The notes beneath the pieces were generated by a model that made no database searches, was not told the origin of the DNA, and saw only the letters and a program-made list of their open reading frames with translations. The translations under genes and the position numbers were made by a program. DNA of 40,901 nt from an uncultured Clostridia bacterium (GTDB taxonomy: Bacteria; Bacillota; Clostridia; Christensenellales; CAG-917): contig CALVTH010000013.1 of the NCBI GenBank assembly GCA_944360115.1, forward strand, positions 1 to 40,901, in the 5' to 3' direction. This document shows positions 1-40,901 of the stretch, piece by piece. Positions within the stretch are counted from its first letter, which is position 1. Every line of letters begins with the position of its first letter.

Positions 1-120
1 CTCCGTTGCGGTACTTTACGGGGACCCCGTTTACGGTTTCCGCTCCCGTCCCGCACATTACCCCACAAAGTTTCCTCACTCCGCTTTGCTCCGTTGCGGT
101 ACTTTGCGGGGGCTCCGTTT
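1..120. repeat. Two imperfect ~31-bp direct repeats with 88-bp spacing
   Basis: Bases 1-32 and 89-120 are near-identical. Both begin CTCCGTTGCGGTACTTT and continue into a G-rich run and CCGTTT. The spacing between the starts is 88 bp, so this looks like one and a bit units of a tandem or dispersed repeat that continues beyond the window. The repeat runs directly into the GH29-like tail, suggesting that the repeat replaced or truncated that gene. Confidence 0.6.
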
Positions 121-363
121 GAACATTTTCAATCAGTGGGCGTTATGATACTCTTCGTGCTCGGTTACGCGCGGGACGGCGTCTACCGTATGAAGAGACT
201 TGCGCTCAGCAACGACGACTTCCATTTCGTCGTCAGAGGCGTGAAACTGCTCGGTTCGGACGAGCGTGTGGAGTGGAAACTCAACGGAAAATATCTCGAG
301 ATAAGGTGCAAGACGCGTTTTGAGGACGATATGCCGCTTTGTTTCGACATCAACGTGGATTGA
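94..363 (+). pseudogene. C-terminal remnant of a GH29-type alpha-L-fucosidase
   Basis: The open frame ends at 363 and runs without a stop back to base 1, but bases 1-120 are repeat DNA, so a genuine start is doubtful. The last ~45 residues, including KLLGSDERVEWKLNGKYLEI, resemble the C-terminal beta-sandwich end of GH29 fucosidases, where a LLGS-D/E-x-VEW stretch precedes a short closing strand. The TIM-barrel catalytic part is missing from the window. The next gene is a fucose mutarotase and the one after it a GH95 fucosidase, which supports the fucose assignment. Either the gene was truncated by the repeat or its 5' part lies outside the window in a rearranged form. The family call rests on a short motif. 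Confidence 0.45.
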
Positions 364-373
364 GGAAAAAATT

Positions 374-799
374 ATGCTGAAGAACATTCCCTGCATCATA
401 AGCCCCGAATTGCTCAAAGCCCTTTGCGAACTGGGGCACGGCGACGAGTTCACCGTGGCGGACGCAAATTTCCCTTGCTACGGGGTCAACGACCGCGTTT
501 TGCGGGCGGACGGTCATTCGGCGAAGGAGTTGCTTGCCGCAATAGCCCGCCTCGTTCCGCTGGATACATACGCGGAATGGAACGTCGTTTATATGCGCCA
601 CTGCGAGTGTGACGAATATCCTGCGATTACCGACGAATACACGAGAATCCTCGAAAAGGAAGAGGGCGAAAACGTGAAGGTTGTCAGGCTGGAAAGGTTC
701 GATTTCTACGAAAAGGCAAAAAAATCGAGATTTGTACTTGCAACCGGAGAAAAAGCCCTTTACGCTAATGTTATAATCAAGAAAGGGGTGGTCAGATGA
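374..799 (+). CDS. fucU: L-fucose mutarotase (RbsD/FucU family)
   Basis: The protein has 141 residues, the usual FucU length. It interconverts alpha and beta anomers of L-fucose (or a related sugar) in the cytoplasm, feeding fucose isomerase. The N-terminus LLKALCELGHGDEFTVADAN matches the family's GHGD-x-x-x-x-ADANFP signature (His22, Asp24, Asp30), and the NDRVLRADG segment follows. ATG at 374 is chosen because GAGG lies just upstream and the family alignment starts there; an in-frame start at 320 would add an unrelated 18 residues. The stop overlaps the GH95 start by 4 bp (ATGA), so the two are translationally coupled. It lies in a fucosidase cluster and probably handles fucose released by its neighbours. 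Confidence 0.9.
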   Translation: MLKNIPCIISPELLKALCELGHGDEFTVADANFPCYGVNDRVLRADGHSAKELLAAIARLVPLDTYAEWNVVYMRHCECDEYPAITDEYTRILEKEEGENVKVVRLERFDFYEKAKKSRFVLATGEKALYANVIIKKGVVR

Positions 800-2991
800 G
801 CAGACTCTTTTTCCGCTCGCCCGCCGTCAGGTGGCAACAGGCGTTGCCGCTAGGCAACGGCAAGACCGCCGTTATGGTTTACGGCGGGAGAAAAAAAGAG
901 AGGCTTTGTTTCAACGACGCCGAATTCTGGTCGGGTGCGCCGTCCGTTCACGACAGGGCGGAAGTATGCGACGCTTTGCCTCGCGCCCGTGCGCTCGTCG
1001 CCGCATGCAAATACGGTGCCGCGCACGATTTCGTCCGCGACAATATGTACGGCGACTATTCCGAGGCGTATATGCCCCTCGCCGAATTGACGATTGCGCT
1101 CAGGACGTGCGGCGTCAAAAAATCCTATACGCGCGCACTTTCTATGGACGAGGCCGTAATCACCGTGTCCGACGGCTCGACGGCGCGCGAAGCCTTCGTT
1201 TCTCACCCCGACGACGTCGCCGTGTATTCCGTGCGGGCGGAAAAGCCGTTTTCTCTCGCGATAAAAGGGTGCTCCAAAGTACGACACAAAGTCGAAACGC
1301 AGGGAGCCGCGCTCGTTATCAGCGGTTGCGCCCCCGATTATGCCGCTCCCAATTATCTCATCACCAAACCTTTCCCGATACGCTACGACAAAGGTCAGTC
1401 GACGGCGTTTTGTCTTGCAGTCAAAGTCGACACCGACGGCAAGGTGAAATGCACCGCCAAAAGCATTGTCGTGGAAAAGGCGACCTACGCAAATATATAT
1501 TCTATGACGGGCACGGGCTTCAAGGGATACTCCGTACAACCCGTCCACGACCGACGCATAGTTGCGGACGAAACCGTGGCAAGGCTGCTTGCGTTCAACA
1601 AGGATTACGACGACATCAGGCGCGCGCACGTTGAGGATTTCGCGCGGTTGTGGCAGAGGCAGTCGCTCGGATTGAAGCGCGGGGACGGTGATGTGGCGAA
1701 GTTGCTGGGAGACGCGAGGAAAGGCAAGTTCGACGCCGAACTCGTCAACCTTGTTTACGACTACGGCAAATATCTCACCGTGAGCGCAAGCCGCACGTCA
1801 CAGCCTATGAATCTCCAGGGGCAGTGGAACAGGAGCGTGCGCCCGCCGTGGAGCAGCAATCTCACCACCAATATAAACGCAGAGATGAATTATTGGGGAG
1901 CAAGCCGAGCGGGACTTGCGGAGTGCCTCGAGCCTTTCAGAAAAGCGGTGGGCGAGACGGTCGAGAGGGGCAAAGCCACTGCAAAGATTTGTTACGGCGC
2001 GCGTGGATTTGCGTGCAATCACAATGTGGATATATGGCGCAACACCTCTCCCGTCCGCGGCAATCCCTGTTATATGCATTCACCGCTTTGCGGGGCGTGG
2101 CTGGCAAACGAACTTTACGCGCACGACATAAACTGCGGAAGCGTGGACGGCAACACGCGTTACGCCGTGGAACAGGCGGCGCTGTTCTGCCTCGATTACC
2201 TGTGGGAGTATAACGGCAGACTGGTCACCGCGCCGTCGGCGTCTCCGGAAGCGGAATTCGTCGACAACGGCAAGAGAGTGTCCGTGGGTATATCGTCGGC
2301 TTTCGACCTCGCCGTGATACGTCAGACATTCGCCGACTGCGTTGCCTGCAGCGCGGATGAAGCGCTGGTCGGAGAGGTGAAGGACGCCCTTGAAAAACTT
2401 GCGGATTTCGAGATTTCTTCCGACGGCGTTCTGTGCGAATGGAGCGACGGCAAGCACGCCGCGGAAAAGGGACACAGACATTTTTCGCCGCTTTACGGCG
2501 TTTACCCGGGGAACACTTTCAAACGCGACAGCGACCTCTTCCGCGCGGCGTACGCTCTTTTCAGGCGCAGAACGGAGAATGCACATTCCGCAATCGGCTG
2601 GAGTGCGGCGTGGGCGATGTGTCTTGCGGGACGTTTTCTCGATGCGGACACCGCCGAAAAGACGGTAAAATCCTTCCTTTCGCGTTCCGTAATGGACAAT
2701 CTTTTCGATTTCCACCCTCCGTGCTATTTCCAGATTGACGGCAATCTGGGATTCGTGGCGGGAGTCAACGAAATGCTGCTCACCGTGGACGACGGCGTGA
2801 TTACGCTGTTGCCCGCCTGTTTCGGACTTATAGCAGACGGTGAGATGAAAGGCGCGGTGGTGAACGGCGTCAGCGTGGATTTTGCCTGGCACAAGGGCGA
2901 AGTCGTCGCGGTGAAAGCCTCCGCTCCCGTCCGCGTGAGGGACGTCAATTTGCGCGCTGACGCGGAACTTGTAAATGTGACGAGGGTGTGA
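796..2991 (+). CDS. GH95 alpha-L-fucosidase (1,2-alpha-L-fucosidase type)
   Basis: The protein has 731 residues, close to a single-module GH95 enzyme (about 730-780). The N-terminal beta domain carries ALPLGNGKTAVMVYGG (residues 16-31) and FNDAEFWSGAP. The (alpha/alpha)6 barrel carries NLQGQWN (339-345), NINAEMNYW (359-367), the paired-Asn motif CNHNVDIW (407-414), APSASPEAEF (479-488, with Glu485 the likely general acid), a HRHFSPLYG motif, and FQIDGN near the C-terminus with the conserved Asp. No signal peptide is visible, so the enzyme appears cytoplasmic and would act on imported oligosaccharides. Known members remove terminal alpha-1,2-fucose from H-antigen-type glycans. It overlaps fucU by 4 bp and is followed 1 bp later by a degraded gene. 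Confidence 0.93.
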   Translation: MSRLFFRSPAVRWQQALPLGNGKTAVMVYGGRKKERLCFNDAEFWSGAPSVHDRAEVCDALPRARALVAACKYGAAHDFVRDNMYGDYSEAYMPLAELTIALRTCGVKKSYTRALSMDEAVITVSDGSTAREAFVSHPDDVAVYSVRAEKPFSLAIKGCSKVRHKVETQGAALVISGCAPDYAAPNYLITKPFPIRYDKGQSTAFCLAVKVDTDGKVKCTAKSIVVEKATYANIYSMTGTGFKGYSVQPVHDRRIVADETVARLLAFNKDYDDIRRAHVEDFARLWQRQSLGLKRGDGDVAKLLGDARKGKFDAELVNLVYDYGKYLTVSASRTSQPMNLQGQWNRSVRPPWSSNLTTNINAEMNYWGASRAGLAECLEPFRKAVGETVERGKATAKICYGARGFACNHNVDIWRNTSPVRGNPCYMHSPLCGAWLANELYAHDINCGSVDGNTRYAVEQAALFCLDYLWEYNGRLVTAPSASPEAEFVDNGKRVSVGISSAFDLAVIRQTFADCVACSADEALVGEVKDALEKLADFEISSDGVLCEWSDGKHAAEKGHRHFSPLYGVYPGNTFKRDSDLFRAAYALFRRRTENAHSAIGWSAAWAMCLAGRFLDADTAEKTVKSFLSRSVMDNLFDFHPPCYFQIDGNLGFVAGVNEMLLTVDDGVITLLPACFGLIADGEMKGAVVNGVSVDFAWHKGEVVAVKASAPVRVRDVNLRADAELVNVTRV

Positions 2992-2992
2992 T

Positions 2993-3534
2993 ATGGACAG
3001 AATTTTCAAAGGCTCGGACTTTGGCATAATTCCCGGCACCGACATCGCCGCCGCCTGCAAGACCGGCGATATATATTGTCTGTTCGACGTGAGGCGCAAG
3101 TATCAGGGGATTTTCGTCGAGCGTTGCCGCGATGCCGTTCTGGAAAACGTGGCGCAGCATTTCAATTACGGGCTGGCGGAGAAAAACCGACGCGTAAGCC
3201 CGCGAAAGGTGGTGCGGTCACCTCTTTCGCCGTCGGTCTGTGGGACCAGAATGTGCTGGGGAAACTCATTGAGCGGAGACCGGACGCGAAATTGCTTTAC
3301 CATCTCGGCAATCTGCATTACGATAGAAGAAACTACGACACGGCGGAAAGGATAGCGGATTCCTTTGCGATTACGCCGCCGCAAACAAGGGGAAGCACGT
3401 GAAGATAGACTATTTCGCGGTGTCGTTGCCCGACTTGCCGGTGTGGGAACTTGACCTTGAGGCAGGAACGACGAAATGTGCGATTGCCTGCTGGCTATGG
3501 CAAAGAAAATCAAACGCGTCACGGGAGGGGAAAA
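2993..3534 (+). pseudogene. Degraded, multiply frameshifted gene remnant (beta-helix and TPR-like pieces)
   Basis: No single frame explains this stretch, but meaningful peptide runs appear in succession in different frames. Frame 1 from the ATG at 2993 gives MDRIFKGSDFGIIPG and then KYQGIFVERCRDAVLENV, which looks like the start of a right-handed beta-helix carbohydrate-active protein with an internal deletion. Frame 2, about 3208-3350, gives GLWDQNVLGKLIERRPDAKL and YHLGNLHYDRRNYDTAERIA, a TPR-like helix pair of the kind seen in DUF5107 proteins. Frame 3 from about 3399 gives KIDYFAVSLPDLPVWELDLE and fades out just before the next gene. At least two frameshifts plus deletions are needed. I read it as a decayed, possibly chimeric, glycan-utilisation gene. 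The family identities are tentative; the frame-switching is directly visible. Confidence 0.6.
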
Positions 3535-5400
3535 ATGAGCGTTTACGTATACCGTTCGTCAAGCGTCGAAAAGCGCGTGAAAACCGCAGGAGACAGGATT
3601 GTCGAAATCTCTTTTCTGAACCTCGTAACGGGAAGGGAACTGGTTTCGCCCGCGGGCGACTTCGAGGTGCTTTATTCGTGCGGCGGCGAACGTTTCGTCG
3701 CGGACTGCGCTTCCTGTGCGGTTGAGCGCATCGGGGAAGACGGCTATACGCTACGAAGCGCCGACGGCGCGTTGCGCGTGGAAATTTCGTATTCGGCGAG
3801 GGACTGCGGCGCGCTTGCCAAGACGGTGACTCTGCGGTGCGACAGGGATATATTCATCGATTGCGTGACCGTGGAAAAATTTTCGACGGCGCGCGCGGAA
3901 TTCGTGTGGCAGGCGCCGTTTGCCGGCAAAACGTATCTTTCGCAGTCGGTGGCGCGCCTGGGACAACCGTTGTATGCAGGAGACCTCTTTTTCGGGTGCG
4001 AGACCCCCGTGTCCGAGAATTTCGTGCGCAAAAATACCGCGTACTGCAGATATCACACGGGAAGGAATTTCGGCGACGTCTGCAAGGACGGCGCATACAT
4101 TCTGCCCGACGTCGTTACGGGCGGCGGAGCGGCGGCGGATTTTGCATCAATGAGGCGCGCTTTCTTTGCGTATGTCGAGAGTTTCGCACGCCCCGCCGTG
4201 TGCAGGATACAGTACAACAGTTGGTACGACAATATGCTCGACATCGACCCCGAGCGCATTGAAAATTCGTTCGCAAAGGTACACGAGGGGCTGAAGAAAG
4301 CGGGAGCGCGCGAGCCCGACTGTTACGTCGTGGACGACGGTTGGACGGAATACCGCAAGCCGCTTTTCTGGCAGTTCAACGACAAATTCCCCGAGGGATT
4401 CGCGCGGGAAGCGGCGCTTACCGCGTCTTTCGGAAGCAGGTTCGGCGTGTGGTTCGGACCGCGCGGCGGCTATACGGCGCAGACTGTCCGTTATGCACGT
4501 TTGCTGGAAAAAATAGGATACCACGTCAACGAGAAATCGCAGGATATATGCACCGCCGACGCCCGCTATATAGAGGACCTCAGCGACAGGATGTGCGAAT
4601 TCTGCAGGGAATACAACGTCGATTATTTCAAAATAGACGGATTTGCGAAAAAACCCTGTTCCGCGCGGGGACACAATCACCCCGTCGCCAAAGGCGAAGG
4701 ACTGGCGTTTTATACCTGTTTCTGGGAAAGGTGGACGGCGGCTTTCGAGAAGATAAGGGCGGTCAGACCCGACGTGTGTCTCAACATCACTTCGTATGTG
4801 CACTGTTCGCCGTGGTTTCTCAAATGGGTGGACTACATCTGGATGAACAACGCTTCCGATATGGGCTACGTCGGCAAGGGGGACGACCTTTCGATGTGCC
4901 TCAACTACCGCGACGGCAGATACAGGAATTTCTACGAGGAAAGGCAATTGCAGTTTCCCGCCGCGCACCTTTACAATCACGAGCCCTGTTACGCATTCAG
5001 GAATTTCAACACGGCGCGCCCGTGGCGCGGCAAAAAGCCGGTCGTTTACACGGACGAACAGTTCCGCGACTATCTGAAGTGCTGCTTTATGCGGGGCAGC
5101 GGGCTGCTCGAACTTTATTTCTCGCCCGATATGATGAGCGAAAGCAAGTGGAAGATTGCCGCCGAGGTGTTGAGTTGGGCGGAGGCCAACTTTGACGTGC
5201 TTTCGGCTTCGCAGTTTTTCGGGGGAAGACCCGAAAGGGGCGAGGTGTACGGCTATGCGGCGGAAAGAAACGGCAGATACGCCGTGACCGTGCGCAACAG
5301 CGGCGCCAAGGCGCGCGATTACGATTTCGATTTGCCTGCCGTGGGCAGGATTAAGGGCAGACTTCAGCCTTTCGAAATAAAATACTTCGAAAAACTTTAA
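3535..5400 (+). CDS. GH36-like (clan GH-D) alpha-galactosidase-type glycoside hydrolase
   Basis: The protein has 621 residues. The N-terminal ~215 residues look like a beta-sandwich. The barrel follows with RIQYNSWYDNM (224-234), DCYVVDDGW (262-270), RFGVWFGPRGG (302-312) and DYFKIDGF (363-370), where Asp368 is the likely nucleophile. A short beta domain closes the protein. This strand order and the D-x-D/KxD style motifs fit clan GH-D (GH36/GH27), although the usual KWD is KID here, so a divergent subfamily is likely and the substrate is uncertain. ATG at 3535 follows a GGGAGGGG site; the longer in-frame start at 3451 lies in the degraded gene. No signal peptide is seen, so it is probably cytoplasmic. 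It sits 13 bp before the GH35 gene. Confidence 0.72.
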   Translation: MSVYVYRSSSVEKRVKTAGDRIVEISFLNLVTGRELVSPAGDFEVLYSCGGERFVADCASCAVERIGEDGYTLRSADGALRVEISYSARDCGALAKTVTLRCDRDIFIDCVTVEKFSTARAEFVWQAPFAGKTYLSQSVARLGQPLYAGDLFFGCETPVSENFVRKNTAYCRYHTGRNFGDVCKDGAYILPDVVTGGGAAADFASMRRAFFAYVESFARPAVCRIQYNSWYDNMLDIDPERIENSFAKVHEGLKKAGAREPDCYVVDDGWTEYRKPLFWQFNDKFPEGFAREAALTASFGSRFGVWFGPRGGYTAQTVRYARLLEKIGYHVNEKSQDICTADARYIEDLSDRMCEFCREYNVDYFKIDGFAKKPCSARGHNHPVAKGEGLAFYTCFWERWTAAFEKIRAVRPDVCLNITSYVHCSPWFLKWVDYIWMNNASDMGYVGKGDDLSMCLNYRDGRYRNFYEERQLQFPAAHLYNHEPCYAFRNFNTARPWRGKKPVVYTDEQFRDYLKCCFMRGSGLLELYFSPDMMSESKWKIAAEVLSWAEANFDVLSASQFFGGRPERGEVYGYAAERNGRYAVTVRNSGAKARDYDFDLPAVGRIKGRLQPFEIKYFEKL

Positions 5401-5413
5401 GGGGGACAAAACT

Positions 5414-7180
5414 GTGTTCGAAATCAGAAAAGAAGGATTTTTTCTCGACGGAAAACCGTTCAGGCTCTATTCGGGGACGATGCACTATTTCAGGGTGTTG
5501 CCGCAGTACTGGAGGGACAGACTGGAAAAACTGAAAGCCGCGGGGTTCAACACCGTGGAGACGGTTATGTGCTGGAACGTTCACGAGCCGCGGGAAGGCG
5601 AATTTTGCTTTGAAGGAATGTACGATGTGGCGCGTTATTGCAGGACGGCGCAGGAACTCGGGCTTTACGTGATAATACGCCCGGGTCCGTACATTTGCGC
5701 GGAGTGGGATTTCGGAGGTTTTCCCGCCTGGCTGCTCCGCGACAAAAATCTGCGGGTGCGCTGCAACGACCCCGTGTATATGGAAAAGGTACGCAATTAT
5801 TTCAGACGCGCTATGGCGGAACTCGTCCCTCTGCAGATAACCGAAGGCGGCAACGTCATCGCAATGCAGATTGAGAACGAATACGGCTCCTACGGCAACG
5901 ACAAGGATTATCTCGAAGCCCTGAAGGAATGTATGCGCGGAAACGGAATCGACGTGCCGTTTTTCACTTCGGACGGGACTTGTCAGGATATGCTTTCGGG
6001 CGGAACGTTGCCCGACGTCTATACCACGCTCAATTTCGGGTCGGGTGCCGCGGGCGCGTTCGGATGTCTTTCGGACAGACAGCCCGATATGCCCAAGACC
6101 TGTATGGAATTCTGGTGCGGTTGGTTCGACCATTGGGGCGAGCGTCATCACACCCGCAATGCGGCTTCCGTCGCGGCTGAGATTGAGAAAATGGTGCAAA
6201 ACGACGTGAATATGAACGTGTACACTTTCCACGGCGGAACCAACTTCGGCTTCACGGCGGGAGCAAACTGCTTCGCGAAATACCTGCCTACGGTCACCAG
6301 TTACGACGACGCCGCGCTGCTCAACGAATACGGCGATTACACGCCCGCATATCACAGGGTCAGGAAAATTCTGCTTGCCGCGCAGGGCAAGGACGACGCC
6401 GCGCCGCTGCCGCCGCGTCCCGTGCTCAGGAGCATAGGAGAAGTGCGACTTACGCAGAGCGCAGACCTTTGGAAAAACCTTTATGTGCTGGGAGAGAAGC
6501 ATCGCAGCGCCACTCCCGAAAGTATGGAATATTTCGGACAGAACGCGGGTTACATACTTTACACCACGACAGTAAAAGGCAAATACGGTCCTCATTATCT
6601 CAGAATAGAGGGGGCTCACGACATAGTTTATGTCAGGATAAACGGGAAGTTCGTCAAAAAATACGACCGCACGCGCGGCGGTATACATTGCGCGCTCCGC
6701 AAGCGTTACAACGACGGTTTTCAGGTGCCCGTGCCCGCTTTCGACGGCGAAATGAAAATAGAAATCCTCGTCGACGCAATGGGCAGGATTAATTACGGCG
6801 CGGAGATGGAGAACGACAGGAAGGGTATCCGTAAAGTGCGCCTGGGCTTCCAGACGTTGTTCGGTTGGGACGTGTACACCTTGCCTATGGATAATCTCTC
6901 GAAAACCGATTTTTCTCTCGAGCCCGAAAGCGGCGCCGCAATTCTTCGCGGGACCTTCGAGGCAAAGGGAGAGGGCGACTGTTTCGTGGACACGGCGGGA
7001 TTTTCCAAGGGCTTTGTCGTGGTCAACGGCTTCAACCTCGGCAGATACTGGAACAAAGGACCTCAGCGGACGCTTTATCTTCCCGCCCCGTTGCTCGGCG
7101 AGCACAACGAAATCGTCGTTGTCGAACAGGAGAAGTTCAGGCGCCCCGCAATATTCATAGGAGACAAGCACCGTCTATGA
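5414..7180 (+). CDS. GH35 beta-galactosidase
   Basis: The protein has 588 residues, the size of compact bacterial GH35 enzymes. It removes terminal beta-linked galactose. The barrel starts with FRLYSGTMHYFRVLPQYW (16-33), then NTVETVMCWNVHEP, IIRPGPYICAEWDFGGFPAW, the acid/base motif IENEYGSYG (Glu156) and the nucleophile motif MEFWCGWFDHWG (Glu232). FHGGTNFGF follows, then two jelly-roll segments ending in GFNLGRYWNKGPQRTLYLP. Translation starts at GTG 5414, seven bases after an AGGGGG site; no nearby ATG fits the family start. There is no signal peptide, so it would act in the cytoplasm on imported oligosaccharides together with the fucosidase and GH36-like enzyme upstream, in the same transcription unit. 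Confidence 0.95.
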   Translation: MFEIRKEGFFLDGKPFRLYSGTMHYFRVLPQYWRDRLEKLKAAGFNTVETVMCWNVHEPREGEFCFEGMYDVARYCRTAQELGLYVIIRPGPYICAEWDFGGFPAWLLRDKNLRVRCNDPVYMEKVRNYFRRAMAELVPLQITEGGNVIAMQIENEYGSYGNDKDYLEALKECMRGNGIDVPFFTSDGTCQDMLSGGTLPDVYTTLNFGSGAAGAFGCLSDRQPDMPKTCMEFWCGWFDHWGERHHTRNAASVAAEIEKMVQNDVNMNVYTFHGGTNFGFTAGANCFAKYLPTVTSYDDAALLNEYGDYTPAYHRVRKILLAAQGKDDAAPLPPRPVLRSIGEVRLTQSADLWKNLYVLGEKHRSATPESMEYFGQNAGYILYTTTVKGKYGPHYLRIEGAHDIVYVRINGKFVKKYDRTRGGIHCALRKRYNDGFQVPVPAFDGEMKIEILVDAMGRINYGAEMENDRKGIRKVRLGFQTLFGWDVYTLPMDNLSKTDFSLEPESGAAILRGTFEAKGEGDCFVDTAGFSKGFVVVNGFNLGRYWNKGPQRTLYLPAPLLGEHNEIVVVEQEKFRRPAIFIGDKHRL

Positions 7181-7456
7181 ACTGCGTTAAAACGAACGGC
7201 CGTGCGCGACATTGAGGCGGGAAGGCTTTCCGCGGGCAGTTTCAGCGGAATGAGCAGTGCGGAATGCAACCATTTCTTTATGGTCAGAGATTCCTCCGCT
7301 ACCGAAGATACAATCGTTATGACGGACGGGAAAACGTTACTGCTTGAAATAAGGGCGACGACGGTCACGACGACAAGTATCCGTCTTTTTTCGAGGTCAA
7401 CGAAGGAATAAAGAGAAAGTGCGACGCCATCGCCCGCGTAAGACCCGACGCCGCAA
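7181..7456. other. Intergenic stretch with a possible decayed reading frame
   Basis: This lies between the convergent GH35 and DUF4832 genes. One frame holds GDDGHDDKYPSFFEVNEGI and RKCDAIARVRPDAAIN (about 7349-7459), which is amphipathic and protein-like but has no start or ribosome-binding site. Another frame (7202-7411) is open for 69 codons from GTG. No clear terminator hairpin was seen. I read it as remnants of a deleted gene. Confidence 0.3.
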
Positions 7457-8863
7457 TTAATTCGCTTCGAATATAACATTGCGCCCCGAGCGGAATTCCA
7501 CGTTGTTGAACAGGCGCACAACGTCGTTTTCGTCGCGGAGGTTGACTATTTTAACCTCGATGTCTCCGCCCTCATAATCGAAGGTGTAGACGCATTGTCC
7601 GAATTGAAGCAGGTCCGTCGGGACAAAGGCTTTGTCGGTGGTCACTTGCTTTCCGTCCACGAACACCTGCATAGTGTAGTTGTGCGGCGCGGCGAATCCG
7701 TAGTTGGTGAGCATAAACGAAGCTTTGCCGTCCGATATGCCGAGATTCGACGCTACCAGTTGATAGCCGAGGTGCAGGCGCAGATAGTCGTATACGCTTA
7801 TCTTTCCGTCGGTCAGCAGAGCGGGGTTGAAAGGCAGGCGGTTTTCGACGAGATACGATTGGTCGAGATATTCGGACTTGCATTTCTGCAGCCAGTATTC
7901 GTTGCCGTCCTCCTTATAGTTGTGCTCCACCGACAGCGTGGTCAGCCCGTATCCCGCGCATTGTCCCACTATGCCCTCGGTATCCAGCAGATTGCCGTCG
8001 AATTGTGCGCCCCAGGGCAGTTCGCCGTCGGTGAGTGTGTACTTGCATTTCGTCAGCAGTTTGGGGTATTGCTCGGAATCCCAGTCCATCATTCCCCATT
8101 CGTGGTCGTATCCCACCAGGAAATCGTCGTGCAAACCGAAGCGGTGTTCGAGTTCGTCGGGCACTTTGGACAGAATTTCGGGGGTTCTCACCATTATGAC
8201 GAAGTCCTCGGGCACCATATCGGCAACGGCATTGATGACGCGTTTCACGCTGAGGTTGTGCACGCTGGAGTGCCCTTCGCCCCACAGGCCTATCATTCCG
8301 AGTTGTACGGCGTAGACGGTTTCGTTGAACAGGGTGCGGTTCGATTCGATGAAGGATTTGATTTGTTTGCAATGCCCCTCGATATCCGCCGTCCTCGGTC
8401 CCGTCTTGCCCTCGGAAGTCCATTCGTAGGCGAAGCGGAGCAACATTTTAATCCCGTAAGAGCGGATGAGTCCGAAATATTCGCGCAGTTGCACGAACGC
8501 GCTGTCGGGTATGTCGCAGTTTGCGTAGTCAATGAGATAAACGTAAACCTGCATAACCTTTATGCCGTCCTCTGCGTAAAGTTCCATCTGGCTTGCCAGT
8601 CTGTCCGTGTAACTTTCACCGCTTCCGGGGAAAGCCTCGTCGGTGCCGAGCCTGATGTACGCCTCGCCCCTGAAGCCTCTGCTCCCGTTGTCGGAGGGGG
8701 CGGAGGCGATGTCGCAGAAAGGTATGCTGTCGTCGGGCGTCACGGCGTAGGTGTCGCGCACGGCGGGATAGTCCTTGATGTCTATTTTGTTGCAGGCCGC
8801 GAGCGGCAGACAAAGGCAAGTCGCAATCAGGATTGCCGCGATAAGCGTTAAAACTCTTTTCAT
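7457..8863 (-). CDS. DUF4832/DUF4874-type lipoprotein, probable glycan-cluster surface protein
   Basis: The protein has 468 residues. It starts with a lipoprotein signal peptide (MKR, hydrophobic core, lipobox LAAC with Cys24), so it is anchored on the outer face of the membrane. The body begins with a SRGFRGEAYIRLG segment followed by DGIKVMQVYVYLIDYANCDI and MLLRFAYEW, a barrel-like pattern seen in DUF4874/DUF4832 proteins, with a small C-terminal beta domain (FVDGKQV). Those families occur near glycoside hydrolases but have no firm biochemical role that I know of. ATG at 8861-8863 is preceded by GGGGGAAG; the longer open frame upstream is ignored because the signal peptide begins here. The gene is convergent with the GH35 gene and so is not in its operon. 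Confidence 0.75.
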   Translation of the reverse strand: MKRVLTLIAAILIATCLCLPLAACNKIDIKDYPAVRDTYAVTPDDSIPFCDIASAPSDNGSRGFRGEAYIRLGTDEAFPGSGESYTDRLASQMELYAEDGIKVMQVYVYLIDYANCDIPDSAFVQLREYFGLIRSYGIKMLLRFAYEWTSEGKTGPRTADIEGHCKQIKSFIESNRTLFNETVYAVQLGMIGLWGEGHSSVHNLSVKRVINAVADMVPEDFVIMVRTPEILSKVPDELEHRFGLHDDFLVGYDHEWGMMDWDSEQYPKLLTKCKYTLTDGELPWGAQFDGNLLDTEGIVGQCAGYGLTTLSVEHNYKEDGNEYWLQKCKSEYLDQSYLVENRLPFNPALLTDGKISVYDYLRLHLGYQLVASNLGISDGKASFMLTNYGFAAPHNYTMQVFVDGKQVTTDKAFVPTDLLQFGQCVYTFDYEGGDIEVKIVNLRDENDVVRLFNNVEFRSGRNVIFEAN

Positions 8864-9026
8864 ATCTTCCCCCGTTCGTGTCTTTGTCATTACCCAATCA
8901 ACATAACACGGAAACGGCGGAAAGTACACCCCGTGTTTCGGGGAAAAATTCGCCGATTTTCCCGTGTTTGCAGGACTTTCGCCCAACGTGGCGAAAACGC
9001 CTCTTTTTTTTGTCGGAAAAGCGCGG

Positions 9027-9182
9027 TATAATCAAAACAGGTAAGGGTGGAAAGCGGAGCGCGATGTCTCGGGAGTTCGCGTCCGTCGGTTTGAGCACCC
9101 TTGTCCGCACGCCGATTCTTGCGGCGGCAAATCACGAGCATACGTCGGAGCGACGCGCACGTCGCCGTGCAATTTCTCCGAC
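9027..9182 (+). promoter_or_regulatory. TATAAT promoter element and structured ~180-nt leader upstream of the 9219 gene
   Basis: A perfect -10 hexamer TATAAT lies at 9027-9032 (the -35 region is only a T-run). The transcribed leader holds AAGGGTG (9043-9049) pairing with CACCCTT (9096-9102). It also holds GTCGGAG (9144-9150) pairing with CTCCGAC (9176-9182), enclosing a perfect CGACG-CGCA-CGTCG hairpin (9151-9164). This nested arrangement ends 22 nt before the ribosome-binding site. It could be a cis-regulatory RNA or a small RNA; I do not recognise a known class. Confidence 0.4.
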
Positions 9183-9218
9183 GCAAAGTAACCGAAAACT
9201 TTACGAGTGAGGTGCATT

Positions 9219-10007
9219 ATGGACAGGAAAAACAACATCAACGATTTTGTGGTGACCTATCTCGCTTGCTGGGCGGACGCAATGAAAAACCTCGGCGACT
9301 CAGAGACGCGGAAGAAACTGTACAGAAGCGGCAGTTACGACGGCGACGACGGTTGCAAAGGCTGGACGGAATTCCATCTCAAAAAGATTCTGTATCCTCT
9401 CGCCGAGAAACTCGGCTACAAGGACGCCCCCTGCGCCGAGGAGGATTGCGGGACGGGCAAAGGCAGGGAGGAAAAATGCGGCTACAACCGCACCTGGTCC
9501 CGCGACAGCTACAAGGTGGACCTCTCGCTGTACAATTTCGACTCGGCGTATTGCCGCAGCATCGACTATGCAATCGACCACACGGGTATCAGCTTCAAGG
9601 TGGAACGGAAGGGCGGCAAACTCGAAGTCGCGCGCGGCGGCTGGCTCAACGCTTTTGTCAAAATGTTGCCCTTGAACTGCGCAAAAGCGCGCGTAATCAT
9701 CGGATACGACGCTTTCGGCGAAGGCGACTGGGAGCAGAAGAGAGAGTATCTGCTCGGGTTGCTCGGCAACCGTGTCGTCAGGGAAACCCTCGCCGAAGCC
9801 CCCATCTTGCTCATTCTCGCGCCTTCGTGCGAATTCATCGACGGAGAGAAAGACAAGAACAATCTTTTCTTCAGAATAAAACTCATCACCAAGGTGCAGA
9901 GCGGTTGGGAGGTGGGCGACCTCGACGAATTGCTGGCGGGCAACTCCGAATTCCTGCGTATGCGCAAGGAGATGTGCAACATCTTCGCCGATATTAGGAA
10001 CGACTGA
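9219..10007 (+). CDS. Hypothetical protein, possible PD-(D/E)XK nuclease-like fold
   Basis: The protein has 262 residues, is soluble, and has no signal peptide or membrane segment. I do not recognise it with confidence. The central part reads SYKVDLSLYN (98-106), YAIDHTG (117-123), a Trp at 142, Lys148, and then ARVIIGYDAF (157-166). This order (beta strand with Asp, [E/D]H[E/T] strand, W-x(n)-K helix, hydrophobic strand ending IGY) resembles PD-(D/E)XK-fold proteins of restriction-endonuclease type, but the usual EHE is DHT, so activity is doubtful. The N-terminus has a WTEFHLKKILYPLAEKLGY helix and a Cys-rich loop (C72, C77, C87). ATG at 9219 follows GTGAGG; it is probably monocistronic, with a hairpin at 10073. 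Confidence 0.6.
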   Translation: MDRKNNINDFVVTYLACWADAMKNLGDSETRKKLYRSGSYDGDDGCKGWTEFHLKKILYPLAEKLGYKDAPCAEEDCGTGKGREEKCGYNRTWSRDSYKVDLSLYNFDSAYCRSIDYAIDHTGISFKVERKGGKLEVARGGWLNAFVKMLPLNCAKARVIIGYDAFGEGDWEQKREYLLGLLGNRVVRETLAEAPILLILAPSCEFIDGEKDKNNLFFRIKLITKVQSGWEVGDLDELLAGNSEFLRMRKEMCNIFADIRND

Positions 10008-10072
10008 ACCCCGCCCGCGCTTCGAGCGCGTCGGGGACCGTCGTAGTGTGCGAAAGTGCCGTGACACGATTG

Positions 10073-10102
10073 CGGCGCGCCGCGTGTAGCGGCGCGCCGT
10101 TT
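10073..10102 (+). terminator. Hairpin terminator after the 9219 gene
   Basis: CGGCGCGCCG at 10073-10082 pairs perfectly with the same palindromic sequence at 10090-10099, leaving a 7-nt loop. It is followed by TTTCCGTTTCC, a weak T-tract. Position 66 bp after the stop supports a termination role. Confidence 0.5.
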
Positions 10103-10288
10103 CCGTTTCCGGATTTTCCGGCGGCAAATATAGACGCAAATGCAAAAGGCTGTTTACCGCGCCCGCGGCAACAAACAAAATTATATAAATGTATGGTTAT
10201 CTTGTGCAATGTGACCGAGTGACGGATATTATTGTTGCAAAAATGTAAAAATAAGAGTGTTAAGAGGGGGCTTTGTGGGGCGGCGAGG

Positions 10289-10317
10289 TTGACAAACAAC
10301 GCGATTGGCGGTATGCT
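10289..10317 (+). promoter_or_regulatory. Sigma-A type promoter for the ArsR-family gene
   Basis: TTGACA (10289-10294), a 17-bp spacer and TATGCT (10312-10317) form a near-consensus promoter, giving a leader of about 65 nt. The AT-rich 10180-10260 segment lies just upstream. Confidence 0.7.
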
Positions 10318-10390
10318 GATTATGCTGTACGACGACTTTCCGTCGGCGGACGGCGACTGAATACAATCAGCAAAAGTGACGGTAGGTTTT

Positions 10391-10699
10391 ATGGAAGAAA
10401 AGAAATTTATTTCGGTGTGCAAAGCGCTCGGCGACAACAACAGAATGAAGATTGTCAAGATGTTGAGAAAAGGCAGTCTTTGTGCCAACGGCATTCTCAA
10501 GAGCCTCGATTGCTCTCAACCCACGCTCAGTTATCACATGAAGTTGCTGTGCGAAAGCGGTATCGTCAAGGCGAGGAAGCAAGGGCTGTGGACATTCTAC
10601 ACGCTCGACCGCAAAGTCGCGGACAATTTCGCCGCGCACATCGTCAACATCTGCACTCCACTTGACGAGATCAAGAAGGAAGACGGCGTTGAAAAATGA
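10391..10699 (+). CDS. ArsR-family winged-helix transcriptional regulator
   Basis: The protein has 102 residues, the length of a minimal ArsR/SmtB repressor. The winged helix reads LGDNNRMKIVKMLRKGSLCA (13-32), then the recognition helix SQPTLSYHMKLLCESGIV (42-59) and the wing KARKQGLWTFYTLD. The family ELCVCDL metal loop is here SLCANGIL, with only one Cys (Cys31), plus Cys10, Cys41 and Cys54. Metal sensing is possible but not established. ATG at 10391 is chosen over the in-frame GTG at 10376 because GGTAGG precedes it. A near-consensus promoter lies ~75 bp upstream and two hairpins follow, so it is transcribed alone. The regulated gene is not evident. Confidence 0.85.
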   Translation: MEEKKFISVCKALGDNNRMKIVKMLRKGSLCANGILKSLDCSQPTLSYHMKLLCESGIVKARKQGLWTFYTLDRKVADNFAAHIVNICTPLDEIKKEDGVEK

Positions 10700-10706
10700 C
10701 AGTACG

Positions 10707-10729
10707 GACGCTCCTGTCGGGGCGTCTTT
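10707..10729 (+). terminator. Hairpin after the ArsR-family gene
   Basis: GACGCTCC (10707-10714) pairs with GGGGCGTC (10719-10726), with one G-T pair and a 4-nt loop, and is followed by TTTG. The T-tract is short, so this is a weak terminator on its own. Confidence 0.45.
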
Positions 10730-10754
10730 GCAAAAGGCGTAGCGGTACGCCGTG

Positions 10755-10778
10755 ACGCGCGGGCGACCGCGCGTTTTT
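10755..10778 (+). terminator. Intrinsic terminator upstream of the BaiN-like gene
   Basis: ACGCGCGG (10755-10762) pairs perfectly with CCGCGCGT (10767-10774) around a GCGA (GNRA-type) tetraloop, and the 3' arm runs into TTTTT. It lies only 19 bp before the GTG start of the next gene, so it may instead act as an attenuator for that gene. Confidence 0.6.
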
Positions 10779-10796
10779 GCAAGAAAGGGGGTAGTC

Positions 10797-11954
10797 GTGC
10801 GATACGATGTTGCGATAATCGGCGGCGGCGCCGCGGGACTGTATCTCGCGTCGCGTCTGAGTTCGCTCGGAGTTGCCGTAATCGAGAGCGGCGCCCGCGT
10901 GGGCAGGAAGCTGCTCGCCACGGGCAACGGCAGGTGCAACCTGACTTTTTTGCGCCCCCTTCGCAATGACGATTACAACTGCAGGGAAGCGGCCGTATTC
11001 GTCGGGCGGATTTCACCCGACGACACGCTGGCGCATTTCAGTGCGCTGGGTTTGCGCACGCGCACCGAGGAAGACAGGGTCTATCCCTATTCGCTGACTG
11101 CGGCGAGCGTGCTCGACTGTCTGCGCCGCGGCGCAGCCCGCGCGGGCGCGGACATATTTACGGGCGCGCGCGTTATCGCCGTGCGCAAAGAGAGCGGCGG
11201 TTTCGCCGTCGACTCCCTTTCCGCGGACGGAACGGCGAAAACGGTGTCTGCCGCTTCCGTCGTGCTTGCCACGGGCTCGGACGCGGGTTTCGGCGAGGAC
11301 AGTCTTTCCCTTTATACGGCTCTCGGGCACACCCGCAGGCAATTTTCGCCCTCGCTCGTGCCGCTCCTTACCGACAAGGAGAGCGTGAAAGGATTGTCGG
11401 GCGTGCGCGTGCGGTGCGCGCTCCGCGCGGGTGACGCCGTCGAGGAAGGCGAAATCCTCTTCCGCGACAACGGGCTGAGCGGCATTGCCGCGATGAATGT
11501 ATCCGCGCTTTACGCGCGCGGAAAACTCGGGCGCGGCGACGCGTTGTTCATTGATTTCGTGCCCGAAATCCCGCGGGAAATTCTCGAGGAAGAGTTTGCG
11601 GCAAGCAATCTCACGGTCGGCGAACTGCTCGGCGGATACTTCCACACCAGAGTCGCGGAGCGTATCGCGGCGCGCGCGGGGCAGACCTTGTCCGATGTTC
11701 CCGACGGAAAGGCTCTCGCCGCCGCCGTAAAGAGTTACGCCCTGACGCTGGAAGGTGTGCGCGGCAAGGACGCGGCGCAGGTGATGTCCGGCGGGTTGCC
11801 GCTTTCCGAATTCGACGACGACCTTATGTCCGTGTTGTGCGCGGGCGCGTACGCCGTCGGCGAAGCCCTCGATGTGGACGGAGTGTGCGGCGGATTCAAT
11901 CTCCAATGGGCGTGGACGAGCGCGGAGGTCGTCGCACGCGCGCTTTTGCGCTGA
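10797..11954 (+). CDS. NAD(P)/FAD-dependent oxidoreductase, HI0933/YhiN (BaiN-like) family
   Basis: The protein has 385 residues, the family's usual size. The N-terminal FAD-binding motif is YDVAIIGGGAAGLYLASRL, followed by the family hallmark GRKLLATGNGRCNLT. The C-terminus carries MSGGLPLSEFDDDLMS and GEALDVDGVCGGFNLQWAW, matching the conserved GE-x-LDVDG-x-GGYN-x-Q-x-A end. Members are flavoproteins; one has been linked to bile-acid A-ring reduction, but for most the substrate is unknown, so no specific reaction is claimed. GTG at 10797 is chosen because GAAAGGGGG lies 6-12 bases upstream and the FAD motif starts 3 residues in. A GNRA-loop hairpin sits directly before it. It is flanked by regulators but not obviously linked to them. 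Confidence 0.85.
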   Translation: MRYDVAIIGGGAAGLYLASRLSSLGVAVIESGARVGRKLLATGNGRCNLTFLRPLRNDDYNCREAAVFVGRISPDDTLAHFSALGLRTRTEEDRVYPYSLTAASVLDCLRRGAARAGADIFTGARVIAVRKESGGFAVDSLSADGTAKTVSAASVVLATGSDAGFGEDSLSLYTALGHTRRQFSPSLVPLLTDKESVKGLSGVRVRCALRAGDAVEEGEILFRDNGLSGIAAMNVSALYARGKLGRGDALFIDFVPEIPREILEEEFAASNLTVGELLGGYFHTRVAERIAARAGQTLSDVPDGKALAAAVKSYALTLEGVRGKDAAQVMSGGLPLSEFDDDLMSVLCAGAYAVGEALDVDGVCGGFNLQWAWTSAEVVARALLR

Positions 11955-12004
11955 TTTATGCGGTGTTCGCTCGGTTTTTTGAGCCCGTCCGCACGGTTTT
12001 TCCG

Positions 12005-12026
12005 CCGCGGAAGCGCGGGCGTTTTT
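12005..12026 (+). terminator. Hairpin with T-run after the flavoprotein gene
   Basis: CCGCG (12005-12009), loop GAAG, CGCGG (12014-12018), then GCGTTTTT. The stem is short but GC-only, and the T-run is good. Confidence 0.45.
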
Positions 12027-12062
12027 CTGCCGATAGGTAAATGTGTTAACATTTTTCGTCAA

Positions 12063-12096
12063 ATCGGTTGAAAGACCGATGTTTCAATGTTATACT
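12063..12096 (+). promoter_or_regulatory. MarR gene promoter with overlapping inverted-repeat operator
   Basis: TTGAAA (12068-12073), a 17-bp spacer and TATACT (12091-12096) form a promoter. ATCGGT (12063-12068) and ACCGAT (12075-12080) form a perfect inverted repeat over the -35. TTGAAA (12068-12073) and TTTCAA (12082-12087) form a second one. Such repeats over the promoter suggest autorepression by the MarR protein encoded immediately downstream. The predicted transcription start falls at or next to the ATG at 12103. Confidence 0.6.
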
Positions 12097-12102
12097 AATT
12101 TC

Positions 12103-12531
12103 ATGAATATCAAGAGTGCAGCCTATTTCTTTTCGGCGTACAGAAAATTGTTCCGTTCCTACACCGACTTCCAGCTCAACGCGTTGGAAGGTTATGACCT
12201 TTCGCCAAACGAAATCGTTGTGCTGAGCAGTATCGAGACCCTGCCTACGGCGAGCGAAATCGCCTACGCTTCCGATGTCAGCAAAGCGCTCGTTTCGCGC
12301 AGCGTGAAACTGCTCAAGGACAAGAATTACATCACCGCGACGGTGTCGTCGTCGGACAAACGCGAGCAGGAACTTGCCCTCACCGAGGAGGGCAGGCATG
12401 TTGCCGAACTCATAGACGAAGCCAACCGCCGCTTTTTCGCCACGGCATTTGCCAACTTCGAGGACAACGAAAAAGAGGCGCTGAGAATGTTGCTCGGCAT
12501 GATGTTGCGCAATCTCAATATAGGTAATTGA
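12103..12531 (+). CDS. MarR-family transcriptional regulator
   Basis: The protein has 142 residues, a typical MarR length. N-terminal helices carry YRKLFRSYTDFQLNALEGYD. The winged helix follows with LSPNEIVVLSSIE, then the recognition helix VSKALVSRSVKLLKDKNYI (59-77) and the wing with SSSDKREQELALTEEG (the conserved D-x-R of MarR proteins). A dimerisation helix ends the protein. ATG at 12103 is where the family fold begins, but no Shine-Dalgarno sequence precedes it and the -10 ends only 6 bp upstream, so the mRNA may be leaderless; the in-frame ATG at 12079 would lie inside the promoter. The stop is followed 1 bp later by the peptidase gene, its probable co-transcribed target. Confidence 0.88.
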   Translation: MNIKSAAYFFSAYRKLFRSYTDFQLNALEGYDLSPNEIVVLSSIETLPTASEIAYASDVSKALVSRSVKLLKDKNYITATVSSSDKREQELALTEEGRHVAELIDEANRRFFATAFANFEDNEKEALRMLLGMMLRNLNIGN

Positions 12532-12532
12532 T

Positions 12533-13744
12533 ATGAAAACGGCTTTTTCCGACGAAACTTACCGCGCGGCGGCGGAGACTGCGGCGCAGGAGATAAAGGC
12601 GGCGGTTGAGGAATTTCCCGCCCGTCTGCCTGCTTCGCTCTCCGAACTCAATGCGTCCGACCGCCTGAAAGAGGAACTCGGCAAGTGCGCCGACGAAGTG
12701 CGCGCCGAGCAGTTTGCGGTCGCTCCCGCGGCGGCCACCGGTTGGGTGTATTTCACGGCGGTGTGCGCCATTATGGCGTATGTCACCTACTTTTTCGTGT
12801 CCTTCCTTTCCGTCGTGTTCGTCATAGCGGCGGCAATACCTCTGGTGGTGCAGGGGCTGTTGTGCCTGCCCGCGTTTGACGGAATGTATGTGACCCGCAC
12901 TTCGCAGAATGTCACGGCGACCAAAAAGTGTGCGGGCGACCGCAAGAGGCGCGTCGTCATCGTCGCTCACGCCGACGCCGCGCCCGTTTCTCCGCTCAAA
13001 TCCGCTCTCGGCGGTAAAGCCGTCGCCGCGGTGTGCGCCGTTGCCGTCATAGGACTGCTGTATGTGCTTGCCGCGGACATAGCGCGCTGGGCGTATATGG
13101 GCAGTATGGGCACGGGACTCGTCGAAGGCGCTTATCTGTATGCGGGACTCGTCGGAATAGTTTTCGCTCCCGCGTGGGTGGCGTGTTTCTTCGTGTTCGG
13201 CAGCGGAAAGGCTTCCGACGGCGCAAGCGACAACCTGAGCGGTTGCTACACGGCGCTCGCTCTCATGCGCCTGCTCGACAGCAACGGAGTCGTCTTCGAC
13301 GGCACCGAAATTTCCGTCGTAATCACGGGCGCCGAGGAGTGCGGTATGCGCGGCGCGGCGGCGTGGTGCAAGGTCCGCGCCGACGAGGACAAGACCGACA
13401 CGGTGGCGATTGCCCTCGACACGCTTAGAGAGGACGACAAATTCGCCGTGTCGCTGAGGGAACTCAACGGGTTTGTGAGAACGGACGCCGCCCCCGCCGA
13501 GGAATTGACCGACGCCGCCGGCGCGGCGGGAGTCATCTGCGAGAAACGCGGCTGTACCTTCGGCGCGACGGACGCCGTTGCGTTTACAAGGGCGGGTTAC
13601 CGTGCGGCAAGCCTCACGGCTTCGGATATGTCTCCCGAGTACATCCACACCCCGCGCGACAACGCCGACGGCGTGAACGCCAAGGCAATCGAGGACGCGC
13701 TCCGCGTGCTCGTCGAATACCTCGACCGCGCCGACAACGCCTGA
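12533..13744 (+). CDS. Membrane-associated M28-family (zinc) aminopeptidase-like protein
   Basis: The protein has 403 residues. Zinc-ligand motifs of M28 peptidases appear in order: AHADAA (His146, Asp148), GASDNLSGC (bridging Asp233), GAEECGMRG (Glu268 general base, Glu269 ligand), ALDTL (Asp296) and YIHTPRDNAD with the final His. Unlike most M28 enzymes, the metal site is interrupted by hydrophobic segments. Two membrane helices (about 73-111) lie before the first motif and two more (about 162-180, 202-222) lie between the HxD and GASDN motifs. The active site would then face the cytoplasm or the membrane surface. There is no signal peptide. The substrate is unknown. It starts 1 bp after the MarR stop, so it is co-transcribed with that regulator, and ends at a bidirectional terminator. 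Confidence 0.8.
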   Translation: MKTAFSDETYRAAAETAAQEIKAAVEEFPARLPASLSELNASDRLKEELGKCADEVRAEQFAVAPAAATGWVYFTAVCAIMAYVTYFFVSFLSVVFVIAAAIPLVVQGLLCLPAFDGMYVTRTSQNVTATKKCAGDRKRRVVIVAHADAAPVSPLKSALGGKAVAAVCAVAVIGLLYVLAADIARWAYMGSMGTGLVEGAYLYAGLVGIVFAPAWVACFFVFGSGKASDGASDNLSGCYTALALMRLLDSNGVVFDGTEISVVITGAEECGMRGAAAWCKVRADEDKTDTVAIALDTLREDDKFAVSLRELNGFVRTDAAPAEELTDAAGAAGVICEKRGCTFGATDAVAFTRAGYRAASLTASDMSPEYIHTPRDNADGVNAKAIEDALRVLVEYLDRADNA

Positions 13745-13819
13745 CGGCGTGCCGAAAGCCGTCGCGGTCCGCCCGCAATATGCGAGCCGCAGGGCGGTGC
13801 CCACAATGAAATGAAACGA

Positions 13820-13846
13820 AAAAACCGAGGAAATTCCTCGGTTTTT
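13820..13846. terminator. Bidirectional intrinsic terminator
   Basis: AAAAACCGAGG (13820-13830) pairs with CCTCGGTTTTT (13836-13846) around a 5-nt loop. The stem has A-runs on one side and T-runs on the other, so it works in both directions. It sits between the convergent peptidase and dnaI-type genes. Confidence 0.85.
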
Positions 13847-13880
13847 GTTTTTATTGCACTCCGTGCGGTATGCGGGCGGC

Positions 13881-14813
13881 TCAGCGTTTTGGCACGAATG
13901 TGCGCAGGTCTTCGCCTTCGAGGTTGAGGACGAGGGCCGTCCTGCGGTCGCTGAGACGCGAGAATATGCGTTCGTTGTAGGTGTTCAGTATTCTTTCCAC
14001 CGACAGGTTGGTGGTTATCACCGTCGACAGTTTGCGGCGCGAGCGTTCCTCGAGCACGGTGAGGAGATATTCGCAGGTCACATTTCTGTAGCGCGGCTCC
14101 GTGCCGAGGTCGTCAATCACCAGCATATCTGCCGACATCACATCGTCGAGGACGGAGTCGCACTCGGGATAACGGGAGGTGTGCGCCTTCACCATAAGTT
14201 TGTTGAGTTCGTTCGCCGAAAGGAAGAGAGCGGCGTAATCGCGGCGTATCATCTGCCTCGCCATTGCTTCGGCGAGCACGGTTTTGCCCGTGCCCGTCGC
14301 GCCCGTCAGCAGGACTATGTGCTTGCCGACTGCGGGATACTTGTCGGTGTAGGTGCGCATAAGCCCGTATACGCTGCGGAGCAGTTCGGTCTGACCCGTG
14401 GCGGGGAGGACGGAAGAGTCGAAGTCGTCGAGTGAAAATCCCTCGACGGACACGCCGCACTCTTTTTCGAGCAGCGAGACGAAGATGTCCTTTATGCAAT
14501 CGCAGGGCGCGCCGTCGTGAATACCCGTGCCGCCACAGGAGGGACAGGGCGCGTCGGGCAGGAAATCGTTTTCGGAATAGCCGTGACGGGCGAGGGTGGC
14601 GAGATATTCCTCGCGCAGATCGTCGACGCGGCCGTCGCTCGCGCGGTTGCGCGACCGAGGAGCGCCGTAGACCGCAGACACATAGTTCGACCGCGCTTCG
14701 GCGACATCGGGGAAGGCCAGCACGACATCGCGCAACTCGGCTTTTTCCGCGGCGGTGCGCTCGGATTCGCGGCTTTTCACGCGGAGCGCTTCTCTCAGGA
14801 TTCTGTCTCTCAT
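13881..14813 (-). CDS. dnaI: DnaC/DnaI-like helicase loader ATPase
   Basis: The protein has 310 residues, as in Bacillus DnaI. It loads the replicative helicase during primosome assembly. After an N-terminal helical region there is a zinc-binding cluster CPSCGG...CDC (Cys90, Cys93, Cys104, Cys106), then the AAA+ core: Walker A GATGTGKT (171-178), Walker B MLVIDDLGTE (230-239), a sensor-1-like TTN, and a C-terminal FSRLSDR arginine-finger segment. Its start overlaps the stop of the dnaD-like gene by 4 bp (ATGA), so the two primosome proteins are translated together. This pairing is the normal Bacillota arrangement. It ends in the shared terminator at 13820. Confidence 0.9.
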   Translation of the reverse strand: MRDRILREALRVKSRESERTAAEKAELRDVVLAFPDVAEARSNYVSAVYGAPRSRNRASDGRVDDLREEYLATLARHGYSENDFLPDAPCPSCGGTGIHDGAPCDCIKDIFVSLLEKECGVSVEGFSLDDFDSSVLPATGQTELLRSVYGLMRTYTDKYPAVGKHIVLLTGATGTGKTVLAEAMARQMIRRDYAALFLSANELNKLMVKAHTSRYPECDSVLDDVMSADMLVIDDLGTEPRYRNVTCEYLLTVLEERSRRKLSTVITTNLSVERILNTYNERIFSRLSDRRTALVLNLEGEDLRTFVPKR

Positions 14814-16264
14814 AGGTCGGTGTCCTTAAGGCTTTCTATGCTGGTTATAACCGCTTTGAACTGTTCGGCGGTGTATTCGCGCTCGTCGAAATTCTTGGAA
14901 GTGTTGAGTTTGCCGTCGCCCGTCTGCGCTTCCGCGCCGCGCTTTCTGGCTTCTGCGAGCGTGCGCACGCCCGCGGCTTTCCAGTCGGACAGGATACGGC
15001 TGATTGCGGAGAGGGGATAGGGCTTGCCGGCGGCGAGTTCGGCGGCGTAAAGGATGATGTCGTCGTCGAATCCCCACACGGCGCTCCAGGTGCGGTAGTG
15101 GTCGCGGTCGGCGGCGGTGACGGCGCGCGTGCGCCCCGTCGCTTCGACGACCGCCTTTATGCGCTCGTCCTGTCTGACCTGATTGGCGATGAAATCGTCG
15201 ATTGCTTCGACGGTGAGCAGACCTTGCGCGAAAAAGGTGTTCACAATGCCGTTCATACCCTCTAAAGTGCGGATACCGCTGATGAAGCAGTAATGCGCCA
15301 CGGTGATGAGGGCGTCGTTGGAGAACCCTTTCGCCGTCCACGGTACGGTGTAAACCTCGATGATGTGGTCGAGGGATTCGTAGTAGACGCCGAGATTCTT
15401 GTTGATTTTGACGGCGAGGTCGCGCAGTCTTTCGGCGTTGCGGATATACTCCTCGATTTCCTCGGGAGAGAACACCGACATACGGTAAAATTCGTCCAGA
15501 CGGGCGTCGAGCCGTTTGAATGTCTTGCCGCTTTTCAGCGATTTCGCGGCGGCGAGGACAGCGGGCAGGGTGTATCCCCAGCTGCGCGTCCATTTCAGCA
15601 ACATCTGTTTTTCTTCGAGTTCGGCGCCGCCCTTTCTGCCGAGCGCGGCAAGCACGGCGCGCATATCTTCCGTCTGCGCTTCGTACTGCGACAGTTTGCT
15701 TTCCACATCGGCGACGGTGCGCACCCCGTCCTCCGCCCAGTTCTTCGCCACGGCGAGTATGTAGGGATAGCGGACGGAAGCGCCTTTGAGGTCTATGCAA
15801 TACTGCACTATCATCAGCATGGCGTCCTGTTCGACCTTGCTGGAGTCCAGGAAAGAGTAGTATTCGTTGAACTCGTTGGGGGTGAGCATGTGCTCGGGAA
15901 AGAGCCGCTGAAGTTCGCGGTTGAAATCCTGCCACTTCTCCGCCTTGTATTTCTTGGGCGGTTGCATTGCGCGCTTGAGGGAGAGATAGCGCACCTCGAG
16001 GGGGTGGCGGCGAACTATGCGGCACAGACCCGCGTCCTCGAATTCGGTGTAGACGGCGAGCAATTCCTTTTCGTCCACGCCGAGGGCGGTGCACATGCTC
16101 TCGAGGGAATTGTCGTTTTGGGGAGCCGTGCACAGGTACAGCCCGTAGATGTAGATTTTGATTTGTTTTTCGTCGCAATGGGGAAGGTGCTCGTTGACGA
16201 AAAGGTTGTCGACGAGGGTGAAACTCTCCATCAGGAAATCGCTGGAAAACGCGGCGAAACTCAA
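14810..16264 (-). CDS. dnaD: DnaD-domain replication initiation protein
   Basis: The protein has 484 residues, long for DnaD (about 230) and close to DnaB-type loaders. The N-terminal winged helix begins FTLVDNLFVNEHLPHCDEKQ and IKIYIYGLYLC, as in DnaD proteins. Two or more copies of the DnaD C-terminal domain follow, each ending in an aromatic-x-W-x-x-x-GV-x-T motif: AKNWAEDGVRT and SDWKAAGVRT, with a further helical repeat around GFSNDALITVAHYCFISGIR. The start is TTG at 16264, supported by GGGAGGACAAT directly before it; the next ATG lies 11 codons in with no such site. The protein helps remodel origin DNA and recruit the loader encoded by the overlapping downstream gene. Confidence 0.85.
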   Translation of the reverse strand: MSFAAFSSDFLMESFTLVDNLFVNEHLPHCDEKQIKIYIYGLYLCTAPQNDNSLESMCTALGVDEKELLAVYTEFEDAGLCRIVRRHPLEVRYLSLKRAMQPPKKYKAEKWQDFNRELQRLFPEHMLTPNEFNEYYSFLDSSKVEQDAMLMIVQYCIDLKGASVRYPYILAVAKNWAEDGVRTVADVESKLSQYEAQTEDMRAVLAALGRKGGAELEEKQMLLKWTRSWGYTLPAVLAAAKSLKSGKTFKRLDARLDEFYRMSVFSPEEIEEYIRNAERLRDLAVKINKNLGVYYESLDHIIEVYTVPWTAKGFSNDALITVAHYCFISGIRTLEGMNGIVNTFFAQGLLTVEAIDDFIANQVRQDERIKAVVEATGRTRAVTAADRDHYRTWSAVWGFDDDIILYAAELAAGKPYPLSAISRILSDWKAAGVRTLAEARKRGAEAQTGDGKLNTSKNFDEREYTAEQFKAVITSIESLKDTDL

Positions 16265-16502
16265 ATTGTCCTCCCGTACGCGCCCGATTTTGCGCGGACT
16301 TATATGTTAGCACACCCGCGCGCGAAAAGAAAGAGTAACGGCGAGAAAAATTGCGAAAACAATATATGGTGTATACGCGTTGCGCGCGGGCGCAAACGCC
16401 GCGCCGTCTCCGTCCGAGGACGGGCGGCGAAGAGCGCGCGAAGGGCGTTTTGCGGAAATTAGCGGGCGAAACGGCACTTTCGCGGGCGAAAAAGGGGTGC
16501 GG

Positions 16503-17117
16503 TCAGCAGTCGTCGCGCGGCAAAGCGTCTGCGGCGCTCTCCGCGTCCGACGCGCGCGGCACGGGCGCCGCTGCGCACCCGACCGACGGCAGACGGTTCT
16601 CGCGTTGCTCGCGGACATATTCCGTGTTTTTTGCGCCGTACACCCTCAGCAGTCCCGCGCGGCGGAGAGTTTTCTCCAGCGCGACGGTGAGGGGCAGACC
16701 TATCAGCAGCACCACTATGCACTCCGAAGCCAGTATAAGCCCGAAGTTGAGCATATAAGCGGTGTCCGAGCCGTCCACCACCCATATCAGCGGCACCAGC
16801 AGGGCGTTGAGAAAGAGGGGCGGGAGCACGGCGAGAATCCTGTGACGGCGCAGAGCGTGAGTCAGCAGTGCGGCGATGAGCGTCGCCGTCGTGCCGAATA
16901 TGACATCGTATGTCGTCGAGAAAAAGAAGTTGGAGAGGAAACAGCCCACGGTCACCCCGATTATCGACTCCGGCATAAACAGCGGCAGCAACACGAGCGC
17001 TTCCGAAAGACGGAATTGCACGGGACCGAAAGATACGGGTTGCAGAACTGTGGCGAGCGCAAAATAGATTGCGGCGATGAGCGCGGAACGGGTGATGAAG
17101 AAAATGCGCGATTTCAA
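16503..17117 (-). CDS. queT: QueT-family queuosine-precursor (preQ1-type) transporter S component
   Basis: The protein has 204 residues with about five hydrophobic segments, as expected of an ECF-type substrate-binding membrane component. The family hallmark FGPVQFRLSEAL lies at 30-41, followed by LPLFMPESIIGVTVGCFLSN. QueT proteins import queuosine precursors, used to modify tRNA wobble position 34. The C-terminal ~40 residues after YGAKNTEYVREQ are extra and low in complexity. The start is TTG at 17117, six bases after GAGG. A preQ1-I-like riboswitch occupies the leader and its 3' end contains that GAGG, so precursor binding would block translation. ECF energising subunits are not in the window. 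Confidence 0.85.
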   Translation of the reverse strand: MKSRIFFITRSALIAAIYFALATVLQPVSFGPVQFRLSEALVLLPLFMPESIIGVTVGCFLSNFFFSTTYDVIFGTTATLIAALLTHALRRHRILAVLPPLFLNALLVPLIWVVDGSDTAYMLNFGLILASECIVVLLIGLPLTVALEKTLRRAGLLRVYGAKNTEYVREQRENRLPSVGCAAAPVPRASDAESAADALPRDDC

Positions 17118-17123
17118 AACAAG

Positions 17124-17162
17124 CCTCGGTTTTTTTTATTGATGGGTGTTGCCGTGACCATC
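17124..17162 (-). promoter_or_regulatory. preQ1-I riboswitch in the leader of the QueT-type gene
   Basis: Read on the minus strand: GATGG (17162-17158) pairs with CCATC (17145-17141), enclosing a loop TCACGGCAACAC. The tail AATAAAAAAAACCGAGG follows. Loop CGG (17154-17152) can pair with tail CCG (17129-17127), making the H-type pseudoknot. The segment order (short P1, loop ending GC-x-ACACCC, A-rich tail, pseudoknot strand, then Shine-Dalgarno) matches the preQ1-I class in spacing, including the loop C that reads the ligand. The GAGG ribosome-binding site directly follows and overlaps the pseudoknot strand, which predicts translational OFF control. The downstream gene is a queuosine-precursor transporter, the expected partner. 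Confidence 0.82.
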
Positions 17163-17225
17163 GGGGCTATGTTATCATACAATGTGCCTGAAAGCAAACG
17201 CTCAAGATATAATTTCGGAGGAAAT

Positions 17226-17708
17226 ATGATAAAATTCGAAGACTGCGACGCAATGAATTCGGCGTTCAACACGGGCGCGTTCGTGTGTTCGGGCGGCAAT
17301 GTTATGGTCGCAAGTTGGGGGTTTATCGGCACGATGTGGGGCAAAAAAGTCTTTGTTGCGCCGATTCGCGACAGCCGTTATACCAAAGAGAAAATCGACG
17401 CCACGGGCGAGTTCACCGTCAGCGTGCCGCGCGCGGGCGAAATGAAAAAGGAAATCGCCTTCTGCGGAAGCAAGAGCGGCCGCGACTACGACAAGTGGAA
17501 GGAGACGGGCATGAAAAAGGCGCCCGCCAGGGTCGCCGGCGAATGTGTCGTCGACGGGTGCGCCAGGTATTACGAATGTAAGGTAATCGGCGTGGTGCCC
17601 ATGGGCGCAATGGACCTCGCGTCCGTCGCGAAGTGGTACGCGACGCCCGACCTGCACAATTTCTATTTCGGCGAAATCGTCGCGGAGTACGATGAAAATC
17701 TGGGCTAA
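17226..17708 (+). CDS. Flavin reductase-like (FMN-binding split-barrel) protein
   Basis: The protein has 160 residues, typical of the short flavin reductase-like domain family in anaerobes. Characteristic features are the early GAFVCSGG-x-x-MVASWG stretch, where an N or S/T-rich strand normally precedes G-x-MTISWG, then GKKVFVAPIRDSRYTKEKID and a GEFTVSVP strand, followed by GRDYDKWKETG. Members bind FMN and act as NAD(P)H-linked flavin reductases or electron-transfer proteins; the partner here is unknown. ATG at 17226 has CGGAGG six bases upstream. It is divergent from the QueT-type gene, so the riboswitch and this promoter share a short spacer. Its 3' end overlaps the next small gene by 17 bp. 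Confidence 0.8.
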   Translation: MIKFEDCDAMNSAFNTGAFVCSGGNVMVASWGFIGTMWGKKVFVAPIRDSRYTKEKIDATGEFTVSVPRAGEMKKEIAFCGSKSGRDYDKWKETGMKKAPARVAGECVVDGCARYYECKVIGVVPMGAMDLASVAKWYATPDLHNFYFGEIVAEYDENLG

Positions 17709-18018
17709 GGTAATGCGCGCGGACAAAATTCTGCGAGATGTCGTTTACGAGGGCGAACAGCCCCCGTCCAAAAACGGCTTCCGCGACGCGGTGAGGGAGG
17801 TGTGTTATCTTCTCGATGTCTCCACCCCCGTGCTTTTGCCCGCCCATTACGAGCGGTTCGCTCAGTTCAACCGCGTGAAATTCCTGCCTTCCGATTTCAT
17901 CGAGGAGGTGGATTTCACCTCCTTTGTGCTCGAACGCGTCGCCGAGGAAAAGAAAAAGCCTTTCCCCGCGCCCGCGCGCCCTCTCCGCACGGAATTTTCG
18001 CCCCGCACGCGCAGGTGA
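17692..18018 (+). CDS. Conserved-looking small hypothetical protein
   Basis: The protein has 108 residues, is soluble, and has no signal peptide. It starts inside the end of the flavin reductase-like gene (17-bp overlap, different frame), which implies coupled translation. The sequence MKIWAKVMRADKILRDVVYE, then VCYLLDVSTPVLLPAHY and KFLPSDFIEEVDFTSFVLE, is amphipathic and looks like a real protein; similar short proteins occur in Clostridia without an assigned function. The C-terminal ~20 residues are basic and Pro-rich. Codon use matches the neighbours. I do not assign a function. Confidence 0.65.
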   Translation: MKIWAKVMRADKILRDVVYEGEQPPSKNGFRDAVREVCYLLDVSTPVLLPAHYERFAQFNRVKFLPSDFIEEVDFTSFVLERVAEEKKKPFPAPARPLRTEFSPRTRR

Positions 18019-18063
18019 TTCCGACCGTCGGACAAAATCTTTTCCGCCCCCGCGGATAATAAC

Positions 18064-18100
18064 TCCTCCCTTGCGGAAACTATCCGCGTCAAAGGGAGGA
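18064..18100 (+). promoter_or_regulatory. Hairpin that sequesters the spoVT ribosome-binding site
   Basis: TCCTCCCTT (18064-18072) pairs perfectly over 9 bp with AAGGGAGGA (18092-18100), which is the complete Shine-Dalgarno sequence of spoVT. Inside, GCGGA (18073-18077) pairs with TCCGC (18083-18087), stacking onto the outer stem on its 5' side with a short bulge on the other. The ATG follows 8 nt later. There is no T-run, so it is not a terminator. It predicts translational control of spoVT. A GATAAT element at 18055-18060 could be a promoter -10, which would start the transcript at the hairpin. Confidence 0.6.
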
Positions 18101-18108
18101 TTTTGCTT

Positions 18109-18630
18109 ATGTCGGATGTCGGCATAGTCCGCAGAATGGACGAACTCGGAAGAATTGTCATCCCCAAGGAACTGCGTCGGTCGTTGCGTTTGCGCGAGGG
18201 CGACGAAATGGAGATTTTCCCCGAGGGCGAACTCATCGTCATAAGAAAACACATGCGACTCAACGGCTTTGCCGAGGCGGTGGAAGGCGTTGTGCGCGCG
18301 CTTGCCGCAAGCACGGGGTGCGGAGCGTTTGCCGTGTGCGCCGACTGCGTCATAGCCGCCGCGGGCAGACACTCCCGCGAGTTGCTGTCCAAGCGCGTCT
18401 CCGAGAAATTCGCCGCGGCGGCGGGAGCGCGCAAGCCCGTGGTTTTCCCCGCGGGACAATCCGTCGAAATCGCCGAAGGCGAGCCGCTCGACTGCGGCTG
18501 CGCCGTGACCGCGATCGTGCAGGCGGGCGATGTCATCGGCGCGGTGGCGTTGCTCGGCGCGGACGCCGGCAGACAGTCGGAGCTGCTGTCCTTTGCGGCT
18601 TCCGCGCTGTCCTCGCTGGGGGAAGCGTGA
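18109..18630 (+). CDS. spoVT: Stage V sporulation protein T, AbrB-family regulator
   Basis: The protein has 173 residues (B. subtilis SpoVT 178). The N-terminal AbrB swapped-hairpin DNA-binding domain reads GIVRRMDELGRIVIPKELRR, then LREGDEMEIFPEGELIVIRK. A GAF-like domain covers about residues 55-170, with the Cys-rich ASTGCGAFAVCADC. SpoVT controls forespore (sigma-G) genes during endospore maturation. ATG at 18109 is 8 nt after AAGGGAGGA; the upstream in-frame TTG would leave only 2 nt. Its stop overlaps the GTG of the next gene (GTGA). The order spoVT, yabM-type flippase, mazG matches Bacillus. The ribosome-binding site is buried in a hairpin. Confidence 0.93.
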   Translation: MSDVGIVRRMDELGRIVIPKELRRSLRLREGDEMEIFPEGELIVIRKHMRLNGFAEAVEGVVRALAASTGCGAFAVCADCVIAAAGRHSRELLSKRVSEKFAAAAGARKPVVFPAGQSVEIAEGEPLDCGCAVTAIVQAGDVIGAVALLGADAGRQSELLSFAASALSSLGEA

Positions 18631-20210
18631 GGGCGCGCGGCGCGGCCGTCGGCGGGGGCAAACTCGTCGGCGGCGCGGCAATTCTCGCCGCGGGAAGCAT
18701 AATCGCCAAGATAATAGGCGCGTTTTACCGCGTGCCTCTCACCAACATACTCGGCGCGGAAGGCATAGGTATGTACCAGCTGGTCTTTCCCGTTTTCGCG
18801 CTGTTCACCACTTTGTCGTCGTCGGGCATACCCGTCGCCCTGTCCCGCATAGTCGCCGAAAAAAAAGCGGCGGGGCAGGAGACCAAAAAATATCTCGTGT
18901 CAGCCCTGTTGTCCCTGCTTGCCGTGTCGGCGTTGTCGGGCATACTGATAGCGTCGCTGTCGGGTGTGTTGGCGCGCCTGCAAGGCAATCCGTCGACGGC
19001 TTCGGGTTATGTCGTCGTCGCGCCCGCCGTGTTCTTCGTGGGCGCAATCGCCGCCTTCCGCGGGTGGTTTCAGGGCGAAATGTATATGGTGCCCACCGCG
19101 GTATCCAATGTCATCGAACAGGTGGTCAAACTGGGCGCGGGAATAGGGCTTGCCCTTGCGCTTGCGGACAGGGGCGTGGTCGCCGCGGTGTGCGGCGCGC
19201 TGCTCGGGGTCACGCTGTCCGAGGCGGTGGCGGCGGTGTATCTCACGATAGTCTATGCCGTCCGTTCCCGCCGCCGTCCCGCGCGCGAATGTCTGCGGCT
19301 CAGCAAGGACGAAGCCCGCGGGATGTTCCGCGTGGCGTTCCCGTTCGCGTTGCTCGGGGTAATTATGCCTTTGGGCACATTTCTCGACAGTTTAATCATA
19401 GTGAACGCACTCGGCTGGGGCGGCGTCGCAACGGAAGCCGCCACCGCGCAGTACGGATTGTACAGCGGACCCGTGGCGTCCCTCGTCAACGCGCCCGTCA
19501 TCGCCATAATGTCGCTCGCCATGGCGGTGGTTCCGTCGGTGTCGCTTTCGCGTGCGGACAGGGATGTCGCCGCCGTAATCGCAAAGAGCAGAATGAGCAT
19601 AAAACTGGTTTATCTGGTGGGTGTGCCCGCCGCGCTTTTCTTCGTGCTTTTCGGCGGGAGTATTCTCTCCGTACTGTATCCCGCCTTGCCCGCCGACAGT
19701 GTTGCGCTTGCGGCAAACCTGTTGTCCGTGCAGGCGCTCGGGGTTGTGCTGGTGGGAGCGACTCAGATATATATTTCGCTTCTACAAGGACTTGACAGAA
19801 CATTTTCGGCGGTTAAAAGTCTTTTTGTTGCGCTTGTCGTCAAGGTGGCGTTGTCGCTTGTGCTTGTGCGTTATATGGGAATAATAGGCGCGTCGGTGGC
19901 ATCCGTGGCGATGAGCGCCGTGTCGCTCGTGTTGCTAGGGGTGTCGTTCAGGCGCCTTACGGACATCCACGAGGAAAAAAGTATTGCAAAAGTCTTGTCG
20001 GCAGGTGTTATAATGGCTCTTGCAGGAATAACCGTGCGCGAGTATGTCCCCGCGGGCGTCGCCGCTGTCGCGGCGGGCGCGGCGGTGTGCGCCGTGGCGT
20101 ATGTATGGCTGACGACGCTTTTCGGGGTTTTCTCCGAGGACGAGCTGCGTTCGCTTCCTTTCGGGAGCAAGTTCGTAAGGTTCAGGCGTGCGGTGCGATT
20201 CTGGGATTAG
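18627..20210 (+). CDS. Polysaccharide-type MOP-family flippase (YabM/SpoVB-like)
   Basis: The protein has 527 residues with about 14 membrane helices. It opens with GGAAILAAGSIIAKIIGAFY followed by RVPLTNILGAEGIGMYQLVF, the family signature of SpoVB/YabM/MurJ-type lipid-linked oligosaccharide flippases of Bacillota. Later segments include FRGWFQGEMYMVPTAVSNV and VEQ-type helices. Likely role: moving a lipid-linked cell-wall or polysaccharide precursor across the membrane; its location downstream of spoVT matches B. subtilis yabM. GTG at 18627 is chosen because it overlaps the spoVT stop, follows GGGGGAAG, and places the first membrane helix near the N-terminus. A longer open frame reaching back inside spoVT is an artefact. 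Confidence 0.88.
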   Translation: MRARGAAVGGGKLVGGAAILAAGSIIAKIIGAFYRVPLTNILGAEGIGMYQLVFPVFALFTTLSSSGIPVALSRIVAEKKAAGQETKKYLVSALLSLLAVSALSGILIASLSGVLARLQGNPSTASGYVVVAPAVFFVGAIAAFRGWFQGEMYMVPTAVSNVIEQVVKLGAGIGLALALADRGVVAAVCGALLGVTLSEAVAAVYLTIVYAVRSRRRPARECLRLSKDEARGMFRVAFPFALLGVIMPLGTFLDSLIIVNALGWGGVATEAATAQYGLYSGPVASLVNAPVIAIMSLAMAVVPSVSLSRADRDVAAVIAKSRMSIKLVYLVGVPAALFFVLFGGSILSVLYPALPADSVALAANLLSVQALGVVLVGATQIYISLLQGLDRTFSAVKSLFVALVVKVALSLVLVRYMGIIGASVASVAMSAVSLVLLGVSFRRLTDIHEEKSIAKVLSAGVIMALAGITVREYVPAGVAAVAAGAAVCAVAYVWLTTLFGVFSEDELRSLPFGSKFVRFRRAVRFWD

Positions 20211-20222
20211 CGGAGGCGCATT

Positions 20223-21338
20223 ATGGCACGAAGAAAACGCTCGGACGAAACAAACTCCGAAATGGCGACGGCGGGTTGCACGGCGACGGCAAAGCCGTTC
20301 GCCGAGTCCACTCAGTATTACATAGCGGGCGATTTGCTCGACGATTTCGTCTTTGTCAACAAGAGAATACCCCTTCTCGTCGCGGGGGTGACCGAGGAGA
20401 ATTTCGACGCCGTGCGGGCGCGGCTTTCCGATTTGTACGGCGAACACAAAACGGTGTGCGTGTGCAACGAGAGCGGCGTGCGGGAATGTGCGCTGTCGCA
20501 GTTGCCAAGGGGCGACTACGAATATCTCCGTTTCGGTGGCAAACGGCTGACGGCGCGCAGACGCTTCGATTTCTCGGATCTCGTCGAGATTATGGAAGGG
20601 CTGCGCGGAGAAGGCGGTTGCGAATGGGACAGGGCTCAGACCCACGAGTCCATACGCATAAACCTCATTGAGGAGGCGTACGAGCTCGTCGACGCAATCG
20701 ACAGCCGTTCCCGCGATATGATGCTCGAAGAGGCGGGCGATGTGCTTTTGCAGGCGGTGTTCCACACGCAGATAGCCCGCGACGAGGGCGATTTCGGTTA
20801 CGGCGATATGCTCACAGCGCTTTGTCGCAAACTGCTTGACAGACACACCCACATTTTCGGCGGCAATCACGCCGACAACGCCGAGCAGGCGCTCGGATTC
20901 TGGAACGCCGCCAAACAGAAAGAAAAGAAATACACTTCGTCCGCCGACGCGATGAACCGCGTGCCGCGCAATCTTCCCGCTTTGCTTTATGCCGAGAAAA
21001 TCCAGAAGATAGCAAAAAAGAGCGGCTACGACTTCGAGACCGTCGGAGACGCCGCGGGCAAGGTCGACGAGGAACTGAGGGAACTGCTTGCCGCTCCCGC
21101 CGACAAACGCGTGGAAGAAGCGGGCGATTTGCTGTTCGCCGCCGTCAACGCCGTGCGACTTCTCGGCGTCGAACCCGAAATGGCGCTCCGCGCCGCTTCC
21201 GAGAAATTCGAAAGGCGGTTTGCCGCCGCCGAGCAACTGGCGGCCGACAAGGGCAAAAAACTCGCCGATTGCACGACCGACGAACTGGAAGAAATGTGGC
21301 AGGCTGCAAAGAAATCCGAAAAAGACACGGACAGATAA
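20223..21338 (+). CDS. mazG: MazG-type nucleoside triphosphate pyrophosphohydrolase with vestigial methylase half-domain
   Basis: The protein has 371 residues. The MazG part (about 115-371) has two repeats. The first carries the metal motif IEEAYEL (Glu150, Glu151, Glu154) and EEAGDVLLQ (Glu170, Asp173), and the hallmark HTHIFGG and RVPRNLPALLYAEKIQKIA follow. The second repeat (VDEELREL, VEEAGDLLFAAVN) is also intact. The enzyme hydrolyses (d)NTPs to monophosphates and is thought to clean the nucleotide pool. Residues 48-104 (PLLVAGVTEENFDAVRARLS onward) look like the C-terminal subdomain of the tetrapyrrole methylase fused to MazG in B. subtilis YabN; the SAM-binding half is gone. It shares the spoVT operon and ends overlapping dusB (TAATG). 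Confidence 0.9.
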   Translation: MARRKRSDETNSEMATAGCTATAKPFAESTQYYIAGDLLDDFVFVNKRIPLLVAGVTEENFDAVRARLSDLYGEHKTVCVCNESGVRECALSQLPRGDYEYLRFGGKRLTARRRFDFSDLVEIMEGLRGEGGCEWDRAQTHESIRINLIEEAYELVDAIDSRSRDMMLEEAGDVLLQAVFHTQIARDEGDFGYGDMLTALCRKLLDRHTHIFGGNHADNAEQALGFWNAAKQKEKKYTSSADAMNRVPRNLPALLYAEKIQKIAKKSGYDFETVGDAAGKVDEELRELLAAPADKRVEEAGDLLFAAVNAVRLLGVEPEMALRAASEKFERRFAAAEQLAADKGKKLADCTTDELEEMWQAAKKSEKDTDR

Positions 21339-22339
21339 TGGATTTCTGCGGCATAAAGACGACTTCGAGATTTTTCCTTGCGCCGCTTGCGGGCTACACC
21401 GACGCGGGGTTCAGAGCGCTTGCCGTCGAAAACGGCGCCGCGCTCACTTACACTGAAATGGTCAGCGCAAAGGGTATGTGTTACGGCTCTCCGGGGACGG
21501 AGGCTTTGCTGTATGTTACCCCCGCCGAGAAGACCGTCGCCGTCCAGCTGTTCGGCAGCGACCCCGAGTTCATGCGCCGTGCGGCGAGCGACCGAAGGCT
21601 CGCGAGCTTCGACATCGTGGACATCAATATGGGATGTCCGGTGAAAAAAATCTTTTCGAGCGGAGACGGCAGCGCGCTGATGAAGGACTCCGCGCTCATC
21701 GAGGATGTGGTGAGGGCGACCGTTGAGGGCGCTAAAAAACCCGTCACAGTGAAAATGCGCGCGGGAATAACCGTCGGCGAGACCGTCGCGGTGAAATGCG
21801 CCGAAGCGGCGGTGCGCGGCGGCGCGGCGGCGATTGCCGTGCACCCGCGCTACCGTGAACAAATGTACGGAGGAAGCGCCGACCACACGGTGACGGCGGC
21901 GGTAAAGGAGGCTGTCGGCGTGCCCGTAATCGCAAGCGGCGACATAACCGACGCGGAGAGTTTCCTCCGCATTAAAAACGAAAGCAAAGCCGACTTTTTC
22001 ATGATAGGTCGCGGCGCGCTGGGCAGACCGTGGATATTTCGCGCGCTTGCCGAAACGGACTCGGTGGCATCAGAACAAGGCGACGCCGTCGCGCTCGCCG
22101 CGTCGAAAGAGATTTTCGACCGTGTGCGCGTGAAATTCGACGCGTTAGATGCCGTAAAACGCCACCTGTCGACCTTGCTGGAGGTGTTGCCGCCGAAAGC
22201 TGCGGCAAACAGTATGAAACTGCATTTGTGCCGTTACGCCACGGGGACGCCGAACGCAAAACGCGTGCGCGAGGAAGTGGTGTCGGCAACGACTCCCGAC
22301 CAGATCGTCGCCGTCGCCGAGAAATATCTCCGCCGCTGA
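21338..22339 (+). CDS. dusB: tRNA-dihydrouridine synthase (DusB type)
   Basis: The protein has 333 residues. This FMN-dependent enzyme reduces uridines in the tRNA D-loop. Features: an FLAPLAGYTDAGFR start (13-26), VQLFGSDP, the catalytic NMGCPVKK with Cys100, VKMRAGITVG, the loop HPRYREQMYGGSADH, phosphate-binding IASGDI and MIGRGALGRPWIF, and a helical C-terminal domain. ATG at 21338 overlaps the mazG stop by one base (TAATG), so it is the last gene of the spoVT-yabM-mazG-dusB unit. In Bacillus dusB lies elsewhere, so this is a lineage-specific arrangement, in place of yabO. Confidence 0.93.
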   Translation: MDFCGIKTTSRFFLAPLAGYTDAGFRALAVENGAALTYTEMVSAKGMCYGSPGTEALLYVTPAEKTVAVQLFGSDPEFMRRAASDRRLASFDIVDINMGCPVKKIFSSGDGSALMKDSALIEDVVRATVEGAKKPVTVKMRAGITVGETVAVKCAEAAVRGGAAAIAVHPRYREQMYGGSADHTVTAAVKEAVGVPVIASGDITDAESFLRIKNESKADFFMIGRGALGRPWIFRALAETDSVASEQGDAVALAASKEIFDRVRVKFDALDAVKRHLSTLLEVLPPKAAANSMKLHLCRYATGTPNAKRVREEVVSATTPDQIVAVAEKYLRR

Positions 22340-22486
22340 CCGCGGCAGACCGCAGGGCGAGACTGCCCGTCGTTATGCGCGGTGTGCGACTGTCGGCGTG
22401 CCGTGCGGTGTGCGGCGTGGAAGACTTATCGGTCCCGCGGGAAAACCGTCGGGATTCCGCGGCGGAAAATCCCGTTGCGTGACGAC

Positions 22487-22510
22487 ACCGCCCGCTTTTG
22501 CGGTGGCGGT
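22487..22510 (+). promoter_or_regulatory. Hairpin just upstream of the trmL start
   Basis: ACCGCC (22487-22492) pairs with GGCGGT (22505-22510) and CGC (22493-22495) with GCG (22500-22502) around TTTT. It ends 14 bp before the ATG, and no Shine-Dalgarno sequence is visible between them. It may be a terminator of the dusB operon without a T-tract, or a control hairpin for trmL. A second hairpin with CGGGATT/AATCCCG arms lies at about 22450-22475. Confidence 0.4.
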
Positions 22511-22524
22511 CCGAAAAATTCACT

Positions 22525-23085
22525 ATGTTTAATATCGTTTTGGTGGAACCCGAAATCCCGCAGAACACGGGAAATATCGTGAGGACCGCGGCGGCGACGG
22601 GATGCAAGGTGCATCTGGTGAGACCGCTGGGGTTCGACATCTCCGACCGTGCGCTCAAACGCGCGGGGTTGGATTATTGGCGCCTTGCCGATTTCGAGGT
22701 GTACGACAGTCTTGCCGATTTCTTCGGTCGCAACGCCGCAGGCAGAGTCGTCGAGGCGGACGGCAGCTTCGTCGTGACACCCGCCGCCGAGGGCGAAACT
22801 TCCTTTTACTTCTGTTCCACCAAGGCGGCGCGCCGATATGACGCTCCGTCTTTCCGCGAGGGAGATTTCCTGTTGTTCGGCAAGGAAACCAAGGGCTTGC
22901 CCGAGGAACTTTTGCGGAAAAATTATGAAAACACGATTCGTATTCCAATGCGCGCCGAGGCGCGTTCGCTCAATCTCTCCAACTCCGTTGCCATAGTCGT
23001 CTACGAAGCCTTGCGGCAAAACGGCTTTCCCGCGCTCGCCGCGGGCGGCACGCTGAGGGGCGTGTCCGACAACATATTTGCCTGA
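22525..23085 (+). CDS. trmL: tRNA (cytidine/uridine-34-2'-O)-methyltransferase (SPOUT family)
   Basis: The protein has 186 residues, slightly longer than the ~155 of E. coli TrmL. It 2'-O-methylates the wobble base of tRNA-Leu isoacceptors. Motifs of the knotted SPOUT fold are present: VEPEIPQNTGNIVRTAA (7-23), LFGKETKGLPEELL, and the knot IRIPMRAEARSLNLSNSVAI. ATG at 22525 gives the exact family N-terminus; no good ribosome-binding site precedes it (only GAAAAATTC), so translation may be weak or leaderless. It has its own strong terminator downstream and lies between dusB and a regulator remnant, so three tRNA-modification functions (queT, dusB, trmL) occur within 6 kb. Confidence 0.9.
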   Translation: MFNIVLVEPEIPQNTGNIVRTAAATGCKVHLVRPLGFDISDRALKRAGLDYWRLADFEVYDSLADFFGRNAAGRVVEADGSFVVTPAAEGETSFYFCSTKAARRYDAPSFREGDFLLFGKETKGLPEELLRKNYENTIRIPMRAEARSLNLSNSVAIVVYEALRQNGFPALAAGGTLRGVSDNIFA

Positions 23086-23099
23086 ACTTCCGCACAATG

Positions 23100-23130
23100 A
23101 AACACGACTCCGTTCGGCAGTCGTGTTTTT
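23100..23130 (+). terminator. Intrinsic terminator after trmL
   Basis: AAACACGACT (23100-23109) pairs perfectly with AGTCGTGTTT (23119-23128), and the 3' arm runs on into T residues. The 10-bp stem and T-tract 15 bp after the stop make a clear rho-independent terminator. Confidence 0.9.
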
Positions 23131-23139
23131 GCCGGTTGA

Positions 23140-23280
23140 AAAGATTTCGGCGACTTGTCGCTCTCAAATGCCAGCATCAGTTATTGGGAAACGGGCAAGC
23201 AGGAGCCTACGGCTTCGGCTATCTTCAAATTGACGCAATATTTCGATGTGAGCGCCGACTATCTTCTGGGTTTGCGGTAG
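23140..23280 (+). pseudogene. C-terminal fragment of an XRE/Cro-type HTH repressor
   Basis: The frame ending in TAG at 23278-23280 reads LSNASISYWETGKQEPTASA, then IFKLTQYFDVSADYLLGL and Arg-stop. This is the recognition helix and last helices of a Cro/CI-type regulator, where S-x-ISYWE-x-G-x-x-EPTASAI and F-x-VS-x-DYLLG are family hallmarks. Upstream in the same frame a TGA (23137-23139) and the trmL terminator remove the first ~25 residues, so no start exists. It is a 5'-truncated relic, probably made by a deletion joining it to trmL. Domain identification is strong, but function is lost. Confidence 0.75.
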
Positions 23281-23480
23281 TCGGCGGTTGCGTTCGGCGC
23301 GGGTGCGGGAGGGCGATGCACTTCGTGGCTGCGCGGATTTCGTGTTGCCTGTTTGCCGGTGTTTACAGCGAAAGCACGATTCGTATACCGATATAACGCA
23401 CGATAAGTGTTTTATACCTGCGGTTTCGAGCGTTTGGCGGTTTTTTGTGGCCTTTCGGGCGTAGGAGCGGGCGCGGGGCA
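23281..23480. other. Intergenic region, no gene recognised
   Basis: This lies between the regulator remnant and the TM2 promoter. No good frame with a start and ribosome-binding site was seen, and no strong hairpin was noticed. Confidence 0.4.
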
Positions 23481-23509
23481 TTGACATACCTTTCACCGTA
23501 GCGTATCAT
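23481..23509 (+). promoter_or_regulatory. Sigma-A type promoter for the TM2-domain gene
   Basis: A perfect TTGACA (23481-23486), a 17-bp spacer and TATCAT (23504-23509). The leader would be about 60 nt to the ATG at 23576. Confidence 0.75.
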
Positions 23510-23575
23510 AATATCGGTGGAATATCGACGAAATTCGACGGGCGCCCGGCGTGCGGCGCCTGCGTGGGAGGAATT

Positions 23576-23938
23576 ATGACAGAAGACAGAGTCGTGGCGT
23601 TGCTCGCCAAATTTTCCGAAAATGTGCCGTCGGGGTCGGCGTTTGCGCTCGGCAACGCGCTGAGAAGCGCGCCTGACAATATGTTCGATTATCTGATAAC
23701 CTTTCCGACCAAATCGGCGGGAATCACCGTGGCGTTGTCCATATTTCTCGGCGGTCTCGGTGTGGACAGATTCTATGTCGGGGACATCGGTCTCGGCGTG
23801 GCAAAGCTGCTCTTCGGTTGGATTACCTTCGGAATCTGGTATCTCGTGGACATTTTCCTGTGTTACAGAAAGGCGAGGAAGGTCAATTTCGAAAGGCTGA
23901 TGAACGCAATCGCCGCGCCGCCCGCGTACGCCTACTGA
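23576..23938 (+). CDS. TM2-domain membrane protein
   Basis: The protein has 120 residues. The TM2 domain covers about residues 45-105: KSAGITVALSIFLGGLGVDR, then FYVGDIGLGVAKLLFGW and GIWYLVDIFLCYRKARKVN. This is the usual pair of short membrane helices with the central G-x-x-G-x-x-RFY-x-G motif and the closing W-x-x-D. The N-terminal ~45 residues are soluble. TM2 proteins are widespread and their function in bacteria is not settled. ATG at 23576 follows GGGAGG, and the gene has its own near-consensus promoter and terminator, so it stands alone. Confidence 0.85.
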   Translation: MTEDRVVALLAKFSENVPSGSAFALGNALRSAPDNMFDYLITFPTKSAGITVALSIFLGGLGVDRFYVGDIGLGVAKLLFGWITFGIWYLVDIFLCYRKARKVNFERLMNAIAAPPAYAY

Positions 23939-24057
23939 GAAGCGGGCGTTCTCGTGTCCGTATAGACGGGCAGGCGTCGGGCGTCGCGCGGCGAGCGGGC
24001 GCGCCGGTGACGCTTCGGACGGTTGCGGGCGGGAGACCTGCCGACGCGACGACGATT

Positions 24058-24079
24058 AAACCGCGAGAGCGGTTTTTTT
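24058..24079 (+). terminator. Intrinsic terminator after the TM2 gene
   Basis: AAACCGC (24058-24064), GAGA tetraloop, GCGGTTT (24069-24075), then T residues to 24079. It sits 120 bp after the stop and just before the pgk promoter. Confidence 0.85.
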
Positions 24080-24101
24080 GTCGGGTCGGATGCGATATTT
24101 C

Positions 24102-24130
24102 TTGCTATGCGTGCGGGCGTGTGATATAAT
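24102..24130 (+). promoter_or_regulatory. pgk promoter
   Basis: TTGCTA (24102-24107), a 17-bp spacer and a perfect TATAAT (24125-24130), about 55 bp before the pgk start, with AAAGGAG as ribosome-binding site. Confidence 0.8.
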
Positions 24131-24184
24131 GTCTCAGATAAAAAAAGCGCGTTGCGCAACTTTTGATTTGAAAGGAGATTCCCT

Positions 24185-25483
24185 ATGAGCAAAATGACTA
24201 TCAAGGATGTCGATGTCAAGGGCAAGAAGTGCCTCACCCGCGTCGACTTCAATGTTCCTATGGTCGACGGCGTTATCACCGACGAAAACCGCATCAACGG
24301 CGCACTGCCCACCATCAAGTATCTGATGGAGCACGGCGCGAAGGTTATCCTTTGCTCTCATCTCGGCAAGCCGCACAACATTTTCACACCCGGATTCGGT
24401 CTTACCAAGAAAGAGAAGAAAGCGGTGGAAGCCCTGCCCGCCGACGAGCAGGCAAAGGCTAAGGAAGAGTATATCGCCAAAGCTCTCAAGAACGACCCCA
24501 AGAAATTCTCGCTCAAGCCCGTCGCCGACAGGCTTGCCGAGATATTCCCCGGCAAGGTCACTTTCGCCACCGACCTCGTGGGCGACGACGCGCACGCCAA
24601 GGTCGCGGCGCTCAAGGACGGCGAGTGCGTGCTTCTCGAGAACACCCGTTTCGACGCGGGCGAAGAGAAGAACAGCGAGGAGCTGTGCAGGAAACTTGCC
24701 GATTTCTGCGACATTTATGTCAATGACGCTTTCGGTACGGCGCACCGCGCGCACGCCACTACGGCGGGCATAGTGCAATACGGCTTCGCGCCCGTCGCCG
24801 TCAGCGGTTTCCTCATCGAGAAGGAACTCAAATTCCTCGGCGGCGCGGTCGAAAATCCCGCCCGTCCTTTCGTTGCCATTCTCGGCGGTGCGAAGGTGTC
24901 CGACAAAATCGGCGTCATCGACAACCTCATCGGCAAGTGCGACGCGCTCATCATCGGCGGTGGTATGGCATACACCTTCCGCGCGGCAATGGGCTATAAG
25001 GTGGGCAACAGCCTCCTCGAAGAGGACAAAATCGAACTCGCCAAGAGCCTTATGGCAAAGGCGCAGGAGAAGGGCGTCAAACTTATGCTGCCCGTCGACA
25101 ATGTCATCGCGGACGCGTTCAGCAACGACGCCAACACTCAGGTTGTCGCGGGCGACATTCCCGACGGCTGGATGGGGCTTGACATCGGTCCCGAGACCGT
25201 CAAGGCGTACAGCGAAGAGATAAAGAAAGCCAAGACCGTGGTGTGGAACGGGCCTATGGGCGTGTTCGAAATGGAGAATTTCGCAAAGGGTACCAAGGCC
25301 GTGGCGGCGGCGCTTGCCGAGACCGACGCGGTGACCATCATCGGCGGCGGCGACAGCGCGGCGGCGGTTGCGCAGCTGGGCTATGCCGACAAGATGACCC
25401 ACATTTCCACGGGCGGCGGCGCGTCTCTCGAATTCCTCGAAGGCAAGGTTCTGCCCGGTATCGCCTGCCTGAACGACAAATAA
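24185..25483 (+). CDS. pgk: Phosphoglycerate kinase
   Basis: The protein has 432 residues, about 35 more than the ~395 of most bacterial enzymes. It converts 1,3-bisphosphoglycerate and ADP to 3-phosphoglycerate and ATP in glycolysis. It opens with the substrate motif [11 protein letters not shown], then [42 protein letters not shown], and the nucleotide-binding end with [30 protein letters not shown] and [12 protein letters not shown]. The extra length is an insertion after LGKPHN (roughly residues 64-100, [20 protein letters not shown]), an expansion seen in some Clostridia. It has a strong promoter and AAAGGAG, starts at ATG 24185, and is followed by tpiA and gpmI. Confidence 0.97.
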
Positions 25484-25500
25484 GCAAAAACGCAAAAACG

Positions 25501-25540
25501 CGGGTTCAACGAAGCAAAACGGTCGTTGAACCCGTCGTTT
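25501..25540 (+). terminator. Long hairpin between pgk and tpiA
   Basis: CGGGTTCAACG (25501-25511) pairs perfectly over 11 bp with CGTTGAACCCG (25524-25534), loop 12 nt, followed by TCGTTT. The weak T-tract suggests partial termination or a stabilising 3' end for pgk mRNA rather than a full stop. Confidence 0.55.
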
Positions 25541-25724
25541 GAGCCGCAATGGTCGTTCTGTTCCGTTTGTCGCAACCGTCGTCGGGCGGTGAAGCGGCGT
25601 CGCCGATTGCGGTGCGTCGTTAGCCTCGGGCGGGCAGCGCGGGCGGAGTGCGCGACCGCACGACGAAAACCACAAAGAAAATTTGCCGCGTGAAAACGCG
25701 ACTTCGAATTAAAGGAGAAACATT

Positions 25725-26474
25725 ATGCGCAGACCCATTATCGCGGGAAACTGGAAGATGAACAACACCATAGCCGACACCAAGGCTCTCGTCAAGGACC
25801 TCATCCCTCTCGTCAAGGACGCGAAGTGCGATGTCGTCATCTGCACCCCTTACACCGACCTTGCGGCGGCCGTCGAAGCCACTGCGGGCACCAATATCAA
25901 GGTGGGTGCGGAGAATGTCCACTGGGCTGAAAAAGGCGCGTTCACGGGTGAAATCAGCGCGAAGATGCTTGTCGAACTCGGTGTGGAATATGTCATTATC
26001 GGGCACAGCGAGAGAAGGCAGTATTTTGGCGAGACCGACGAGACCGTCAATATGCGCGTCAAGGCGGCGCTTGCCGCGGGACTCAAGCCCATTATCTGCG
26101 TGGGCGAACTGCTCGAAGAGCGCGAGAGCGGCAAGACCGAAGAGGTCGTCACCCGTCAGACCAGGGCGGCGTTCAAGGATATAGACAAGAGCGAACTCGA
26201 CAACATCGTCATCGCATACGAACCCGTGTGGGCAATCGGCACGGGCAAGACGGCGACGGCTCAGGACGCCAACGACACCATAAAGGTCATCCGCGACACC
26301 ATGGCGGAACTCTATTGCCCCAAGTGCGCCGAAGAAAAGGTGCGTATTCAGTACGGCGGCAGCATGAACCCCAAGAACGCTTCCGAACTCATGGCGATGC
26401 CCGAAATCGACGGCGGACTCATCGGCGGCGCGTCCCTCAAGGCGGAGGACTTCTCCAAGGTCGTCAACTTCTGA
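25725..26474 (+). CDS. tpiA: Triosephosphate isomerase
   Basis: The protein has 249 residues, full length. It interconverts dihydroxyacetone phosphate and glyceraldehyde 3-phosphate. Catalytic residues are all present: Lys11 in AGNWKMN, His94 in IIGHSERRQYFGE and Glu166 in AYEPVWAIGTGK. The phosphate-binding end has IQYGGSMNPKNASELM and GGLIGGASLKAEDF. The ATG at 25725 has AAAGGAG upstream. It follows pgk after 241 bp that contain an 11-bp-stem hairpin; no clear promoter was seen there, so it may be read through from pgk at a reduced level. A UUCG-type terminator ends it. Confidence 0.97.
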   Translation: MRRPIIAGNWKMNNTIADTKALVKDLIPLVKDAKCDVVICTPYTDLAAAVEATAGTNIKVGAENVHWAEKGAFTGEISAKMLVELGVEYVIIGHSERRQYFGETDETVNMRVKAALAAGLKPIICVGELLEERESGKTEEVVTRQTRAAFKDIDKSELDNIVIAYEPVWAIGTGKTATAQDANDTIKVIRDTMAELYCPKCAEEKVRIQYGGSMNPKNASELMAMPEIDGGLIGGASLKAEDFSKVVNF

Positions 26475-26500
26475 CGGTTGCAACGGCGTGACAAAACCGC

Positions 26501-26526
26501 AAAGCGGCGCTTCGGCGCCGCTTTTT
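26501..26526 (+). terminator. Intrinsic terminator after tpiA
   Basis: AAAGCGGCGC (26501-26510), TTCG tetraloop, GCGCCGC (26515-26521), then TTTTT. A textbook rho-independent terminator. Confidence 0.9.
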
Positions 26527-26528
26527 CG

Positions 26529-26557
26529 TTGACTGGTGCAGGGCGGTGTGGTACAAT
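26529..26557 (+). promoter_or_regulatory. gpmI promoter
   Basis: TTGACT (26529-26534), a 17-bp spacer and TACAAT (26552-26557), immediately after the tpiA terminator and about 45 bp before the gpmI start. Confidence 0.78.
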
Positions 26558-26602
26558 TTCGGCGAAAAATAAAAGCCGCTTTGCGGCTTCGAGAGGTTTT
26601 TT

Positions 26603-28171
<1,569 letters not shown>

Positions 28172-28241
28172 CGCGTCCGCCGTACCGTTCGCCGCACGCG
28201 ACGGCGCAAACGCGACGATGACAAGCCGATAAAGGCAAAAT

Positions 28242-28273
28242 AAAACCCGTTTTCCGAGGAAAGCGGGTTTTTT
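28242..28273. terminator. Bidirectional terminator between gpmI and the antiporter gene
   Basis: AAAACCCG (28242-28249) pairs with CGGGTTTT across a TTTTCC/GGAAAG inner stem, followed by TTTTTT (28268-28273). On the minus strand a T-rich tail also follows, so it can serve both convergent genes. Confidence 0.8.
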
Positions 28274-28340
28274 GCAATCTGTCTGCGGCGCCTTTGCCTA
28301 CGACGGCTCGGGCGCGTTTCGGCGGCGGGAGCGCGGCGGG

Positions 28341-29744
28341 TCAGTCCTTGTCGTCCGATTCCGCGGACGCGTCGCCATCGGAGGTCGCGTCACCCTCGGA
28401 AGCGGGGGCGTCGGATTCGCCGTTGCCGTCGTAACCGTCGATGAGGTCGGGTTTGCCGATTTCGGGGATGTCGCTCATTATGCAGGGCTGCGCGGGCACG
28501 ACGAGAGTGCCGTCACCGTTGTCGACGGGGGGCAGCGACTGCTCTTTGCGGTAGGTCAGCTTGAGGAGCAGAGGAGTGAGCAGGGTGGTCACTATGATGA
28601 GGATGAGCACGAAAGGCATAATGCCGGGGTCGATGAGCTGCGGGTTGGCGTCGATACCTTTCTGCGCGCAGACTAGGACGACTTCGGCGCGCACCATCAT
28701 GCCTATGCCGACGCGGGCGCTGTCCTTGATGCCGTAGCGGCAGGCGAGTGCGCCCAGACCGCAACCGAGGAATTTGCCCAGCATGCCCGCCAGCACGAAT
28801 ACGAAGCCGAAGCCCACCATGGTTGCGCTTATGGTGTCGAAGGACGCCGTCACGCCGATGTTGGCGAAGAATACGGGGGCGAAAATCATGTAGTTGCTGA
28901 TCTCGATCTTCTTGTCGACATACTCGGATTCGCTGAGACCCGCGAGCGTGAGACCCGCCACATAAGCGCCCGTTATGTCCGCCACGCCGAACCATGTCTC
29001 GGCGGCGTAGGCGAACAGGAAGCATATCGCGAAGCTGATTATGGGGATACGCCTGGTGTGGGGATGACGGCGGGAGATGAATTTGATGAGATAGCGCAGG
29101 GCGATGCCGACGGCGATTGCGGCGACGAAGAAGGCTATCATCATGCCGATTGCCTTGCCGATGTCGCTGGCGCTGCCCGTGGTGTCGAGGCTGATGAAAA
29201 GGGAGAGCAGTATGACGCCGATTATGTCGTCGAGAATGGCGGCGGCGATGATCGAGGCGCCCACTTTGGAATTGAGTTTTCCCAGTTCCTTGAGTGCGGC
29301 GACGGTTATGGACACGGAAGTGGCGGCGAGCACGGTGCCGTAGAACAGGCAGGAATAGAGGTCGTGTTGGCTGAGCCCCGTGAAATTGCCGCCGTGGAGC
29401 ATGAGCACCGCGGCGAGGAAGCCGAACAGAAGCGGGAACATCACGCCCATGACGGTGATGACTACGCTGGGCGCGCCTGTGCGTTTGAACTGTTTGAGGT
29501 CGGTGCCGAGACCCGCCGAGAACATTATGAGTATGACGCCTATCTTGGCGAGGAAGGAAAGCCCTTCCATGGCGGTATCCGTGAGCACGGTTTGTCCGGG
29601 AATATACTTGATGAGCCCTATGACGATACCCGCAAGAATCATTCCTATGACCTGCGGCAGACCGAGTTTTTTCCCGAGGAGAGAGAGAAGTTTGGAAACA
29701 AGGAGTATCAGAGCCAGCGGCAACAACAGTTCGTCGACATTCAT
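28341..29744 (-). CDS. Kef/CPA2-type cation:proton antiporter
   Basis: The protein has 467 residues with about 12-13 membrane helices. It opens LLLPLALILLVSKLLSLLGK then KLGLPQVIGMILAGIVIGL. The ion-binding helix reads SIIAAAILDDIIGVILLSL, where the paired Asp (DD) marks a CPA family transport site, and a GMMVRAEVVLVCAQKG helix follows near the end. There is no TrkA-N or RCK domain; the last ~60 residues are an acidic cytoplasmic tail. Likely role: exchange of Na+ or K+ for H+ at the membrane. ATG at 29744 lies 8 nt after GGGAGG and is preferred to the GTG three codons earlier. A TTGACT/TATAAC promoter lies upstream. Confidence 0.85.
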   Translation of the reverse strand: MNVDELLLPLALILLVSKLLSLLGKKLGLPQVIGMILAGIVIGLIKYIPGQTVLTDTAMEGLSFLAKIGVILIMFSAGLGTDLKQFKRTGAPSVVITVMGVMFPLLFGFLAAVLMLHGGNFTGLSQHDLYSCLFYGTVLAATSVSITVAALKELGKLNSKVGASIIAAAILDDIIGVILLSLFISLDTTGSASDIGKAIGMMIAFFVAAIAVGIALRYLIKFISRRHPHTRRIPIISFAICFLFAYAAETWFGVADITGAYVAGLTLAGLSESEYVDKKIEISNYMIFAPVFFANIGVTASFDTISATMVGFGFVFVLAGMLGKFLGCGLGALACRYGIKDSARVGIGMMVRAEVVLVCAQKGIDANPQLIDPGIMPFVLILIIVTTLLTPLLLKLTYRKEQSLPPVDNGDGTLVVPAQPCIMSDIPEIGKPDLIDGYDGNGESDAPASEGDATSDGDASAESDDKD

Positions 29745-29777
29745 ATCCTCCACCTCCCGTGAATGTTGTCCTCAGCA

Positions 29778-29806
29778 GTTATACACCCTTAAATGGAATA
29801 AGTCAA
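29778..29806 (-). promoter_or_regulatory. Promoter of the antiporter gene
   Basis: On the minus strand: TTGACT (29806-29801), a 17-bp spacer, TATAAC (29783-29778), about 34 bp before the ATG. Confidence 0.75.
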
Positions 29807-30009
29807 GCCGCGGGGAGAACAACTTAAAAGGCGCGACCGCGGATGCCCGCCGCGCGGGCGCGCGGGAGACACATTTTTGTCCGCAGGCGGATGAGGATTA
29901 AAAAATCGCAAGGAAGTATTGCGCAAAAACGAAGTTTATCGGATATTTTGAGCATATAAACACCGAAAATGCGTCGATTGCGCCGCGGACGGCAAAGGGC
30001 GTCATTCGT

Positions 30010-30039
30010 TTGACATCGCTTTTGCGAGCGTGGTAAAAT
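30010..30039 (+). promoter_or_regulatory. Promoter of the small membrane protein gene
   Basis: TTGACA (30010-30015), an 18-bp spacer and TAAAAT (30034-30039), 33 bp before the ATG at 30073. The rest of the 29807-30009 spacer holds no gene that I can support. Confidence 0.7.
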
Positions 30040-30072
30040 ATACAAGACCAAATAAGGAACGGCAGGTAGAGA

Positions 30073-30516
30073 ATGTCGGAACTGCTCACGGTTGCCATAG
30101 GCGCGATAGGTGCGCTCATCGGTCTCGTCGGACTCATGGTGTTCGGCGGGGGCGTCTTTCTCGTCGTTCTCTTTTTCCGCAAACTGCCCGTGGGTTTCCG
30201 CGCCGCGCTGTCGACGGCGGCGACCTATTGCGTGGCGGTGACGGTCATGCGCAGTTACGCGTTGCAGGCAATGGATCTCATAATGCTCAGATCAATGCTC
30301 AACGCCTGTTGCATTTTCGGACTTTCGGGGCTTTGCCTGTCCCTCGTCGGAAGTTCGTCCCTCGAAAACGGACCTTTCGCGATATGGTCCCGCCGCAATC
30401 GTCTTGCGGGTATCGGGGGAGTGTACGCGGCGCGCAAAGTCGCCGCAATCGAAGGCAAAAACAATTGTTTCACGCCTTGCGAATTTGTCAAGGTGTCACC
30501 GGTGTTGCTCATCTGA
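30073..30516 (+). CDS. Small membrane protein of unknown function
   Basis: The protein has 147 residues with three or so hydrophobic segments: about 4-34 (TVAIGAIGALIGLVGLMVFG onward), 45-63 (LSTAATYCVAVTVMRSYAL) and 76-92 (MLNACCIFGLSGLCLSL). The C-terminal ~50 residues are basic and soluble, with KNNCFTPCEF near the end. No signal peptide or known domain is recognised. It has its own near-consensus promoter and a modest GGTAGA ribosome-binding site, and lies 94 bp before the ABC exporter genes, where no second promoter was obvious; it might be the first gene of that unit. Function unknown. Confidence 0.7.
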   Translation: MSELLTVAIGAIGALIGLVGLMVFGGGVFLVVLFFRKLPVGFRAALSTAATYCVAVTVMRSYALQAMDLIMLRSMLNACCIFGLSGLCLSLVGSSSLENGPFAIWSRRNRLAGIGGVYAARKVAAIEGKNNCFTPCEFVKVSPVLLI

Positions 30517-30610
30517 GACGCTTTACGGCGAATAATCGTGCTTGCGCGCTGCGCGGGCTTTTTCATATATTTCGGTGCGCGTGCGCACAATAACTTCAGG
30601 AGAAAATGCG

Positions 30611-31501
30611 ATGTTAAAGATAACCAATCTCAAAAAAGTGTACCCCAAGAGCGACCGCGTCGCGGTTGACGACATTTCCTTCGAACTCCGTCCCGGCGAG
30701 ATATTCGGATTCCTCGGTCAGAACGGCGCGGGCAAAAGCACGACCATAAAGTGCCTGACGGGCATACTGCCCTTCGACGAGGGCACCATCGAGGTGTGCG
30801 GCTACGACATTCAGAAGGAGCCCATCAAAGCCAAGATGAACATGGGTTATGTCCCCGACAACCACTCCGTCTACGAGAAGCTGACGGGCAGGGAATATGT
30901 CAACTATGTCGCCGACCTCTACCGCGTGTCCAAGCAGGACAGGACGGAGAGACTGGAGAAATTCCTCGACCTGTTCAAGCTCCGTTTCGCCGTCGACAGG
31001 CAGATCAAATCCTACTCCCACGGTATGAAGCAGAAAATCTGCATCATCGCCGCGCTCATTCACGAGCCGAAGCTGTGGGTGCTCGACGAGCCGATGATGG
31101 GTCTCGACCCCCAGTCCACCGCCGAGATTATCGCCTATATGCGCGAGCACTGCGCAAAGGGCAACACCGTTTTCTTCTCCAGCCATAACCTCGACCTCGT
31201 CAAGAGGCTGTGCCACCGCGTGGCAATCATCAACGAAGGTCACCTCATCGACTGCTTCGACCTCGCGGGCAACGAGGAGAACAAAGCCAACCTCGAAGAA
31301 AGGTTCTTCAAGATTACGGGCACCTACGAAAGAAGGTTGTTCGAGGATTATGTTGCGCAGGAACAGGAAGAATTCCGTCCCGACATCGACGCCGTCTCCG
31401 ACAGCGAAGCCGCTGCCGACTCGGGCTTCGTGCGCGAAGCCGTAGAGGAGAGCGCGGACGCGCCCGCCGAAGCGCAAAGCAAGACCGACGCGGAGGAGTA
31501 A
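30611..31501 (+). CDS. ABC transporter ATP-binding protein (ABC-2 exporter type)
   Basis: The protein has 296 residues. Walker A is GQNGAGKS (36-43), the signature is the variant YSHGMKQK (135-142), Walker B is LWVLDEP (155-161), and the switch His is in FFSSHNLDLVKRLC. The overall form matches the DRA/CcmA-like ATPases that power ABC-2 permeases. The last ~60 residues form an unusual acidic, Ala/Asp/Glu-rich tail with no domain. ATG at 30611 follows AGGAG; an earlier frame start is ignored. It is 3 bp from the permease gene and, with the Ig-like surface protein, forms a probable operon. The exported substrate is unknown. Confidence 0.9.
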   Translation: MLKITNLKKVYPKSDRVAVDDISFELRPGEIFGFLGQNGAGKSTTIKCLTGILPFDEGTIEVCGYDIQKEPIKAKMNMGYVPDNHSVYEKLTGREYVNYVADLYRVSKQDRTERLEKFLDLFKLRFAVDRQIKSYSHGMKQKICIIAALIHEPKLWVLDEPMMGLDPQSTAEIIAYMREHCAKGNTVFFSSHNLDLVKRLCHRVAIINEGHLIDCFDLAGNEENKANLEERFFKITGTYERRLFEDYVAQEQEEFRPDIDAVSDSEAAADSGFVREAVEESADAPAEAQSKTDAEE

Positions 31502-31504
31502 TCT

Positions 31505-33205
31505 ATGAACACCGGCATTTCCTGGCTCAGCATCAAAACGCTGCTGCGGCTCGAATTGCGTTCCAGGTTCGGCTCCCGCGTGGAGACCCCCGTCAAGACG
31601 CACATCGGACGCGCGGTCAACATTCTCTTCACCCTTATCGTTTACGGTATTCTCGTGCTCGGTATCTACTACCTTGCCGATATGTTCATAGTCCGCTCCG
31701 AACTGCGGTACGAGTTCCTCGTGTTCTCGACCGTGTTCACAATGGTGATTGCCACGGCGGTAGCGACGGGCAATGTCGTCAAGAATCTGTACATGAGCGG
31801 CGACAACGAGCTTTTGCTCCGTTTCCCCGTCAACGGCGCGGAAATCCTGATTGCAAAGTCGATATACTGCTTCATACACAATCTCATCATCAACGCTTTG
31901 CTGATGCTGCCTTTCTACATCGTTTTCGGTGTGGTGACCAAGGCGGGGGCGGGATATTATTTCGCCAGCATAGGCGTCATGGTGCTCGCGGTGTTGTTGC
32001 CCTATTTCATCGCCAACCTCGTCGCCATTCCCGTGATGATGCTCACCAACTTCGTCAAGAACCAGTTCCTGCTGGTGCTCATCATCCTCATCGCGCTCAT
32101 CTGCGCGGGCTTCATCCTCTATATGACCGCCCTCAAGGGTATTCTCAATTACCTCGGCGAGGAGAATGTCAGCCTGTTCTCGGGCAGCATGATAATGCGC
32201 TACAGGGAAGTGGCGGCAAAGTGCTATCCGCTCAAGTGGTACGCCACTTTGCTCGCTGGCACTCCCTACGGCTTCTCCAGCGCGGAAGTGGGGCTTTCCT
32301 TCCTCTACATCTTCCTGATGACGGCGGCGGTCGGCGTGGCGGCGTATTTGGTCACCGTGAAGTTCTACTATAAGACGATATTGAACGGTATCGAGACCGA
32401 GAAGGTGTCCTTCCACAGAAAGACGCCCAACACCTGCCGCACGGTATTCGGCACGCTGTTGCACCGCGAATTCTATCTCATACTCCGTTCGTTCAACTAT
32501 TCCTTCCAGTATCTGGCAATGGCGGTTGCGGCGCCCGTTATGGTGTACTACTGCAACGACCTTGCCGCCACCATGGGCAAGGACAGCGTCGGCGCGGCAA
32601 TCGTGCCCGGGCTTACCCTCATGGTCATCATCATCTTCGTGGCGATAATAGTGTCGTTCGCCTCCACATCCATTTCGCGTGAGGGCAACGCCTTCTATCA
32701 CACGAAGATAATTCCCGTAAGTTACACCGTACAGGTGTCCGTCAAACTCTTCCTTTATGCCATAGTCGCCACGGCTTCCGTGGTGCTGTCGTGCATAATC
32801 GTCGCCGCGGCGTTCGGCACGGAAGAGGCGGGCAACCTGCTCAGCCCGCTGGATATAGGCTGCATTTTCGCCATATCCGAGATGACGGTGCTTTCGCTGA
32901 CCTGCCTTGCGATATGGGCGGATGTCAGGTCGCCGATATTCAATGTCGTCGGCGACGGCGAACTCGTCAGCGCCAACAAGAACCTCGCCGTGTCGTTGCT
33001 GGTCGGCATCTTCGTGGCTGTGGTCTACGGTGTGATAGCCATGATACTCGGCTTCCTGCCCATAGAAATCGGCGGTTTCAGCGTCGTCGACGGGCTGGGA
33101 GATGTCTATCTCATACTCTCTATGGTATCCCTCGTCATTCTCGGCATAAGCCTCACCATGCTGTATGTCAATCTCGACAAGCGTTACCAGAAGATTGCGC
33201 CCTGA
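31505..33205 (+). CDS. ABC-2 type exporter permease
   Basis: The protein has 566 residues with about 12 membrane helices arranged as two six-helix halves joined by a soluble loop around 290-320 (ETEKVSFHRKTPNTCRTVFG). The conserved start HIGRAVNILFTLIVYGILVL and the SGDNELLLRFPVNGAEILIA stretch (a coupling-helix region) fit the large ABC-2 permeases of Bacillota in which one polypeptide carries both half-transporters. It pairs with the ATPase gene 3 bp upstream. The substrate is not predictable from sequence. The stop is 24 bp before the surface-protein gene, with GAGAGG in between. Confidence 0.85.
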   Translation: MNTGISWLSIKTLLRLELRSRFGSRVETPVKTHIGRAVNILFTLIVYGILVLGIYYLADMFIVRSELRYEFLVFSTVFTMVIATAVATGNVVKNLYMSGDNELLLRFPVNGAEILIAKSIYCFIHNLIINALLMLPFYIVFGVVTKAGAGYYFASIGVMVLAVLLPYFIANLVAIPVMMLTNFVKNQFLLVLIILIALICAGFILYMTALKGILNYLGEENVSLFSGSMIMRYREVAAKCYPLKWYATLLAGTPYGFSSAEVGLSFLYIFLMTAAVGVAAYLVTVKFYYKTILNGIETEKVSFHRKTPNTCRTVFGTLLHREFYLILRSFNYSFQYLAMAVAAPVMVYYCNDLAATMGKDSVGAAIVPGLTLMVIIIFVAIIVSFASTSISREGNAFYHTKIIPVSYTVQVSVKLFLYAIVATASVVLSCIIVAAAFGTEEAGNLLSPLDIGCIFAISEMTVLSLTCLAIWADVRSPIFNVVGDGELVSANKNLAVSLLVGIFVAVVYGVIAMILGFLPIEIGGFSVVDGLGDVYLILSMVSLVILGISLTMLYVNLDKRYQKIAP

Positions 33206-33229
33206 CGCATTGTCCGAGAGGTATTCCAA

Positions 33230-35941
33230 ATGAAGAAAATAATGATAGGCGTGCTCGTCATCATTCCGCTTATAGTCGTGCTGACTATCGGTCTGGTCAC
33301 GAACTTCATTTCCGTCCGCGCCTACATTTCCGTCGAGAGCGTCATCCTGGAAAACAACAGCGTCGAACTGGAAATAACACATTCCCCCGACGACTATTAT
33401 TCCGTCGACGACCTCGTCGGCATTATGGGCGTTTCCGTTTCACCCGCTCACGCCACCAATCCCGCCGTCGAAATGACCCTGTCGGGCATTACGCCGCTTG
33501 ACTCCGAGATAAAAGACGCCGACGGCGACGGCAGAGACGATGTCACGGAAGAGTATTATGTCGAATTTCTGAAATCGGACAAGGCGTCGCACACCGACAT
33601 CATCGGCACGGGCGAGGGCGACGGGGGCTATCTCAAAGTGTCCGCGTATTGCGCCTTCGACATCACCGTCACCGCCGAAGGGTCGGTGTCGGCGAGATGT
33701 TCCGTGCGCGTCACGGGCGCGCTGTCCGCAATAAAGATTTCGGGCGCGTCCACGGTGGAATTGGGCGACAGCATACTGCTCGCGCCCGTTTTCACTCCCA
33801 TTGACGCCGTCGTGCGCTCGGCAGTCTGGTCCAGCAACGCCGAGACAGTCGCCGTCGTCGACCCCAACGGAGTGGTCACGGGCATAAGCGAGGGCAGCGC
33901 GGAGATTTCCGTCTCCGTCACCCGCGAGGACGGCGAGGAGGTTTCCGCCGCCGTCACCGTCGAGGTCGTGCGCGGCGCGACCGTGTTCGGCAGCGAGGTC
34001 TACACGCACCTGCGCACCGTTTCGCTCGCGGCTCTCGGACTTTCCGAGCAATCTTCCGTCACCCCGATAAGCAACTGCACCGTTTCGGACGGCAACATCG
34101 TCATAGACGCTTCGGCGACCGAAGCCAGTTTCCGTGTGGGCGACGACCCCGTGACGATGTATGTCTGCGACGAGGACGAACTTGTCGTCAAAGGCTCGGA
34201 GTATTTCGCCGCCGAAGGTTATGTGCTCGAAAGAGACGGTATGCCGTTGTGGCTCACCGTCGACTGGAAGTCCGACCTCAGGAGCGATCCCGCGCCCGCC
34301 GTCGCGTCGTGGTCGTCAAACGCCGAAGCCGTTGCGACAGTGTCCGCCGACGGGTATGTCCGCGGGCTTGCCAACGGCCCCGTCACGATCACCGCGGTCA
34401 CCGAAAACGGCGGCTCCGTGTCCATTGATCTCACCGTCGCCCGCAAGGTTGCCGTGCTTCAACTCGAGGATACCGAAGCGTCGATGCAACTCGGTCTTGC
34501 CCGTCAAACCGTTGTGGCCACGGGTAAATACGACGGTCAGAACATTGTCGACAACACCTATACCGTCGTCGACAACACCTATACCATCGATATCAGATAT
34601 CCCGTCGCCGACGAAGGGGAGAGCGCGGAAGAGTTCAATTCCGCCTTCCTGTTCTCCCTTGCGGTCGAGGGTATGGACGACGCGTCCGCGTACATCCGTT
34701 TCGACGGCAACGCCATTATTTTCGATTACGACAAAATCAAGGCGGACGGGGTTTTCTCCGAAAGGACCAAAGTCACCGTCACCGTCAGCGCGCGTTATCC
34801 CAAATACGACGACCCCGCGCTTTCCAAATATTCGACCGCTTCCTTCTCGTTCTATGTAATCGACGGTGTGCAGGTGTCGGACTACTCGCAACTCGAGACC
34901 GCGCTTACGGACGGGATTGACGCCGTGCTCGCCAATTCCGTTGCAGTCGAGGGCAATGCGACGATAAAATCCAAAGCCAGCCTCTACGGCAACGGCTACA
35001 CGGTTTATACCACGCAACTCGCGCAACTCGGCTCTCCCAATGACAAGAGCGTCGCAATCATCACCGTCATGGAAAGCAATACGGTCGTGTCCAATGTCAC
35101 GCTTCGAGCAAATCCCGTGCCCGAAGACGGGGTCATCAAGGCCGAGACCTATCAGCAGGGCTATTGCCTGCGCTTCAATCAGGGGCTTTGGGTCAACGAA
35201 CTCGTCGAGTATTGTATCCTCGAAAACGCCCGTACTGCGTTGTCCGCGACCGGCGGCAAAATCACCGTCGTCGGCTCCATAATCCGCAACACATCGGGCG
35301 GCGGTCTCTATATCAGGTGTTCCGCAAACGCCTTCACCGATCTCACTCTCCGCAACTGCATCCTGACCAACTGTCTCAGCCCGTCCAACTTCCAGTATCT
35401 GGCGAGCTACAACGGCACCGACGCGGGCGGCAATCCCTCCGTGCCCGAAGGCGCGCCCACCAAGACCACCCTCACGATAGAGGGATTCCTCGACGCCTAT
35501 TGCTGGTTCGATGTCCGCCAGGGGTCCTTCATCCCCGACGAAACCCTCAAGGACGCGCTGTCCTCCCAGGGCGGCACCGATGTCAATGTTTCGTACATCC
35601 AGGGACTGTTGCAGGACATCATCCTCTCTTCCGACTTCCTCGAAAGCTTCAGGTACCGCTACAACGACGGGGTCTATGTCCATGTCGCGTTTATGTCCAC
35701 GGGACTGACGGTGGAGAGCTTCCTCAACCGCGCCGGCAATTTCGTCAACGACGACAGCAGATTCCACCTCATAACCTCCGACAAATTCGGCAGCGACCTG
35801 CTGAAAATCCTGAGCGACATGGGGCTGTTGAAGTATCCGATGTATCTGTGGAGTTACGACAACACGGTGACCGACCTCACGCCCGCCAGCGTGTGCGTGG
35901 TCAACTCCCGCCTCATCGACCGCCTGCACTCCGAGGTGTAA
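33230..35941 (+). CDS. Surface protein with bacterial Ig-like (BIG2) domains and beta-helix region
   Basis: The protein has 903 residues. The N-terminus is a single membrane helix (KIMIGVLVIIPLIVVLTIGL), apparently an uncleaved anchor, so the rest is outside the cell. BIG2-type repeats follow: about 155-245 with VWSSNAETVAVVDPNGVVTG, and about 335-400 with ASWSSNAEAVATVSADGYVR, the S-x-x-x-VA-V-x-x-x-G-x-V-x-G pattern. Residues ~540-740 (YGNGYTVYTTQLAQ, NTVVSNVTLRANP, ENARTALSATGGKITVVGSI, IRNTSGGGLYIRCSANAF) look like a right-handed parallel beta-helix. The C-terminus has no LPXTG or second helix. It is the last gene of the ABC exporter unit. Adhesion or polysaccharide binding is a guess. 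Confidence 0.8.
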   Translation: MKKIMIGVLVIIPLIVVLTIGLVTNFISVRAYISVESVILENNSVELEITHSPDDYYSVDDLVGIMGVSVSPAHATNPAVEMTLSGITPLDSEIKDADGDGRDDVTEEYYVEFLKSDKASHTDIIGTGEGDGGYLKVSAYCAFDITVTAEGSVSARCSVRVTGALSAIKISGASTVELGDSILLAPVFTPIDAVVRSAVWSSNAETVAVVDPNGVVTGISEGSAEISVSVTREDGEEVSAAVTVEVVRGATVFGSEVYTHLRTVSLAALGLSEQSSVTPISNCTVSDGNIVIDASATEASFRVGDDPVTMYVCDEDELVVKGSEYFAAEGYVLERDGMPLWLTVDWKSDLRSDPAPAVASWSSNAEAVATVSADGYVRGLANGPVTITAVTENGGSVSIDLTVARKVAVLQLEDTEASMQLGLARQTVVATGKYDGQNIVDNTYTVVDNTYTIDIRYPVADEGESAEEFNSAFLFSLAVEGMDDASAYIRFDGNAIIFDYDKIKADGVFSERTKVTVTVSARYPKYDDPALSKYSTASFSFYVIDGVQVSDYSQLETALTDGIDAVLANSVAVEGNATIKSKASLYGNGYTVYTTQLAQLGSPNDKSVAIITVMESNTVVSNVTLRANPVPEDGVIKAETYQQGYCLRFNQGLWVNELVEYCILENARTALSATGGKITVVGSIIRNTSGGGLYIRCSANAFTDLTLRNCILTNCLSPSNFQYLASYNGTDAGGNPSVPEGAPTKTTLTIEGFLDAYCWFDVRQGSFIPDETLKDALSSQGGTDVNVSYIQGLLQDIILSSDFLESFRYRYNDGVYVHVAFMSTGLTVESFLNRAGNFVNDDSRFHLITSDKFGSDLLKILSDMGLLKYPMYLWSYDNTVTDLTPASVCVVNSRLIDRLHSEV
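34547..34588 (+). repeat. In-frame 21-bp tandem duplication within the Ig-like gene
   Basis: GTCGACAACACCTATACC at 34547-34564 recurs at 34568-34585, giving two 21-bp units that differ at one base, and encodes VDNTYTV followed by VDNTYTI. It is a recent-looking microduplication that keeps the frame. Confidence 0.85.
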
Positions 35942-36013
35942 CCGCCCGAAAACCGACGGACCGCACACCGCGGCAAAGCAAAAGGTGCAAGCCAATTAAG
36001 AGAAACCCAACGG

Positions 36014-36048
36014 AAAACCCGCTCGGAAAGAGCGGGTTTCTCTGGCGG
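36014..36048. repeat. 35-bp repeat, copy 1 (tRNA-end plus terminator hairpin)
   Basis: Identical to 36153-36187. It contains AAACCCGCTC (36015-36024), loop GGAAA, GAGCGGGTTT (36030-36039), a 10-bp stem, then CTCTGGCGG. On the minus strand the same hairpin follows a CCGCCA tRNA end and runs into TTTT, as a tRNA terminator would. On the plus strand it lies 73 bp after the Ig-like gene and could end that transcript. Confidence 0.8.
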
Positions 36049-36063
36049 AAGCGGTGGGATTCG
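36043..36063 (-). pseudogene. 3' end of a tRNA-Ser-like gene (fragment)
   Basis: On the minus strand these 21 bases read CGAATCCCACCGCTTCCGCCA: the end of a T-loop, T-stem 3' arm CCCAC, acceptor arm CGCTTCC, discriminator G and CCA. The G discriminator with this arm suits tRNA-Ser. The rest of the tRNA is absent: upstream bases (36064 on) do not form D or anticodon arms. It is followed by the hairpin repeat, as a real tRNA gene would be. It is probably a leftover of recombination or integration at a tRNA 3' end. Confidence 0.5.
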
Positions 36064-36152
36064 TAAGGAGCGAAGCGACGGAACAGCGATTGTTGCGCCG
36101 TTGCGCCAATCGCGTCAGCGACAGGTAAAGAATACCATCGCGCGCAAACAGT

Positions 36153-36187
36153 AAAACCCGCTCGGAAAGAGCGGGTTTCTCTGGCGG
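36153..36187. repeat. 35-bp repeat, copy 2
   Basis: An exact second copy of 36014-36048, 139 bp downstream. Sequence diverges immediately after the shared TGGCGG, so only the last six tRNA bases (CCGCCA on the minus strand) are shared. Between the copies is a hairpin CGATTG (36087-36092) / CAATCG (36107-36112). Confidence 0.8.
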
Positions 36188-36197
36188 CGAGCCGTCG

Positions 36198-36239
36198 CCT
36201 TTGTACGAACTTTTAATTCCTTTGTACGAACTTTGAATT
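36198..36239 (+). repeat. 21-bp tandem direct repeat upstream of pstS
   Basis: CCTTTGTACGAACTTTTAATT (36198-36218, one base over two helical turns) is followed at once by a copy with a single change (36219-36239). The motif TTTGTACGAACTTT thus appears twice on the same DNA face. It could be a regulator-binding array or a repeat remnant. Confidence 0.7.
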
Positions 36240-36276
36240 TTAGATAAAGTACGATGCCGAAGTAGTCAACAGAAAA

Positions 36277-36313
36277 GAATAATACGAGCTCGTTTTTAGA
36301 GTTCGTATTATTC
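36277..36313. repeat. Long AT-rich inverted repeat (15-bp stem)
   Basis: GAATAATACGAGCTC (36277-36291) pairs with GAGTTCGTATTATTC (36299-36313), fully complementary except one G-T pair, with loop GTTTTTA. There is no T-run on either side, so it is not a simple terminator. AT content contrasts sharply with the surroundings. It could be a mobile-element end, a cruciform site or a regulatory hairpin. Confidence 0.6.
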
Positions 36314-36376
36314 CCTAATGGCGGGGCGTCCCCTCGCCGCAGGGCGCGCCGAAGCGCGACGACATCGCGAGGTGTA

Positions 36377-36398
36377 AAAATTTGTCAATGACAATTTT
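36377..36398 (+). promoter_or_regulatory. Palindromic operator candidate upstream of pstS
   Basis: AAATTTGTCA (36378-36387) and TGACAATTTT (36389-36398) are inverted half-sites around a single A, with one mismatch. The core is TGTCAATGACA. It lies about 105-125 bp before the pstS ATG. I do not recognise the regulator; the sequence does not match a standard Pho box. A clear promoter for pstS was not found. Confidence 0.4.
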
Positions 36399-36500
36399 GT
36401 GAAAAAATCGGGGAAAATAAAAGACAAGTTGTTGCTATGTTGATCGTAGCGGTCGGATCGGCTTGCGGCAGCGAGCAGCGAGGACCGGGAGGAAAAAGAA

Positions 36501-37385
36501 ATGAAGAAATTTTGGACGATAGCCATTTGTGCAATGCTGCTCGGCGCAGTCGCTTTCGCGGCGGTCGGGTGCAACAAGGGTGCGGCTGACACCATCAATG
36601 TGTTCTCGCGCGAGGACGGCTCGGGCACGCGCTCCGCGTTCACCGAACTCACGGGCGTGTTGGTCGAAAACGAGGACGGCACCGAGACGGACATGACCTT
36701 CTCGGGCGCGAGCTTCCAGAACTCCACCAACGCCATCATGACCGCGGTAGCGCAGGACAAAAACGCCATCGGTTATGTCTCCTTCGGCTCGCTGAACGAC
36801 ACTGTCAAGGCAGTCGCCGTGAACGGAGTAGCTCCTTCCGTGGACACCATCAAGGACAAGAGCTACGAGCTGCAGCGCCCCTTCAACATCGCTTACAAGC
36901 AGTCTAACATCGACAGCAAGCCCTTGGCTGCCGACTTCCTCGGTTTCCTCGGCTCTGCCGAAGCGCAGGAGGTCATCGCCGCGGAGAAGTATATCGTCAC
37001 CGACGACAATGCTCCCGCCTATGCGAAAGGCTCCGACCTCACGGGCAGCATCACCATCGGAGGCTCCTCTTCCGTGAGCCCGCTCATGGAGAAGCTCATT
37101 GAGAAGTATTGCGCGCTCTCCGGCGTCGCGAAGAACAGCATCGAGCTGCAGACCATCGACTCCACCGCCGGCATGAACGGCGCCATAAGCGGCACCTTCG
37201 ACATCGGCATGGCGTCCAGGGATGTCAAGGACTCCGAGCTTTCGCAGGGCATCACCGCAGAGGTGCTCGCCTATGACGGCATCGCGGTCATCGTCCACAA
37301 CGACAACGCTGTCGAGGACCTTTCTATGGAGCAGATCCGTCAGATCTTCACCGGCGCGGTGCGCGAGTGGTCCGCCCTTGCATAA
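36501..37385 (+). CDS. pstS: Phosphate-binding lipoprotein PstS, circularly permuted
   Basis: The protein has 294 residues. It captures phosphate outside the cell and delivers it to PstCA. The signal peptide MKKFWTIAICAMLLGAVAFA ends in a lipobox with Cys24. The two lobes are in reversed order: the segment normally in the middle of PstS comes first (NVFSREDGSGTRSAFTELTG, 33-52, then NAIGYVSFGSLNDTVKAVAV), and the usual mature N-terminus comes last (ITIGGSSSVSPLMEKLIEKY from 184, DIGMASRDVKD, FTGAVREW at the end). All phosphate-contact segments are still present, so it should fold as a permuted protein. ATG at 36501 follows GGGAGGAAAAAG. First gene of the pst operon. Confidence 0.88.
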   Translation: MKKFWTIAICAMLLGAVAFAAVGCNKGAADTINVFSREDGSGTRSAFTELTGVLVENEDGTETDMTFSGASFQNSTNAIMTAVAQDKNAIGYVSFGSLNDTVKAVAVNGVAPSVDTIKDKSYELQRPFNIAYKQSNIDSKPLAADFLGFLGSAEAQEVIAAEKYIVTDDNAPAYAKGSDLTGSITIGGSSSVSPLMEKLIEKYCALSGVAKNSIELQTIDSTAGMNGAISGTFDIGMASRDVKDSELSQGITAEVLAYDGIAVIVHNDNAVEDLSMEQIRQIFTGAVREWSALA

Positions 37386-37397
37386 TTGATAAACGCA

Positions 37398-37473
37398 GGG
37401 TTTAAGCATTGTAAAAACCCATAAAAACACCGTATTTTGCCGAAACCGCGGGAGATCGCTTTTTCTCCCGCGG
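37398..37473 (+). promoter_or_regulatory. Two hairpins between pstS and pstC
   Basis: GGGTTT (37398-37403) pairs with AAACCC (37415-37420). CCGCGGGAGA (37446-37455) pairs perfectly over 10 bp with TCTCCCGCGG (37464-37473), loop 8 nt. Neither is followed by a T-run. They probably protect the pstS mRNA 3' end or limit read-through, giving more binding protein than transporter. Confidence 0.6.
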
Positions 37474-37495
37474 CGACGGCACGAAAGAGAGAGAG

Positions 37496-38362
37496 ATGAC
37501 ATTTTCGGCTTTCAAAGAGACCGCGATGAAGGTCGTATTCGCCGTCACGGCGGCGGTCTTCATCCTGTGCGTCATCGTGATCTGCGTCTTCATCTTCGCA
37601 AGGTCTGTCCCCGCGATAGGGGAGATCGGGTTGTTTGAATTTTTGTTCTCCACCGAGTGGGCACCGAACAACACCCCGGCGAGCTACGGCATAGGCACGA
37701 TGATCGTAGGCACGTGTTTCGTCACGGCGGGCGCGCTCGTCATAGGAGTCCCCATCGGGCTGCTCATGGCGGCGTTCATGGCAAGATATTGCCCCAAGCC
37801 CCTTTACAAGGTGATGAAGCCCATGACCAACATCCTTGCGGGCATCCCGTCCATCGTGTACGGCTATTTCGGCATGATGGTCATCGCGCCCCTCATCCGC
37901 GACAATTTCGGCGGCACGGGATACAGCATCCTCACCGCGTCCATAGTGCTGGGCATCATGATCCTGCCCACCGTCATCGGCGTGTCGGAGTCCGCGCTGC
38001 GCGCTCTGCCGAACACCTACTACGAGGGTGCTCTCGCGCTCGGCGCCACGCATGAACACGCCGTGTTCATGACGGAGTTCCCCGCAGCCAGATCCGGCAT
38101 CCTGACTTCCGTGGTGCTGGGGCTGGGGAGAGTGGTCGGCGAGACGATGGCTGTGGTCATGATCGTCGGCAACAGCACCGCGCTCCCCGACAGTCTGCTC
38201 GACGGCGTGCGCACCATGACTTCGCACATAGTGCTCGAGCTCGGTTACGCGACGGATCTTCACCGCGGCGCGCTCATCGCGACTGCGGCGGTGCTATTCG
38301 TCTTCATCCTGTTCATAAATCTGCTCATCGTGGCGATCCGCAGGAAAGGGAGGGCAAAATGA
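37496..38362 (+). CDS. pstC: Phosphate ABC transporter permease PstC
   Basis: The protein has 288 residues and six membrane helices. The permease signature [20 protein letters not shown] is followed by the coupling motif EGALALGATHEHAVFMTEFP and [19 protein letters not shown], as in PstC. It forms the membrane channel with PstA. The start ATG at 37496 has GAGAGAGAG upstream. Its stop overlaps the pstA start (ATGA). The first ACGT after the long ACGT-free interval lies in this gene (37712-37715). Confidence 0.95.
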   Translation: MTFSAFKETAMKVVFAVTAAVFILCVIVICVFIFARSVPAIGEIGLFEFLFSTEWAPNNTPASYGIGTMIVGTCFVTAGALVIGVPIGLLMAAFMARYCPKPLYKVMKPMTNILAGIPSIVYGYFGMMVIAPLIRDNFGGTGYSILTASIVLGIMILPTVIGVSESALRALPNTYYEGALALGATHEHAVFMTEFPAARSGILTSVVLGLGRVVGETMAVVMIVGNSTALPDSLLDGVRTMTSHIVLELGYATDLHRGALIATAAVLFVFILFINLLIVAIRRKGRAK

Positions 38363-39294
38363 AAAGTGTGGCGGCTCTCCTCAAACAAAAATTCGCCCCT
38401 CTGCCTTCCTGCGATCTGAAGGGCAGACCCTTTGTCAACAAGCCCTCCCTCGGGAAAAAACTCGCGGAATACAAGCGGCATCCTTTTTCTCTCGTCATGA
38501 TGGTGCTGGTCATCCTGTCCGCTCTCGCTACGGCGGCGGTCGTGCTGTGGATCGTCATCCACGTCATCATGCAGGGCGCGCCCAACCTCAAAGCGTCGCT
38601 TTTCGAGCTTGAGTATGACAGCGAGAACCTGTCGCTCATGCCCGCGTTTTTCAACACTCTCATCATCGCGGGGATGTCCCTGCTCATTGCCGTGCCCGTC
38701 GGCGTTGCGGCGGCGATATTCCTCACGGAATACACCTCCTCCGCCAACAAATTCGTTGCCGTTGTCAGGATGGCGGCGGAGACCCTTGCGGGCATCCCGT
38801 CCATCGTGTACGGCATCTTCGGGATGATCCTCTTTGTGGAGATGCTCTTCAAAGGTTTCAGCCTCATCGCGGGCATACTCACGATGGCGATCATGATCCT
38901 CCCCCTCGTCATGCGCACGACAGAGGAGGCTTTGCGCGCCGTGCCCGATTCCTTCCGCGAAGGCTCGTTCGCGCTCGGCGCGGGCAAACTGCGCACCATA
39001 TTCCGCGTCGTGCTGCCCTCCGCCATGCCCGGCATCATCGCGGGCGTCATCCTCGCGCTCGGCAGAGTGGTGGGGGAGACCGCGGCGCTCATCTACACTT
39101 CGGGCACGGTGAAAGCGGTGCCGGACAGTCTGTTCGGCAGCGGCGAGACGCTCGCCATCCACATGTACACCCTGTCAAGCGAAGGTCTGCACGTCAACGA
39201 AGCGTGGGCGACAGCCATCGTGCTCATCCTCCTCGTGCTCGTCATCAACGGCGCGGCGGAGTTCATATCCAACAAATTCAAAAAGAGGTATTGA
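38359..39294 (+). CDS. pstA: Phosphate ABC transporter permease PstA
   Basis: The protein has 311 residues. After a ~45-residue cytoplasmic start it has six membrane helices, with LNTLI-type [40 protein letters not shown], the coupling segment [20 protein letters not shown] and [20 protein letters not shown]. This matches PstA and the permease fold. It overlaps pstC by 4 bp and pstB by one base (TGATG). The N-terminal ~45 residues ([20 protein letters not shown]) are longer than in the enterobacterial protein. Confidence 0.95.
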
Positions 39295-40097
39295 TGATAA
39301 GACCGGAACTCAGACAAAACGTTTACATCAGAGGGGACGCGGCGACGCCCAAATTCCGTGTGCGGGAGCTCGACCTCTTTTACGGCACTTTTCAGGCGTT
39401 GAAGAGTGTGGATATGGACATCGAGGCGAACGAGATCACCGCGCTCATCGGTCCTTCCGGCTGCGGCAAGTCCACCTTCCTCAAGACCCTCGACCGCATG
39501 AACGACATCATCCCCGGCTGCCGCATCTCGGGCAAGGTGGAGCTGGACGGCGCGGACATCTACGCAGGAGGCATGGACGTCAATCTCCTGCGCAAGCGTG
39601 TGGGCATGGTCTTCCAAAAGCCCAACCCCTTCCCCGCAAGTGTCTACGACAACATCGCCTACGGTCCCAAGACCCACGGCGTGAGGAAAAAGTCGGAGCT
39701 CGATGACATCGTCGAGAGCTCCCTCCGCAGGGCAGCCATCTGGGATGAACTCAAGGATCGCTTGAAAAAGAGCGCGCTCGGGCTCTCGGGCGGGCAGCAG
39801 CAGAGGCTGTGCATAGCCCGCGCCCTTGCGGTAAAGCCCGACGTCCTTTTGATGGACGAGCCCACTTCCGCGCTCGACCCCATCTCCACGGGCAAGATCG
39901 AGGAGCTCGCGCAGGAACTCAAAAAGGATTACACCATCGTCATCGTCACCCACAACATGCAGCAGGCGGCGAGGATATCCGACAAGACCGGGTTCTTCCT
40001 CCTCGGCGAGCTCATCGAGTTCGGCGGCACGGACGAGGTGTTCGACGCTCCGCGCGAAAAGCGCACGGAGGATTACATCACGGGGAGGTTCGGTTGA
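39294..40097 (+). CDS. pstB: Phosphate ABC transporter ATPase PstB
   Basis: The protein has 267 residues, close to the usual 250-260. Walker A GPSGCGKS lies at 53-60, followed by the family mark [19 protein letters not shown]. The Q-loop is [20 protein letters not shown], the signature [17 protein letters not shown], Walker [21 protein letters not shown], and the switch His is in [14 protein letters not shown]. These are the diagnostic PstB residues. ATG at 39294 overlaps the pstA stop and the gene ends overlapping phoU (TGATG). A longer frame start upstream lies inside pstA and is ignored. Confidence 0.97.
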
Positions 40098-40726
40098 TGC
40101 GCAAACGGTTCGAAGAGCAGCTTCTGCAAGTCAGAGGCATGTTGAAGGAAATGTGCGAGGTGGACGCCGAGGCGATGCGTCTCATCGAGAGGGCATTGGC
40201 GTCCCGCGAGGATGTCTCCGCCCCAGTCCGCGCCTGCGAAAGAGCGGCGGACGAGAAAGAGCGCGAGATAGAACGGCTGTGCATGCGCATCATAGTGCGC
40301 CAACAGCCCGTAGCCCACGACCTCGCTCTCGTCACTTCCGCGGTCAAGATGGTCACGGACCTCGAGCGCATCACCGATCAGGCGGCGGACATCGCCGACA
40401 TCCTGAAAGGCGCCGTTTCATGCGCCGTCCCCAAAAGCCTCGGCGCCATGATGGCATCCGCCCGCGAAATGGTGGAAAGGTGCGCCGCAGCCCTCGACAC
40501 CTTCTCTCTCGACGAAGCCCGCGCGATCCGCCGCGCCGACGACGTCGTGGACGGGCTCTTTGCCGCCGTCAAACGCGAACTCGCGGGCATGGTGGACGAG
40601 AAAGACGAGGACGGTGAGTGCGCAATGGATATGCTCATGACAGCAAAATACCTCGAGCGCGTCGGCGACCACGCCGTCAATGTCGCGGAGTGGATCGTCT
40701 TCGCCGCCCGCGCCGAGCAGGAATAA
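40097..40726 (+). CDS. phoU: Phosphate-signalling regulator PhoU
   Basis: The protein has 209 residues (family about 215-240). PhoU links the Pst transporter to the PhoR sensor and dampens phosphate uptake. It has two three-helix bundles, each with a metal-binding E/D-x-x-x-D motif: the first is TDLERITDQAADIADI and the second is LERVGDHAVNVAEWI. The IVRQQPVAHDLALVTSAVKM segment is typical. ATG at 40097 overlaps the pstB stop. It closes the operon and is followed by a strong terminator at 40784. The PhoPR/PhoBR pair is not in the window. Confidence 0.93.
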   Translation: MRKRFEEQLLQVRGMLKEMCEVDAEAMRLIERALASREDVSAPVRACERAADEKEREIERLCMRIIVRQQPVAHDLALVTSAVKMVTDLERITDQAADIADILKGAVSCAVPKSLGAMMASAREMVERCAAALDTFSLDEARAIRRADDVVDGLFAAVKRELAGMVDEKDEDGECAMDMLMTAKYLERVGDHAVNVAEWIVFAARAEQE

Positions 40727-40783
40727 GCTCTCATCGCAAACGGCAGTGTTTACGCACTACACGGTGTTTATATCTCTTTTTCG

Positions 40784-40823
40784 GCACAGTGAATAGCCAA
40801 TCCGGCTGTTCACTGTGCTTTTT
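40784..40823 (+). terminator. Strong intrinsic terminator after the pst operon
   Basis: GCACAGTGAATAGCC (40784-40798) pairs over 15 bp (one G-T pair) with GGCTGTTCACTGTGC (40804-40818), then TTTTT. It is 57 bp after phoU. Beyond it is GC-rich sequence with a CGGGGAT/ATCCCCG hairpin (40865-40881), with no gene visible to the window end. Confidence 0.92.
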
Positions 40824-40901
40824 AGGGCAGAAAAGGTCGGGCAGGAGCGCTGCCCCTGCACCCCGGCGGGGATGACATCCCCGCACCCCTTGCTTTTATA
40901 T

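Follow-up and report, generated by a model that had tools for sequence, protein, structure and literature searches.

Avoidance of type II restriction sites, together with the traces that lost restriction-modification systems leave behind, has been documented by Rusinov et al. (2015; PMC4687349), whose passages on lost systems offer no ACGT example. For ACGT itself, the closest precedent is found in the hpEastAsia population of Helicobacter pylori, where the density of the word falls to approximately 53 per Mb (PMC10423294). A third point of comparison is GajA of the Gabija system, described as a nucleotide-regulated, sequence-specific nickase (PMC8136825). Here, we analyzed a 40,901-nt contig stretch (the window) from an uncultured Clostridia bacterium (G000) and compared its genome with that of a sister species (G009).

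The original prediction held that ACGT disappears between the copies at 9159–9162 and 37712–37715, although roughly a hundred would be expected there, and that the change is too abrupt to be compositional. A program count bore this out: positions 9163–37711 contain none, against 105.1 expected from base composition, 130.3 from an order-1 Markov model, and 105.0 from an order-2 model. Trinucleotide statistics thus do not predict the absence, and these expectations rule out a composition effect as its cause. The count by eye of about 42 copies in the left 9,162 bases came out at 42, and the "several more" on the right proved to be seven in 3,190 bases (Table 1). The notion of the 28.5 kb as a distinct interval had to be abandoned, as genome-wide counts rule out a local feature; the stretch is typical backbone, ACGT having been lost from nearly all of this genome, and the flanks are the exceptions.

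Table 1. Features of the window (ACGT and other tetranucleotides as observed/expected where two numbers are given)
Feature	Position	Strand	Details
Left ACGT-bearing cluster, likely foreign	1..9162		ACGT 42/56.9
Glycoside hydrolase family 95 protein	796..2991	+	PF22124, E 1.3e-108; 7 ACGT
649-aa ORF without Pfam match	3451..5400	+	12 ACGT
Glycoside hydrolase family 35 protein	5414..7180	+	PF01301, E 1.4e-114; 10 ACGT
DUF4874/DUF4832 protein, final gene left of boundary	7457..8986	-	PF16173, E 4.5e-27; PF16116, E 2.4e-11
ACGT-free backbone	9163..37711		28,549 bases; ACGT 0/105.0
Backbone genes	within 9163..37711		Phosphoglycerate kinase, Dus family, sodium/hydrogen exchanger family (Pfam names), other chromosomal genes
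First ORF right of left boundary, without Pfam match	9207..10007	+	0 ACGT
PBP_like_2 substrate-binding protein, likely PstS	36501..37385	+	PF12849, E 3.2e-28; 0 ACGT
Transport permease	37496..38362	+	PF00528, E 4.2e-21; contains right boundary (first ACGT at 37712)
Right ACGT-bearing cluster	37712..40901		ACGT 7/10.4; GATC 16/20.6; CATG 26/28.4; GGCC 0/17.9
Second transport permease	38359..39294	+	PF00528, E 2.1e-20; 2 ACGT
ABC transporter ATPase	39204..40097	+	PF00005, E 2e-33; 3 ACGT

Across the 1,484,640 readable bases of G000, nearly the entire assembly, ACGT occurs 466 times against 5,736 expected (ratio 0.08), and 386 of these copies fall in 38 clusters totalling 110.9 kb, two of which are the flanks of the window. 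Outside the clusters, 80 copies stand against 5,198 expected (ratio 0.015; approximately 58 per Mb); the reversed word TGCA reaches 4,229 of 5,375 in the same DNA. A sample of the first twenty 20-kb stretches from other contigs gave a similar picture, with 83 copies against 1,542 expected and seven stretches devoid of the word. Freedom from ACGT, as in this stretch, is what is normal for this genome, and the ACGT-bearing clusters are likely foreign, having come from other genomes. Several of these clusters take up small contigs (e.g., C50 and C55).

The sister species is depleted as well. In the part of G009 that was read (444,482 readable bases), 15 copies were found against 1,209 expected (ratio 0.012; 34 per Mb), and its contig C14, which is collinear in blocks with window positions 10391–35953, has two copies in 24,079 bases against 68.5 expected. 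Because rpoB trees unite the two species (support 0.999 and 1.0) and none of the eight further genomes of the genus comes close to zero ACGT, the loss belongs to the G000/G009 branch. In aligned columns with ACGT in half or more of the other genomes, G000 retained it at 0 of 19 and G009 at 0 of 14, in contrast to 17 of 19 and 8 of 12 TGCA columns kept in the same comparison. The replacements differ between the sisters at 4 of 14 columns; to judge from these alignments, the pressure against ACGT therefore probably continued after the split. Near-zero counts reappear sporadically across the order. Among the eight such genomes examined, G000, G009, G130, G209, G256, and G304 lack a cytosine-5 methyltransferase of family PF00145, and G043 and G237 encode several each.

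Depletion is independent of coding. At A|CGT, 3 of 1,742 opportunities in G000 and 0 of 546 in G009 hold the word, compared with 37 of 149 in other genomes; the corresponding values are 8/2,566, 0/862, and 16/185 at ACG|T and 42/3,222, 10/993, and 161/251 at NAC|GT. The DNA between divergent genes, counted after removing 50 bases from either end, is just as empty, with 2 copies against 43.6 expected in G000 and 0 against 8.7 in G009. Transfer RNA genes show no clear depletion: ACGT occurs in 4 of 39 in G000 (6.6 sites expected) and 1 of 15 in G009 (1.4 expected), including the GACGTC of tRNA-Glu, retained in both. No rRNA operon was found in the stretches read, where five of six motifs had no match and the only hits were three isolated ones to the sixth (23S_b).

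We consider it probable that ACGT was erased by long selection from a type II restriction system that is now lost or unassembled, and that the flanks of the window are acquired DNA. Such a system, cutting at ACGT, would have selected against the word over a long time and removed it at the DNA level from nearly the whole host genome; it would then have been lost, or may reside on an element missing from both assemblies, and the ACGT-bearing patches would be DNA acquired from other genomes. Both the enzyme as selecting agent and its loss or non-assembly are what we infer from the pattern. ACGT is palindromic, like type II sites, and in both sisters it is underrepresented beyond lower-order Markov expectation, as expected of avoided restriction sites. 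As in cases treated by Rusinov et al. (2015; PMC4687349), a palindromic 4-base word is much rarer than Markov models predict, close relatives have the depletion in common, and, as with their lost-system traces, no cognate system was found in the assembly. Unlike in the cases described there, only 1.2–1.5% of expected sites are left, the loss extends to every codon phase and to intergenic DNA, and sharply bounded clusters with ACGT interrupt the pattern. Site avoidance and lost-system traces are already known; the completeness of the loss and its recurrence without a methylase are unusual.

Several observations weigh against the restriction reading. No cognate gene was found in either genome as assembled, and with both assemblies approximately 95% complete, chance absence of the system from both is not very likely. 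In G000, the Thr codon ACA has a raised frequency before T (0.197, vs. 19 of 169 non-ACG codons elsewhere), three aligned sites became ACAT in phase 1 at the cost of a Val-to-Ile change, and depletion is not clear in the tRNA genes.

The search for an ACGT methyltransferase or endonuclease gene, suggested along with the original prediction, identified none. Ten genomes of the genus were searched with the methyltransferase profiles PF00145, PF01555, PF02086, PF02384, and PF07669, and G130, G209, G256, and G304 with PF00145 only. Across the five families, G009 gave one short PrmC-like match to PF07669, below the cut-off, and G000 gave one type III methyltransferase plus matches resembling RNA or protein methyltransferases, with no cognate candidate. 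The type III system (contig C20) was rejected as the agent on two grounds: it lies within an ACGT-bearing cluster adjoining an integrase, and type III sites are, as a rule, not subject to avoidance (PMC4687349). Enzymes of PF00145, by family match only, occur in G002, G003, G004, and G006, all of which keep ACGT; no ACGT-specific enzyme was shown in the genus, and no endonuclease labelled as ACGT-specific matched in the families seen. The ACGT-null relatives did not supply a candidate either. Endonuclease candidates among the restriction-modification genes of G043 locus L236 had no specificity-giving match in Pfam, NCBIfam, PADLOC, or PDB and were unmatched in G000 and in the portion of G009 that was read. 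The cytosine-5 methyltransferases of G237 share 28–42% identity with those of G043 and have no common flanking endonuclease candidate, so no shared ACGT enzyme can be named. As a check for Dnd phosphorothioation, ORFs with the motif SGG.DS were listed in G000 and in the G009 sequence read; on visual inspection, all resemble what we take to be known housekeeping families, and none looks DndC-like. No CRISPR array was found, only one short tandem repeat.

The original prediction also allowed for a modification or mutational process, a part that fared less well than DNA-level selection on the palindrome, which stands as the best reading. Under the mutational account, a 5-methylcytosine methyltransferase made ACGT hypermutable and deamination to ATGT or ACAT erased it. 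H. pylori provides the precedent, with M.Hpy99XI, a skew toward ATGT and ACAT, the same depleted word, and a similarly low density (PMC10423294); there, however, a cytosine-5 methyltransferase exists and deamination is the main process, whereas no such enzyme was found in G000 or G009, and a local profile picked up no PF00145 fragment in G000 or in the read part of G009. In G000, 15 of 19 aligned sites now read ATGT or ACAT and the excess of ACA before T fits deamination, which would predict such a rise; moreover, G043 and G237 carry PF00145 enzymes. Yet 15 of the 19 sites lie in NAC|GT, where the skew is uninformative because ATGT is the sole synonymous exit, and the two coding phase-2 sites turned into CCGT, TCGT, or ACGC. 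A|CGT is the emptiest phase of G000, even though both deamination products alter the protein there. In the informative phases G009, unlike H. pylori, gives no sign of a bias toward deamination: Arg after A is unreduced (7.54% vs. 7.33%), and ACA before T is not in excess (81/862 vs. 19/169). Deamination is thus not supported by the G009 sequence and receives a mixed signal from G000, and we regard it as unlikely overall.

A conditional, methyltransferase-free ACGT nuclease, silent in healthy cells and active under phage attack, would leave the host to erase its own sites. GajA, held silent by nucleotides, offers a parallel, and an enzyme of this kind would account for pressure on one sequence when no methyltransferase exists; the specificity of GajA differs, and the likeness extends to the working principle only (PMC8136825). 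The nearly total loss, the failure of five families to yield a methyltransferase candidate, the lack of PF00145 in six of eight ACGT-null genomes, and the few residual sites, among them the tRNA-Glu GACGTC of both sisters, tolerable to a silent enzyme rather than to an unprotected constitutive one, speak for this account. On the other side, PADLOC applied to hand-picked G000 ORFs, including ten AT-rich ones, identified no such nuclease, the defence-related ORFs found in G000 lie in ACGT-bearing DNA, and four of the six genomes were searched for PF00145 rather than for other methyltransferase families. We find it doubtful, and it is likewise improbable that members of this order have gained a methylase-free conditional ACGT nuclease time and again, purging the word from their own genomes as protection. 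Selection on RNA, such as that exerted by a ribonuclease toxin cutting at ACGU, could account for ACGT persisting in tRNA genes, as structured RNA might; structural constraint predicts the same retention, however, and the equally empty divergent intergenic DNA speaks against this account, leaving it scarcely credible. Binning or assembly might have joined foreign contigs to an ACGT-poor genome, and some clusters do occupy entire small contigs (C50, C55). Both window boundaries, however, lie in one contig, the right one inside a single gene, and the empty backbone is present in two species; such an artefact, very improbable here, could at most lower the number of clusters and would not produce the genome-wide loss.

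If restriction caused the loss, the genome is a nearly clean slate on which each ACGT cluster marks a recent arrival, and ACGT could serve as an internal marker of gene transfer in uncultured bacteria for which no donor sequence is needed. Near-absence without a methyltransferase in two sisters, together with near-zero counts in scattered relatives, makes one question testable: whether sites are erased in place of methylation as a form of tolerance to a site-specific nuclease, or whether such systems reside on elements that assemblies miss. Were erasure indeed a form of self-immunity, the ACGT patches of G000 would serve as a dated log of DNA taken up once this guard was down.

The flanks of the window are two of the clusters. 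The right cluster likely sits within a phosphate-transport operon, the Pst identity of the neighboring substrate-binding protein being likely from its operon context. The left cluster has a tetramer profile that differs from the G000 average: GATC, CATG, and AGCT occur 0, 1, and 1 times against 20.7, 16.0, and 16.2 expected, and the genome-wide ratios are 0.24, 0.59, and 0.56, respectively. In a protein search, the nearest relatives of its glycoside hydrolase family 95 protein showed 98%, 81%, and then 57% identity. The 649-aa ORF has a relative in G009 with 57.7% identity over 619 residues, and that relative contains zero ACGT.

A program count confirmed that positions 9163-37711 of the window, exactly the interval of the original prediction, contain no ACGT, and that this absence exceeds what the trinucleotides foretell (105.0 sites expected; 105.1 from base composition and 130.3 from dinucleotides). 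The proposal that these 28.5 kb form a special interval within ACGT-rich surroundings has to be reversed. The assembly of the source genome (G000, the window being C13:1-40901) comprises 1,490,525 bases in 55 contigs, of which 1,484,640 were readable (2,971 not covered, 2,914 masked as N); these contain 466 ACGT versus 5,736 expected, and the resulting ratio of 0.081 is the lowest among all 256 four-base words. When clusters are defined by at least four sites with gaps of at most 2.5 kb, 38 clusters totaling 110.9 kb hold 386 of the 466 sites (559 expected), leaving 80 of an expected 5,198 elsewhere, a contrast partly built in because ACGT itself defines the clusters. The reversed control word TGCA displays no such contrast (427/498 inside, 4,229/5,375 outside). 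The near-total, genome-wide loss of this palindromic word is thus real; the empty 28.5 kb represent the norm, and the two flanks, with 42 sites versus 56.9 expected in the left 9,162 bases and 7 versus 10.4 in the right 3,190, are the exceptions. The density outside clusters cannot account for 42 sites in 9 kb.

The left cluster, which carries carbohydrate-enzyme genes, is almost devoid of other palindromes (GATC 0/20.7, CATG 1/16.0, AGCT 1/16.2), whereas GATC and CATG are near normal in the right cluster, which sits in a likely phosphate-transport operon and has its edge within a permease gene. Neither flank fits the profile of the ACGT-empty backbone; both are therefore likely foreign, from different donors. 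A 649-aa ORF of the left cluster contains 12 ACGT, while its relative in the sister species (G009) contains none. Other clusters carry further palindrome profiles, the left-over palindromes being non-uniform, which suggests several donors. In one case, a 7,275-codon stop-free frame, open at the contig end, contains 59 ACGT starting approximately 7.5 kb in, placing a cluster boundary inside one giant gene.

The loss is shared with the sister species. A screen of the 10 genomes of the genus for ACGT pairs spaced by no more than 30 bases returned 50 pairs in G000 (control count 494), 2 in G009 (control 349), and 396-1,175 in the other eight (control 481-731). As G009 is nearly cluster-free, the barrier may be intact there and have lapsed in G000. 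The part of G009 that was read (444,482 readable bases) contains 15 of 1,209 expected sites (17/1,220 with a later 4,079-base stretch), and its contig C14, block-wise collinear with window positions 10391-35953, contains 2 of 68.5. Loci from the other eight genomes, chosen non-randomly around methyltransferase and rpoB matches, retain 314 of 461 sites in 125,873 bases, the lowest value being 13/44.5 in G006. Trees of rpoB group G000 with G009 (support 0.999 for codons, 1.0 for protein), with G007 and G002 nearest thereafter. Across the genus, two further words, GGCC and CTAG, show strong depletion (0.11 and 0.16 in G000, 0.05 and 0.04 in G009, 0.15 and 0.29 in the loci of the other eight). GATC, another word with an uneven history, is low in G000 (0.24), G002 (5/52.5), and G007 (1/20.2), occurs at a normal level in G009 (0.93), and comes close to normal in most remaining genomes.

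In the rpoB-locus alignment, none of the columns where half or more of the other genomes carry ACGT retained it (0/19 in G000, 0/14 in G009), whereas TGCA columns were largely kept (17/19 and 8/12). At 4 of 14 ACGT columns the sisters bear different replacements, indicating that the pressure probably outlasted their split. Selection at the RNA level is ruled against by noncoding DNA, which is equally empty (26/876 in G000 outside clusters, 5/168 in G009), including the intergenic DNA that separates divergent genes once 50 bases are trimmed from each side (2/43.6 and 0/8.7).

Of the explanations in the original prediction, selection by restriction has held up better than a mutational process. 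Were 5-methylcytosine deamination the cause, the phase A|CGT would be expected to hold out, since either product alters arginine; yet among genes called with a home-made codon-usage script (outside clusters for G000), where every one of the three coding phases is empty in both sisters, this phase is the emptiest in G000 (3/1,742; 0/546 in G009; 37/149 in other genomes), followed by ACG|T (8/2,566, 0/862, and 16/185) and NAC|GT (42/3,222, 10/993, and 161/251). The share of arginine following A shows no reduction in G009 (7.54% versus 7.33% in others) but drops to 5.83% in G000; cysteine following A is commoner in both sisters (1.65% and 1.25% versus 0.83% in others). The ACA share of threonine codons before T is 81/862 in G009 versus 19/169 in others, but 0.197 in G000. 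Three phase-1 sites of the alignment turned into ACAT, replacing Val by Ile, as deamination would have it, whereas both coding phase-2 sites changed to CCGT, TCGT, or ACGC. Selection on the word itself thus appears dominant; deamination is unsupported in G009 and may contribute in G000. Most likely, a restriction system that is absent from the assembly left this loss as its trace.

ACGT persists in 4 of 39 tRNA/tmRNA genes of G000 (6.6 sites expected; one of the four lies in a cluster) and in 1 of 15 in the read part of G009 (1.4 expected), with a GACGTC-containing tRNA-Glu sequence identical in both. Structural constraint can explain these residues, which speak against a constitutive ACGT nuclease acting today without protection.

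The ACGT methyltransferase gene that the original prediction would have looked for did not emerge: a five-family search yielded no cognate candidate in either sister. Among the 10 genomes, matches were found for PF00145 in G002, G003, G004, and G006 only (six without), PF01555 in G000, G001, G003, and G005, PF02086 in G002, PF02384 in G000, G003, G004, and G005, and, above cut-off, PF07669 in G003, G004, G005, and G006. The PF01555 match of G000 is a type III methyltransferase adjoining a ResIII protein and an integrase; MTS, PrmA, and further small methyltransferase families fit its PF02384 match better. G009 gave just one hit, a short PF07669 match below cut-off within a 664-aa ORF, which we take, by eye, to be similar to a PrmC-like ORF of G000. 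A scan with a local cytosine-5 profile turned up no fragment, either in G000 or in the portion of G009 that was read. The defence-related ORFs identified in G000 (see table) all lie within ACGT-bearing DNA, so none of these is marked as long resident. Both assemblies are approximately 95% complete, and an enzyme-bearing element possibly escaped both, as a plasmid could readily do.

Locations of defence-related ORFs and other features (L-numbers denote extracted stretches)
Feature	Location	Remarks
TmtA	L062:1189-5699	PADLOC
UzuA	L002:15002-15871	PADLOC
PDC-S14	L024:14501-15409	PADLOC
Type III methyltransferase and ResIII with integrase	L052:414-5492	
Two neighboring ThiF-family proteins and RadC-like protein	L046:13754-16471	AT-rich, no ACGT inside
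7,275-codon frame	L020:4071-20000 and L031 (G000 C8:24071-45895)	
ACGT-null rpoB locus	L236 (CANRHD010000001.1)	Uncultured Clostridia, Lapin-022__bin52, genome G043; rabbit-associated, unrelated

It is established that restriction sites are avoided and that lost systems can leave traces (PMC4687349). For H. pylori, the scarcity of ACGT has been ascribed largely to deamination (PMC10423294), and GajA exemplifies nuclease control without methylation (PMC8136825). For the group studied here, a literature search of partial coverage found no publication describing a loss of ACGT. The phenomenon is known in kind and extreme in degree, and stands out by its missing methylase.

Similar genomes occur elsewhere. 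In a sample of 297 genomes of the order, eight (G070, G130, G197, G209, G218, G237, G256, and G304) have at most four ACGT pairs, by raw counts whatever their composition; G070, G197, and G218 belong to a small-genome family where low counts are common, while the genus mates of G304 have 847-2,068. Among other Bacillota rpoB loci (77 with at least 10 sites expected, of 80 fetched), one is ACGT-null (0/77.9, in 23.5 kb of G043). Matches to PF00145 occur in G043 and G237 but in none of G130, G209, G256, and G304, so that, with both sisters included, 2 of 8 ACGT-null genomes have a cytosine-5 methyltransferase. The family is likewise absent from all three ACGT-normal relatives included (G112, G207, and G227) and from the partly depleted G066; its absence is therefore no marker of null genomes. 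The null G043 locus is also poor in CGCG (4/81), and one of the four PF00145 matches of that genome lies in an 813-aa ORF whose C-terminal region resembles a neighboring ORF.
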